In this document: piece after piece, positions 1 through 64,000 of the stretch | Numbering within the stretch: position 1 is the stretch's first letter | Layout: every line of letters begins with the position of its first letter | Assembly: GCA_907163375.1 (NCBI GenBank) | Contig: CAJQUW010009220.1 | Coordinates: 78,324-142,323, forward strand | Reading direction: 5' to 3' | DNA from: Prostheceraeus crozeri | Taxonomy: Eukaryota > Platyhelminthes > Polycladida > Euryleptidae | DNA length: 64,000 bases | The notes under the pieces: model-generated | Database searches by the model: none | What the model saw: only the letters and a program-made list of their open reading frames with translations | Told to the model about the DNA's origin: nothing | Position numbers and translations under genes: made by a program

Positions 1-81
1 AAAATACTTGTAGCAAAACATCAATCGACTTCGTAAGTGTTTCATCAAAAGATCACGATGCAAGTAAATGTAATAAGCGCT

Positions 82-543
82 TTACACATCTCTAGTTTCG
101 CTATCACTATTCTCACTACTGACCGACACAGTGTCCTGAGAGTCATTGAGTGGACTACTCATCCGACACTGCGATTCCATTTGAAGACGGTGTTCCTTGC
201 TTTTACGTCGGTCACTACAGCGGGCTAGATGGGCACTGATACCCGTCAAAGCTTGGTCCACTCCAACTGCTGCAGATTTCATTACTACGGAAGTGATGGC
301 TTGCTGTATTCGTGGATAAGTTGATGATAATGGTTTCTTCTTTGACTTTGAAGACGGTTCGCGAGTAAAATACTGGAATATTTCATCTGGTGCTATGAGG
401 CGGCATACAACACGCGCTACATAGCCTGCATCAGCCCTTCCTTTACCAATCCCTTTATCTTTTGGGGCCATTAGGAACAGCGACTTCCGTAAATCAGATC
501 GGAGAATCGAGGATCCCGAAAGTCGGAGCTCGAGCTCGTCCAA
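82..543 (-). CDS. Last coding exon of a minus-strand host gene (unknown family)
   Basis: This open exon of 153 codons plus stop follows a good acceptor (TTTTCATTTCAG) just upstream of base 543 and enters in phase 0 with Leu-Asp-Glu. The encoded segment is helical and basic in the middle (KDKGIGKGR, SKSKKKP), and ends in a Ser/Asp/Glu-rich acidic tail. No catalytic motif is visible. The phase matches the exons at 2937-3101 and 24865-24966, so I infer one gene whose product is about 240 residues: a coiled-coil N-terminus and a basic helical C-terminus. It faintly recalls DNA-binding helical tails such as BEN or DUF4806, but I would not assign it. The open frame continues upstream into intron sequence, so the ATG there is not the start. 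Confidence 0.6.
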   Translation of the reverse strand: MDELELRLSGSSILRSDLRKSLFLMAPKDKGIGKGRADAGYVARVVCRLIAPDEIFQYFTREPSSKSKKKPLSSTYPRIQQAITSVVMKSAAVGVDQALTGISAHLARCSDRRKSKEHRLQMESQCRMSSPLNDSQDTVSVSSENSDSETRDV

Positions 544-2936
544 CTGAAATGAAAATAAAACAACTAAGACATCTAACATTCTAGTTGATAGGAGGCATGA
601 TATATTAAATTCAATACTCATACTGCAGCGTAACTTTTACAGACTAGTTTTACATGGATTTTTCACAGTCATAGTAATCTTAAACGAGTAATCGACGTAG
701 TCATGAATCACCCATTTACTTTTAAGCACTGAGCATTCAATACTCTTGTACATGTAGAGGGATGTTTGAATTAAAATTTAAGACTGGTAAATATGTGTAA
801 ATACATGAACTATAATAGAAGTTATTTATTTAATAAAGCCCATGGTACAAAATTGATTCGAATAGGAAAAGAGGGGTAATATATGAACATAAGATTTATA
901 CTTCGTAATTTAAGCAAATCAACGCATTCCGTCGACCAACGGTCGGAATGATCAGAAAAATCAGACTTATGATTACATCAAATATGGATGGTATGAGCCA
1001 TCCAATCATGGACTGGCAACCATGCATTGTAAAGTTCGAGCTCGCTTAATGTCCGCGCGTACTTTTCGGCCGTGGAGAACAGAAGTGTTTACCTGTCTAT
1101 TACTTGAAGTCTAATATAATCTATGGGTGAAAGTAACTAAGAATTCAAATATATCCGAGCACTACTCAAGGAAAAATCGACTTTATTCACACTATTATGG
1201 TGCTTTGTCCATATTGCCTCTTTCCCCAATATGTTTTTCTTTTCGTCTCACGTTCTGTTACTGTTGAATTCTAATAGTTAACAACGGCATATAAACAACC
1301 TGCTTGGTTCTTCTGCAGTTCCCCCCACATTTTCCTATCTTCTTCTGTATTGCGTCCTACACTTATCCTCTATCTCATAAAGGACTACAAAATTTGATGA
1401 CCATTTGGACATTGCCTCGGTCATATTCCAGTGAAAACCGAGCTTCAACAGAGAGACGAATGAACTGATGGACATTGTCAATGAGTATGTAAGAAATGTC
1501 GAACTTGGGAGTGTTGTGATATGAAGATACGAGGTGCCGGTGATGTCATTCATAGGAGTATGATGCGTAACAAGGGTCAGATACGTGGTCTATGATAACT
1601 TCTTTTGTGCTGTCCATTCATTCCTACCATAGATAGCCACCTACTTCTTGTTCCTCCCTCTAACTTTGTACTTTGATTTCTACTTAGCAAGGAACGTTGG
1701 AATGCTACGTTGGAGAATCTGGCAGGACTGCTGAAAAAACAAATGAACAAAAAAAGAGCTGTAAGAAACAGACACAAACTCAGAAATAAGCAACCATTCA
1801 AACGAAACATCAAATTTAGTAGAATGCAACAATAGAACGTAAGACGAAACAGAAAAACAGATGGGGAGAAAGAGGCAATATGGACAAAGCACCATAATAG
1901 TGGGAATAAAGCCAAATTTTTTTAGAGGAGTGCATGGAATAATCTCATTTGATTTCTTGGTTACTTCCATCTGTCTTCACTACATCCGAAGTTATCTTGT
2001 TTATTCAGCATGACCATTATTGACACACGCTTGTTCTTGGGCATCAATTTGGTAAAACTTAGATGAAAATTTCATCAAATTCTTGCAGAAATGATGAAAA
2101 TATTCTTGCAAAAATATAAGAAGTAAAAGGTAAATTTCATCTGTATTTGCTGCATTTAAAGCACAAGAAAATGTAAATCAAACAGTGAGGTTAATGACTT
2201 AAGAAAGAACTAATCAAGCATTAGGCATCCACGCAATGAGCGAAATAAATTTTGTAACAGTAGTAATTAAAGCATGCAGAATGAGATGAAAAGTCACCAA
2301 GCTGAGTTTAAAACAAGCTGACAGGTCGAATAAAATGTTCATAGAAAATTAAAAAGATGCGTTTTTTTAAATGGATTAAATATGGGTATCAAATATAAAT
2401 GGATTTTCATATAAAAGGTTATGAAATAGCAAATAACAGGGCATCAATAACCTAATAATCTTACAGGTAATATCATCAAGAATAGAAAAGTCTTCGAACT
2501 ACCGAGGTCAATTTTTAGCATAAATAAAACAAGAAAAATAAAGATAAATTTCTCACATCATGAAAATCTTACTTCTAATCGATAATCATCGATAACTTTG
2601 ACTTTTTCGAAGTACAAAGTATATACATGCTTAGTTCAGATATATGCCTGCTTATACTGTTTTTTTCTTTATCACTTTACTCCCATTTATTCCTCGGGAG
2701 TGATTATCGGTTGGGAAGTGCCATTTTAGTGGACTTTCGACCGGTGCGTTTGTGCATTTTTTGCCCAGATGCCCTTCCTGTCGACTACCGATGATCCTTT
2801 TGATCGGCCTCGAACCTGTGACCTCAGGACCCATAGGCAGGCACTTAGATCACAGCTGAATGATCCTGAAAAGCTGATCAAAAACCAACAATCCACCACA
2901 CTCATATAAAGAGGAAGTAATTAAAATTAAACTTAC
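544..2936 (-). other. Intron of the minus-strand host gene
   Basis: This AT-rich stretch has no supported exon. It contains a GC-poor hairpin near 925-950 (arms CATTCC and GGAATG) and the inverted repeat listed separately. The minus-strand frames at 1577-1970 fall inside that inverted repeat and are not believed to be genes. Confidence 0.5.
1183..1912. repeat. Inverted repeat with about 85-nt arms
   Basis: The sequence at about 1183-1270 (CACTATTATGGTGCTTTG and following) recurs in reverse complement at about 1820-1912 with a few substitutions and small indels. This makes a fold-back of roughly 730 bp. No target duplication was found, so it may be a decayed fold-back transposon or an inverted duplication. 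Confidence 0.5.
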
Positions 2937-3101
2937 CGATGATTCATTTGTCACTGGAACCTTGAATTTTTCCAGGGCATCTTCAGCAACTCCCGAGAAC
3001 TTGGAACCACACCCCAATGAGTCCATACCTTGCTCTAGTAACCGATCCAGTTTGGTATTCGCTTCATTCAATGATGGCTTCAACTCCTTCCCGATGTATT
3101 C
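2937..3101 (-). CDS. Internal coiled-coil exon of the minus-strand host gene
   Basis: An open segment of exactly 55 codons lies between an acceptor (GGGTGTTGCAG) and a consensus donor (GTAAGT at 2936-2931). Both junctions are phase 0. The peptide has heptad-like spacing (GKELKPSLNEANTKLDRLLEQ) and looks like a short coiled coil followed by a polar linker. It fits in phase between the start exon at 24865-24966 and the last exon at 82-543. A further small exon between them cannot be excluded, because the intervening introns are 2.4 and 21.8 kb. Confidence 0.6.
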
Positions 3102-6100
3102 CTGCAACACCCAAATTTAAGATACAGCATCAAGACTTACCAGAACCGATTTAGGTTGTAATTTTGTGGTAAAGCAACATTACAGCCAACATACATTACT
3201 AACACATAATATGACCCAATATGATAACTCATTATGACCCAAAAGGAGAAAGATGCCACTGTATAGCAGAAGAAACATATGCAATTCATGCTCCGCAACG
3301 TTTTTTCACCATCACACAGCGAAAAGTCGAACTAGTTGAAGATCGCAGAGCAAATCAATTTCTTGAAATCAATGAGATTTTCATCATTTTTCTTTTGATT
3401 CTGACCGATGTGAAGACGATTTGTTCGTATCATAAACAGTTCCCATATTTACACACAAGGCCAAATATATAATTATTTTGATATGTCATGCGCTTGACCA
3501 ATGGCTCTTCCTATTAATTACGAATTAAATTTTAACTTAAGTTTGAGAATTTGAACTTTCACCTTCCATGTAACTGGATTTAATAAAATTTACATAAATG
3601 AATAAGAATTATCAGTTAATGTTTCAGATCAGCTAAAATTTCAGATTCGCAGCTACTGCTAGACCAACGACGATTAAGTTCTTCACCACTGAGAATGTCA
3701 CTACAAGCGCGCCACGGACTATTAAACAAATGAAAATCAAAATTGAAATTTTGAATATCAAACAAAACTTGGTTCTTCCCAACTTAACATAATCATGTCA
3801 AACCAAGGCATTTTCACAACATGTATTTTGAATAGCTCAATGATTCCACTAGTGCTCATTACCTGTGAATTGAGTTCACCGACATCCAACAGGAGAATGG
3901 GATGAATGTATAATAATAATAAAAGACATCAACATACATTAAAGGATACAAATACACAGGAGGGATTGGTCCCTATTCAAGCCGATGTTAGGGGAGGTAA
4001 ATTTAATTTTGCTTCACATTCACGGGTATAACGGTATTGCGGGTATCATCAATTGAATAGGCCTTGCATTTTTACATCATCTTTACATCTGCCCGAGTCA
4101 GCAATAACAGAAGCGGAGACAAAAGGTGAGTTCATGGTTTAAACCTCCACACTGAGTTTCCAAGGCTCGGGATTTTTTTGGATGTATACCCCATCATATT
4201 CGTTTTAAGGCATTCAATCAGTTTAGAGGCGAGGGGACCTTTGTATGATTTGGATGCTCATTTTGTGCATGTCAAATTGTCATTAAAATCCAACGTCAGA
4301 CATTAATACATCATGCAAGACTTTATTGGAAGTTCGATCTCCATATCTACATTGATTAATGTTCGCTTAACTTTATCATCTGATTTTGAAAATTACAATT
4401 TGAACTAATGTGCTATCATTCAAATCAATTTTGAAATTCAGATTTAAAAGTGCGCGCATCTAACTGATGACACCAATTCCGATGTGAAACACAAAATCAA
4501 GTTCACCTCGTCTTACAAAATTGAAGTGTCTTGAATGTTTCAATACAAATTCACCATGATTGACTTGCTTTTATGGAGTCGATGGATTACGTTGGACTGT
4601 AGCTTTGGTTAATTTGCAACTTCCCACCGGCCAAAAGTACAAAGCCAAACACTCAGACAAGTTCTGAAAATCCAATTCCTACCGCGAGTTGCGCGTGGAT
4701 CTTCTACTACATCGTGCTTCGCTTCAGCGTGATTCGTATTAAAAAAACGGCGCGTGGGTCATTGCACTTCAAATAGAATAGGAATAGTGCACACAGAAAT
4801 AGAAATAGTAGAGATCGCGTTTCATAACTGAATTAATATAGTGAAGGGGTGCGAAAACCTGTGGCGTACTTCGGGTAAAAAAAGCAACCGAACTTAAATG
4901 GACCTCCCATCATATTTTCCCAAACAAGCATGTTAAATTTTTGGCTTATGTTCTATCGATTCCTAATGGTTTTGAATGCACGCAAGCCTACATACAATGA
5001 TTCCACATGACAACCTTCAATATTTCTCAGCACATTTACTATTTCAATGCAAGTTTGATCAATTATATTTTAAGATTGGTACTTATTCTTTGAATTCTTC
5101 TTCTAAAAGTTTCTCAAATTTAAATCACCTGAACCCCTTCAGCATTACATGCATGCATCAAGAGTTATAGGACCCTTTATCAAAGATATTTCAATTGACC
5201 TATTGAATTATACTCATTGTTTATGGCCATCTATAAAGTTTTATTGGAAAAGTGCAAAATGTATCCGAATGTTTTAGAAAACATCAATTATAACTAACGC
5301 TTCATTCTAAACCAACTAAAAAAGCTTCATAGGTCATAGGAACCAGGAACATGCTGCAATGATGGTGCAAGCTGAATTTTTGTCTGATTTCACTATAGTT
5401 GGATCAATATCGCATAACCCGTTCCGATTCAACTGAGTTAAATAAGTGACCACTGCCTACTACACACATAGATGGCTGAATATAGTATGGTCTGAAATAT
5501 TACATAATAGTCACTCAATTAGCTAAAATGCATTCGTGGAAATTTTTGAAAAGAATACACAGGCCGTTCACGTTCCACCATTTTAGCCGTCGTTGAAAAT
5601 GTTAGTGCAATTGAAGTTTTCATTAAAACAAACAAAAGAACATGCGTTACTATTTAAGCGATTCATAGAGTTTCTGGAAACCGTCTTTTGCAAGCAGAAT
5701 GCATGTGAATGCTGTTTAGTTAATTTCATCTAAAATTCTTGTGTCGTAAAAACACACGGGGACAAATTTTTTAATCTGTATTTTCTAGGAGAGTATATTC
5801 AACAAAGTCCTTACAACCATAAGTAATACCCATGACCCATACATGAACAATCAACATGATCAACAGGACATAATGCCAGATGGCATAATGCACGCATAAC
5901 TGTTAAATATGGTAGTAATTTAAGCGTCACTATGCGCGTAGCCTTTCCTACTATCCCTTTACTGTCACACTACACAATAAAATAATCCTGGACTGTTTGT
6001 TGCTGGTGTGGCTCGAAATATTTAAATCGTGTTGCATGTGCTACATATGGATTCAAGCAGTCTACAGTAAATCAGAATAGTCACTTTTCGTGGCATTGTG

Positions 6101-9100
6101 CTAAAGGCAAGCGGGTCACTCCTTCTCTTTATTTGCCCTCGTGCAGTTATGTACAATAAAAGAAAGAACTTTTTTTATTTGCTTTCATTCGCATAACTAC
6201 GCGCACACCATCATTCACATGACAAAATCCATCTTTATTCTTACTTTCACTTCCTCTACTTACTGTTTTTACTACAAATCACGTCTTGACAATGTATCAT
6301 CATCCAAATGTGAATTTGTTTAAAGTAGTTGATTTTTAAAATATCTGGTAGCTTAGGAACGTCAACAAGGGAGATGAAGTAATAAGTCTGTGATTTAGCA
6401 ACATTTTTTGCTTATGATGGAATTGCTCCGTTTCATCTCAAAGTGGAGATCAGCTCTGCGTGGTCGACGCACGTGACCCTTGCGTGTGTCTTAAATCAAC
6501 GAAGCATGCTCATATTTTAGCGATCTGAAAAGTCACTGTGCACAGATTACACCAGCTGTTGGAAATTCCACCATCATGAGAATTGAACGAGATGCTCCCA
6601 CACAAATGGCTCGATGTTTACACTGTTGTGACGTCATACTGAATCGTTGTCTGACTTCTGTTATTAGAGAGTGAAGCGAACGCGACAGACAGTGACTCAG
6701 TGAGACGGTGAACGACAGAGTGAAAGGCTCATGGTGCTGTAAATTTTGCTGTGAATCATTCTGACCTGCCGGTGAAATGGCGTCTAGTACGTTGTTGTTA
6801 ATAGCAGGTTTATTCAAATTAAATCGTCAAATTTGTGGAACATCTGGTGAATAGTCACTACATCTAATAGTTCATGAGCCAGGAACACGGTTCTATATTT
6901 CAGCTAGTAAGAGTATAATTATCAAAGTGCTAACCCGTTGATAATCAAATGCACAGTGCACCAAATCTCATTTATGACGATATTCATTGTTGACTTGCAC
7001 CCATTCAATTAATGGTTGATCTAGTATAAAAAGTTATGACAATCAAATGGATCAGTAAGTCGGTCAAATTTTTGGCATATGATAAAACGAAGCAACCACC
7101 GTAAATGCATACGGTGCATTTATTTACACCATGTCAATTATGCGTGAGTTATTAGATAAATTTCGCAAAAATGATCCGATTCATCCCATATTACTACATT
7201 AATGTCAAAAGAATAGCTTCTTCCGAGTTGCTACGTTGAATAATGAGCGCCTCTTTAAGAGCAGTCTCAGTTGGCCTATTTAAGAAAGAGGAATGGCAGC
7301 TGACGAGAAGTGGTGCATTTTGTAAATTAGTACTTTCATTTTACGAAAATAAGCGGTTCTACAGCCAAGTTGAATCAGCGAAATGGGGTTGTTTTTTTTT
7401 ATTACCAACTCATGGCCTGACTTAATCAGACACTAAATGACGTGAGGTTATTCGCACGCAACTTTGCGTGTCAATAACCGGGTAACTGAGGCCAAGTTAT
7501 TCCTACGTGAAAGTGTGTACCAACAACGGAAACTATGCAGTGAGGTTATTTAGACGAGAATTCGTCAAAATAGTAATTATTTTGTTGAACGGATACATTT
7601 TTGTATTACATGATCTGCCAAATATTTTGCAGGCCTCTTTTTTTGCCAATAATCGCTAGAATTGAGCACCTACTTCGTAGAGGTGGATATCTATTGAACA
7701 AGTTAACCATGATTCATTCACATTAGTGCTGTCTTATTCATATGGCACAGTTAGCCCACATCGGATTCACCGGAAATTTCAGTTATGTATTTTGCACATC
7801 TGTCAGACTGCTGAATCTGTCTTTTAGCAATTTGTAGTCGCTGCTCATTCTTGATTTAAAGATAGTCATTATCATTCTTGGCAATTTTACAGTTTTCAAT
7901 ATTAAATGCAACAAATCAGAAGGTACATCAGAATTCAATAAGCACATCAAAAGGTACAGTGCTCTTGTATAATCCCTGGGAGTATTCATATTCAAAAATT
8001 TCAAACGGGCATTAATTACTTTGCTTAGTAATTCGGATGATGCTGCTTTGACAAAGTAAAATAGGATGAATCAGACACTGATGTTGCGAAATCTATTAAT
8101 TTGCTCAATGATAGACAGTGCGACATGATTATTAATGTCAGTGATTATTAATGTAGGTCTACACATACATAACGTGAAGTTTCACAACACACCAAAAATT
8201 ACAGACTTGCAGATCTAAGAGTAGTTGACTTCATCAAAATTTGCTGTACTAAATCGACCGTCAAGTTAATCGCCCACCCATTATCGCCGAAGCTTAGTAC
8301 TCAAATTCTTTTCAATTCAGAAAAAAGGTCTTCCTTCAACCGAAATATATATATGAACTGCAACTACATTTTGCTTTGAGATCAGATGGGAGTGAGACCC
8401 AAGCTAGTCAGCTAACTGAAGTAAAGTGATTGTAGTTAGCACTAATTAGCAATAACAGTCTGTTTAGGATAAAATTAGAAACTGTTGAACGTAGCATTGG
8501 AAACTTAATACCCCGCCGCACTGGCTAAGTGTTCATGCCGATGTCAGACTCACTTGTGCGGTGGAATTAACTGATATCTGTTCTCAACGTCCATACATAA
8601 ATTCGAATATACAACACAAATGATCAAACCAAAGGCGGAACGCTGGTTTATTCTATATAGCTCTATAATGAAAATTTAATTTGAAGATCTTTTGCAAATT
8701 GATACAGCCTATAATATTCTGTACGATGAAATCTGCGTAATTCTGTGTCCGTTGTCTCAAATGTTTTCATTTGCATCTGAATGCTTTGTATTGCTTTCCC
8801 TTTTTCTGTTGTGAATATAGTTTTATTTTTCAGCTATTTGCCGGACGCCGAGGAACTATTGTATTAATTGCTCAATATATTCAAATGCAATTAATACAAA
8901 GTATCTGCAGCTTAAGGCAGGAGCATCATTCATCATTTCTCCTTATTTGCATCAGACCGGTCACTAACTAAAGATCAATCATTTAAGTGATATATCGATA
9001 TTTTTGTTTTGATCTCATTTCAGAATTTGACTATTTCTTCAGAAGTTGTTATCTCCACACGGATCATCAACCATTATTATTGATAATGGAGAAAACACAA

Positions 9101-11179
9101 GGCAATACTCTGGTGTAAGATAAACTGAGATGTTAGGATATCACTTAAAAAATATTCAAATTCCACATTGGATGCTTTCATAATCAGAGAAAAATTAGGA
9201 TAAAAATTTTATATGTTATTTAGGTAGGGCCCATCACATTTCCAATATTCATCATTGAATGGAAATCTAAAACTGATCAATGAATGAATGTACAACTGGT
9301 TATCAGCAAGAAGACGAAGTATTTTTTATAGATCCGAGACAAAGATTACAATATGTTCAACGGGAAAAAGTTCGCAAAAGCATTAATATAGGAAAACAAT
9401 CATATACCGCGCACATCAATCGTTCAGATAAGTGTGTGGTCTACAATCGTCTATTTAGTTCGTTAATAATCAGTTAATTTCTATGCCAACTCAACTCCAA
9501 CATTCTAACCATAGGAATGGATCTTCATCTGCATTTTTTTCTTCCAAACGTCTACGGATAACTGTGTAATTTTTCACTGCTTCAAAGTTTTGACATAGCT
9601 ATTCAGTCCTTTCAATTTAATATTGAAGCTGGCGAAAAACTTCCCTTATATACTTGTTCGATTTCAATGAAGTATCGTACTTGCAAGCAGTCAAGTACCG
9701 TACACAAGAATTTAGCAGAGACGTCGAGCATCATATTGTCTATTCTCTTCAATCAATTTAGTATATAATTCTTTTGTTTGATTTTGCAAATTTATACCAG
9801 TTGTAATTTTTCTCCGTATTTAGACATGATACTTCAAAATACTTGCCAAATTTAACATTGCATGTGTTTTGAAAACTGAAGAATATTGCGTGTAAGTTTA
9901 AGAGGTGATTGAAATAAAGTGCACTGTTATATGACTGAACAATTCCCTTCGAATATACATCAGGATACAAACGAGGCAGCAGTCCCACATGCCTGATCCA
10001 TTGCATATCAAATTGAAAATTACTTTCTTGGCTATCGATGTAGATTAAAGGTTGTTAAATTTTTTGTCTTCCGCCTTCCTTACTGAGATAATTGTCTCTG
10101 TCATTGGTGTAATGTATGATTGAAAAATTCTACAAATATGCTGGACTTAACAAATTCTGTGTTAAAAATTCAAAAACGAATTGTTTATTATTTGCTGGAT
10201 GTCGAATTGAAGAATTGAACAAACAGCAACTTGGTCTGCTGATTTCTCCACATTGATTCGAATAAAAATGATGCGAAGATCGTTATCAGTTTGATCCGGG
10301 AAAAAATTAGGCCTATCAAGCATATGATTTTAATGTAATTGCCTATATCCACGTAAAAATGACAGTTTTCTTCACATCTGATGACATCTTTTCGTTAAAT
10401 AAGTAGTGGCTAAGTAAGTAATAAAGCAAAATCACTAGGTTAAAGATATTTATTCTTCGTTTGTGATTTCAGTATTCCTCGGATATCTTTCCTGATGATA
10501 TCCAAGGATAACTTTCTTAAAATATAAACGATTCGGACATCCTCGGATATCCACCATTTTTTTTAAATTTTATAAATGACATCCACGGATATCATTTTCA
10601 AACTTTCTTCTAGCCGCGGACATCCACTTCATAAATAATGATATCCAATCGTCATCCTTGAAAAATACGGATATACGTTCGAAGAATTTTGCTCGGGGGG
10701 TAGTCAAAACGGTTTCTGCTTAATACTTGCTCTTTACCTTGTGCAGACACTGCTGTCAATTTGCCAATGTTGTAAACATGGTCACTCTTCATCAATTTCC
10801 TGAAGCTTGGTTTGGCGGACGATCGTAGGCAGACAAATACTGAATAGGTGAGCCAGTATGTAGTCTGGGGTGTTGGGTTCACGTGTATTATAATAATTAA
10901 ATAATATTAAATAATAATTATTGAGATAGGGCATATACATGTACACACTTCTTCGATTACAGTCGGGTTTGTCAATAAATGGAGCGCATGTTAGTGTGCT
11001 ACGTGCATTTTATCTGAGTATTGTCAGCCTGAATTGTTTTCATTTGATGTCACAAATTTTGTAAGCAACTGGTAGGTCTAGTTTGCATGGTATAACTTTG
11101 AATGGAAAGAAAATTTTTAAGCACAAAGTTCTTGTTGCATCAATGAGTTATACAAATCGCCCGTATGCTTCTCTTTTAG
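3102..11179. other. Gene-poor AT-rich intronic stretch
   Basis: I find no convincing exon in these 8 kb on either strand. Open frames are short and of low-complexity composition with stop-rich surroundings. It is interpreted as intron of the minus-strand host gene and perhaps of the plus-strand gene ending at 11444. Confidence 0.4.
10470..10680. repeat. Cluster of GGATATC motifs
   Basis: Within about 200 bp the motif GGATATC or its reverse complement GATATCC occurs at least six times (for example CTCGGATATCTTTCC, GGATATCCACC, CACGGATATCATT, ATGATATCCAATC). The spacing is irregular, 25-60 bp. It could be a decayed minisatellite or the subterminal part of an old transposon. Confidence 0.4.
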
Positions 11180-11444
11180 TGATAATGAACAACGTGAATT
11201 CGACGATGTCAACTGGCAACCAAACGACTGGGTGATCGTCTCTTACTTTGGAGCGGAATTCCCTGGTCAAATTCTACAAATCGGAGACAATATTGCCACC
11301 ATTCAGACTTTATCCAAAGCTGGACCCCAGTACTTCCGCTATCCCGATTCCCCTGACATTCATCAATGCCCCCTTGTTGACATACTTCGGAAAATCCAGG
11401 AACCAACATTGATAAATTCAAGAGGAATGTACAAGATTACTTAG
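11180..11444 (+). CDS. Last exon of a plus-strand gene, tudor/chromo-like tail domain
   Basis: An acceptor (CTTCTCTTTTAG) precedes an 88-codon exon that needs two bases from the previous exon to complete its first codon. The peptide begins with an acidic linker, then DWVIVSYFGAEFPGQILQI, an alternating hydrophobic beta pattern of a small SH3/tudor-like barrel, then YFRYPDSPDI and a short tail ending in a stop. Domains of this kind (W-V-x-V-x-Y/F ... P-G-x-V ... Y-F-x-W/Y-P) are common as the last exon of transposase-derived genes in invertebrates; that is remembered family knowledge, not a search. The upstream exons were not found in the window. A possible poly(A) signal ATTAAA lies near 11774. 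Confidence 0.55.
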
Positions 11445-12573
11445 ATCAACAGAGCGATTGTATTTGTATATAGACGAAGGTATACATTGTAGAGAGACTA
11501 CATAAGATATGTACATGTGCAGGTACGGTACTGATGAGAGCTGAATAGTCAATACTAATTTGTAAACTGTAATGATTCATAGCCTGTATTCAATAACTGT
11601 AATAATTAGATAGATGTAATTCTCAAGTAATCATGTAGGCCTAGCAATTGAAGTTCAGATCATTTTTCACTGTTTTCACTGTACATAGTTAAACGCAGCT
11701 GACTGTTTGATTTTTTTGTAACCACACTGTGTGTTCTGGTCAAGTTTTTCATATTGTAGCCTATTCATCCCGATTAAACAGATTTTTGTACAGGATCATC
11801 GTGTTTTTGATGTTAAAGTAATCGGCATCACTTACTTGAAGTTTTGTGTGTGAGTATATGCAAAAGAATGACAGAATTTGGGTAGTAGTGTACTACTACT
11901 TATTACCTACTTATAAGTAGCAACATACTATTTTAGTAAATTTCAAATTCATATTTCTCACTCTTCTGATCAAAAACGGGTTATGAAACTTTGGATACTT
12001 GTTCTTCATTCCCAGCTGCTACTGATCCATCAAAAAAATTAAAATTTCGACCATAGAGAAATTGGCAGGACATGGTCAAAGATGTACAAATTTGAAAATT
12101 TGAGCAACTTAAATGGGATGCAAAAGTCATTTCCAGAATGGTGGGATTTTTTTGACAATTTCTCTCAGTATCTCCAAGACCAGTATAGTTGACCTGCAAT
12201 ACTGATTAAATTTTATATTGTTCATATATTTTTCTAGAGAATTTCAAAAAATGCACTTTTTCAAAAAAAAATTCAAAAAAATCGAATTTTCAAGGTCACT
12301 TAGAATTTTTCTCTATATCATTTTGAAACTTGTGATTGTTTCTCCATAATATATGTGTCTTGAAGGATGGACAGTGAAAATTTCAGCACCCGTTTCACAA
12401 AGAGACCAGAATTAGAGCAATTTGAAATTCATATAGTTTTTTCAAAATTTGTCAAAATTAGCGCGGTACCTCATCTTTAAAGGTCATTTAAATGCACTTT
12501 TAGACAAAATTGGACGGAAATACTTTAGAGATCCTCTAGTTATACCCAGGTAAAGATAATATGTGAGTTTCAG

Positions 12574-13031
12574 CGGAATTTGAAAAAGTCAGCCACACCG
12601 ATTTGTTGAAGTGGCGTGGAATGACCCAGGTCTTAATCCAGATTGTTCGGACGAAACTTCAGACCCTTTTAGTCGCTTTGGAGAGAGGCGTTTTTCGTAG
12701 TCGTCGGTTGGTAGCTGTGGTTAACAAACACCGACAGGCAAGCAGATTTGATGGATCAGTTCACATTGAACGAATCTCGGAATCGAAGACTTTGTTGACC
12801 GTGGACGGGGATACATACCAGGTGACGTGTAAACAAGGAAGACCGTGTTGTTTAATCGCCTGCAAACAATGTAACATTTGTCAGCATATGTTTATTTGCA
12901 GTTGCAATACACCTTTACACAAATTTCCCATCTGTATGCATATACATCTATTGTGTTCATCCTCAAATTTTAGGTTTCCCCCTATCTCATGTCTGACCCA
13001 TTTATTTCGCAACTTGTTTTCAAATTTATGA
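12574..13031 (+). CDS. SWIM-type zinc-finger segment of a transposase-like protein (partial)
   Basis: The open frame contains KQCNICQHMFICSC, then nine residues (NTPLHKFPI), then CMHIHLL. This is a CxC...CxH SWIM finger preceded by the usual CxxC..H lead-in. Before it stand a helical segment with NKHRQA and a beta stretch (TLLTVDGDTYQVTC), the order seen in the C-terminal part of Mutator-like transposases and related host genes. A weak acceptor (TGAGTTTCAG) ends at 12573, and the frame is open from there. The residues after the finger look non-coding, so the real 3' limit, probably a donor site, is before 13031. It is either one exon of a MULE-derived gene or a relic. Confidence 0.55.
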
Positions 13032-16000
13032 TGCGTATAATTCAGTTGCGCTTTCTAAGTTTCTTTATGCATAGTTTCTTTAATTGTCACGCACAAGAAG
13101 AATATTGATTTTCTCGGTACTTACATGTTTATGTAAAGCAAACTCTGACCTGTCTTTCACATACACGGTATGAAATCTGTATATTTTTTTATTATGAACT
13201 ACATATGTAAATAGATTCTGGTTCGGTGCAATGATAACTGATGTGTACATATTGTTTATAAATGCATGTATTTCTTTCTTAAATTAATGGTACGAATTAT
13301 TGATGTATGTAACCCCAGTTTCCACTGTGTAAATATCTGGTCACGAATACTTTCAGTATGTTGGTACTTTAAAAAATTTGTACTGGGTGAATTGGTTTAC
13401 TGATCCCTCGTTATGAAGTGTAAATAAGTGAATGTGATTTATGTTTCCAATGATAAGACATAAATTTTATATTAACATCTTATCATTTAAATAGACCATA
13501 ATTACAATTTATTTTGTGTAAGATATCCTTAAGTGTATATATATATGTATATCTGAACATGTCATATTTAAGCTCTTTAAAACGTTTTAAAAGCTATTAT
13601 CGTCTCCGACATATTTCGTGTACCTAGTCTGCATCAGATTTACTATTGATGTACTGTTCTAGGTTTTTTTGTTGATGTTGACACAGTTGTACATAAAGTT
13701 CATCCATTGTTGGCATTCACGCCGAGTGATATGATTTATGTTTTTATCGATATTGGTAACTAAAACGTCATCAGATTATGCCTTCAATTGTATTGATACA
13801 CTTTTAAAAATTCACCGTCGTCTCTTGTTGTATGAGCATTGAAACTGAAGTTTTCATTTTGAAAATATAAATCCTATCAGTTAAAGTTTTTGATGCCTTA
13901 AATTAACTATTTTTGTATTCTGTATTGTACAATATACTGTGTCTCTGGAATAGATGGTCTGCATTCTGTTGCGTGCAAAATACTTTGCACTGTATGTAGA
14001 AGGTATGTGAGTATATTCATTGACGTTAACAGATATCATCTAACTGAATTGGATGATTTGACTAAAACATGAATTGTTTGCTCAACGTCTAGAAAGTCAA
14101 TCAGTAATTCAAATTAATAGAACTATGTTTGAGTGCATCTTAACGAAATAGTGTTTATAAAACCATGTTAAATGCTTATTACGAGTGAATTACACATTAT
14201 GAAATAGTTGAGAATGAGTGAATTGTACCCTAAGAAAATGCTTAGAACTATAATTTTATAATGTAATAAAAGCAAATTACATTTGAGCCCAAGTCCTATC
14301 TGTTGTAACACCTTATAATGTCTCCTTTACAGGCACTAAACAAGTTACATAAATCCGAAAAGAAATTTGGACATCACCGGTTGTCAGCCTATGATATCTC
14401 GTCAAGTGAAGTATGCTAAGACTACTACTTCCTTGTCAAGTACTCTAGCTGGAACGGTGTGATCATCTTTATCTGGGAAAATGAAAGTGAGTTTCACATT
14501 TCCATCTACCTTTTCTCAATATGAATTACATTCATGGAAGTAGGGCTAAATGAGCTTATATTCAAACTATCAGACAATCGTCTTTACGGACAAAATATTG
14601 ACAAATATAGGCCTAGGTTTCGGATGCTGCTGAGAGCCTTTCTGCTATTCGGATTTCATTTCGAGGCTTTGCTTGATGTACAGTCATAGTTTAAGTCTTA
14701 GACTTCTGGAATATAAATCCAGGGCAAATGAGCTGCGTCCTTCGAGCTCGACGTTCTTGGTTAATTCTCGCAGTTTTGAAATCCGGAGGAATGCAGATCT
14801 CGCCACAAAATAGTTTCTATAATGCAATTTCTGGCCATTGTTATATTAATTCCACTTGTTAGAGCTTAGAGTAATTCGTCATACATAGTGACAGAATGAA
14901 TCCCGCATAATAAATAGCCATTATCATTTTTGGTGAGGCTGAAGGAAGATATTATAAAAAAAGCCACAATTTAATTGATTAACTGTTAATTGCAGCTCTC
15001 ATAAGGCTACAGATTTTAAGACATTCACTCACCTTTAGACCTTCCGCTTTGAGAGTGTGATTCCATTCCAAAATGTTAAAAAAATCTCCACTGCTGCGGT
15101 CACGCGAAACTCGTCATCCGGTTATCTAAATCAAATAGCCTGTCATGACTACAAGGTTGAACACATCGCATAAACTACTGAGACTCAACGCCGTTATTGC
15201 ATCATTTTAAACGCATCTTTGGGGATTGCTGCTGTTGTAATCAAAATTGATATCATGCAAACAGACTGTAGATGTTTTGTGTATTGGGTCTATGAGGGGA
15301 TTATGAACCTTCCCTCATAAATTGTTTAAAACGAAACGAAAGCGTAACGTATTCATAGTCAATTTGCGCGATCAGGATTTAGTCTACACTTTTGATAGGT
15401 CTATACATTCCTTGAAATAAGATGATAATAATCAACTAAAACTTCCACACGCTGACGTACGTACGCTTGTTCCTTTTCGTGATAGGCTAAATCGCAGGAG
15501 GTACTCCAATCAAAAATGAAGGCCACAATTAATGACTAGGGCAATAAATCAATCTAATGAAGAACAGTTTTCATTTTATTCAAACTTTTGGTCGATATAG
15601 CAGTATTTTTCAAACGGGGGGATTATATTTTTTGTGCATCACAGGAGAAAATGCGTCTGTGTAGGACAGAGGGCAAATTATTCAGGCGAAAAAATAATGA
15701 TAGCCTATAAAAATTGAACAGCCCAAAGGCAATGGGAATTGTAAAGACTGGAAGCAACTCCAACATACTTTGGAAAGCAAAGATGATCAGTAGAATCCTC
15801 AATCAATGTATATGGTGCGATGTCTTCATTGAGCAAAAATGAGTTGCTTCCAAGGGATCTAGCTGTTTCCTTCTTTGAAAAAAATATACAGTCCTTGGAG
15901 TAACCATGGACTATATAGGCCCTATAGTGTGAGTACTTTCACAAAATTAGACAAATGGTCTGACATTTTTCATGGCACATGATGACCAAAATAATGAAAG

Positions 16001-19000
16001 ATAATTACGGCCTATAAAATTTGTTATAGGTCTGCATCTAAATTCCAAATAACGGTACGTATGTGTCCTATATATGCTTCATTCATTTCGAATTTCTATG
16101 CGTATAGGCCTACGCAATATAAAGCTTATGATAAGCTTCGCGGTAATCCAAAATTCATGTTTTCACAGGCCTACATGCGAATGTGGGAAACAATAAGGAT
16201 TATCATGGAGTTCTATTCATATGAGGCCCAATGACCTAGCAGCAGGTAGTCTATCAGCAATCAACAGCTGGCATAAAAAAATACTGGTGACTTTGTGAGC
16301 AAATGCTATGATAGTGAATCCGTAACCGAAATTGGAATGATCATTCGAATTGCAAAATAGGCCTACAATTATTTTTTACAACGTTGACAGCTAGGTTGCT
16401 AGATTTCAAAAGCATTTTTTCTGTCGATTCGAGCGCCAATTAGCAACCAAAATATGAAAAAAAAACTGTACGTAGGCCCCATTACTCAATATATTAATAT
16501 ATAATTATTCAATATAGCCGTATGAGCTTTGTAGAACATTCGAACAACTGTATGAACACAACATAATTTTGAGAAAATGGCATTGAGAATGACATGAATG
16601 ATAGTTTATACATGGCAGCAAAAGTATACTTTACAGCATATTTTGTTACAAAGACCTATTCTAGCGATGATGATTGTATAATATGGTTAGGCGCATAGGT
16701 AACAATTACAAATCATGGGCTCGATGTTCGATGATTTTGTAGTCCAGATGGTTCAGAAGCGTATACCATTATTCGCGAGCAAAATCGAACAATTACAAAT
16801 ACCGTCATGCAACATTCATCATGACCATGTTGAACATAGACCATGCGGCCCATGATGCGGCCAATGAAGTGAATCAGTAATCAGCACATATCCATCGCTG
16901 TAAAGCATCCTTTACTTACCTTGGTAGGATCGCATCATGAACAATCCATTCACAATTGACCCACTATCACTTTTGAACAATTAACTGCCTTCCCGCTCAT
17001 ACTTTGTCGACAGCAAAATTAGTCCTTTTATTTTTTTTCTGTCATTATCCGATGACGATCATTCACGACTTAAATAAAATTGTGAAATTTGTCATTTTGA
17101 AGTAATTCTATCGTTCAGAAAGAAAATAGATCGCTCTCTAAAAGAAAATTCAGGAATTGACAATAATTCATACTTTTCATTGTATTTGTTTTGATACATG
17201 ACATTAATAAGTCATACTTTATTTGCGGGTGTTTTATTAGTAGTATCATTCTTCTTTCGTGTGATTCTCGTACGTCCTGCAGAATGTACTGGTCTATGCT
17301 AAATTCTGGTGAGCAGTTTTGTGCTGTAAGAGATTCACCATGCATCTAGCAGAGACAATGATCGTCTTCAGCAAGTTCCATTTCGTAAGTTATTGCCATA
17401 ATTGCCTCAGACTCAATTTTTCCCTTAACAATTTGGCCAGGTATACGTACACGCCTACTGCTAGATAAAATATTTTGTTGTAAACAAATTCGGGGCTTTT
17501 GACAACATTGAATTTCATTAACAAAAACTTCGGCACAGCTATTTAGACTTCGAAATACGTATGTATATACGAAGCTCTTGTGAAAAATTACTTCCACGCG
17601 CCAATAGGATGCATTTATGTATGATTTTTTCAATTAGCTAATTATAATTAATGAATCGAAAATGTTATCGACAATGTTATCGAAAAGCCACCAATCTGTT
17701 TACAACAAAATATTTCACCTAGCATTAGGCCGGTAAATAATCCGACTAAATGTGAAAGGATGTTTCCACGTAACTGGGCGTGGAAATAAACCTGGCCTGC
17801 TATTGACTTAGTTTGTTATTGAATTTATTCATCAGTTATTTATTTCCATCGTACACAACAAAATCAGACTAATTAAATTGTTAATATATTCTGTGGCAAT
17901 GAATAAATTTTTGTTTGGCAGTATTATCCCACACCTACGTGACAGTCCGTAAACTGGATAGTATCGACTAAAACGGTTTTAGACTAGCCATACAAGAAAA
18001 AAGATTCAATAACACAACTATATTGTTACACAGGATTAAATAGCGTCGTCTCATGGAATTCCACTTTGTTTCACATGTAACCATGAAATTGCGATTTAAT
18101 TAGTAATTGCGACAGTTGAAATTCTGTGCGATGATTGAATGGACAGCTGATTAACACCTGATAAAAAGAAATATCTTAAAGTCAATAGTCGATTTTTCTG
18201 AGATGTATGACCTTATCGGCACATTCCTGTTTATTTCGTTAATTTCACTTTTCGATGCCACGGAGTATGGAATTATGCGATTATCACGCGTGAAACAGTA
18301 AAAATATATTTTCGAAAACTTACACGCGTGAAGCTCTCGTGTTTTGCAACATAACACGCCAATCAAAATTTCCACGGATAACGCACGCGTGATTTGGCGA
18401 GTTACCGTGTTCCACACGTTATTTTCCGTGATCGCTGATCCGTGTATTAATTAAAAATTTGATGTGTGGGGATTATTGGAGTTTTTAATTGATTTAGAAC
18501 GATTGCTGTCGAAAAATTATGTGATTCTACTTTCGCCCACTATTCGCGACAGAAACTTCACTTTGTGAATATCGGCGAAAGTTAGCTCTACTTTCGCTAC
18601 CGATTCGGTGGAGATCTATCGCCCATCATTGATAAAAACACACTTAACTTTCCATTATAACCATCCCAGTAACATCTCGTGTATTGTGAGTGATTTTTCC
18701 ATAATTATTAGCCAAAAAATCGTCATCAGATCGCAAGGGGCTTCTTATTCTCCAGCTATTCGAGCACTTTTTCCCAGTGGGCAGAGACTTTATTAAATGC
18801 AGAGAGTTTAACATAGCAAATCGCAATTTTGCTTTAACTGACATCTTTTTTATCTCTTCGGTTTATAGCGGACGCAGTTGACGTGCAAAATGTCATGTGA
18901 CTTACATTATATTTGTGTTTCCTCAGTTGAAAGAAATATATTTGACTTGTAGTTAGCCTGATGAATTTATAAGCTGTGTATTATATTTCTAGTATTGTTA

Positions 19001-19280
19001 GACTTGTCCGAAAGAAGTATCCACTGGACTTACCCAAAATCCAATTTTGTCTTATCATAAAATATTTTCAAAGAAGAGTTGTTTAAAATCTAACATATTT
19101 CAAATACTTCGTTGTCATGTTGACGGCATAAATAACGTAACCTGCATCGCTATCAAATCTACTTGTCTCTGTCAATTTCTATTATCGAACTGCACCAACA
19201 ATAATTAGAATTTAACAGAGACTTTGAGCATCATACGTTATCAGCCTTGTCGGTAGGTTTTACTTTTTTTGAAGACATGA
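13032..19280. other. Gene-poor stretch
   Basis: These 6.2 kb are AT-rich with many stops. A cluster of three CACGCGTGA-like sites lies at 18285-18395, next to repeats of ACTTTCGC at 18527-18605, which makes a small CpG-richer island. The minus-strand frame at 18151-18417 covers it but has no protein-like character. Nothing else is supported. Confidence 0.35.
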
Positions 19281-19289
19281 CATAAATAT

Positions 19290-19893
19290 GGTAGTGGCTA
19301 TTGTTACCATGCATTGGTAACAATAAGACAGTTGTAGGCTATTGTTACCACTGGGAAAATATCAAAATATACACAACCGCAGCGAATTTCTTATTGAGTT
19401 GCTGATTCTTTATGCATAATTCATGCAGTACATATCCAAATAACCATCAACGTGAAATCCACTATTTTTGGTGAAATTTCGTTTTAAAAAAATATGATTT
19501 TCTTATTATCTCCTCCGAACAAATCGAGTTCGTTTGATGTGAAATGAGAGACACCACTGAGAAAAACAAGCTCAATTCTCCTTTGCTTAGCACTGATATC
19601 TGTAGAAGTATGCGAAATATTTTATGTTGGCTACATGAGATATTAGTTAATAAATAGATATAATCATATTTTTTAAAAAGATAAAAATAAAAAAAAAGAT
19701 GATGAGATTCCACCAAAATTGTGAATTTCACGTTGATAGCTAGTTGGTTATGTGCTGCATTAATTATGCATGTAGAATCAGCAACTCAAAAAGAATTTCG
19801 TTGTGTTAGTGTATGCTTTGATATTTTCTCAGTGGTAACAATAGCCTGCGGCTGTCTTATTGTTACCAATGCGTGGTAACAATAGCCACTACC
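19290..19893. mobile_element. Fold-back DNA transposon, Mutator-like, with 9-bp target duplication
   Basis: The two ends are long imperfect inverted repeats. The left end starts GGTAGTGGCTATTGTTACC and the right end is its complement, ending CAATAGCCACTACC; similarity extends inward about 150-200 bp on each side (for example the CAACGTGAAAT and ATTTCACGTTG arms). The flanks are a perfect direct duplication, CATAAATAT, at 19281-19289 and 19894-19902. Long TIRs with a 9-bp duplication are the signature of Mutator/MULE elements. There is no internal transposase, so it is a non-autonomous copy. The subterminal motif GGTAACAATA is repeated within each arm. Confidence 0.8.
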
Positions 19894-19902
19894 CATAAAT
19901 AT

Positions 19903-19965
19903 AGCAAATATTATAGCAAATTATAGCAAAAATTATAGCAATTATAGCATAATTATAGCAAGTAT
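19903..19965. repeat. Short ATTATAGCAA tandem repeat
   Basis: About six imperfect copies of ATTATAGCAA directly follow the right target duplication of the preceding element. It looks like an ordinary microsatellite. Confidence 0.6.
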
Positions 19966-20130
19966 TTGATGGAAGATGCAGGATTTTATTGTGCGAACAT
20001 GATTGTCCAATAATAAGTATGGTAACATTATGAATTCGGTTTGATTTCATAATTTAGTGACACTGTCTGCCAAACTTGCCAAGAGAGTATGTTTGTAACT
20101 TTTAGAGAACCAATGGACCGAATTTGATAA

Positions 20131-20671
20131 GGAAGTGGTTATTACCAAGACAATGTCTTTTCAATAAACCCCCAACTTGCTATTACCAAGACATCGTCGT
20201 CAATATACCTCCAATTTGCTATTACCAAGACATGATTCATAAAACGCAACATATGGAATTTTTTGCTATAAAAAGCATAACTGAAATTATTCAAATACAA
20301 TGAGTGGTTTAATCCATAGTTGTTATCCCTGATATTTCTTTCAATCCTTAATAATACCATAGAATAAAGTAGGGACCTATGACTTTTCAGAATTTTTAGA
20401 ATTTTTTTAAAATGTCTATATTGTAGTTTAAAAGTTTTTGTGACAGTTCTACACATATAATACAAATTTTCATTTAGCATATAAAAAGTATAAGAATCTA
20501 ATTAAGATAAATATTTAAATAAATTCTGTTGCACTGTTTGTAGAAACAATTCATGTTTTGTGCCTTATTAATCATATCTTGGTAATAGCAAGTTGAGGGT
20601 TTATTGACAAAATAATGTCTTGGTAATGGCAAGTTGGGGGTTTATTGTTTTTCTTGGTAATAGCCACTTCC
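20131..20671. mobile_element. Second fold-back Mutator-like element with 9-bp target duplication
   Basis: The left end GGAAGTGGTTATTACCAAG is mirrored by CTTGGTAATAGCCACTTCC at the right end. Perfect 9-bp repeats ATTTGATAA flank it at 20122-20130 and 20672-20680. Each arm contains about 40-bp tandem units that begin ATTACCAAGACA and include a CCCCCAACTTGCT or CCTCCAATTTGCT block. The outer bases (GGWAGTGGYTATT) resemble those of the element at 19290, so the two are probably related families. The interior holds no transposase. Confidence 0.8.
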
Positions 20672-20689
20672 ATTTGATAAACTTACATA

Positions 20690-22452
20690 TTTTTGAGCTC
20701 AACAGATTTTCCTTCTTTTAAGACTGAACAGTATTAAACTTCTTTTAAGACTGAACAGGTTCAGTATTATCCGAAATTAGGTTAAAGAATATCGAGATAT
20801 TTTATGTCAGTGCATTAACGAAACTTTTACGAAATAAGAAGTAATAATCAAGACATATAAATCTATGATGATATTTTGCGTAAGTTAACGTGAATTTTGG
20901 TAAAATTTAAAGCATATATTCCGTTACCAATAATAACCAATATTTACTTTCTTTAATGCTGTGTTATTTGAAATTTCTTGAAGGAAACGTACTTCGGGTG
21001 CACCCATAAATGTAATTCAAAATGAATTTAGGCTAAACTGTGTTTGCTTTTTCATTTACCAATATTTACCAAAACACTACGTAAAGGTAGCGTAATCTTG
21101 CCACACGGGGTTCTGTCTGAGTATAGATAAACTGATACTAATGGGTCATTTTGTCGAAGTTCCCCTTTCATGATGATCTTCGTAACTGAGGTCTTCCATA
21201 AATTTGTTGAAAGAAACGCTCTCAGAACTCATGCTCTCAAGCATAAATTGTCCCATGTAGCTGATCATCTTTTTATGTTGAGATTGTTGAGCAAAATGAA
21301 TCGTAGCCAGACCAGCGGCGTTATTGATTAATTGTGAGGTCGAATGAATGACGCCGTAGCTTTTGATGACCATGCAGATTCATAGAAGTCCGACAATGCT
21401 TCTTTGAAGTATTCCTCTTGGAATCATGTGTCGAGGAAAATTTAAGCCAACTTAAGCTAGTCTATCTGCCTCATGATAGATAAGTGATGCCAGTGCATGC
21501 ATCGATATATAAATGCTCGATGTGACTTTTGTCTGATGGCTGCGAATAACTATCAATGTGTCATTTCATTGTAAAGTAATCATCCTTTGTGACGAATATT
21601 GATGCGAAGATTGGCACATTGATATCCTAAAGAGGTGACACACATTGATAATTGCCGCAATAATTAGTCTCAGGCTCTGTTAAATGGCATATATCCGAAA
21701 TCCAGCATTCATGGCGACAGTATAAATCACAAATTGCTATGACCAAATTGGGTGAACCATTTGTAACTCAAAAATACCCCGATAATGGCATTATGCTGCA
21801 CTTGTCATTAAAGTTTGAACTTTAAATGAACTATTTTATCTTAAATTTTGACGCTAGCTTTTTATTTGATAAATCTCGAAACCACCTTGAAATGACCGAT
21901 TTGCAAAGGAGTGATAATAATCATGCATGAAATATCATGTACATGCATAGTATTGTGCACCAGCCTATGTAGTAATGCTGTGCAGTAAAGCGAATAATAA
22001 TAATTTTTATGTTGAGCAAGGTTGAGTAAAAATTCAAAATCTAAGTAACATGCGCATAATGAGGCTCATCAACATATGAGCATCATATTTTATGATACAT
22101 ACACGCATTACATGTGACTTTGATTTTTAAATTTTAATTTGATTAATTTAATTTAGTGGTGTACTTTTTTAATGAAGACACAATTTTTCTGGTGCTTGGT
22201 TACTGAGGATCTTCTAGCCACGTCACATTACCTTCAAACGTCAAGTCCCTAAAACATCTTATGTCTTCGCTACCATTGTCCTTTATTTATTTTAGGAATG
22301 GATTTCCCTAGTATGACTGCAGTCCGTGGAAGATGGAAGGCGGACGACGGCGGATGAAAATCGTTTCATCATGCCTTATGGAAGACGCCTTATAAAGAAT
22401 GCGCAAAAAAGCGAGTGACATGGAAGACTCCTTATTCTGCGTGACCTATGAT
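20690..22452. other. Intronic sequence apart from the small frame at 21146
   Basis: Apart from the possible fragment at 21146-21373 I see only AT-rich non-coding sequence here. Confidence 0.35.
21146..21373 (-). CDS. Small open frame, possible exon or gene fragment
   Basis: This is a 75-codon frame with balanced, protein-like composition (amphipathic helical stretch, FMEDLSYEDHHERG tail) beginning at an ATG two codons after an in-frame stop. No splice acceptor, TATA box or homologous copy supports it. It lies within the large intron of the minus-strand host gene. It may be a retrogene scrap or chance; I recognise no family. Confidence 0.25.
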   Translation of the reverse strand: MVIKSYGVIHSTSQLINNAAGLATIHFAQQSQHKKMISYMGQFMLESMSSESVSFNKFMEDLSYEDHHERGTSTK

Positions 22453-23250
22453 CGGCAATGAAATCATTTTATTTTTGAAATGATATAGAATGATATCATT
22501 AAATACGAATCTCATGAAATGATATCACTTTATATCATTTTATATCATTATATTTTTTCATAATGAAAATATGCCATTTTTTAGTGAAATATACGTAGAC
22601 TTAGTCATACGTCAGTAGATTAAGTCACACGAATTTTTCGATTTTTGCACTGCCACCATGCTACTTTTGCTGCTCTTAGCAATGAAATTAAAATTAGATT
22701 GCATACAGCATCGACATATTCCAAATAATGGAAGACCGAAGAAAGTAGTTTAGTCATACAAAGCTTCTTGTATATCAAAACATAGGTAGGGCCTATGGTC
22801 TATACATTAGACATCGCAAGTTTTGCTTTAAGCTTTATACTCGAATTACTCGAATTACAAATATGCCTACAATATGCAGTTGCGTAGGCCAACAGTATCT
22901 AAAGTACGAAAAAAGGCTAAAAATATATAGATTACGGTCAAGACTTCAAAAACATCAAGACAGTTATTAATGAGTTCAATGTTTAATCATAGACCTACTG
23001 GAAGTCTGAAGCAATCAGCAATATATGAGATATATAATGTACCGTACATGTACAGCTAAACCCAGAAAACGGTGGTGTTTATTAACCAGAATCTTAATTA
23101 TCCAAGTGCTTCAATACAAAATGCAAATAATTTATGATTGGAGACTATAATGAAACAAAAATTTTTCATGATATCATTTTATATTATTTTTCAAAAATAA
23201 AGTGATATCATTTTTCCTCAGAATAAAATAATATCATTTTCTCATTGCCG
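22453..23250. mobile_element. Non-autonomous TIR element with ATGATATCAT subterminal repeats
   Basis: The left edge CGGCAATGA and the right edge CTCATTGCCG are inverted copies. Just inside both ends are several copies of ATGATATCATTT and TTTATTTTTGAAA. The total is about 800 bp with no coding capacity. I could not find a clean target duplication, so the superfamily is undecided (hAT-like or other). Confidence 0.5.
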
Positions 23251-24864
23251 ATTTTTGTGTGTGACAGCGATCTGTGATTGTATATATTTGTATTTTTAAC
23301 ATCTTGCATAACCATGGTTATTACAAAGATAAATTGTTTTTAAATCATTTGGAAGAGGCTGTTTCAGATGGCTATGACATTTTCTATATCCTTTATAGAC
23401 AAACTGTGATTACTGCCTATAAAACCTTCGCAAGTAGGTCTAACACGTTACGTGTTATTGAGGTGCACATGGATCAGTCTAAGGCGCATGTTTCTTCAAG
23501 CGATGGGTTAAGGTACTTACAAGTGGAAAATTCTTAACGTTTCACAAGCAAACTGATACGTGACAGTTGCAAACTAAAGCCTACATCATCAACCATCTGC
23601 AAAACAAGGGTCACCAAATCGGCGCATGAGCAACGTCGCCCACACCAATTTGTGTTTCCTCGAATGCTCTAATGAATACCATTGATTTCCTCATGAACAA
23701 ATAATGATATAATTATTCTCATGTATCTCATGCTCATGATTGTCCCATGAACGCATATATTATTCTCATGAATGATCTCATCATCACCCAGTATCATAGA
23801 GTACGGATATATAGGTAGAGTGTCGACTCAAAAAAGTATCTGTGTATAGTGAAAATTTTTATATGAAAAGATTCAGTTTTTTGCGGAGATAACGCTCTTG
23901 TGGTCCAAAAAAATTATTTGAGCACCTTTGAAAAAAGTCAAAATTTGCCAATTAATATACTACCCAGATGACTCTCCTAAATAAGTAGTATGAAGCAAGT
24001 TGGATTTCAAAAGGAATGAATACTTGCTAATACGAGTAAACATCCTACCTAAGCGGAAATCAAGCTAATTATCAAGGGAATTTCATGATCCGTGTTATAA
24101 TGAAAGTCCTCATGAAAAAGTCGACATCTTATTGTGCTTTCTTGGCTGAAATTTCAACTTTTTAATTGAAATTTTCACCGGCATGATTTTATGATTCGAT
24201 CACTAAATTCATACTTCATTTCTAGAATCTGAATAGTGATGTGGAACCATTTACATCTTTCAAAGTTAAATGAAGTCATTGTCTTTGATTATGTGATTTT
24301 GCTGTGCCAGTGCAGGTTGCCTGTGACATGATCACGCTTAATTTAAGAATATAGGCCTACTCTTGAGGTTGAGCATAAAAGTAAAAGGAACCCATCGAAT
24401 TGCTAATTTAGCAAACATTAGATCTCCAAGGCAGTCATGAGAATTTGTGAAATGCCATAATTCCTTCTGCATCTCAATCATGATCATTCAATGCCGTTGT
24501 AATTTCTGCAAAACTGTAGAGATTTGCATATCTCACATTCGGTGATAATACCACCTGTATCTCCTTTGAGTTCATTTAATAAAATCGAAAGTGTATACAC
24601 ATTGGGGATTTAATAAATGCGGTGTTGCCACTCTACATAATATATTTACTCTATGCCCAGTATATTCTCATCAAAGTATCATGATAATCTTATGAGTTCA
24701 ATGTTTTCTTATGAGAGTAATATGAGAATCATGATGCTCTCATGAGCTCACATAAAAATTTCATGAATCCACATTAAAATTCATGATTTCTCATGAAAAA
24801 TTCTAGTGAGAATTTTTACATGCAGACTCCTAATGAAACATAGAAACCAAAGTCAATCACCCAC
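23251..24864. other. Intronic sequence
   Basis: An 87-codon plus frame at 23274-23537 has no start context or splice support and is not called. Many TCATGA palindromes (TCTCATGA, CTCATGAG) occur at 23700-23780 and 24680-24800. Nothing else is visible. Confidence 0.3.
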
Positions 24865-24966
24865 CATTATCGCTTGCAGCTCTGTAGAAGCCTGCCGAAG
24901 ATTTTCTTTGTCATCATTCTTATGTCTTTGATCGCTCATCGCCGCGCACCTGGGACTTCCAGACAT
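24865..24966 (-). CDS. First coding exon of the minus-strand host gene
   Basis: The segment reads from an ATG at 24966 (or an in-frame ATG at 24939) to a donor GTGGGT at 24864-24859, giving 34 or 25 codons and ending in phase 0. The peptide (SDQRHKNDDKENLRQASTEL) is polar and helical, as expected at the start of the coiled coil that continues at 2937-3101. An additional upstream ATG in another frame would make a short upstream ORF. Exon phases and style match the two downstream exons; transcript evidence is lacking. Confidence 0.5.
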
Positions 24967-25291
24967 GGATTTTGGACGACATCCTATTTTCTTGATGATT
25001 AAATCGACGGTACTGCGATGCTTGCAAATTCTTTAAGATATTAGTGTGTTCTACAGTTATATTCTATTTGCAGAGTCGCGATGATGCCAGAAATGGATGG
25101 ACTACATAGGTTTATCATGATTTATGTTGTTAGCCTTGCTGCTGATTGTTGAATAAGATGTTTGATAGAATAATTTTATTTCATTACTTTTTAAACAATA
25201 TTTCGGAGTTATGACTCCATTCTCAAGTTTTACAAGATAAAGCTATCTAAATATAAAAAGAAAAAATAAAATTTGATTATGTACACAGGCA

Positions 25292-25495
25292 TTATAAAAT
25301 CAGAGTATAAAACTCTGATAGCTCATCTTTGTTGTTGAAAGATGACTTTATTTGATTCTTTATCTGCATAGCATCACAGAATCTGAGGTTTATTAGATAT
25401 CTATCGTGGTCAGTGATTCTAGTATACAGTTTTCTTATTGTGCTTCCGGCGTAGCGTTCTTTGCATTTGTTACATTTCATTTCGAAAAATCTCAA
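25292..25495 (-). pseudogene. GIY-YIG endonuclease fragment of a Penelope-like element
   Basis: The 67-codon frame has the signature CNKCKERYAGSTIRKLYTRI, the zinc-knuckle Cys pair followed by the (Y)-x-G-x-T-x10-R core of Penelope GIY-YIG domains. The part after the catalytic Arg and His is deleted internally and joins the C-terminal tail directly. It is a non-functional truncated copy in inverted orientation to the one at 25712. Confidence 0.6.
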
Positions 25496-25711
25496 TTACA
25501 TGACAACAAATAATATCAGACAAGAATGAAACAAATCCGTGGAATATTCACACTACAAGATCCCTTACATCTCAGATAACATCAACAACAAAATCAATTC
25601 AATTTTTCAAGAGTTCAAGTTTCCTGTTGGAATAACTCACGAAGCATTCACTCTCAGAAATGCACTGAACAAACATGCAGCTGGAAGTCATGCCTGAATC
25701 CCGAAAAAGAA

Positions 25712-25903
25712 ATGTGTCTCAAAGAAATGATGGTATACGAAATAGAATGCAACAAATGCAAAGAACGCTACGTCGGAAATACGATAGGAAAACTGCATAC
25801 TAGAATCACAGAACATCTCAAATCAAAAGACTCACCAATGTATAAACCAAACCATAATGTATGTGCCAAACTAATGACCAACAAATATCAGTGTCAATTA
25901 TAG
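25712..25903 (+). pseudogene. GIY-YIG endonuclease fragment of a Penelope-like element (second copy)
   Basis: The 63-codon frame contains YEIECNKCKERYVGNTIGKL and TRITEHLKSK, the same GIY-YIG core as the minus copy but keeping more of the domain. A stop follows the domain, and the tail seen in the other copy appears here only in other frames. Upstream bases in this frame still encode Cys/Trp-rich linker residues, so the ATG is probably not a true start. Fragmented retroelement. Confidence 0.6.
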
Positions 25904-27003
25904 ACCATGAAAAGGTCCTAATAAATCTTAGATTCCGTGAGGCTATGTAGATCAAGAATTTGAAGCCATCTATCAACAACAAAATTGAGGTATCAGAGAT
26001 TTTGTAATTCCTGTGTACATAGTATTTCAAATTTTATATCCTTTTTGTATTTAGCTAGCTTCGTCTTTTTTATCCTATAAAACTTGAGAATGACGTCATA
26101 ACTCCGAAAATTGTTTAAAAAGTAATAAAATAAAATTATTCTATCAAACATCTTATTCAACAATCAACAGCAAGGGTTGCAACATAAATCATAATTAACC
26201 TAAAATTCTATCATAATGCTGCTTAAGGAAAAATACTTTTGCTATAGACAATATAGTTTTCTTCAACACAGAAATTTGAAAAGCAACGGATGTCAAACAA
26301 AATATCAGGAAAATTTCCTGAAATATCAATATAATTGTATGTCAATATGCTCAGGGCTGTTTGATTTGCTGGATCCAGCAGTCGGTTGCTGGAAGCTGGA
26401 TCCAGCAAATTTCAGTTTATGCTCCTCTTGGTTTAGATAGGCGTAATACGTAAGCATGCGTAAGAATTGCCTTGATTAGGCCTGCTCTCATGTTCGTATT
26501 CGTTTTATAAATAATGAATTTCAGCTCGCTCATTATTTGGGATACTGCTACAGCTACTAGGTCTGGATTACAACGAGACCTGAAATGTAAGCTATTCTTT
26601 ATTGATCAGAATTTTTAGTCTTGATTTCCTTCAGACAGCTTTGCTTGTCGTAATTTATTTAGATGTCAGTATATCCGTTTATTGAACACAAAAGCGCTGA
26701 AATTTTGTAATAGAAACTAACTAGGGTTATATTTTACCTTAAGTTTCTAGGAATAAATGAATTTAAAAAACAAATAGTTCTCGAATACCAGTAACCTAAC
26801 CATATCACTCTCTAAATTATGGTCTTACCAAGTGATCATATCAGCAAATTTAGGTTCGATGTAGGAATAGGGAATAGGGAATAGGCTACGTGTATTTACA
26901 CCCCGCAACGATGAAACATAAGTATATAATTAAATAATTAAAGCTAGTCCATTTATCCAATGAGAGCACATGTATTGATGGCTAGTGAAGCCGGACTGTT
27001 AGG

Positions 27004-28184
27004 TCAATCGGAATCGGAGTCCAATACATCATCAATATACTGATGATTCCAGGAAACAATTTCATTCTCCAATTCCTCGCAGTCCTCAATGAATGCGATT
27101 TTGAGAATCTTTTTGAAATTGTATCGTATGAATAACTGATCATTTAGTCTCTCTGAGGATAAGTTGGCGCGGAGACGATTATGAGCCAATCTGTGTCTTG
27201 AGAACGCTCGCTCGACCATCGCTTCTGACACCGGCAATTTCATTATAATATTAACAACAGTTTGATGAATACGGTAGTCTGTTTTGACTATATCATTTTC
27301 TAGGATGAGATTGTCTTCCAGTTTTGAGTGTTCTTCAGAAAATTTTTGAAACCGATTTGCTGGCAATAACGCTTTTAACCAAGTCAGGATTCTTGTAGAA
27401 TTATACTTCAAATCAATTTTTTCCAATAATTCCATAGCATCATTCGGCAAATCAAGAAATTGTATAAAGAATACTGCCAATTGACAAAGCAGTCCATTCG
27501 AGACCATTGTCCAGCGCTTTAAATGAAACTCCAATAACTGCGCTTTCACCTCCTCCGTTAACATGACGTTTTCTAACCACGAGACTTTAATTTTGCTGAA
27601 AGCAACTATTACATCACGAATATTCGCCGTATCTTTTTGAATATTCATCAATTGATTTACGACTTCCCAAAGAATGTGTTTCGATTGTTCGAAATGCTGT
27701 TGGTCATTCTGAGTACCGAGCTGCAGTTTCATGGCCTTTATCATGGTTTCGTACTTTGAATTCCACCTCGTCGGGCTATACCTTGATAACTCCCCGGATT
27801 TGATAAACTCCTCCAATTTCCCAAGAGCGGATTTCACATCAGCTTTCTGGAAAATGTCACCGAGAAGCAAGTTCATTACATGAGCTACACATCCTGCATT
27901 GATGATCAACGGATACATTTCACTAATATCTCGTAAAGACTTCTGCATGTTGGCTGCATTGTCTGCTATATTCAAAACCACTTTGGCTCCTTTCACCTGT
28001 AATTCATCGATCAACTTTTTCATTTCGGAGGTAATGAATTTAGATTTCTTATCATTTGTTGCAATGCTTTTCCAGTAAAATATGTCTTCTTCTGTAGAAA
28101 TCATGAAACAAATATGATGCATTTCATTGGTGGAATTGGTCCAGTCATCAGACATAATTGAAACCATCTTTCCTTGAAAGCCAT
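27004..28184 (-). CDS. hAT transposase, C-terminal exon
   Basis: This exon of about 394 codons begins after the acceptor ATTCCTTTTCAG and ends in a stop. It carries the RNase H-like core of hAT transposases: MSDDWTN (first catalytic Asp), VLNIADNAANM (second Asp), GCVAHVMNLLL (CxxH-like helix), SPTRWNSKYETM, and near the end KLPVSEAMVERAFSRHR with the catalytic Glu and the hATC dimerisation helix. The length fits the C-terminal two thirds of the family. The joint to the upstream exon at 29540 restores a codon (G plus AT) in phase. No internal stop is present, so the catalytic part could still be functional. Confidence 0.85.
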
Positions 28185-29539
28185 CTGAAAAGGAATAATT
28201 GAGTGAATTAATATTTCGTCAGCGTATGATGCATTGGAAAATTATGTGTGGCATGGAAAAGAAAGGCATGAACATAATGATAACATCGAATAAGTAAACT
28301 ATTTAGTTGCATATTAACATTAATTTGATCTACGTGTATTGTATAATAGTACTGATACTTGAATAAGCGCATTACCGAAATAAGCATTTTGATTCTGATG
28401 ACAAACGTTATCTGAACAATGCTTCATGTACAAAACTGAATCTGGAAAGATATTTCATAAAGTGGATAAACATGAATAGCTCTAAATAAATTGTATACTG
28501 GTACTATACATAATTCATGATTTTAAGGTTTAATAACCCGCCGGAGGATATATAATTTCATGTTGCTCTTCATGCTGCTCTATTTAATTACATCAAAAAT
28601 TTATCGGTAAAAGCATATCAACCATAGCATTCGGTGAACCTATTAAAAAATACCGGCCTATTGTATGATAGCTCTCGCACTAATACAGTAGTGTACAACA
28701 TAGTTTATATCTTTCTTTCATACCGTACTCCTGATATCTCGAGCAGCCTAGGAATTCTTGTAGGATACGTACTCAATCACCATTATTCAACACTTAACTG
28801 CGTATTAATTATCCTCAATACCAGTAAACCAGTTGCATGTGTGAAGGTCTACTATTACTCCAAAGCAGACAAGCGCTTGTTATTGAGTCAGAAAATTAAC
28901 ATACCGGTATCATGTGTAGTCTACGTGTGATACCTGGGTGACAGTATACCAGTACTAACCGGTCCATTATAAAGTATGGAAACTACATGTCGAATTCACT
29001 GTGTCACTATTAGCTTGCAAAACCGTCATGCCTAGTACATTATATAGGCCTACGTACCAGGTGTACGGTAGGTACATGAACATTTGTACAGCAGTAACGG
29101 GATGTTTGTCTATGTCGGTAGGGTCCATAAGATATTTCTGAGTCTGACCCGAGTTCTATTAGGGACGCTGAGTTCTATTAGAGGCCCCGGGTTCTATACG
29201 GTACTTGTACCGTTGTACGTACTGGCACTGTATGCAAATACATTTTATAATTTTAAGATAAGTGATTAACTTCAAGCGACCTATAAAATGATTTATAACA
29301 AAGTTTTTAATACAGAATTAGTTCTACTGGTAGACTTACAGATAGGCTATCCATGTCATAATTTTGTTACTAGTATTAGATCGGCCGTCTAGAAATTGTG
29401 TATTATATTTCAGATTCATAATCGTGGAAGAACAAAAGTAAAAGGCTTTTCTGAAGTTACTGTACAACCAATTACAATTATTTAAATAGGCTACCTGTAC
29501 AAGACTTGCATTTGCATATTTTTAAGATTTACTACTCAC

Positions 29540-29838
29540 CAACGATCTTTGCCATCCAATCACTGGCTAATTGTTCCACGTGACCTGCAATGCTCTGGCG
29601 TGTGAAGTTGCCGCAGTCAAATGCCCATTTGAAAACATTGTCTTGAACGATGTCAAATGGTAGCGGGTGACTTGATGTGCAAATGGCGATAGAAATTCGC
29701 GTTATTTTCGGCAAATTCGGTAATTGATTACCGGTACTGTTGTCATTGGATTTACCTGACCAATAATCCATCAGTGTTGGTATTTTCGCTGACAGTCTTT
29801 TGTCACACTCATCTACCAGATTGGGTGGGATGTTTGTT
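29540..29838 (-). CDS. hAT transposase, linker exon
   Basis: The frame runs from near the BED domain through a segment with IPTLMDYWSG and QDNVFKWAFDCGNF to a donor GTGAGT at 29539. It corresponds to the linker between BED finger and catalytic core. At its 5' side the reading frame differs by one from the BED frame (29809-29958). Either a 1-bp indel broke the transposase or there is a missed tiny intron. Coordinates of the 5' edge are approximate. Confidence 0.6.
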
Positions 29839-29958
29839 CTGCAAATGTCTTTTGAGTGAAGTTGTATGTTTGTGGGAATTTTCGAAGAAGATGGACGTAT
29901 GACAGTGCCTACATTTCATCGTCTTTCCAATTGTGTTGTGTAAAAAGTGTTGCTTCAT
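29809..29958 (-). CDS. hAT transposase, BED-type zinc finger part
   Basis: Reading from ATG at 29958, the frame shows KCRHCHTSIFFENSH followed by TTSLKRHLQNKHP. This is a C-x2-C...H-x4/5-H BED finger with the typical SLKRHLxxKHP ending. It would bind the element's own ends. The frame stops at 29809, while the adjacent frame continues into the linker exon, indicating a +1 shift. The transposon copy is therefore probably inactive as sequenced. Confidence 0.7.
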   Translation of the reverse strand: MKQHFLHNTIGKTMKCRHCHTSIFFENSHKHTTSLKRHLQNKHPTQSGR

Positions 29959-30219
29959 GTCAGAAAAATGTAGTTGGACGTTTTATTATGCCGTATAAAA
30001 TATGCACGATAGCTGATAATCGTCTGTGATTTGGACTCACTCAAACTGAATGACAGCATCTCAACCGGGATCAGATAAGATGTTAGACAATAAGAGGGTG
30101 ACTCACCAATCGATGCTCGATTCCCAGTTGGCAGCTATACTGTCTTCGTTCATCCGGGTCATCCCTCCCCCTTGTCCATAAACCAATCAAATTCATTACT
30201 ATCAATAATAATCAAACTA

Positions 30220-30316
30220 CCGTATTTACTCTAATAGAACTCGGGGGGCTCTATTAATTCAGATCGCTCTGACCAGGGTTCTATTGGAGACCCGGGTTCT
30301 ATTAGAGAAAATACGG
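30220..30316. mobile_element. Palindromic MITE of about 97 bp
   Basis: Ends CCGTATTTACTCTAATAGAA and its near reverse complement TTCTATTAGAGAAAATACGG are flanked by TA dinucleotides. This matches the very short palindromic Tc1/mariner-type MITEs common in invertebrates. It is nested in the hAT element. A related fragment (GAGTTCTATTAGAGGCC) is at 29145-29210. Confidence 0.65.
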
Positions 30317-30690
30317 TATATAATGAGACGATGAACTCTGACATTGAAAGGAAATCGTCAATGCTAATAGCAAGGCCGTCTTAGGCACTAGTCTACACCT
30401 CTGTTGAACTATGACATAAAATGGCAAACGTAATCGATAGAACGGTATGGAATAGAAGTGCTGTAGTGTTCCTACACTTAAATCGGTACACTAAATTCTA
30501 TTCGCTGGTGGATACATGTTGGCAACGTTGATTTGGTTACACGCACACGTCATTTCCTCAACCTTTAGTCAGTATATACCGCAAATAGCATTTATCTGTA
30601 CATAACTATTTGTTGCTGGAAATCCATCAATACGATGCTGGATTCAAATCCAGCATATTGCTGGATCCAGCACTGCTGGAAACAGCCCTG

Positions 30691-31041
30691 AATTGCTGTT
30701 GCATGAACCGTAATCTCGTGCGGACTGCCAACGTGTGGTATCAATGAGGAAACGTTGAAGGCTGGAGATATAAGTCCGCGATGCAAGACAAAGAAAAAAA
30801 TAGACGAAGTAGGCTCAAAGCAAGCGAGACATGATGAGTCAACGCCAAAACAGGACGAGAGGGAAAACCCGACCGCTCTTGCTGTCTGCAGTCGGGAAAA
30901 GTGAAAGACTTCGTCTCTATCCTCGATTTCGACGATTTCTGGAGTGCGATAACTAAGACCAGTGATATCTCAACCGGGTTTCCGTTGAGTACTATAGCGG
31001 TGCCGCCAACCACGATGTGAAATATATCGCTCAGTAACGCA
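30691..31041. other. Flank between hAT element and virus-like palindrome
   Basis: This is unique sequence of moderate GC without a supported gene. The long minus frame at 30741-31232 runs into C-tract repeats and is spurious. Confidence 0.4.
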
Positions 31042-31094
31042 AGTAGTAAGCAAGTGACAAATACTGGATAGCGCAAGATGGCCGCCGTCGTGGC

Positions 31095-31275
31095 TGAGTC
31101 CCCCCCCCCCTCTGGCACGGCAGAGTGTCGTGGTCGGCCGCCGTGGTGCTTCGTGTCTGAGTCCCCCCCCCCTCTGGAACGACAGAGGTTGTGGTCTGTC
31201 GTGGTGTGCCGGCCGGGTGGGTCCACGTTCACAACATGTTCGCTGACGTCCCCCCCCCCCTCTGCAACAACAGAG
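31095..31275. repeat. Outer terminal C-tract/hairpin units, left arm
   Basis: There are three units, each a run of about 10-11 C followed directly by CTCTG-N6-CAGAG (CTCTGGCACGGCAGAG, CTCTGGAACGACAGAG, CTCTGCAACAACAGAG). The loop changes while the stem is kept. Mirror copies are at 54046-54230 and related ones at 59670-59830. The segment just outside reads CAAGATGGCCGCC in all three copies. Confidence 0.7.
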
Positions 31276-31425
31276 TGTGAGACTCGGGTGCGTGGGTCCG
31301 ACCGCCTGGTGGACGTGGGCGACCGTCTAGGTTGACGTGGGCGACCGCCAGGATTAGTCTTGAGGCTATAGTGTGTGATGTTTTTGGTGCAATCTGCTGA
31401 ATGTTGGGTTGTAAAATGGGTTGTT

Positions 31426-31690
31426 TCGAGTGGAAGGAGTGGTCGGATGAGAAAACGGAGGTCAGATTCGGATTCAGCGTGAAATTCTGCATCGGTAGGG
31501 TGAGTTTCAAGGCAATCGGCGAGAAAAACTGTTTCTTCAAAATTTTGACATAGAATGTGGGACGTTTTGGTGTGTAGCGCCCAAACGAAGCATCGGATGA
31601 GAAAACGGAGTCCAGATTCGGAATCTACGTGAAATTTTGGGTTAGGAAGGATGTTTCCAGCGAAATCGGAGAGAAAAAATTTTCGGCTGA
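31426..31690. repeat. Two diverged 125-bp repeats inside the left terminal zone
   Basis: GGATGAGAAAACGGAG followed by TCAGATTCGGA occurs twice (about 31445 and 31591), each followed by a related CGTGAAATT block. The mirrored pair is in the right arm at about 53650-53900. No gene is supported. Confidence 0.5.
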
Positions 31691-32900
31691 CGTCCCCCCC
31701 CCCCCTCTGGACAGCTTGCTTCGATTTTGGCTTCTAGTGGACGGATTTTGTCGTGCGATAGCTCGTTTGAAAGCTAAGAGTGAGACAAATTCAGTGAAAC
31801 AATCGGCTTGTTCCTATCTGTCTTCGTTCAAAAGTTAGAGCGGTTACAAGATTTTAGGTCGGAGCTCGCTTACCTGAAAAAATCCTAAGTGTCAGAGTGA
31901 CTTTGTATGGGTAAAATTTTGAAAATTTTCCAAAGTGTGGAATTTCGACCTGGGACCGTCACCAAAACATTTTTCATCAAATTTCACTGACCTCCCCCCC
32001 CCCCGACAACAATCTTCTAACTTTGGTTCTAGTGGACGGATTTTGTCTTACAGCTACTCGTTTGAAAGAGGAGAAAAAACTGCTCGACAACATTTTTTGT
32101 TGCGAGTCAATCGGACCAGCCGTTCACAAGTTAGAGCGGTTACAAGATTTTAGGTCGGAGCTCGCTCACCTGAAAAATCCTAAGTGTCAGAGTGACTTTG
32201 TATGGGTAAAAATTTGAAAATTTTCCAAAGTGTGGAATTTCGACCTGGGACCGTCACCAAAACATTTTTCATCAAATTTCACTGACCTCCCCCCCCCCTC
32301 TGGACAGCTTGCTTCGATTTTGGCTTCTAGTGGACGGATTTTGTCGTGCGATAGCTCGTTTGAAAGCTAAGAGTGAGACAAATTCAGTGAAACAATCGGC
32401 TTGTTCCTATCTGTCTTCGTTCAAAAGTTAGAGCGATTACAAGATTTTAGGTCGGAGCTCGCTTACCTGAAAAAATCCTAAGTGTCAGAGTGACTTTGTA
32501 TGGGTAAAATTTTGAAAATTTTCCAAAGTGTGGAATTTCGACCTGGGACCGTCACCAAAACATTTTTCATCAAATTTCACTGACCTCCCCCCCCCCTCTG
32601 GACAGCTTGGTTCGATTTTGGCTTCTAGTGGACGGATTTTGTCGTGCGATAGCTCGTTTGAAAGCTAAGAGTGAGACAAATTCAGTGAAACAATCGGCTT
32701 GTTCCTATCTGTCTTCGTTCAAAAGTTAGAGCGGTTACAAGATTTTAGGTCGGAGCTCGCTTACCTGAAAAAATCCTAAGTGTCAGAGTGACTTTGTATG
32801 GGTAAAATTTTGAAAATTTTCCAAAGTGTGGAATTTCGACCTGGGACCGTCACCAAAACATTTTTCATCAAATTTCGCTGACGTCCCCCCCCCCCTCGTT
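31690..32900. repeat. Tandem array of about 300-bp C-tract units, left arm
   Basis: Four units are separated by five C tracts of 8-12. Every unit keeps one half (from AGTTAGAGCG to ATTTCACTGACC before the C run). The other half is either type 1 (GCTTGCTTCGATTTTGG) or type 2 (CAATCTTCTAACTTTGG). The order here is 1-2-1-1. Frames inside are repeat-derived and not called as genes. Confidence 0.75.
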
Positions 32901-33186
32901 CGGACAAAATTTCTTGAAACAAACTTTGGTTAAGGTCCCAGGTCAAAATTCGGAAGTTTTAAATTTTTCAAAATTTTCACCACACTGGAGCTCTCACACT
33001 TAGGAATTTTTTCACTTGTGGCATGTTACATGGACATGTGCTGGCGGACCAACTTCCCGTGGTCATATGAGAATGGTTCAGGTGTCATATTGTAAAGAAT
33101 GATGAGACAAATCGTTTGCAACAAACCGGATGTCGCTACGATGAATACTTTCGGAGATAGAGCCATTTTAAGTTTTCTTCCGAGCA

Positions 33187-33194
33187 TATATAAA
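33187..33194 (+). promoter_or_regulatory. TATA box of gene A, left arm
   Basis: TATATAAA stands about 45 bp before a strong 5' splice donor (GACGAG/GTAAGC, intron from 33236). This suggests a short non-coding leader exon. The same box and donor are at 51240-51247 (minus) and 61238-61245. Confidence 0.7.
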
Positions 33195-33235
33195 CCCCCG
33201 ACAACGTAAGTCTGATCACTTCATCGAAAGACGAG

Positions 33236-34111
33236 GTAAGCGACGGTCGTCGCTCTGAGCTCCCGATATCGGGTGCAAAGGACTCTATCTTTTGAAGTAG
33301 GCAAGCTATCTTGCTACTTCAAAGTTTGTATGATAGAGTTTGATAGTGTCTTTACTACTGATAAAATTTTTTAAAAGTAGTATGAGTAGTAAAATGCGGA
33401 ATTTTTTAAAAATTCTTAATTTTCACTTTTTTCAAAGTTTTAACATATAGACTAAGGTTTTCAAGTATCCTGAGTTCAAATCTGCTATCAGATTTGAAAT
33501 TTAACTAAGTCTAAGGCAGCTTTGAGGGGTTAGATCCCAGCTACTGATCACTACCTTTGACTCGGCGTTCCTGTTACCACTTCGGGGCAGTGACAATGAT
33601 GTCTTCAGCTGTAAAGAGCGGGTATCGGGGAAGATCTCTCACTTCCCTAGTGATCGGTACAAGGCCTTCGGGCTGTCGACGGGATCGAGTGCCACTCACT
33701 ACACTCACATCTATCATTCCTCACTAAGTGTTGATATTATGTTGAATGTTGACTAAGTTGAATGTTGAATGATGATATTATGTTCTAGGCTGTATACTAC
33801 ATTCAAATCTGCTATCAGAAATTTAACTAAGGCAGCTTTGAGGGGTTAGATCCCAGCTACTGATCACTACCTTTGACTCGGCGTTCCTGTTACCACTTCG
33901 GGGCAGTGACAATGATGTCTTTAGCTGTAAAGAGCGGGTATCGGGGAAGATCTCTCACTTCCCTAGTGATCGGTACAAGGCCTTCGGGCTGTCGACGGGA
34001 TCGAGTGCCACTCACTACACTCACATCTATCATTCCTGACTAAGTGTAATGCTTTAGGAATATGACTGTACTACATGATTTAAAACTTATACTAATTTCA
34101 TTATCTTACAG
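33236..34111 (+). other. Leader intron of gene A, left arm
   Basis: Donor GTAAGC at 33236 and acceptor TTATCTTACAG ending at 34111 flank an 876-nt intron before the ATG at 34140. It contains two tandem copies of the conserved element described next. The right arm intron (51198-50669) and the degraded copy (61287-61849) have one copy each. Confidence 0.6.
33477..34050 (+). ncRNA. Tandem pair of conserved leader-intron elements
   Basis: About 245 bp beginning CAAATCTGCTATCAG and ending near CATCTATCATTCC is present at 33477-33720 and again at 33804-34050. Single copies are at 50728-50955 (minus) and 61530-61770. The core is nearly unchanged between copies and includes GGCCTTCGGGCT, a short stem closed by a UUCG loop, and other GC-rich blocks. 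Such conservation in an intron suggests a structured RNA or a cis element. No known RNA family was recognised; transcription is unproven. Confidence 0.3.
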
Positions 34112-34139
34112 TTAACGAGAAATCTCAGTAACGACAAAA

Positions 34140-35375
34140 ATGGTCAATAACGATAGAAACAAAAAATTTCACATCAAAATGTGCTCTTGTGGACGAATCA
34201 ACCGCCGAGACGGTCTCAGGGACCACATAAGGAAGGCAGGGGCCGACCACATGGTTATCCTGAATAGGGTTGCCTGTGTGAAGTGCAGGGTGCTGTTGGT
34301 TGTTGGGCAGGAGGCCGAGTTTTATCGGAGGCATGGTGAGTGTGTAGGAGGGTTGGTGACTGATTTGAGATTTACACAGTTGATTGTGGAAGAGAGGGAG
34401 CGAATGTTGGCGAATGTTGCGAATGTTGTTGAGAATGTTGTTGAGAATGCTAGTGGGAATGTTGTTGAGAATGCTAGTGGGAATGCTGTGGAGAATGCTA
34501 GTGGGAATGCTGTGGAGAATGAGGTAGAGAATGCTGTGGCCGGTTTGAAGGCTGACAAGTGGCGGAAGAGAGTGTTAGAGAGTGATGATGAGGATGATGT
34601 GGATTTGGATAGGGAGCGAGTGAGGAAGTGTGTGAGGAAGTTGAGCTCTTCGTCATCGGAGGTATCCAATATTGTTATTAGCGACCCCCCGAAGAGCTCA
34701 TCTTCCCCAATAGTGAAGGGTGGTGGGGTACGGAAGCAGTCGGCGCGGTGGGATGAGGACATGGAAAAGAAGCATGTGTCGCAGCAAGCGGCACATGCTT
34801 TGTTGGTAGATCGCTACGAAAGTTTGAGGAAGGTGAATGAGAGAACGTTGAGTGAGTTGAGTGAGCTGAAAATGAAGGAGTTGAAATGTAAGGAGGTGGC
34901 AGATGAGAATATCCGTATGAGGCGTGTTGTGAAAGAGTTGAAGGAGAATGTGCGAGTGTTGGAAGACAAGAATGATGAGTGTGAGAAGAGGGCGAGTGCT
35001 GCGGAGAGGAGAATGGGAGAGGCAGAAGCGAAGTTTGAGGAGATGATGAAGGAGATGAGTGTGTTGAGAGCGAGGAATGTTGAGTTGGAGAGGACTGTGG
35101 CTCGGCGGGGTGATGAGAGGCAGGCGTGTGAGAAGTTGGAGCGCATGAGGGATGAGTGGGAGCGTGTGAATGAGGATCGCTTGTTTGAATTCCACATCCC
35201 TATTCGGGACAATCATTTGGCCGGCGAAGTATTAGTAAATAAAAGCCTCGACGAGTCCATCCTATGTTACAACGGTCATCCGAGCAAGAAGTGTCTGCAT
35301 GCCAGCCTGAGAATGCGCGGCCATCTCCATAAATTTTCGATTCGGAAACGCGCGAGACTACCTAAGGATGACTAA
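34140..35375 (+). CDS. Gene A, left arm: zinc-finger/coiled-coil protein, 411 aa
   Basis: The N-terminus has two likely zinc sites: C15-x-C17...H29...H37, then C46-x2-C49...H65-x2-C68. Residues about 90-135 are a tandem repeat of VENASGN-type units. An acidic DESDEDD-like and Ser-rich stretch follows, then a long Lys/Glu coiled coil (about 215-350). The C-terminus has another Cys/His cluster (C376, H380, C385, H387, H395, H397) and a basic tail. This architecture suggests a nucleic-acid-binding dimer, perhaps a regulator or packaging/tegument protein; no family was recognised. It is spliced upstream, and a 60-nt intron starts 4 nt after the stop. The first 300 residues differ clearly from the right-arm copy, while the rest is identical. 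Confidence 0.75.
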   Translation: MVNNDRNKKFHIKMCSCGRINRRDGLRDHIRKAGADHMVILNRVACVKCRVLLVVGQEAEFYRRHGECVGGLVTDLRFTQLIVEERERMLANVANVVENVVENASGNVVENASGNAVENASGNAVENEVENAVAGLKADKWRKRVLESDDEDDVDLDRERVRKCVRKLSSSSSEVSNIVISDPPKSSSSPIVKGGGVRKQSARWDEDMEKKHVSQQAAHALLVDRYESLRKVNERTLSELSELKMKELKCKEVADENIRMRRVVKELKENVRVLEDKNDECEKRASAAERRMGEAEAKFEEMMKEMSVLRARNVELERTVARRGDERQACEKLERMRDEWERVNEDRLFEFHIPIRDNHLAGEVLVNKSLDESILCYNGHPSKKCLHASLRMRGHLHKFSIRKRARLPKDD

Positions 35376-35379
35376 CTTG

Positions 35380-35439
35380 GTAAGTGAAAAGCAAATAAGA
35401 TAGTATATCCTATTCTAATACATATCATTTTCATTGCAG
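35380..35439 (+). other. 60-nt intron just after the gene A stop
   Basis: A consensus donor GTAAGT and acceptor TTTTCATTGCAG enclose 60 nt. The same intron is at 49397-49456 (minus) and, altered, at about 63043-63105. Conservation of both ends in three copies supports splicing of the 3' UTR. Confidence 0.65.
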
Positions 35440-35473
35440 ATCTTTGCCCGCCTTCACCACCCCATCAATTTAC

Positions 35474-35612
35474 TCCCGAGAACGAACCATCGGCTCTCTT
35501 AAGGGCCACCTAGGGGCAAGACATGATAGAACCTCCACGCGGTTTGCCCTGGGCAGTCTTCGGACTGGCGAATACTATCATTAAGTTGAATCTGCTATCA
35601 GTCAACTTGAAC
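35474..35612. repeat. Conserved 140-bp element R, copy 1
   Basis: It begins CCCGAGAACGAACC and ends with an inverted repeat AAGTTGA...TCAACTT around ATCTGCTATCAG. Copies are at 35998-36134, 48702-48838, 49224-49362, 63142-63282 and 63622-63760. Four of the six copies are followed by a TATATAA promoter: copy 1 and its mirror before gene B, and both copies in the degraded element. This copy reads CCTAGG where others read CCATGG. Confidence 0.7.
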
Positions 35613-35680
35613 ATTATGCAGTCGATTGCTATCCCTGAAGCATTCTGATTCGCTGTTGAGCAATTCATTGTTGAAAACCC

Positions 35681-35688
35681 TATATAAG
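35681..35688 (+). promoter_or_regulatory. TATA box of gene B, left arm
   Basis: TATATAAG lies 41 bp before the ATG of gene B and 69 bp after element R. It is repeated at 49148-49155 (minus) and 63829-63836. Confidence 0.65.
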
Positions 35689-35728
35689 CCAGAAGATTGT
35701 AGCGCTTCTCATTCAATTTGAAGTCACG

Positions 35729-35983
35729 ATGGAAGCGACATCTGCCGACAACATTCCCGTCTTCACCGATGAAGACAACGGCATTCCCAACTTCATCATC
35801 CTCGACGAGTGGGATGAAGAGGATGAGAAGAAGGGGAAGATCAAGAAGATCATTTGGACGGATGGGGTGTGGACTCCTAAAACCACCCGCATCCGAAAGG
35901 TGCCAGATGCACCACCACGGCTGAGGCGGTATAGGGTATACGAGAACCTAAGCGTCATACCCATTGACTATTCCAGTCAATAG
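35729..35983 (+). CDS. Gene B, left arm: small acidic/basic protein, 84 aa
   Basis: The first half is acidic (TDEDNG, DEWDEEDEKKGK) and the second basic and Pro-rich (KTTRIRKVPDAPPRLRRYR). There are no Cys residues and no membrane segment. A TATA box at a fitting distance and an identical right-arm copy (one Glu-to-Asp change) support it as a real gene. A dead copy at 63877 has a stop at codon 2. Function unknown; the charge split would suit a small adaptor or nucleic-acid chaperone, which is speculation. Confidence 0.65.
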   Translation: MEATSADNIPVFTDEDNGIPNFIILDEWDEEDEKKGKIKKIIWTDGVWTPKTTRIRKVPDAPPRLRRYRVYENLSVIPIDYSSQ

Positions 35984-35989
35984 TCAAAT

Positions 35990-36364
35990 TCACGTCCCCG
36001 AGAACGAACCATCGGCTCTCTTAAGGGCCACCATGGGGCAAGACATGATAGAACCTCCTCGCGGTTTGCCCTGGGCAGTCTTCGGACTGGCGAATACTAT
36101 CATTAAGTTGAATCTGCTATCAGTCAACTTGAACGTTGCAAATGAAGTTCGGTGTAATACTTCCTTTCGACGGGCGTTCCTGTAAAGGGCGGCGGTGAAA
36201 CCCGTAGCTATGCATACCGCAAGGGACATTCGGCAATGGTCAATCTTGTTAAACCTCTCTGCGTCATGTTTGCAAGTGATTGCCTCTGTCTCAACGTAGT
36301 ATGCATTCGCGCCAGGGCGACATTTAGCCAACTGTCGAAGGTTGCCTAAAACTTTCCATTGCAT
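35990..36364 (-). CDS. Outward-facing open frame, 124 aa, overlapping element R (left arm)
   Basis: The frame starts at an ATG outside R and ends inside R. Its mirror at 48472-48846 is open too, with one residue changed. The first 70 residues look protein-like (Cys, Tyr, basic residues). The last 45, encoded by R, are also open in this frame in the copy at 63622-63760, but are interrupted by TAG in the R copy at 35474. There is no TATA box nearby, and it opposes the other genes. It could be real, or R could be a non-coding element whose complement is open by chance. Confidence 0.3.
   Translation of the reverse strand: MQWKVLGNLRQLAKCRPGANAYYVETEAITCKHDAERFNKIDHCRMSLAVCIATGFTAALYRNARRKEVLHRTSFATFKLTDSRFNLMIVFASPKTAQGKPRGGSIMSCPMVALKRADGSFSGT
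35998..36134. repeat. Conserved 140-bp element R, copy 2
   Basis: Same sequence as copy 1 with CCATGG at the internal site. No TATA box follows it closely; the next 340 bp (36140-36480) hold no supported plus-strand gene. Confidence 0.7.
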
Positions 36365-36480
36365 ACGTTATGAGAACCATGAGTTCTACCTGTCTCTATC
36401 ACTGAGACGAATTGATGAATGGAATGAAATGGGAGGACACTCACGCGCCACACGCAACATAACACACTTCTCTCTTCCGT

Positions 36481-37020
36481 AGTCTAACAAGCTCTTTACA
36501 CATGGATCGCAGTCGATTGCTATCCCTGTATCAGAAGTGTAAGCTATCTTAATTTATTTGACACTATTTTATCTACCATCATCGTCCATATGAAATGTTT
36601 TTAGATTTACAAGTTAGACTAAGCGTGCTACTATTTCCAAATGAAAAAGTATACATGGTTAAATCATCCACTTAAGCCCATCCATAGTCTAACAAGCTCT
36701 TTACACATGGATCGCAGTCGATTGCTATCCCTGTATCAGAAGTGTAAGCTATCTTAATTTATTTGACACTATTTTATCTACCATTATCACCCATATGAAA
36801 TGTTTTTAGATTTACAAGTTAGACTAAGCGTGCTACTATTTCCAAATGAAAAAGTATACATGGTTAAATCATCCACTTAAGCCCATCCATAGTCTAACAA
36901 GCTCTTTACACATGGATCGCAGTCGATTGCTATCCCTGTATCAGAAGTGTAAGCTATCTTAATTTATTTGACACTATTTTATCTACCATCATCGTCCATA
37001 TGAAATGTTTTTAGATTTAC
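36481..37020. repeat. 205-bp tandem repeat, 2.6 copies (left arm)
   Basis: Units start AGTCTAACAAGCTC at 36481, 36686 and 36891. The third is cut at 37020 by the gene C promoter. Each unit contains GCAGTCGATTGCTATCCCTG, also found after some R copies, and GTTAGACTAAGCG, also found at the edges of the AT-rich array. The right arm has only 1.6 copies (48021-48355), which accounts for the 205-bp shift in arm symmetry. Confidence 0.85.
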
Positions 37021-37023
37021 AAA

Positions 37024-37083
37024 CGGGTCCCGTAACTAAGGGACCCGTTACTAAGGGTCGGGCCCCTTTAGAGAATATATAAG
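37024..37083 (+). promoter_or_regulatory. Promoter of gene C: GGGACCC boxes plus TATA (left arm)
   Basis: The inverted pair CGGGTCCC (37024-37031) and GGGACCCG (37040-37047) is followed by GGGTCGGGCCCC and TATATAAG at 37076-37083. The ATG lies 56 bp beyond the TATA box. Similar boxes precede genes E and D. Confidence 0.65.
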
Positions 37084-37138
37084 AAGGAGTTTGAATGTAG
37101 ATGAATTATACCGTTGAAGAAGACTACTCAGATACAAT

Positions 37139-37737
37139 ATGGCAGTAGCCGGTGAAGTAACGATATCTACAACGTCAGCATCAACGTCAGCATCAACGTC
37201 AGCATCTATTTTCTTCCCATTGCTTCGGGATCGAGTACCTGCAATGGTGTATCGAGATATTCCCCTTTTCGCTGGGATGTGATCCTATCAGATAAGATAT
37301 CATGTGTGGTGGTCAAGCGGGCTGTGGTACAGACAGAGACTCACATATTTCCAACTACGATTGACACTTTTTATTTTACTAAATCACCTGTATATCGTAT
37401 ACATTCAAGTACGAATGACCCACCGGAGAAGCCACTATACATGGAACGAGATGTGCCTATGTACGAAGGGGATGTAATTCTGGGGTACTCCCCTACAAGA
37501 ATGATGATACGTCGTGCACCAGGATGGGTGGATGATGGAAGGTGGATGGGGGCGTATGTGGAAGTTGAACATCATTCAAAGCCACTCATGGACCCACCGT
37601 ATGAGACGCAACGATTCCGTCTAGATGGTGAAGCATGGATTCGTGTCATTCCCAACGGATGGTACAGAGACATTGATGAAGAGAGAGGTGATTATAAGTC
37701 CTTTAGTGAAATAAGTGGAGAATTTGTATTTCAATGA
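37139..37737 (+). pseudogene. Gene C, left arm: frameshifted copy of the 199-aa protein
   Basis: Compared with the intact copy at 47303-47902, one G is missing in the run near 37273-37277 (GCTGGGATG against GCTGGGGATG). The reading frame breaks after about 45 codons, and the remaining open part starts at 37279. All other bases match closely. A single homopolymer loss can be a real mutation or a sequencing error. AATAAA at 37771 would serve as poly(A) signal. Confidence 0.7.
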
Positions 37738-37855
37738 ACTTTTATGTATATATTGAATGAACTTTTATTGAATAAACATACTTCATACATGTGATCATTT
37801 TCCTTTGAGTTATACTATAATGAATAGGATGGTATTAGAAGAAGATGGATATGGG

Positions 37856-37863
37856 TATAAATA
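37856..37863 (+). promoter_or_regulatory. TATA-like box of gene H, left arm
   Basis: TATAAATA lies 41 bp before the chosen ATG at 37897. Unlike genes C, E and D, no GGGACCC box is present upstream. Confidence 0.45.
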
Positions 37864-37896
37864 AGTTAAGTGAAAATAGATGGGAATATAATCATC

Positions 37897-38451
37897 ATGA
37901 GTGAGGTTCCAGAGTGTGAGGTTCCAGAGTGTGAGGTACGTTATCCAATACGTCATTGGAAAGGTAAATTTTGGCAATATCACCGTACCATTCCATTATT
38001 TCATGGAGACAAGATAATTTCAGAGACGAAGAACTGTGTAGTGATATCACGCCGTAAGATAGAATTGGAAAATGAAATAATTCCAACGTATATTGACACA
38101 TTCTATTTTGAAGTAACACCGACATATCAGCATCCAATTACAACAACGGTGGAGAAACCGAAAGACTGTCTTTATTTTGAACGTGATTACATTCCAATGT
38201 ATGAAGGAGATGTAGTTATATCATGGAATCCTACAGAAACATGTATTCGACGTTCTCCAGGTAGAAAGCGTGAAGATGGAGGAGGTTTGGCACGGGCTAT
38301 GTATATAGTATATCAACATACTCCAGAAGTGTATAAACGACCGAAATTGACACGACGATTTCGTTTGGATATTGAGAAGAAGGTGTGGGTTCAGATTCTT
38401 CATACTGATACATTGACTGACATTGAATGGACGGGTGGACAAACGAGGTGA
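37897..38451 (+). CDS. Gene H, left arm: paralogue of gene C, 184 aa
   Basis: The start was taken at 37897, because the longer frame has no ATG before it. After a short EVPEC repeat the protein shares its plan with gene C: a motif IPLFHGDKIIS...CVVISRR, then IPTYIDTFYFEVTP, a Pro-rich linker, CLYFERDYIPMYEGDVV...CIRRSPG, and a final RRFRLD...VWVQIL block. The P-L/M-F/Y-x-G-D motif appears twice per protein, indicating an internally duplicated beta-rich fold. There is no signal peptide or membrane segment. No known family; a structural or host-interaction role is conceivable but unproven. Confidence 0.75.
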   Translation: MSEVPECEVPECEVRYPIRHWKGKFWQYHRTIPLFHGDKIISETKNCVVISRRKIELENEIIPTYIDTFYFEVTPTYQHPITTTVEKPKDCLYFERDYIPMYEGDVVISWNPTETCIRRSPGRKREDGGGLARAMYIVYQHTPEVYKRPKLTRRFRLDIEKKVWVQILHTDTLTDIEWTGGQTR

Positions 38452-38456
38452 TTTCA

Positions 38457-38512
38457 GGGTCCCCTGAAGGGGACCCATGAAGGGATCGGGTCCTTTGAGA
38501 GATGTATATAAG
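38457..38512 (+). promoter_or_regulatory. Promoter of gene E: perfect GGGTCCCC/GGGGACCC palindrome plus TATA
   Basis: GGGTCCCCTGAAGGGGACCC (38457-38476) begins 6 bp after the gene H stop codon. GGGATCGGGTCC follows, then TATATAAG at 38505-38512. The right-arm mirror is identical. Confidence 0.7.
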
Positions 38513-38543
38513 AGTGGATGAAATGAGTGTCACAATCATAATC

Positions 38544-38783
38544 ATGGTAGAAACAAGAGAAGAGTTGAGAGTAAGGCAGCGTGAGGAGATGAAGACCATC
38601 AAACAAATGATTGAAAGATATAAGAGGAGAGCCTATAAATCGAAGAATCCAGAGAAGATCAGAGAGTGTGAGGACACATGCGACTTTGTGCTGAAAGCGA
38701 CGATAGTGAGTCATCAACGACAATCAAATTATTGGAGAGATGGATTGTGGAAGGGACCCGATAGAGGACCCGATACCTTTTAG
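38544..38783 (+). CDS. Gene E, left arm: small charged helical protein, 79 aa
   Basis: The frame is open further upstream, but that part contains the TATA box, so the ATG at 38544 is preferred (32 bp after TATA). The product is strongly helical and charged (VETREELRVRQREEMKTIK, then basic YKRRAYKSKNPEK) with two Cys (RECEDTCDF). Its last nine residues (GPDRGPDTF) are encoded by the GGACCCGAT boxes of the next promoter. No family recognised. Mirror copy at 46257-46496 is identical. Confidence 0.6.
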   Translation: MVETREELRVRQREEMKTIKQMIERYKRRAYKSKNPEKIRECEDTCDFVLKATIVSHQRQSNYWRDGLWKGPDRGPDTF

Positions 38784-38833
38784 AGGACCTGATACCTTTT
38801 AGAGGACCCGATCCACTAAAAACTGTATATAAA
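38754..38833 (+). promoter_or_regulatory. Promoter of gene D: four GGACCC/T boxes plus TATA
   Basis: GGACCC occurs at 38754, 38766 and 38803, and GGACCT at 38785, mostly in the longer form AGAGGACCCGATACC. TATATAAA is at 38826-38833, and the ATG follows at 38881. The boxes overlap the end of gene E. Confidence 0.7.
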
Positions 38834-38880
38834 TGACTTTTAAAATCATTTACTTCATATTTTGACTTGAGCTAGTGAAC

Positions 38881-39377
38881 ATGCCCGACGTAACGATGAT
38901 CCAACCTTTACGGATTCGCATTCCGAAGTGTTAGTGCCAGAGAGCGACGAGGAAGACTGGCCAACTGATCTTCCGTCTGGATGGGGATCGTGGCCCGATT
39001 TGAGTGAATTGACTGATGAAGGACTTCCAGAGTTGGTGACGCCTACCCCGATGGACAATCTTCCTCCAAGGTTTTCACCAGACATTACACAGTTGGACAG
39101 ATTTTTAAATTCACCATCTTCCAGTCGGACGAATTTTAGTGAAATGACGGATGAAGAGTGGGTGACGTACGAAAAGGAGAAGGAGAAGGAGAATAATCCA
39201 CCTAACTCGAGGGCAGGATCTCCGGTGGTCCCATTGGGATTACGTATGCTTATCCCACAATTGCCGCATCGACAGTTTCATGGACGCATTTCATCAGAAT
39301 CAAATATACGACGTGAGGTGGATTTGGTGGATGAAGCGTTGGTGCATGCCATTGATATGAACAGTGTTTTCTCATGA
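38881..39377 (+). pseudogene. Gene D, left arm: acidic Trp-rich protein with one frameshift
   Basis: One C is missing near 38921-38924 (ATTCCGAAG against ATTCCCGAAG in the right arm). This separates the ATG at 38881 from the long open part that starts at 38928. The rest matches the 165-residue right-arm protein exactly. AATAAA at 39418 follows the stop. As with gene C, a sequencing error in a homopolymer is possible. Confidence 0.7.
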
Positions 39378-39511
39378 TTTACTTTCTCATGATTTACTTT
39401 CTCGTGTGTGCTTCTTCAATAAACTTACATGGTAAGCCTTGATTCTTTTGAATGAAAGGGTATGGGATGTAGAAGTTTAAGTAATCATATACATAGCAGA
39501 TTGTATGAATC

Positions 39512-39667
39512 ATGCCATGTTATAGACGAAGACGAAGACGTCAGAGAGGGGGTATTCTTTTACCTCTAGCGGGAATGCTTGGTAAACATTTTGCAGGAAC
39601 TATTACAAAGGGTGTTTCACGACATATAGCAAGGAAAGCCATTAGACGTATTAAGCGAAAGCGCTAA
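39512..39667 (+). CDS. Gene F, left arm: Arg-rich pX-like core peptide, 51 aa
   Basis: The product starts MPCYRRRRRRQRGGILLPLA, continues with a Gly-rich hydrophobic stretch, and ends in a second basic cluster (KAIRRIKRKR). A basic block followed directly by RGGIL and a hydrophobic segment is the hallmark of the small adenovirus core peptide pX (mu) and of pX-like proteins in adintoviruses. I infer a DNA-condensing virion core peptide. It was too short to be listed by usual ORF cut-offs. It precedes gene G by 23 bp. An identical copy is at 45372-45527. Confidence 0.7.
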   Translation: MPCYRRRRRRQRGGILLPLAGMLGKHFAGTITKGVSRHIARKAIRRIKRKR

Positions 39668-39690
39668 GTAACAGTGAATGGAATGTTATT

Positions 39691-39858
39691 ATGACAATGC
39701 CATATCGTACTAGACGAAGACGAAGACGAAGACGACGTCAGAGGGGTGGTCTTATCATTTCAATTTTACCACGTGTCCTTAATAAAGTAATGAAAGTAAT
39801 GACACATCGAGATCTAGGTGCAGGTCCTACATTGCTGCATAGATTTGGTGACGAATAA
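39691..39858 (+). CDS. Gene G, left arm: second Arg-rich pX-like peptide, 55 aa
   Basis: From ATG at 39691 (or 39697) the product has nine successive Arg, then QRGGLIISILPRVLNKVMKV and a short polar tail. It shares the Arg block and QRGG-hydrophobic motif with gene F, so the two are tandem paralogues. The CGAAGACGAAGACGA coding repeat could expand or shrink by slippage. A role in DNA condensation or membrane action is inferred from the pX similarity. Stop at 39856-39858; the AATAAA-rich array starts right after. Confidence 0.65.
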   Translation: MTMPYRTRRRRRRRRRQRGGLIISILPRVLNKVMKVMTHRDLGAGPTLLHRFGDE

Positions 39859-39875
39859 GATTTACTAGTTTGCAA

Positions 39876-42513
39876 TTTAGACTAAGCGTTCTATTATTTG
39901 TAAATGAAAGATATAGTTTCAATAGTTTACACGTTAAAAATAAAAATTCAATAGTGTGTATGTTAAGAATAAAGTTCTATCTGTTTGTATGTTAGAAATA
40001 AAATGAAGTTTCATCAGTTTACAAGTTAAGAATAAAGTTTTATCTGTTTGTATGTTAGAAATAAAACAAAGTTTCAACGGTTAACAAGTTAAAAATAAAG
40101 TTTCAATAGTTTACAAGTTAAAACTAATGTTTCAATAGTGCGTATGTTAAGAATAAAGTTTTATCTGTTTATATGTTAGAAATAAAATGAAGTTTCGCCA
40201 GTTTACAAGTTAAGAATAAATTTTATCTACTTGTATGTTAGAATTAAAACAAAGTTTCAACCGTTTACAGGTTAAAAATAAAGTTTCAATAGTTAACACG
40301 TTAAAAATAAAGTTTCAATAGTGTGTATGTTAAGAATAAAGTTCTATCTGTTTCTATGTTAGAAATAAAATGAAGGTTCATCAGTTTACAAGTTAAGAAT
40401 AAAGTTTTATCTGTTTGTATGTTAGAAATAAAACAAAGTTTCAACCGTTAACAAGTTAAAAATAAAGTTTCAATAGTTTGCAAGTTAAAACTAATGTTTC
40501 AATAGTGCGTATGTTAAGAATAAAGTTTTATCTGTTTCTATGTTAGAAATAAAATGAAGTTTCGCCAGTTTACAAGTTAAGAATAAATTTTATCTGCTTG
40601 TATGTTAGAATTAAAACAAAGTTTCAACCGTTTACAAGTTAAAAATGAAGTTTCAATAGTGTATATGTTAAGAATAAAGTTCTATCTGTTTATATGTTAG
40701 AAATAAAAATGAAGGTTCACCAGTTTACAAGTTAAGAATAAAGTTTTATCTGCTTGTATGTCAGAAATGAAATAAAGTTTCACCAGTTTACAAGTTAAAA
40801 ATGAAGTTTCAATAGTGTGTACGTTAGAAATAAAGTTTCAATAGTGTGTATGTTAAGAATAAAGTTTTATCTGTTTGTATGTTAGAATTAAAAAACCGGT
40901 TTCAACCGTATACAAGTTAAAAATAAAGTTTCAATAGTTAACACGTTAAAAATAAAGTTTCAATAGTGTGTATGTTAAGAATAAAGTTCTATCTGCTTCT
41001 ATGTTAGAAATAAAATGAAGTTTCATCAGTTTACAAGTTAATAATAAAGTTGTATCTGTTTGTATGTTAGACATAAAATAAAGTTTTAGCTGTTTGTATG
41101 TTAAAAATAAAATAAAGTTTCAATAGTGTGTATGTTAAGATTAAAGTTCTATCTGCTTCTATGTTAGAAATAAAATGAAGTTTCATCAGTTTACAAGTTA
41201 ATAATAGAGTTTTATCTGTTTGTATGTTAGACATAAAACAAAGTTTCAACCGTTAACAAGTTAAAAATAAAGTTTCAGATTAAAATAAAGTTTCAATAGT
41301 GTGTATGATGGAAATAAAGTTTAAGCGCTTTGTGCGTTAAAAATAAAGTTTCAACATTGTGTACGTTAAGAATAAAGTTCTATCTGTTTATATGTTAGAA
41401 ATAAAATGAAGTTTCGCCAGTTTACAAGTTAAGAATAAATTTTATCTGCTTGTATGTTAGAATTAAAACAAAGTTTCAACCGTTTACAGGTTAAAAATAA
41501 AGTTTCAATAGTTAACACGTTAAAAATAAAGTTTCAATAGTGTGTATGTTAAGAATAAAGTTCTATCTGTTTCTATGTTAGAAATAAAATGAAGGTTCAT
41601 CAGTTTACAAGTTAAGAATAAAGTTTTATCTGTTTGTATGTTAGACATAAAACAAAGTTTCAACCGTTAACAAGTTAAAAATAAAGTTTCAATAGTTTAC
41701 AAGTTAAAACTAATGTTTCAATAGTGCGTATGTTAAGAATAAAGTTTTATCTGTTTCTATGTTAGAAATAAAATGAAGCTTCACCAGTTTACAAGTTAAG
41801 AATAAAGTTTTATCAGCTTGTATGTTAGAAATAAAATGAAGTTTCACCAGTTTACAATTTAAAAATAAAGTTTCAATAGTGTGTACGTTAGAAATAAAGT
41901 TTCAACCGTTTACAAGTTGAAAAATAAAGTTTTAACAGTGTCTACGTTAGAAATAAAGTTTTATCTGTTTGTAAAGTACGATCGTAGGATTTACTAGTTT
42001 GCAAGTTAGACTCAGCATTCTACTAGTTGTAAATGAAAATATCGTTTCAACAGTTTACAGATTAAAATAAACTTTTAACAGTGTGTACGTTAGAAATAAA
42101 GTTTTAGCTGTTTATATGTTAGAAACAAAATAAAGTTTCAACAGTTTACAAGTTGAAAAATAAAGTTTCAACAGTGTGTACGTTAGAAATAAATGAAAGT
42201 AAAAACTTCATCGTATGAGTATTCAAAGCATGTTTTGTAAATCAAATGTGTGTAGTCCTGACATGATAGAATCGCGTTAGAAATAAAGTTTCAGCCGTTT
42301 ACAAGTTAAAAATAAAGTTTCAACGGTGTGTACGTTAGAAATAAAGTTTTAGCTGTTTATATGTTAGAAACAAAATAAAGTTTCAACAGTTTACAAGTTG
42401 AAAAATAAAGTTTCAACAGTGTGTACGTTAGAAATAAATGAAAGTAAAAACTTCATCGTATGAGTATTCAAAGCATGTTTTGTAAATCAATTGTGTGTAG
42501 TCCTGACATGATA
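39876..42513 (+). repeat. AT-rich array with an AATAAA in nearly every unit, left arm
   Basis: About 80 degenerate units of 27-34 bp follow the pattern GTATGTTAGAAATAAA, GTTAAGAATAAAG or CAAGTTAAAAATAAAG, joined by TTTCAATAGT or TTTATCTGT. Units vary and form higher-order blocks. The poly(A) hexamer AATAAA is on the coding strand of this arm. The array begins and is interrupted by the motif TTAGACT(A/C)AGC (39876, 42005). Its last 85 bp, a unique block AAACTTCATCGTATGAG to CCTGACATGATA, occurs twice (about 42193 and 42433). Confidence 0.85.
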
Positions 42514-42605
42514 GAATCAAACTTGTATCATGTCAGGACTACACACAATTGATTTACAAAACATGCTTTGAATACTCATACGATGAAGTTTTTACTTTCA
42601 TTTAT
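42434..42605. repeat. Centre of the palindrome
   Basis: Left-arm sequence ends TCCTGACATGATA at 42513, and its complement TATCATGTCAGGA begins at 42526. The spacer is 12 nt. Pairing is perfect for at least 80 bp on each side. The short spacer resembles a fused pair of telomeres or a hairpin-processed end more than a normal inverted insertion. Confidence 0.85.
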
Positions 42606-45164
42606 TTCTAACGTACACACTGTTGAAACTTTATTTTTCAACTTGTAAACTGTTGAAACTTTATTTTGTTTCTAACATATAAACAGCTAAAACTTTATTT
42701 CTAACGTACACACCGTTGAAACTTTATTTTTAACTTGTAAACGGCTGAAACTTTATTTCTAACGCGATTCTATCATGTCAGGACTACACACATTTGATTT
42801 ACAAAACATGCTTTGAATACTCATACGATGAAGTTTTTACTTTCATTTATTTCTAACGTACACACTGTTGAAACTTTATTTTTCAACTTGTAAACTGTTG
42901 AAACTTTATTTTGTTTCTAACATATAAACAGCTAAAACTTTATTTCTAACGTACACACTGTTAAAAGTTTATTTTAATCTGTAAACTGTTGAAACGATAT
43001 TTTCATTTACAACTAGTAGAATGCTGAGTCTAACTTGCAAACTAGTAAATCCTACGATCGTACTTTACAAACAGATAAAACTTTATTTCTAACGTAGACA
43101 CTGTTAAAACTTTATTTTTCAACTTGTAAACGGTTGAAACTTTATTTCTAACGTACACACTATTGAAACTTTATTTTTAAATTGTAAACTGGTGAAACTT
43201 CATTTTATTTCTAACATACAAGCTGATAAAACTTTATTCTTAACTTGTAAACTGGTGAAGCTTCATTTTATTTCTAACATAGAAACAGATAAAACTTTAT
43301 TCTTAACATACGCACTATTGAAACATTAGTTTTAACTTGTAAACTATTGAAACTTTATTTTTAACTTGTTAACGGTTGAAACTTTGTTTTATGTCTAACA
43401 TACAAACAGATAAAACTTTATTCTTAACTTGTAAACTGATGAACCTTCATTTTATTTCTAACATAGAAACAGATAGAACTTTATTCTTAACATACACACT
43501 ATTGAAACTTTATTTTTAACGTGTTAACTATTGAAACTTTATTTTTAACCTGTAAACGGTTGAAACTTTGTTTTAATTCTAACATACAAGCAGATAAAAT
43601 TTATTCTTAACTTGTAAACTGGCGAAACTTCATTTTATTTCTAACATATAAACAGATAGAACTTTATTCTTAACGTACACAATGTTGAAACTTTATTTTT
43701 AACGCACAAAGCGCTTAAACTTTATTTCCATCATACACACTATTGAAACTTTATTTTAATCTGAAACTTTATTTTTAACTTGTTAACGGTTGAAACTTTG
43801 TTTTATGTCTAACATACAAACAGATAAAACTCTATTATTAACTTGTAAACTGATGAAACTTCATTTTATTTCTAACATAGAAGCAGATAGAACTTTAATC
43901 TTAACATACACACTATTGAAACTTTATTTTATTTTTAACATACAAACAGCTAAAACTTTATTTTATGTCTAACATACAAACAGATACAACTTTATTATTA
44001 ACTTGTAAACTGATGAAACTTCATTTTATTTCTAACATAGAAGCAGATAGAACTTTATTCTTAACATACACACTATTGAAACTTTATTTTTAACGTGTTA
44101 ACTATTGAAACTTTATTTTTAACTTGTATACGGTTGAAACCGGTTTTTTAATTCTAACATACAAACAGATAAAACTTTATTCTTAACATACACACTATTG
44201 AAACTTTATTTCTAACGTACACACTATTGAAACTTCATTTTTAACTTGTAAACTGGTGAAACTTTATTTCATTTCTGACATACAAGCAGATAAAACTTTA
44301 TTCTTAACTTGTAAACTGGTGAACCTTCATTTTTATTTCTAACATATAAACAGATAGAACTTTATTCTTAACATATACACTATTGAAACTTCATTTTTAA
44401 CTTGTAAACGGTTGAAACTTTGTTTTAATTCTAACATACAAGCAGATAAAATTTATTCTTAACTTGTAAACTGGCGAAACTTCATTTTATTTCTAACATA
44501 GAAACAGATAAAACTTTATTCTTAACATACGCACTATTGAAACATTAGTTTTAACTTGCAAACTATTGAAACTTTATTTTTAACTTGTTAACGGTTGAAA
44601 CTTTGTTTTATTTCTAACATACAAACAGATAAAACTTTATTCTTAACTTGTAAACTGATGAACCTTCATTTTATTTCTAACATAGAAACAGATAGAACTT
44701 TATTCTTAACATACACACTATTGAAACTTTATTTTTAACGTGTTAACTATTGAAACTTTATTTTTAACCTGTAAACGGTTGAAACTTTGTTTTAATTCTA
44801 ACATACAAGTAGATAAAATTTATTCTTAACTTGTAAACTGGCGAAACTTCATTTTATTTCTAACATATAAACAGATAAAACTTTATTCTTAACATACGCA
44901 CTATTGAAACATTAGTTTTAACTTGTAAACTATTGAAACTTTATTTTTAACTTGTTAACCGTTGAAACTTTGTTTTATTTCTAACATACAAACAGATAAA
45001 ACTTTATTCTTAACTTGTAAACTGATGAAACTTCATTTTATTTCTAACATACAAACAGATAGAACTTTATTCTTAACATACACACTATTGAATTTTTATT
45101 TTTAACGTGTAAACTATTGAAACTATATCTTTCATTTACAAATAATAGAACGCTTAGTCTAAAT
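42526..45164 (-). repeat. AT-rich AATAAA array, right arm
   Basis: Mirror image of the left array with the hexamers on the minus strand, so they again match the direction of the genes in this arm. Frames within it (for example 43790-43972) are repeat products. Confidence 0.85.
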
Positions 45165-45180
45165 TGCAAACTAGTAAATC

Positions 45181-45348
45181 TTATTCGTCACCAAATCTAT
45201 GCAGCAATGTAGGACCTGCACCTAGATCTCGATGTGTCATTACTTTCATTACTTTATTAAGGACACGTGGTAAAATTGAAATGATAAGACCACCCCTCTG
45301 ACGTCGTCTTCGTCTTCGTCTTCGTCTAGTACGATATGGCATTGTCAT
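45181..45348 (-). CDS. Gene G, right arm: Arg-rich pX-like peptide
   Basis: Mirror of 39691-39858 with the same sequence: nine Arg, QRGGLII, hydrophobic helix, short polar end. The stop is 17 bp from the array edge motif. Confidence 0.65.
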   Translation of the reverse strand: MTMPYRTRRRRRRRRRQRGGLIISILPRVLNKVMKVMTHRDLGAGPTLLHRFGDE

Positions 45349-45371
45349 AATAACATTCCATTCACTGTTAC

Positions 45372-45527
45372 TTAGCGCTTTCGCTTAATACGTCTAATGG
45401 CTTTCCTTGCTATATGTCGTGAAACACCCTTTGTAATAGTTCCTGCAAAATGTTTACCAAGCATTCCCGCTAGAGGTAAAAGAATACCCCCTCTCTGACG
45501 TCTTCGTCTTCGTCTATAACATGGCAT
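45372..45527 (-). CDS. Gene F, right arm: Arg-rich pX-like core peptide
   Basis: Mirror of 39512-39667, identical in protein sequence (basic block, RGGILLPLAG, second basic cluster). See the left copy for reasoning. Confidence 0.7.
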   Translation of the reverse strand: MPCYRRRRRRQRGGILLPLAGMLGKHFAGTITKGVSRHIARKAIRRIKRKR

Positions 45528-45661
45528 GATTCATACAATCTGCTATGTATATGATTACTTAAACTTCTACATCCCATACCCTTTCATTCAAAAGAATCAA
45601 GGCTTACCATGTAAGTTTATTGAAGAAGCACACACGAGAAAGTAAATCATGAGAAAGTAAA

Positions 45662-46159
45662 TCATGAGAAAACACTGTTCATATCAATGGCATGCACCAA
45701 CGCTTCATCCACCAAATCCACCTCACGTCGTATATTTGATTCTGATGAAATGCGTCCATGAAACTGTCGATGCGGCAATTGTGGGATAAGCATACGTAAT
45801 CCCAATGGGACCACCGGAGATCCTGCCCTCGAGTTAGGTGGATTATTCTCCTTCTCCTTCTCCTTTTCGTACGTCACCCACTCTTCATCCGTCATTTCAC
45901 TAAAATTCGTCCGACTGGAAGATGGTGAATTTAAAAATCTGTCCAACTGTGTAATGTCTGGTGAAAACCTTGGAGGAAGATTGTCCATCGGGGTAGGCGT
46001 CACCAACTCTGGAAGTCCTTCATCAGTCAATTCACTCAAATCGGGCCACGATCCCCATCCAGACGGAAGATCAGTTGGCCAGTCTTCCTCGTCGCTCTCT
46101 GGCACTAACACTTCGGGAATGCGAATCCGTAAAGGTTGGATCATCGTTACGTCGGGCAT
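45662..46159 (-). CDS. Gene D, right arm: acidic Trp-rich protein, 165 aa, intact
   Basis: The start was chosen at the ATG at 46159 downstream of the TATA box. The N-terminal third is acidic with spaced Trp (ESDEEDWPTDLPSGWGSWPD), resembling a transactivation or docking segment. A second acidic patch (FSEMTDEEW) and a KEKEKENNPPNS linker follow. The C-terminal part (VPLGLRMLIPQLPHRQFHG) is more hydrophobic and conserved-looking. No family identified. With F and G downstream it forms a group of small, probably late, virion-type genes; this is inference from order and the pX similarity. Confidence 0.7.
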   Translation of the reverse strand: MPDVTMIQPLRIRIPEVLVPESDEEDWPTDLPSGWGSWPDLSELTDEGLPELVTPTPMDNLPPRFSPDITQLDRFLNSPSSSRTNFSEMTDEEWVTYEKEKEKENNPPNSRAGSPVVPLGLRMLIPQLPHRQFHGRISSESNIRREVDLVDEALVHAIDMNSVFS

Positions 46160-46205
46160 GTTCACTAGCTCAAGTCAAAATATGAAGTAAATGATTTCAA
46201 AAGTC

Positions 46206-46285
46206 ATTTATATACAGTTTTTAGTGGATCGGGTCCTCTAAAAGGTATCAGGTCCTCTAAAAGGTATCGGGTCCTCTATCGGGTC
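46206..46285 (-). promoter_or_regulatory. Promoter of gene D, right arm
   Basis: Mirror of the left promoter: TATATAAA near 46207-46214 and GGACCC/T boxes up to 46285 on the minus strand. Confidence 0.65.
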
Positions 46286-46496
46286 CCTTCCACAATCCAT
46301 CTCTCCAATAATTTGATTGTCGTTGATGACTCACTATCGTCGCTTTCAGCACAAAGTCGCATGTGTCCTCACACTCTCTGATCTTCTCTGGATTCTTCGA
46401 TTTATAGGCTCTCCTCTTATATCTTTCAATCATTTGTTTGATGGTCTTCATCTCCTCACGCTGCCTTACTCTCAACTCTTCTCTTGTTTCTACCAT
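46257..46496 (-). CDS. Gene E, right arm: small charged helical protein, 79 aa
   Basis: Identical to the left copy; start chosen at 46496 for the same TATA-distance reason. Its end overlaps the gene D promoter boxes. Confidence 0.6.
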   Translation of the reverse strand: MVETREELRVRQREEMKTIKQMIERYKRRAYKSKNPEKIRECEDTCDFVLKATIVSHQRQSNYWRDGLWKGPDRGPDTF

Positions 46497-46527
46497 GATT
46501 ATGATTGTGACACTCATTTCATCCACT

Positions 46528-46583
46528 CTTATATACATCTCTCAAAGGACCCGATCCCTTCATGGGTCCCCTTCAGGGGACCC
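46528..46583 (-). promoter_or_regulatory. Promoter of gene E, right arm
   Basis: Mirror of the left promoter with the 20-bp GGGTCCCC...GGGGACCC palindrome at 46564-46583 and TATATAAG at 46528-46535. Confidence 0.65.
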
Positions 46584-46588
46584 TGAAA

Positions 46589-47143
46589 TCACCTCGTTTG
46601 TCCACCCGTCCATTCAATGTCAGTCAATGTATCAGTATGAAGAATCTGAACCCACACCTTCTTCTCAATATCCAAACGAAATCGTCGTGTCAATTTCGGT
46701 CGTTTATACACTTCTGGAGTATGTTGATATACTATATACATAGCCCGTGCCAAACCTCCTCCATCTTCACGCTTTCTACCTGGAGAACGTCGAATACATG
46801 TTTCTGTAGGATTCCATGATATAACTACATCTCCTTCATACATTGGAATGTAATCACGTTCAAAATAAAGACAGTCTTTCGGTTTCTCCACCGTTGTTGT
46901 AATTGGATGCTGATATGTCGGTGTTACTTCAAAATAGAATGTGTCAATATACGTTGGAATTATTTCATTTTCCAATTCTATCTTACGGCGTGATATCACT
47001 ACACAGTTCTTCGTCTCTGAAATTATCTTGTCTCCATGAAATAATGGAATGGTACGGTGATATTGCCAAAATTTACCTTTCCAATGACGTATTGGATAAC
47101 GTACCTCACACTCTGGAACCTCACACTCTGGAACCTCACTCAT
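46589..47143 (-). CDS. Gene H, right arm: paralogue of gene C, 184 aa
   Basis: Identical in protein to the left copy. Two PLF/PMY-x-GD motifs and the FYFEVTP and RRFRLD blocks are present. The start is at 47143, with TATAAATA upstream at about 47177-47184. Confidence 0.75.
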   Translation of the reverse strand: MSEVPECEVPECEVRYPIRHWKGKFWQYHRTIPLFHGDKIISETKNCVVISRRKIELENEIIPTYIDTFYFEVTPTYQHPITTTVEKPKDCLYFERDYIPMYEGDVVISWNPTETCIRRSPGRKREDGGGLARAMYIVYQHTPEVYKRPKLTRRFRLDIEKKVWVQILHTDTLTDIEWTGGQTR

Positions 47144-47302
47144 GATGATTATATTCCCATCTATTTTCACTTAACTTATTTATACCCATATCCATCTTCT
47201 TCTAATACCATCCTATTCATTATAGTATAACTCAAAGGAAAATGATCACATGTATGAAGTATGTTTATTCAATAAAAGTTCATTCAATATATACATAAAA
47301 GT

Positions 47303-47902
47303 TCATTGAAATACAAATTCTCCACTTATTTCACTAAAGGACTTATAATCACCTCTCTCTTCATCAATGTCTCTGTACCATCCGTTGGGAATGACACGAA
47401 TCCATGCTTCACCATCTAGACGGAATCGTTGCGTCTCATACGGTGGGTCCATGAGTGGCTTTGAATGATGTTCAACTTCCACATACGCCCCCATCCACCT
47501 TCCATCATCCACCCATCCTGGTGCACGACGTATCATCATTCTTGTAGGGGAGTACCCCAGAATTACATCCCCTTCGTACATAGGCACATCTCGTTCCATG
47601 TATAGTGGCTTCTCCGGTGGGTCATTCGTACTTGAATGTATACGATATACAGGTGATTTAGTAAAATAAAAAGTGTCAATCGTAGTTGGAAATATGTGAG
47701 TCTCTGTCTGTACCACAGCCCGCTTGACCACCACACATGATATCTTATCTGATAGGATCACATCCCCAGCGAAAAGGGGAATATCTCGATACACCATTGC
47801 AGGTACTCGATCCCGAAGCAATGGGAAGAAAATAGATGCTGACGTTGATGCTGACGTTGATGCTGACGTTGTAGATATCGTTACTTCACCGGCTACTGCC
47901 AT
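47303..47902 (-). CDS. Gene C, right arm: beta-rich virus-like protein, 199 aa, intact
   Basis: After an N-terminal Ser/Thr/Ala repeat (STSASTSAS, encoded by GACGTTGATGCT units) the protein has YRDIPLFAGDVILSDKISC, HIFPTTIDTFYF, then MERDVPMYEGDVILGYSP and IRRAPG, and ends with a QRFRLDGEAWIRVIPNGWY block. These match gene H position by position, so C and H arose by duplication. The doubled P-x-F/Y-x-G-D-x-I motif suggests two similar beta modules. It is the only intact copy of C in the window. No known family; not membrane-bound as far as seen. Confidence 0.75.
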   Translation of the reverse strand: MAVAGEVTISTTSASTSASTSASIFFPLLRDRVPAMVYRDIPLFAGDVILSDKISCVVVKRAVVQTETHIFPTTIDTFYFTKSPVYRIHSSTNDPPEKPLYMERDVPMYEGDVILGYSPTRMMIRRAPGWVDDGRWMGAYVEVEHHSKPLMDPPYETQRFRLDGEAWIRVIPNGWYRDIDEERGDYKSFSEISGEFVFQ

Positions 47903-47957
47903 ATTGTATCTGAGTAGTCTTCTTCAACGGTATAATTCATCTACATTCAAACTCCTT

Positions 47958-48017
47958 CTTATATATTCTCTAAAGGGGCCCGACCCTTAGTAACGGGTCC
48001 CTTAGTTACGGGACCCG
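47958..48017 (-). promoter_or_regulatory. Promoter of gene C, right arm
   Basis: TATATAAG at 47958-47965 and the inverted GGGTCCC/GGGACCC boxes up to 48017 mirror the left arm. Confidence 0.65.
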
Positions 48018-48020
48018 TTT

Positions 48021-48355
48021 GTAAATCTAAAAACATTTCATATGGACGATGATGGTAGATAAAATAGTGTCAAATAAATTAAGATAGCTTACACTTCTGA
48101 TACAGGGATAGCAATCGACTGCGATCCATGTGTAAAGAGCTTGTTAGACTATGGATGGGCTTAAGTGGATGATTTAACCATGTATACTTTTTCATTTGGA
48201 AATAGTAGCACGCTTAGTCTAACTTGTAAATCTAAAAACATTTCATATGGACGATGATGGTAGATAAAATAGTGTCAAATAAATTAAGATAGCTTACACT
48301 TCTGATACAGGGATAGCAATCGACTGCGATCCATGTGTAAAGAGCTTGTTAGACT
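48021..48355. repeat. 205-bp tandem repeat, 1.6 copies (right arm)
   Basis: Same unit as 36481-37020 but one copy fewer. Confidence 0.85.
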
Positions 48356-48471
48356 ACGGAAGAGAGAAGTGTGTTATGTTGCGTGTGGCGCGTGAGTGTC
48401 CTCCCATTTCATTCCATTCATCAATTCGTCTCATTGATAGAGACAGGTAGAACTCATGGTTCTCATAACGT

Positions 48472-48846
48472 ATGCAATGGAAAGTTTTAGGCAACCTTCG
48501 ACAGTTGGCTAAATGTCGCCCTGGCGCGAATGCATACTACGTTGAGACAGAGGCAATCACTTGCAAACATGACGCAGAGAGGTTTAACAAGATTGACCAT
48601 TGCCGAATGTCCCTTGCGGTATACATAGCTACGGGTTTCACCGCCGCCCTTTACAGGAACGCCCGTCGAAAGGAAGTATTACACCGAACTTCATTTGCAA
48701 CGTTCAAGTTGACTGATAGCAGATTCAACTTAATGATAGTATTCGCCAGTCCGAAGACTGCCCAGGGCAAACCGCGAGGAGGTTCTATCATGTCTTGCCC
48801 CATGGTGGCCCTTAAGAGAGCCGATGGTTCGTTCTCGGGGACGTGA
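48472..48846 (+). CDS. Outward-facing 124-aa open frame, right arm
   Basis: Mirror of 35990-36364 with one residue changed (Cys to Tyr). See that entry; its coding status is uncertain. Confidence 0.3.
   Translation: MQWKVLGNLRQLAKCRPGANAYYVETEAITCKHDAERFNKIDHCRMSLAVYIATGFTAALYRNARRKEVLHRTSFATFKLTDSRFNLMIVFASPKTAQGKPRGGSIMSCPMVALKRADGSFSGT
48702..48838. repeat. Conserved 140-bp element R, right arm copy 2
   Basis: Mirror of 35998-36134, with the AAGTTGA/TCAACTT inverted repeat at its inner end. Confidence 0.7.
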
Positions 48847-48852
48847 ATTTGA

Positions 48853-49107
48853 CTATTGACTGGAATAGTCAATGGGTATGACGCTTAGGTTGTCATATAC
48901 CCTATACCGCCTCAGCCGTGGTGGTGCATCTGGCACCTTTCGGATGCGGGTGGTTTTAGGAGTCCACACCCCATCCGTCCAAATGATCTTCTTGATCTTC
49001 CCCTTCTTCTCATCCTCTTCATCCCACTCGTCGAGGATGATGAAGTTGGGAATGCCGTTGTCTTCATCGGTGAAGACGGGAATGTTGTCGGCAGATGTCG
49101 CTTCCAT
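48853..49107 (-). CDS. Gene B, right arm: small acidic/basic protein, 84 aa
   Basis: Identical to the left copy except one Glu-to-Asp change near the C-terminus. TATATAAG at 49148-49155 lies 41 bp upstream of the ATG. Confidence 0.65.
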   Translation of the reverse strand: MEATSADNIPVFTDEDNGIPNFIILDEWDEEDEKKGKIKKIIWTDGVWTPKTTRIRKVPDAPPRLRRYRVYDNLSVIPIDYSSQ

Positions 49108-49223
49108 CGTGACTTCAAATTGAATGAGAAGCGCTACAATCTTCTGGCTTATATAGGGTTTTCAACAATGAATTGCTCAACAGCGAATCAGAATGCTTCA
49201 GGGATAGCAATCGACTGCATAAT

Positions 49224-49362
49224 GTTCAAGTTGACTGATAGCAGATTCAACTTAATGATAGTATTCGCCAGTCCGAAGACTGCCCAGGGCAAACCGCGTG
49301 GAGGTTCTATCATGTCTTGCCCCTAGGTGGCCCTTAAGAGAGCCGATGGTTCGTTCTCGGGA
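49224..49362. repeat. Conserved 140-bp element R, right arm copy 1
   Basis: Mirror of 35474-35612, again with CCTAGG at the internal site. Confidence 0.7.
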
Positions 49363-49460
49363 GTGACGTGATGGGGTGGTGAAGGCGGGCAAAGATCTGC
49401 AATGAAAATGATATGTATTAGAATAGGATATACTATCTTATTTGCTTTTCACTTACCAAG

Positions 49461-50651
49461 TTAGTCATCCTTAGGTAGTCTCGCGCGTTTCCGAATCGAA
49501 AATTTATGGAGATGGCCGCGCATTCTCAGGCTGGCATGCAGACACTTCTTGCTCGGATGACCGTTGTAACATAGGATGGACTCGTCGAGGCTTTTATTTA
49601 CTAATACTTCGCCGGCCAAATGATTGTCCCGAATAGGGATGTGGAATTCAAACAAGCGATCCTCATTCACACGCTCCCACTCATCCCTCATGCGCTCCAA
49701 CTTCTCACACGCCTGCCTCTCATCACCCCGCCGAGCCACAGTCCTCTCCAACTCAACATTCCTCGCTCTCAACACACTCATCTCCTTCATCATCTCCTCA
49801 AACTTCGCCTCTGCATCTCTCATTCTTCTCTCCGCAGCACTCGCCCTCTTCTCACACGCATCATTCTTCTCTTCCAACTCTCGCGTCTTATTCTTCAAAT
49901 CAGTCACAACACGCCTCATTCTAATGTTTTCATCCGCCACCTCCTTCGACTTCAAATCCTTCTTTTTCAACTCATCCAACTCCTTCACAACTTCATCCTT
50001 CACTTTCTTCAAACTCTCAAACTTATTCACCAACAACTCATGCGCCATCTGCTGCGAAACATGCCTCTTCTCTTCATCCTTCAACCACCTCGCCGACTGC
50101 ACACGAATCCCACCACTCTTCACTTTTGGGGAAGATGAGCTCTTCGGGGGGTCGGTGATGACGATGTCGCACACCTCCGATGACGAAGAGCTCAACTTCC
50201 TCACACGCTTCCTCACACGCTCCCTATCTAAATCCACATCATCCTCATCATCACTCTCAAGCACTCTCTTCCGCTGCTCAATCTCACCCTCCAACGACGC
50301 AACCGCTCTCGCCAACTCATCATTCTCAACAACATTCTCAACAACATTCTCAACAACATTCTCAACAACATTCGCAACATTCGCCAACATTCGCTCCCTC
50401 TCTTCCACAATCAACTGTGTAAATCTCAAATCAGTCACTAAACCACCACTACAGTCAGCATGCACTCTGTAGAAACGCGCCTCATCCTCATCACCCTTCA
50501 GCACTCTACACTTCACGCACGCAACCCTATTCAAGACAATCATGTGGCCGGTGCCCGCCTTCTTGACGTGAGCCTTGGCGTCCGCACTGCGATTTATACG
50601 ACCGCACACACACATTTTGATATGATACTTTCGATTTTTGTCGTTGGCCAT
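49461..50651 (-). CDS. Gene A, right arm: zinc-finger/coiled-coil protein, 396 aa
   Basis: The start was chosen at the ATG at 50651, 17 nt after the leader-intron acceptor; the longer open frame reads intron. The domain order is as in the left copy: CxC...H...H and CxxC...H..C zinc sites, an acidic SDDEDD stretch, coiled coil, C-terminal Cys/His cluster and basic tail. The first 290 or so residues are a different allele-like version: ANDKNRKYHIK start, VENVVEN four-residue repeat, an extra ARAVASLEGEIEQ helix and many substitutions in the coiled coil. This version resembles the degraded copy at 61869 more than the left arm. After the AEAKFEEMM block both arms are identical. Confidence 0.75.
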   Translation of the reverse strand: MANDKNRKYHIKMCVCGRINRSADAKAHVKKAGTGHMIVLNRVACVKCRVLKGDEDEARFYRVHADCSGGLVTDLRFTQLIVEERERMLANVANVVENVVENVVENVVENDELARAVASLEGEIEQRKRVLESDDEDDVDLDRERVRKRVRKLSSSSSEVCDIVITDPPKSSSSPKVKSGGIRVQSARWLKDEEKRHVSQQMAHELLVNKFESLKKVKDEVVKELDELKKKDLKSKEVADENIRMRRVVTDLKNKTRELEEKNDACEKRASAAERRMRDAEAKFEEMMKEMSVLRARNVELERTVARRGDERQACEKLERMRDEWERVNEDRLFEFHIPIRDNHLAGEVLVNKSLDESILCYNGHPSKKCLHASLRMRGHLHKFSIRKRARLPKDD

Positions 50652-50668
50652 GCCTGATTTATCGTTAG

Positions 50669-51198
50669 CTGTAAGATAATGAAATTTGTATAAGTTTGGA
50701 ATCATGTAGTACAGTCATATTCCTAAAGAGTGTAGTGAGTGGCACTCGATCCCGTCGACAGCCCGAAGGCCTTGTACCGATCACTAGGGAAGTGAGAGAT
50801 CTTCCCCGATACCCGCTCTTTACAGCTGAAGACATCATTGTCACTGCCCCGAAGTGGTAACAGGAACGCCGAGTCAAAGGTAGTGATCAGTAGCTGGGAT
50901 CTAACCCCTCAAAGCTGCCTTAGACTTAGTTAAATTTCAAATCTGATAGCAGATTTGAACTCAGGATACTTGAAAACCTTAGTCTATATGTTAAAACTTT
51001 GAAAAAAGTGAAAATTAAGAATTTTTAAAAAATTCCGCATTTTACTACTCATACTACTTTTAAAAAATTTTATCAGTAGTAAAGACACTATCAAACTCTA
51101 TCATACAAACTTTGAAGTAGCAAGATAGCTTGCCTACTTCAAAAGATAGAGTCCTTTGCACCCGATATCGGGAGCTCAGAGCGACGACCGTCGCTTAC
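50669..51198 (-). other. Leader intron of gene A, right arm, with one conserved element
   Basis: Donor GTAAGC at 51198 and acceptor ending at 50669 mirror the left arm. It carries one copy of the conserved element (50728-50955) with its GGCC-UUCG-GGCU hairpin. TATA at 51240-51247. Confidence 0.55.
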
Positions 51199-51534
51199 CT
51201 CGTCTTTCGATGAAGTGATCAGACTTACGTTGTCGGGGGTTTATATATGCTCGGAAGAAAACTTAAAATGGCTCTATCTCCGAAAGTATTCATCGTAGCG
51301 ACATCCGGTTTGTTGCAAACGATTTGTCTCATCATTCTTTACAATATGACACCTGAACCATTCTCATATGACCACGGGAAGTTGGTCCGCCAGCACATGT
51401 CCATGTAACATGCCACAAGTGAAAAAATTCCTAAGTGTGAGAGCTCCAGTGTGGTGAAAATTTTGAAAAATTTAAAACTTCCGAATTTTGACCTGGGACC
51501 TTAACCAAAGTTTGTTTCAAGAAATTTTGTCCGA

Positions 51535-53640
51535 ACGAGGGGGGGGGGGACGTCAGCGAAATTTGATGAAAAATGTTTTGGTGACGGTCCCAGGTCGAAA
51601 TTCCACACTTTGGAAAATTTTCAAAATTTTACCCATACAAAGTCACTCTGACACTTAGGATTTTTTCAGGTAAGCGAGCTCCGACCTAAAATCTTGTAAC
51701 CGCTCTAACTTTTGAACGAAGACAGATAGGAACAAGCCGATTGTTTCACTGAATTTGTCTCACTCTTAGCTTTCAAACGAGCTATCGCACGACAAAATCC
51801 GTCCACTAGAAGCCAAAATCGAAGCAAGCTGTCCAGAGGGGGGGGGGGGAGGTCAGTGAAATTTGATGAAAAATGTTTTGGTGACGGTCCCAGGTCGAAA
51901 TTCCACACTTTGGAAAATTTTCAAAATTTTACCCATACAAAGTCACTCTGACACTTAGGATTTTTCAGGTGAGCGAGCTCCGACCTAAAATCTTGTAACC
52001 GCTCTAACTTGTGAACGGCTGGTCCGATTGACTCGCAACAAAAAATGTTGTCGAGCAGTTTTTTCTCCTCTTTCAAACGAGTAGCTGTAAGACAAAATCC
52101 GTCCACTAGAACCAAAGTTAGAAGATTGTTGTCGGGGGGGGGGAGGTCAGCGAAATTTGATGAAAAATGTTTTGGTGACGGTCCCAGGTCGAAATTCCAC
52201 ACTTTGGAAAATTTTCAAAATTTTACCCATACAAAGTCACTCTGACACTTAGGATTTTTTCAGGTAAGCGAGCTCCGACCTAAAATCTTGTAATCGCTCT
52301 AACTTTTGAACGAAGACAGATAGGAACAAGCCGATTGTTTCACTGAATTTGTCTCACTCTTAGCTTTCAAACGAGCTATCGCACGACAAAATCCGTCCAC
52401 TAGAAGCCAAAATCGAAGCAAGCTGTCCAGAGGGGGGGGGGGGGAGGTCAGTGAAATTTGATGAAAAATGTTTTGGTGACGGTCCCAGGTCGAAATTCCA
52501 CACTTTGGAAAATTTTCAAATTTTTACCCATACAAAGTCACTCTGACACTTAGGATTTTTCAGGTGAGCGAGCTCCGACCTAAAATCTTGTAACCGCTCT
52601 AACTTGTGAACGGCTGGTCCGATTGACTCGCAACAAAAAATGTTGTCGAGCAGTTTTTTCTCCTCTTTCAAACGAGTAGCTGTAAGACAAAATCCGTCCA
52701 CTAGAACCAAAGTTAGAAGATTGTTGTCGGGGGGGGGGGGGGGAGGTCAGTGAAATTTGATGAAAAATTTTTTGGTGACGGTCCCAGGTCGAAATTCCAC
52801 ACTTTGGAAAATTTTCAAAATTTTACCCATACAAAGTCACTCTGACACTTAGGATTTTTTCAGGTAAGCGAGCTCCGACCTAAAATCTTGTAACCGCTCT
52901 AACTTTTGAACGAAGACAGATAGGAACAAGCCCGATGTTTCACAATTTTGTCTCACTCTTAGCTTTCAAACGAGCTATCGCACGACAAAATCCGTCCACT
53001 AGAAGCCAAAATTCGAAGCATTGTTGTCCAGAGGGGGGGGGGGGAGGTCAGTGAAATTTGATGAAAAATGTTTTGGTGACGGTCCCAGGTCGAAATTCCA
53101 CACTTTGGAAAATTTTCAAATTTTTACCCATACAAAGTCACTCTGACACTTAGGATTTTTTCAGGTGAGCGAGCTCCGACCTAAAATCTTGTAACCGCTC
53201 TAACTTGTGAACGGCTGGTCCGATTGACTCGCAACAAAAAAATGTTGTCGAGCAGTTTTTTCTCCTCTTTCAAACGAGTAGCTGTAAGACAAAATCCGTC
53301 CACTAGAACCAAAGTTAGAAGATTGTTGTCGGGGGGGGGGGGGGGGTCAGCGAAATTTGATGAAAAATGTTTTGGTGACGGTCCCAGGTCGAAATTCCAC
53401 ACTTTGGAAAATTTTCAAAATTTTACCCATACAAAGTCACTCTGACACTTAGGATTTTTTCAGGTAAGCGAGCTCCGACCTAAAATCTTGTAACCGCTCT
53501 AACTTTTGAACGAAGACAGATAGGAACAAGCCGATTGTTTCACTGAATTTGTCTCACTCTTAGCTTTCAAAAGAGCTATCGCACGACAAAATCCGTCCAC
53601 TAGAAGCCAAAATCGAAGCAAGCTGTCCAGAGGGGGGGGG
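51535..53640. repeat. Tandem array of about 300-bp G-tract units, right arm
   Basis: Seven units lie between eight G tracts of about 8-15. Types 1 and 2 alternate strictly from the outside inward (1-2-1-2-1-2-1), forming a 600-bp dimer. One unit near 52930-53030 carries several small changes. The left arm has four units only. Confidence 0.8.
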
Positions 53641-54045
53641 TGGACGTCAGCCGAAAATTTTTTCTCTCCGATTTCGCTGGAAACATCCTTCCTAACCCAA
53701 AATTTCACGTAGATTCCGAATCTGGACTCCGTTTTCTCATCCGATGCTTCGTTTGGGCGCTACACACCAAAACGTCCCACATTCTATGTCAAAATTTTGA
53801 AGAAACAGTTTTTCTCGCCGATTGCCTTGAAACTCACCCTACCGATGCAGAATTTCACGCTGAATCCGAATCTGACCTCCGTTTTCTCATCCGACCACTC
53901 CTTCCACTCGAAACAACCCATTTTACAACCCAACATTCAGCAGATTGCACCAAAAACATCACACACTATAGCCTCAAGACTAATCCTGGCGGTCGCCCAC
54001 GTCAACCAGGCGGTCGGACCCAGTCACCCGAGTCTCACACTCTGT

Positions 54046-54230
54046 CGTTGCAGAGGGGGGGGGGGGGGACGTCAGCGAACATGTTGTGAACGTGGACCCA
54101 CCCGGCCGGCACACCACGACAGACCACAACCTCTAGCGTTCCAGAGGGGGGGGGGGGGGGGGACTCAGACACGAAGCACCACGGCGGCCGACCACGACAC
54201 TCTGCCGTGCCAGAGGGGGGGGGGGGACGC
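54046..54230. repeat. Outer terminal G-tract/hairpin units, right arm
   Basis: Three units of CTCTG-N6-CAGAG followed by G runs of up to 17 (54147-54163). Together with the matching units at 31095 they mark the ends of the element. Runs this long could fold into G-quadruplexes. Confidence 0.7.
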
Positions 54231-54635
54231 AGCCACGACGGCGGCCATCTTGCGCGGTCCAGAAGTGGAGTTTTGCTTACTACTAATATTGATAAAAAAA
54301 TTCATGAAAGAGTTATCGAACAATTGTTTACCGAGTAATAAAAATATACAAATATAATGTTTTAATATTTTATTTTTTATTATCAGCTTTAATTTTGTCT
54401 ATTTTTTTAAAATATAATATTTGAATTTTGTGGTAACATTGGTATACAGCAAAAACATTTTACTTTTACTGAACAAAATTATTTTTTTATTGCTTATTGT
54501 TGTTTGACATCTTTTCGTTAAAATCACTCAAATTTTCTCGTTTAAAAAATTTTCTCGTATTAAGTTTTGTTTAATAAAAGTTTTGTCTAATAAAGTTTTT
54601 AGCTCTCTAAAAAAATTTTATCATCACTAAAAGTT

Positions 54636-55260
54636 TTACCATAAGAAATTAAAACCATCCTTTTTATTTTTATCATCAACTTTTTCTGTCTGTGATTGAA
54701 ATGATATTTGATTTACTTCATTAGCTATTTGATCAAATTTTTCTATCTCATCTAACGTAATAACATTATCATCACATACTCTTTGAAAGTAGTAATGTTG
54801 TTTATCATAGACTTCATTAATATGTAAATGCTTAGTTTTTTAATGTTTTTCGTTTCTCATAGTTATTAAAGATTTTTTCTAACATTGTAACAAGTGAAGT
54901 TGCAAAAACACCCGTACCTGTTAAAGCTGTAGCAACTACTGGAATTACTAAAACACCTGAAGATATAACAATTGTTAAAGCACCTAAACTTATTGTTAAG
55001 AATATGCCAATTCCTTGTGTTACATTCTTAACTTTAGTCCATCTCTTTCTTAATTTTTTATAATGCTCTAATCTAAGTAATAATTGCGATTCCTTATCTT
55101 TCATATACCTAACTCTATCTTTGTGTTTTTCAATATTTAATTCACTTATTTTTAATTGAGATAACGAAGGATATATTCTTGAGGTTCCTTCCATTTCTGA
55201 AGTTCCTTCCACTTTTGTTTCATCCATTTCTGAAGTTCCTTCCACTTTTGTTTCTTCCAT
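54636..55260 (-). pseudogene. Coiled-coil/membrane protein gene broken by one frameshift
   Basis: From ATG at 55260 the frame reads an N-terminal repeat (ETKVEGTSEM twice), a charged coiled coil, and a Gly/Val/Ile-rich segment (residues about 80-120, probably two membrane helices), and stops at 54832. Right at a run of six A the other frame takes over without a start codon and continues with a highly protein-like stretch (DNVITLDEIEKFDQIANEV) to a stop at 54636. A one-base change in the A-run would therefore explain one continuous gene of about 205 codons. Small proteins of this plan recur near Maverick/adintovirus-like elements in invertebrates, from memory. Local AT-richness differs from the palindrome. 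Confidence 0.5.
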
Positions 55261-55379
55261 TTTTAAAGAAATATTTTTAACGGCGAAGCCCTGGAAGACA
55301 TCTCCGATGTCCCGCTAGTCACATGATATATTTTAAAAACCTGAAAGATGGATAAAATTCATGAATTTGAGATTTTCAA

Positions 55380-56025
55380 CTTTTATGATTTTTTCGGTGT
55401 CCGGGTTTTCGGTGTCCTAGAACGGTCATGATTTTGGCGGGGGTGAAAATTGTAATTCTCAAATTTGAGATTCTTAACTTTTATAATTTTTAGTGTCCTG
55501 GAACGGTCATGATTTTGGGGGTGAAAATCGAACCGAAGGTTCTAGGGCTTTCCTATATCCCGCCGATTGTAATTAATTCTCATAAAAAACTCAAATTTGC
55601 AGATTTTGAAAAAATATGAAAATTGGGTATTTTTTTAAAAAAAACAAAACGCATCATAGCCCAAATCGGAGCGATCAGCTGCCCCTCTGGCTTTTATTAG
55701 CGCTTTAAATGCGCTTTAGCGCTTTAGAGCCGATTTAATTATGAATTTTTTAATTATGAATTTAGGTCTTCATAATCCTGAATTCTAGAAAAAAGGGTTC
55801 CATAAAATTCATGAATCGGCTTCTCTTAAGCCCCAAGAAGTTAGCTTCGCTCCGATTTATGTCGTTTTTAAAAGTACCATTTTTGAAAAAAATGGTACTT
55901 TTTGAATGAACCAAATTCATGAATTTAGGTCTTAAAAACCTGAAAAAGGGTCTAAATTCATGAATTTATGTCGTTTTTAAAGATACTATTTTTTTTGATT
56001 TTATGGTGTCCTGGAACGGTCTTTT
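55380..56025. repeat. Short repeats with GTGTCCTGGAACGGTC
   Basis: GTGTCCTRGAACGGTC occurs near 55412, 55493 and 56006, preceded by AACTTTTATGATTTTT-like sequence. ATTCATGAATTT palindromes occur several times between. Possibly a decayed minisatellite or remnants of another mobile element. Confidence 0.4.
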
Positions 56026-58643
56026 ATCCATTACTTGGAGTCGCTCGCCCATGCTGGCAATAAAAGCAAAATTTTTGATGGCGCTTTCCCACGGGAGTGA
56101 ATTTTTGAAGAACGTGGACACATGGGACATCTTGCTGATCGACGGAGACTCGTGGACGTGTTATTGGGTCCTATTTTTGCTGTCGATTGAAAATCTTGGT
56201 AGAAACGACTAATGCGTTTGCCAAGTCCATTTGAACGATGCAGTGCTTCTGCAGTTGGTACATCATTCAGAGTTATCAATGTGACATTTGATGTTGCTCA
56301 AAAAATCATGCATGATTTTACGATGCACTTGATGAAGTTGACCATGGTCCCCAGGAAGGTGGAGTGCGCTTTTAAACAGCACGATCGATACAAAATTGAA
56401 TTCTCCAACTGAGTGTGGAATAGACCAGTTCATGTTAGAAATATGCAATTATTCATTGCACTTGCCGACTGGGGTGCTCGTAATCACAAATGGGTTCTTC
56501 ACATATATTTCTATTCAATTCATTTCTGGATCGATCATGCGGTTCAAAAAAATGAATTTCACTACAACCTGACGCGCCATTACGTTTTCATCAATTGCAT
56601 GGTAAATCATATCTGATTTGCATGCTAGAACTACCTGAAATCCACATATCCCGCTGGGAACAATGCTCACTATTCGCTGGCTTTTTAGTGAGCGAGCAAG
56701 CGATGTCTTAGCTAGCGACAATGCAGTTTGCGAGTAGATGGCTATTGGTAAACCGAATTTTGCTTACTTTTTGTCGCTGGCCAATAGATAGCTATTTGGC
56801 ACAAACTGAAATTCGCCAGCTTCTTGTCACTGATTAATAGATCGCTATTGGTAAAGCCAATGTTGCTAACTTTTATCACCAGCTATAGCCTACATCCCTT
56901 TGTTTAAACACATTCTGTTGTTTGAGTCGCATAGATGGTTAGAGCAAAATGCAAATAGTGTACGTTGGCGCTAAGCTTGTAATCGAAATGCAGATTCATT
57001 TTAGTTATTCTCATTAATTCTTGATGTCATCAGAGAGTTAATTAGAGTGTGATTCCACCGTATTCTATAGCCTATATTTTGTAGTGAAACATATAGAAAT
57101 TCCGTTTAGCATGTCGTCATCTGTCCTTAAAGATCAGTGTTCAGAAATCCATTATTGATGGTCTAATCCAATTGAAAACCGAAGTAGACAGCTATTCAAT
57201 ACAATAATGAAGCATTGTAACTGAACTGAAATGTCGAAAAAATGAACTGAACCAGTGTGTCGAATAATGAAAATGCGCTCATAAGAGCGACTTTATCCTG
57301 CTTGCAAGTCAGTGCAGATGACAGTGATTCACAATACTTTAATGATTTTATGTTTCAATCAAGTTTCTTAAATTATGTAAAATAAATCTCTACCAAACAT
57401 GTATCGGACAGCAAACTTGCATTGCAACTTAGTCACTGAGCAATTACGTGTAGGTTTGTCGAGCATCCCAACAGAGGATTGTTTTTCTTCCTACGCACGC
57501 CTCCCGTCTAATCAGACAGTCACTGTGTGACGTCAACTGGCCATTATTCACACACCGAGCGCAGCGCAGGGTGTAACAGTAGGCTATACTCGATTCCCTG
57601 TCGTTATGACAATGCCACTACAACCCGACAAGGCTGTCTGCTAACAGGTTGGACTTCCTGCGCTCATTCGAACAATTGCCTGCCCGACATCGTGTCAATT
57701 ATTAAGTGCGCATCAAGTTGTGAGATCTCTGGTGTCGTGCCTACGCGGCTTGGTCAACTGTGATTCTGATAAACCACTTCGAACGTATAGGATCAAGGCT
57801 GTGCAAATCAATGACTGTGTGTGTCAATTAAATTCCCTTCCTCATGACTGCGGAAAAAGACAACGGTTGAATTGAAGCCATGTGAAAATGGGTTGTGAGT
57901 CGTTTCACTTTCTTGTCACATTATGAAACCCGCTTTAGTTTTAGAAAAATAGGTTATTTTCCTATTGTAGTGACTAACGTAATAGCTATACACACCTTTG
58001 CTGTAGACTATGAATCTCTGCAACTTAAACTTAATAACGAGATATGCACATTATATACAATCTATGAACCAAAACGGATAACATTGTAGTAAGTTAAACG
58101 TTAAAAACGTGTTATAAATGACAGCATGTTGAAACGTCGACGGATCGGGCTTTGATATTATCTCAAAGTATTTCAATCCTGCAATCGTCTCAATAAAATT
58201 ATGTGCACCTTAATCATCTTGCATTGATTTTGATTACATGAAATCAGATGGACAACTGCCAATCGAATTAAACCATCATGCTTATAATTTATGCCATTGA
58301 AATTTTCCACCGTTTGTCTTTAGGCTGATTTCAGTTAATAGAGAAATTATAATGTTGCGAAAATCTTAAAGTTATCGAATTTTTCGTTAAAACGACAAAT
58401 GCTCCAACGATAGAATTCTTTTTGTAGGATTATTCATACTAAAAACCTTTTACTTTTAAATGTGTAAAATTTGTAGAAATGAATTATCTTTTTCTTCATT
58501 TTGTAACAGTGGCTAAATATGACTGTTAATTTGCTTTCAGCTTTTTGGTATATGATATCAGATTGCACAAATTTCGCATTGACGTTCATGCCTAAACGGT
58601 TTTTTTAAAGACTCTGGTATAAACATTTTATTGTACATTCCAG
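56026..58643. other. Non-coding stretch
   Basis: No supported gene. Short frames at 56003-56616 and 57527-57763 lack splice or promoter support. Blocks with GCTATTGGTAAA and TTCGCTGGC recur at 56660-56880. Confidence 0.3.
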
Positions 58644-58679
58644 ACCGCAATCGCTGCCCAAAAAAATTAAATATCAAAT

Positions 58680-58750
58680 ATGGACGCGGGCTTACCAAAC
58701 CAGTCAATGAGCATCGACGGGAGAGAGAAATTGGCGACCATTTTGCAGAG
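58680..58750 (+). CDS. First coding exon of a plus-strand host gene
   Basis: Acceptor ATTCCAG ends at 58643, then 36 nt of leader, ATG at 58680, and a donor AGAG/GTAAGT at 58750. Its 23 codons plus two bases (MDAGLPNQSMSIDGREKLAT) join in phase to the exon at 59029. The upstream non-coding exon is not identified. No family recognised. Confidence 0.5.
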
Positions 58751-59028
58751 GTAAGTTCTAAATTTCTGATATGAATGCAATTTTTATGTGAGTTCTCAGT
58801 TTGTCACTGCCTCCGAATGTATTGAGTATAGCAGCATTGAGTCATTCTGCTTTTAGTACCTGGTGCGTTTCGTGGCAAGAAGACAGTGATCATCAGTATA
58901 GTTTATTATACGTGTGGCCTAAATATTGCATGAAAATAATCAGTGAAAAAGGTAAGCAGTGCGAAATGTTCATTTATAAATTGTAATTTTGCATGTAAAT
59001 AAAAAGGCTCCATTATTTTGCATTTTAG

Positions 59029-59128
59029 ACACGAACCGCTGGTCTACAGGAATTTTAACCAGCTCATTGCGTCTTCATGGAATGGAAGCAACTTTGAACT
59101 TCTGCAAGCCTACAATTGTTTAGCAGAG
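59029..59128 (+). CDS. Second coding exon of the plus-strand host gene
   Basis: Acceptor TGCATTTTAG and donor GAG/GTGAGT bound 100 nt. With the two bases of the previous exon it reads on as a helical segment (YRNFNQLIASSWNGSNFELL) ending in phase 0. No further exon is recognisable before the virus-like copy at 59.6 kb, so the gene may be interrupted by it or have a long intron. Confidence 0.5.
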
Positions 59129-59669
59129 GTGAGTCCCCACATCTTTTGTCACTGTCTCCGAATGTTATGGTTTTGACAGTTCTACATACACTACTGTTGA
59201 TCCATGAGCATTTCGTGGCAGTATGACGTTGAGCAGCATGTTTTTGAATTATGTTAGATGTGTAAGTAGGTCTACAGGAAGTCAACGAACTAGGCTTCAT
59301 ACATGCTAATAGGGTACAGCGAATATCAAGCGAGCAGCTAGCTTTTCAATGAAGCAAGCGATTAGCGCGCTTCATTAGCATTCGAAAAGCATCGCCAATC
59401 GCGAGCGAACAGCAGCGTTTTTGCTCCTAAATTAGCAAGCTTTTCGCCAGCATTTTGCGAGACAAAACGGAAGCTATTCGCTCGAGATATGTGCCAGCTA
59501 ATCGCGAGCTTTTTTCCAGCGGGAAGGAAATAATGCATAGCTCATTATGGTTTGATGAATAGTTTTTATCTATAACAAAAAAACAATTAATCAGTGTAAA
59601 CTTGGAGGCTAAAAACAGTAGTAAGTAAAACTCCACTTCTGGACCGCGCAAGATGGCCGCCGTCGCTGA

Positions 59670-59830
59670 CGTCCCCCCCCTCTGGAACGGCAGAGTGTCG
59701 TGGTCGGCCGCCGTGGGGCTTTGAGTCTGACGTCCCCCCCCTCTGGAACGACAGAGTGTCGTTCGTGGTGTGCCGGCCAAGTGCGTCGCCAGGTTCGCTG
59801 ACGTCCCCCCCCTCTGGCCGGCCGTCGTAT
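59670..59830. repeat. Outer C-tract/hairpin units of the second copy
   Basis: Three C runs of 7-8, two followed by CTCTGGAACGGCAGAG-type hairpins and one by CTCTGGCCGGCCG. C runs are shorter than in the palindrome, as expected for an older copy. Confidence 0.6.
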
Positions 59831-60039
59831 AGCGCGCGGTGATGGTGATGTGCTGTCGAGGTTGGCGTGGTGTGCCGGCCAGGTTGGCCTGGTGTGCCGG
59901 CCAGGTTGGAGGTGGACTGTTTGTAGCTTCACCTGAAAAAATCCTAAGTGTCAGAGTGGCTTTGTATGGGTAAAATTTTGAAAATTTTCCAAAGTGTGTC
60001 ATTTCGACCTGGGACCTTCACCAAACATTTTTCATCAAA

Positions 60040-60940
60040 TTTCACGGACCCCCCCCCCCCCGACAGCAATCTTCTAACTTTGCTGGTTCTAGTGAACGGA
60101 TTTTGTCTTACAGCTACTCGTTTGAAAGAGGAGAAAAAACTGCTCGACGCCATTTTTGCCGCGAGTCAATCGGACCAGCCGTTCAAAAGTTAGAGCTGTT
60201 ACAAGATTTTAGGTCGGAGCTCGCTCACCTGAAAAAATCCTAAGTGTCAGAGTGGCTTTGTATGGGTAAAATTTTGAAAATCTTCCAAAGTGTGTCATTT
60301 CGACCTGGGACCTTCACCAAAACATTTTTCATCAAATTTCACGGACCCCCCCCCCGACAGCAATCTTCTAACTTTGGTTCTAGTGCACGGATTTTGTCTT
60401 ACAGCTACTCGTTTGAAAGAGGAGAAAAAACTGCTCGACGCCATTTTTGCCGCGAGTCAATCGGACCAGCCGTTCAAAAGTTAGAGCTGTTACAAGATTT
60501 TAGGTCGGAGCTCGCTCACCTGCAAAAATCCTAAGTGTCAGAGTGGCTTTGTATGGGTAAAATTTTGAAAATTTTCCAAAGTGTGTCATTTCGACCTGGG
60601 ACCTTCACCAAAACAATTTTCATCAAATTTCACTGACCTCCCCCCCTCGGGAGAGCTAGCTTCGATCTTGGCTTCTAGAGGACGGATTTTGTCGTGCAAT
60701 AGCTCGTTTAAAAGCTAAGAGTGAGACAAATTCAGTGAAAGAAACGGCTTGTTCATATCTGTCTTCGTTTAGGTGTGAGACGCCATTTAAGATTTTAGGT
60801 CGGAGCTCGCTCACCTGAAAAAATCCTAAGTGTCAGAGTTGCTTTGTATGGGTAAAATATTGAAAATTTTCCAAAGTGTGTCATTTCGACCTGGGACCGT
60901 CACCAAAACATTTTTCATCAAATTTCTCTGAACGAGGGGG
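60040..60940. repeat. 300-bp C-tract units of the second copy
   Basis: Three diverged units in the order type 2, type 2, type 1, with C tracts of about 13, 9 and 6. Frames such as 60244-60534 are repeat products. Confidence 0.65.
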
Positions 60941-61237
60941 GGAAATTTGAGGTCTGTGAAATTTGATGAAAATGTTTTGGTAAAGGTCCCAGGTCGAAAT
61001 TAGGAAGTTTTAAATTTTTCAAAATTTTCACCACACTGGAGCTCTCACACTTAGGAATTTTTTCACTTGTGGCATGTTACATGGACATGTGCTGACGGAC
61101 CAACTTCCCGTGGTCATATGAGAATGGTGCAGGTGTCATATGATAGAGAATGATGAGACGAATCGTTTGCAACAAACCGCATATCGCTACGATGAATACT
61201 TTCGGAGATAGAGCCATTTTAAGTTTTCTTCCGAGCA

Positions 61238-61245
61238 TATATAAA
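61238..61245 (+). promoter_or_regulatory. TATA box of the degraded gene A
   Basis: TATATAAA is followed 41 bp later by the donor at 61287 as in both arms; the leader intron ends at 61849 and holds one conserved element. Confidence 0.55.
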
Positions 61246-61868
61246 CCCCCGACAACGTAAGTCTGATCACTTCATCGAAAGACGAGGTAAGCGACGGTCG
61301 TCGCTCTGAGCTCCCGATATCGGGTGTTTCAAAGGACTCTATCTTTTGAAGTAGGCAAGCTATCTTCTTACTTCAAAGTTTTTGTGATAGAGTTTGATAG
61401 TGTCTTTACTACTGATAAATTTTTTTAAAAGTAGTATGAGTAGTAAAATGCGGAATTTTTTAAAAATTCTTAATTTTCAGTTTTTTCAAAGTTTTAACAT
61501 GTAGACTAAGGTTTTCAAGTATGCTGAGTTCAAATCTGCTATCAAATTTGAAATTTAACTAAGTCTAAGGCAGCTTTGAGGGGTTAGATCTCAGCTACTG
61601 ATCACTACCTTTGACTCGGCGTTGTTGTTACCACTTCGGGGCAGTGACAATGATGTCTTCAGCTGTAAATAGCGGGTATCGGGGAAGATCTCTCACTTCC
61701 CTAGTGATCAGTACAAGGCCTTCGGGCTGTCGACGGGATCGAGTGCCACTCACTACACTCAAATCTATCATTCCTGACTAAGTGTAATGCTTTAGGAATA
61801 TGACTATACTACATGATTCCAAACTTATACAAATTTCATTATCTTACAGTTAACAAGAAATCTCAGGC

Positions 61869-63038
61869 ATGGCAAATGACAAGAATAGAAAATATCATAT
61901 CAAAATGTGTGTGTGCGGTCGAATAAATCGCAGTGCGGACGCCAAGACGCATGTCAAGAAGGCGGGCACCGACCACATGATTATCCTGAATAGGGTTGCG
62001 CGTGTGAAGTGTAGAGTGTTGAAGGGTGATGAGGATAAGGCGCGTTTCTACAGAGTGGATGCTGACTGTAGTGGAGGTTTGGTGAGTGACTTGAGATTCA
62101 CGCAGTTGATTGTGGAAGAGAGGGAGCGAATGTTGGCGATAGAGCGAGAGGGCAAGGTTGAGAATGTTGTTGAGAATGATGAGTTGGCGAGAGCAGTTGC
62201 GTCGTTGGAGGCTGAGATTGAGCAAAAGAGAGTGCTTGAGAGTGATGATGAGGATGATGTGGATTTAGATAGGGAGCGTGTGAGGAAGCGTGTGAGGAAG
62301 TTGAGCTCTTCGTCGTCGGAGGTGTCAAACATTGTCATCACCGACCCCCCGAAGAGCTCATCTTCCCCAAAAGTGAAGAGTGGTGGGATACGTAAGCAGT
62401 CGGCGAGGTGGTTGAAGGATGAAGAGAAGAGGCATGTTTCGCAGCAGATGGCGCATGATTTGTTGGTGAATAAGTATGAGAGTTTGAAGAAGGTGAAGGA
62501 TGAAGTTGTGAAGGAGTTGGATGAGTTGAAAAAGAAGGAACTGAAGTCGAAGGAGATAGCGGATGAGAATATTAGAATGAGGCCGTAGTGTGACTGATTT
62601 GAAGAATAAGACGCGAGAGTTGGAAGAGAAGAATGATGAGTGTGAGAAGAGGGCGAGTGCTGCGGAGAGAAGAATGAGAGATGTAGAAGCGAAGTTTGAG
62701 GAGATGATGAAGGAGATGAGTGTGTTGAGAGCGAGGAATGTTGAGTTGGAGAGGACTGTGGCTCGGCGGGGTGATGAGAGACAGGCGTTTGAGAAGTTGG
62801 AGCGCATGAGGGATGAGTGGGAACGTGTGAATGAGGATCGTTTGTTTGATTTCCACATCACTTTTCGGGATAATCATTTGGACGGCCGAAGTACTCGTAA
62901 ATCAAAGTCTCGACGAATCCTATAATATGTTATAACGGCCATCGACGAAAAAAATGTCTCCATGCCAGCCACGAGAATGCGCGGCACTTGCACAAATTCT
63001 CGATTCGGAAGCGCGCGAGACTGCCAAAGGATGGCTAA
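61869..63038 (+). pseudogene. Gene A, degraded copy
   Basis: It is similar to the right-arm version (ANDKNRKYHIK start, zinc sites, KVENVVEN instead of longer repeats). An inserted base near 62583 shifts the frame to a stop; the next frame continues the coiled coil to about 62890. There a second shift follows and the C-terminal Cys/His cluster is scattered over frames. Not functional as read. Confidence 0.75.
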
Positions 63039-63141
63039 CTTGAGTAAGTGAAAAATAATAAGATAGTATAGCCTTATTCTAATACATTATCTATTTTCAT
63101 TGCAGATCTTTGCCCGCCTTCACCACCCCATTCACGACACT

Positions 63142-63282
63142 CCCGAGATACGAAGCCATCGGCTCTCTTAAGGGCCACCTAGGGCAAGACATGATAGAAC
63201 CTCCACGCGGTTTGCCCTGAGGCAGTCTTCGTGACTGGCGAATACTATCATTAAGTTGAATCTGCTATCAGTCAACTTGAAC
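63142..63282. repeat. Element R with small indels (second copy)
   Basis: Differs from other R copies by several single-base insertions and deletions, but keeps the terminal AAGTTGA/TCAACTT inverted repeat. It is followed 20 bp later by a TATATAAA box. Confidence 0.65.
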
Positions 63283-63302
63283 GTTGCGTCGCGTTAGAGG
63301 GG

Positions 63303-63310
63303 TATATAAA
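63303..63310 (+). promoter_or_regulatory. TATA box of the 63342 gene
   Basis: TATATAAA, 31 bp before the ATG, directly downstream of element R. Confidence 0.55.
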
Positions 63311-63341
63311 CCACTGCCTTCCATTTCATTTCATTTCAATC

Positions 63342-63650
63342 ATGCAGACGCCGAACAGTCAAGTCAGCTCTCCTCGCGGACCGCAGTTAAGGCCGCGAAA
63401 TTTATTTGAGGAGTTTGTCAGGCTAGAGGAGCAAGACAGAGTCCACAACAATCTTGCTCGGATTGGCAATCCGATGACAGCAACTGTTGTCAATCCAACG
63501 GAATGGCGCTACATTCCACTTTTTAGCCATGTACCAGTTAGTGTGGAAGTCGACAGTGCTACTCAAAGAGGAGAGTCAAAGACTCTCTCAGCAGAATTGG
63601 TAGGGTGTAAGATGACGTTACTCCCGAGAACGAACCACCGGCTCTCTTAA
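63342..63650 (+). CDS. Truncated C/H-family-like gene running into element R
   Basis: The 102-codon frame has a polar N-terminus with a charged helix (FEEFVRLEEQDR). Then comes TEWRYIPLFSHVPVSVEVDS, which recalls the YRDIPLFAGDVILS opening of genes C and H. The last ten codons and the stop are made by element R, so the gene appears truncated by it. It has no equivalent in the palindrome. Its function is unknown and it may be dead. Confidence 0.45.
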   Translation: MQTPNSQVSSPRGPQLRPRNLFEEFVRLEEQDRVHNNLARIGNPMTATVVNPTEWRYIPLFSHVPVSVEVDSATQRGESKTLSAELVGCKMTLLPRTNHRLS

Positions 63651-63760
63651 GGGCCACCATGGGGCAAGATTTGATAGAACCTCCTCGCGGTTTGCCCTGG
63701 GCAGTCTTCGGACTGGCGAATACTATCATTAAGTTGAATCTGCTATCAGTCAACTTGAAC
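63622..63760. repeat. Element R, extra copy
   Basis: Nearly identical to the palindrome copies, with CCATGG. Followed by the gene B promoter (TATATAAG at 63829-63836). Confidence 0.7.
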
Positions 63761-63876
63761 TTTATGCAGTCGATTGCTATCCCTGAAGCATTCTGATTCG
63801 CTGTTGAGCAAATCATTGTTGAAAACCCTATATAAGCCAGAAGATTGTAGCGCGTCTCATTCAATTTGAAGTCACG

Positions 63877-64000
63877 ATGTAAGCGACATCAGCCAACAGC
63901 ATTCCCGTCTTCATCGATGAAGACAACGACATTCCGAGTTCGTCAATCCTCGACGAGTGGCGATGAAGAGGATGATAAGAAGGGGAAGATCGAGAAGATT
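63877..64000 (+). pseudogene. Gene B, degraded copy (cut by window end)
   Basis: The start codon is followed directly by TAA where the intact copies have GAA, and an extra G near 63961 shifts the frame. The sequence otherwise follows gene B closely. Confidence 0.7.

Follow-up and report, generated by a model that had tools for sequence, protein, structure and literature searches.

Palindromic elements with Polinton-type ends in the genome of the polyclad flatworm Prostheceraeus crozeri

Layout and genes of the palindrome

The window, that is, the whole 64,000-nucleotide stretch of Prostheceraeus crozeri contig CAJQUW010009220.1 analysed here, contains a palindrome of ~23 kb with two inverted arms around a 12-nt spacer (Table 1). 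The first-pass annotation had described near-identical arms with the same genes and unlike flanks, and both the coordinates and the difference between the left and right host flanks are confirmed. The arms are 97.6-100% identical in 250-column bins, two exceptions aside; identity is 0.95 in the outermost bin and 0.69-0.93 in a divergent stretch at ~33.9-35.1 kb. The left arm contains an extra piece at ~33.7-34.05 kb, and the copy numbers of the 298-bp and 205-bp tandem repeats are unequal between the arms. There are zero arm-arm differences in the 3591 bp of arm adjoining the spacer.

Table 1 Features of the palindrome and its surroundings (positions in the window)
Feature	Position	Strand	Details
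Left arm	31042-42513
Left outer terminus	31042..31086	+	Polinton-type (AGT)2 end, subtype AGTAGTAAGCAAGTGAC...
Outer part of left arm	31042..37022	+	Homologous to Polinton left end (arm coordinates 1-5981; blastn against pieces of three Polintons)
298-bp tandem repeats	31696..32894	+	Terminal zone, 4.0 copies
G1, left arm	34140..35375	+	411 aa, left-arm allele class
G2, left arm	35729..35983	+	84 aa, common to Polinton (96%)
205-bp tandem array	36476-37022		Closes the Polinton-homologous part of the left arm
G3, left arm	37139..37737	+	Frame broken by a single-base difference
G4, left arm	37897..38451	+	184 aa
G5, left arm	38502..38783	+	93 aa
X1, left arm	39512..39667	+	51 aa, Arg-rich, RRRQRGGIL...
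X2, left arm	39691..39858	+	55 aa, Arg-rich, RRRQRGGLI...
AT-rich tandem block, left arm	39859..42514	+	AATAAA: 66 on + strand, 0 on - strand
12-nt spacer	42514..42525	.	Remnant of imperfect hairpin tip; ~27 nt lost relative to most other centres
Right arm	42526-54284
Mirror AT-rich block, right arm	42526..45180	-	AATAAA: 66 on - strand, 0 on + strand
X2, right arm	45181..45348	-
X1, right arm	45372..45527	-
G6, right arm	45662..46159	-	165 aa
G5, right arm	46257..46538	-
G4, right arm	46589..47143	-
G3, right arm	47303..47902	-	199 aa, intact
G2, right arm	48853..49107	-
G1, right arm	49461..50705	-	414 aa, right-arm allele class
299-bp tandem repeats	51539..53640	-	Terminal zone, 7.0 copies
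Right outer terminus	54240..54284	-	Subtype AGTAGTAAGCAAAACTCC...
Another Polinton-type copy, left end	59617..64000	+	Cut by contig end

G1 of the right arm is 95% identical to Polinton G1, with a dN/dS of 0.15 between the two, and the dN/dS between the left-arm and right-arm copies is 0.34. By eye, the N-terminus of P0016 resembles that of left-arm G1. G3 and G4 are paralogues (42%), and the left-arm copy of G6 is broken by a single-base difference. Among 5.8 billion proteins, the sole match of G4 was the window's own protein. Neither Pfam nor PHROGs yielded a match of the arm proteins that was convincing or exceeded the cut-off; the best ones linked X2 to REV (E 0.03) and G5 to Cpf1_PI-like (E 0.0013, below cut-off). 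A PDB search with the G3/G4 alignment returned three matches at E 0.29 or worse. No match was found in IMG/VR scans with G4, G1, a flank ORF and the terminus pattern, nor in phage records, and neither Rfam families nor tRNAs were found. Profile searches of the arm ORFs recognised no protein-primed PolB domain, no rve integrase and no capsid, protease or ATPase gene, although a very diverged capsid gene could escape such a search. The palindrome thus has no recognised replication or capsid gene, as the first-pass annotation had noted.

X1 presumably resembles adenovirus pX-type core peptides, although it has no Pfam match, and X2 weakly matches two Polinton core-protein ORFs (E 0.006 and 0.02); as regards packaging by a helper capsid, this likeness is suggestive only. 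AATAAA motifs occur 66 versus 0 times by strand, with a Markov expectation of mean 8.7 and sd 2.9, and in half of the diverged palindrome C1115 they occur 127 versus 0 times. These arrays sit on the outgoing strand at the inner end of each arm, where they would act as strand-specific terminators that halt convergent transcripts before the mirror arm, and so would prevent the hairpin RNA that read-through could produce. Perhaps, then, they stop read-through into the mirror arm.

Copies across the genome and their relation to Polintons

The palindrome is not a single case. Of 175 candidate places in the 2.05-Gb assembly, 40 were scored, and at least 36 distinct ones match it over the entire centre; ten converging arm pairs are found among the best 40 of 251 candidate places. 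Target-site duplications of 6 bp flank seven of 11 complete palindromes (C1115, C7083, C5509, C4444, C4006, C3127 and C2634) and all three Polintons (C13051, C6736 and C5571), that is, 10 of 14 end pairs. The four palindromes without a duplication are the window copy, C12703, C650 and C6829; three others (C6699, C354 and C2918), whose ends are expected outside the contig, were left out of the test. Judged from these sequences, the palindrome copies are integrated mobile elements, in support of the earlier claim of an element embedded in host DNA. Because duplications bound seven of the 11 palindromes on both sides, a single-molecule or library artefact is ruled out for the class, and the earlier worry about an artefact now concerns only the window's own copy, which may still be a mis-join.

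The palindrome ends (AGTAGTAAG...) are the ends of Polintons in the same genome. The left terminus subtype of the window also occurs at C650 (left end), C4444 (both ends) and C4006 (right end), and the right terminus subtype is that of the three Polintons. The Polinton-type copy at the contig end is colinear (91.6% over 2.2 kb) with pieces of Polintons. In blastn against pieces of three Polintons, the left end of these elements proved homologous to the outer ~6 kb of the arm, with G1 and G2, and the sequence that their right end has in common with the arm is limited to about 790 bp. Arm positions 5982-11473 gave no blastn match at E 1e-5 in the pieces of the three Polintons, and the genes of this inner ~5.5 kb (G3-G6, X1 and X2) were not found there.

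The integrase of the companion Polinton C13051 matches rve (PF00665, E 1e-10) and a chromodomain (PF00385, E 6e-7) above cut-off (L044:822-2039), in contrast to the arm ORFs; matches to Adeno_PX, C48/C5 protease and A32 in the same element are below cut-off. In the companion-Polinton polymerase ORF we discerned by eye what we take to be polymerase motifs B and C. This ORF has no match to Pfam DNA_pol_B_2 or to any polymerase in Pfam, NCBIfam or PDB, where PDB gave only zinc fingers, and none in phage records, and the presumed capsid ORF has no match in Pfam, NCBIfam or PDB. An integrase with a C-terminal chromodomain, as in C13051, belongs to the definition of adintoviruses (PMC11071296), and (AGT)2 ends with 6-bp duplications are given for vertebrate Mavericks (PMC8097293).

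Like Polintons/Mavericks, adintoviruses included, the palindromes have (AGT)2 ends, inverted terminal repeats, 6-bp duplications and the left 6 kb with G1 and G2. They differ in being palindromic over their full length, in having their own genes G3-G6, X1 and X2, and in that no polymerase, integrase, capsid, protease or ATPase gene is recognised. Since no integrase, polymerase or capsid gene is recognised, we read them as non-autonomous Polinton satellites. The virus-like nature proposed at first is supported, and the missing rest of the element lies elsewhere: the same assembly has Polintons with the same termini and with integrase and capsid-module genes. A terminal-repeat pair of a large virus, also proposed, is ruled out, as the outer ends are integrated ends common to Polintons and the centre is internal. 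In C1115 the AT block is only ~76% like that of the window, yet its arms still match each other. No satellite genes were present in the parts of C1115 examined, so such genes may be dispensable for spread.

Arm ends, hairpin tip and the origin of arm likeness

The tiny spacer reported at first is present, but it is particular to the window copy: at 22 other centres the arms meet in an imperfect hairpin tip, with 15-20 nt on each side. This count is without C5509 and C4444, where the retrieved stretch missed the centre, and C7083 and the window, where the tip is deleted. The tip is asymmetric in 21 of the 22 intact centres, in 19 by substitution; all 33 substitutions are transitions and the remaining differences are indels, which in C2634 and C12703 amount to one indel at the turn that depends on where the turn is drawn. 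The arm adjoining the tip shows 0 differences over 30-330 bp in the 22 centres. We note that the tip events are not independent, because one tip pair is common to 12 of the 22 centres and few tip sites vary. Near the tip, the 10 copies have only three different arm sequences between them, and 16 of the 45 comparisons between copies likewise show no difference. Identity of the arms in this region is therefore of little weight alone, and the argument rests on the outer ends.

Over the first ~615 bp, the arms of the seven duplication-bearing copies differ by 0, 0, 0, 0, 1, 4 and 10 substitutions. Re-pairing the arms raises the sum from 15 to a mean of 147 (p 0.0003): arm ends agree within copies, yet differ from copy to copy. 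In C3127, C4444, C5509 and C7083 the arms are identical to the last base of the ends, and C4006 has a duplication and unlike ends (10 differences). Arms of the four palindromes without duplication match no better than re-paired ones (p 1.0). We infer that an asymmetric tip beside identical arms fits a fold-back (hairpin) DNA stage, and the earlier idea of a dimer junction comes close to this favoured model.

Alternatively, arm-to-arm gene conversion in the chromosome may have homogenised the arms after insertion, with no hairpin stage needed for spread, and the tip, as part of the turn, would have stayed different. This account also fits the tip pattern and the identical arms, and arms of human Y-chromosome palindromes are above 99.9% similar through conversion (PMC3723533); there, too, arms are alike and the centre differs, but the palindromes here are mobile, multi-copy and bounded by target-site duplications. 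An arm piece scores equally in 39 other places (best 40 of 251), so the insertions look young, and identity to the last base in four copies would demand fast conversion. We therefore regard conversion as unlikely. Less likely still is a single old snap-back defective Polinton genome, now passively inherited without continuing fold-back. Both palindrome ends do match the same helper end (arm 1-5981), as in AAV snap-back genomes (PMC8235507), but the 5.5 kb of arm without a match in the Polinton pieces means that the palindrome is not made of helper sequence only. The diverged C1115 with its matching arms, and arms that are more alike within duplication-bearing copies than between them, also argue against passive inheritance.

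The window copy itself departs from the fold-back pattern. It has no target-site duplication, its arms are of different subtypes and its tip is deleted, which left the 12-nt spacer. Like three of the 10 other palindromes, it probably arose when two insertions were joined, whether by assembly or by recombination. We give an even chance to an assembly chimaera in which two satellite insertions were joined through near-identical cores; the G1 alleles of two classes and mismatched arm ends fit this, as do C12703, C650 and C6829, which likewise combine mismatched arms with no duplication, and C2184 and C1207, which match the centre only from contig bases 8 and 10, as if the assembly broke there. 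On the other hand, C4006 shows that mixed arms can be real, since its ends are unlike although a duplication bounds it. At full length, the left flank matched nothing except the window, and no empty or alternative allele was found. True ectopic recombination between two insertions would draw on the same sequence evidence, and near-identical cores are numerous, but a rearrangement would be needed at each of four of the 11 loci, and nothing here separates it from mis-joining; we consider it rather unlikely.

A proposed fold-back cycle and its relatives

For the family as a whole, we consider it likely that a Polinton/adintovirus-like element of the same genome serves as helper to the palindromes, which would be its non-autonomous satellites and spread by a fold-back cycle. 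Integrase and protein-primed polymerase would come in trans from the Polinton, as would, perhaps, the capsid. One strand of the 23-kb palindrome, folding back on itself, would form an 11.5-kb hairpin duplex, in which arm mismatches would be corrected and the turn would escape correction. Copying through the hairpin would restore the 23-kb duplex, which would then integrate as a unit, and the satellite seems to be re-mirrored during spread. Against this reading, the possible hairpin stage is read from integrated sequence, and arm homogenisation could also occur in the chromosome.

Several known systems share part of this design. Adenovirus, like AAV, has snap-back defective interfering genomes, which are self-complementary over their full length with both ends from one helper end; the palindromes differ in that they are integrated, occur at dozens of places and carry genes that were not found in the examined pieces of the helper. 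Poxviruses and parvoviruses have hairpin-ended genomes or concatemer junctions with an imperfect palindromic junction, few transition mismatches and perfect arms, as in the palindromes, but here the hairpin is deduced, and each outer end is a Polinton integration end instead of a hairpin. The palindromes have small genes of their own and would need a larger virus-like element, like virophages and other satellite viruses; unlike these, they have no recognised capsid gene and share their ends with the helper. Foldback transposons are likewise non-autonomous, with very long inverted repeats and internal tandem repeats, but the palindromes have Polinton ends, 6-bp duplications and protein-coding arms. 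No description of a palindromic Polinton was found among the open-licence papers searched.

Tentatively, and with somewhat less than even confidence, we suggest a new mode of life for mobile DNA, in which a satellite of a virus-like transposon, with genes of its own, would alternate between an 11.5-kb fold-back hairpin and a 23-kb palindromic duplex, using the integrase and polymerase of its helper, its own DNA-condensing core peptides for entering helper particles and, in each arm, dozens of strand-specific poly(A) signals that shield its mirror genes from dsRNA. Although long palindromes are usually unstable, this one appears to have succeeded as a mobile element: it occupies dozens of sites, and at several of them the arms match and duplications lie on both flanks. 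Polintons are thought to be integrated viruses, and these observations suggest that they have gene-carrying parasites of their own. The matching arms with a mismatched tip preserve in nature the trace of a possible hairpin stage, and the palindrome offers a test of how convergent mirror genes may avoid hairpin RNA.

A recurrent palindrome with Polinton-type ends

The palindrome is a recurrent element in the genome of Prostheceraeus crozeri, read here as a non-autonomous satellite of the Polintons, virus-like transposons of the same genome. The assembly searched comprises 2.05 Gb in 14165 contigs, with the window in contig C7654. A 1.3-kb arm piece gave 251 candidate places, and the best 40 of the 251 were scored; identity rounds to 100% in all 40, and 20 of them are arranged convergently, one pair on each of ten contigs. 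A 201-bp query spanning the centre gave 175 candidates, and within the best 40 of 175 scored, at least 36 distinct places match over the whole centre (in contigs C2184 and C1207 the match starts only at bases 8 and 10). The 100-bp terminus gave 830 candidates, of which the best 40 were scored; none of these candidate totals is a copy number, because scoring covers only the best candidates and the candidates are unconfirmed.

Fourteen end pairs were inspected, from 11 palindromes (the window among them) and three elements that are non-palindromic in the central stretch examined. These were the pairs in the arm-piece and terminus matches whose ends should both lie within the contig, a choice that excluded C6699, C354 and C2918, each of which would have an end beyond it. 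The common end sequence is AGTAGTAAG, and the palindromes measure 22.0 to 24.6 kb between their ends. Read from the flank sequence, the 6-bp flanks match exactly in 10 of 14 pairs: palindromes C1115 and C2634 (both TACATG), C7083 (AGTATG), C5509 (GACGTG), C4444 (TGAGCC), C4006 (ATTAAG) and C3127 (TACAAG), and Polintons C13051 (TTTAGA), C6736 (AATGTT) and C5571 (GTTCTT). The flanks are unlike at C12703, C650, C6829 and the window. Vertebrate Mavericks are described as having an (AGT)2//(ACT)2 end motif, which the AGTAGTAAG end fits, and 6-bp duplications (PMC8097293). The recurrent element is integrated in the Polinton manner.

Features of the window
Feature	Position	Observation
hAT-type transposase ORF	27004-28218	404 aa; PF04937 at E 2e-16, plus a sub-cut-off hit to the hAT dimerisation domain
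Left flank	30700-30900	dispersed repeat; 86 candidate places, best 40 of 86 scored, of which 39 (all but the window itself) are 81-88% identical across ~155-200 bp
Left arm	31042-42513	~11.5 kb
Arm 1-5981, with G1 and G2	31042-37022	homologous to Polinton left end
Terminal zones	31078-31335, 54040-54240, 59650-59830	start with GCAAGATGGCCGCC, which resembles a YY1-type site; TGACGTC (or similar) repeated, each then long C-runs
Divergent stretch	~33.9-35.1 kb	arm identity 0.69-0.93
G1	34140-35375, 49461-50705	two allele classes; N-terminal parts diverged, C-terminus nearly identical
141-bp stretch	35470-35620	single copy, intervening stretch missing
Spacer	42514-42525	12 nt
Right arm	42526-54284	~11.8 kb
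ORF directly outside right end	54832-55314	13 metagenomic-contig relatives, identity up to 86%; perhaps another virus-like insertion
Further Polinton-type left end	59617-64000	~9% diverged from arms; stops at contig end

Arm agreement and probably joined copies

The first-pass annotation had described two inverted arms around a tiny spacer, and its placement holds. Identity between the window arms is 97.6-100% per 250-column bin, save in the outermost bin (0.95) and the divergent stretch. The copy number of two tandem repeats, 298 and 205 bp long, differs between the arms, and the final 3591 bp before the spacer contain zero differences. G3 and G6 are open in the right arm, and their left-arm copies are broken by single-base differences.

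In the outermost ~615 bp, counting substitutions and ignoring gaps, the arms of the seven palindromes with duplications differ at 0, 0, 0, 0, 1, 4 and 10 positions; for the four that lack a duplication the counts are 4, 13, 15 and 15 (Mann-Whitney p 0.0098). Re-pairing arms among the seven gave a mean sum of 147 against the 15 observed (p 0.0003), whereas in the four the actual pairing is no better than re-pairing (p 1.0). C12703, C650, C6829 and the window therefore look like joins of unrelated halves, by assembly or recombination, which would also account for the G1 mosaic in the window. C4006 is an exception to a simple rule, having a duplication yet two end subtypes. Near the tip, the imperfect hairpin turn at the centre, arms are identical within each of 10 copies; this is weak evidence, because only three sequences occur among them and 16 of 45 between-copy comparisons are also without difference.

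Shared genes, own genes and the presumed helper

The three Polintons measure 24.1-25.4 kb. A 1266-aa ORF is common to C13051 and C5571, with matching frames split in C6736; in C13051 it contains an endonuclease VII-like region and KNNSLFGKTMED and GGDTDSFF, presumably polymerase motifs. Matches to rve and chromodomain in an integrase ORF of C13051 clear the cut-off; its hits to a C48/C5-like protease, A32-like ATPase and pX-like core protein score below it. A 426-aa ORF of C6736, the presumed capsid, gave no match. The integrase gene has 1115 genome candidates, and 15 of the best 40 scored tie at the top, C5571 included. In C13051 and C5571, a small ORF (MQTPNS...) lies between two copies of the 141-bp stretch; the window arm looks as if it lost the interval through recombination between these repeats.

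Long DNA segments shared by the arm and the Polinton left end are 78-99% identical, and right-arm G1 and G2 proteins are 95% and 96% identical to the Polinton's. The Polinton right end has only ~790 bp in common with the arm. Blastn finds no counterpart of the inner 5.5 kb (G3-G6, X1, X2 and an AT-rich tandem block) in the Polinton pieces; X2 has weak matches to two core-protein ORFs of Polintons. Among 5.8 billion proteins, the sole match of G4 is the window's own protein. G1 has two metagenomic relatives (P0015 and P0016), by eye one per allele class, and its pairwise dN/dS (0.15 for right arm versus Polinton, 0.34 for left versus right arm) is in keeping with purifying selection. In the parts examined, C1115 is a gene-poor palindrome: it retains the ends, the tip, the duplication, a segment that matches arm 4956-5577 at 98.7% and an AT block ~76% alike, and neither G1 nor G3-X2 was found there (~4.2 kb of its right arm lies outside these parts).

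Centre of the element and proposed life cycle

The two sides of the tip are unlike within 15-20 nt in 21 of 22 intact centres, by substitution in 19 and by an indel at the turn only in C2634 and C12703, where the indel hinges on the placement of the turn; C5365 shows no asymmetry. The adjoining bases are identical in 22/22 centres (30-31 bases in 12, 263-330 in 10). All 33 tip substitutions are transitions, the remaining differences being indels; independent events are few, because 12 centres have one tip pair in common. In a single strand folded back on itself, a transition between arms appears as a G-T or A-C mismatch, and a hairpin turn would preserve such mismatches. The window tip is short by ~27 nt, and the C7083 centre is likewise deleted.

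All eight named ORFs (G1-G6, X1, X2) are directed toward the centre in each arm. In the AT block, between X2 and the centre, AATAAA is the commonest 6-mer, occurring 66 times on the outgoing strand and 0 times on the opposite one (a Markov model expects 8.7, sd 2.9), and the right arm mirrors this bias. The left half of the central stretch has 127 versus 0 antisense in C1115, whose AT block is longer, and 71 versus 2 in C12703, genes included. The chances seem about even that these signals form a transcription barrier, with a terminator role, between mirror-image genes; the bias may instead be a by-product of the AT-block repeat unit.

X1 and X2 might take part in packaging, a suggestion we make tentatively. 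Somewhat better than even, in our judgement, is the prospect that satellite DNA passes through a fold-back stage. For the form of the element, AAV snap-back genomes offer the closest parallel so far described (PMC8235507). A helper Polinton probably supplies its enzymes to the satellite in trans.
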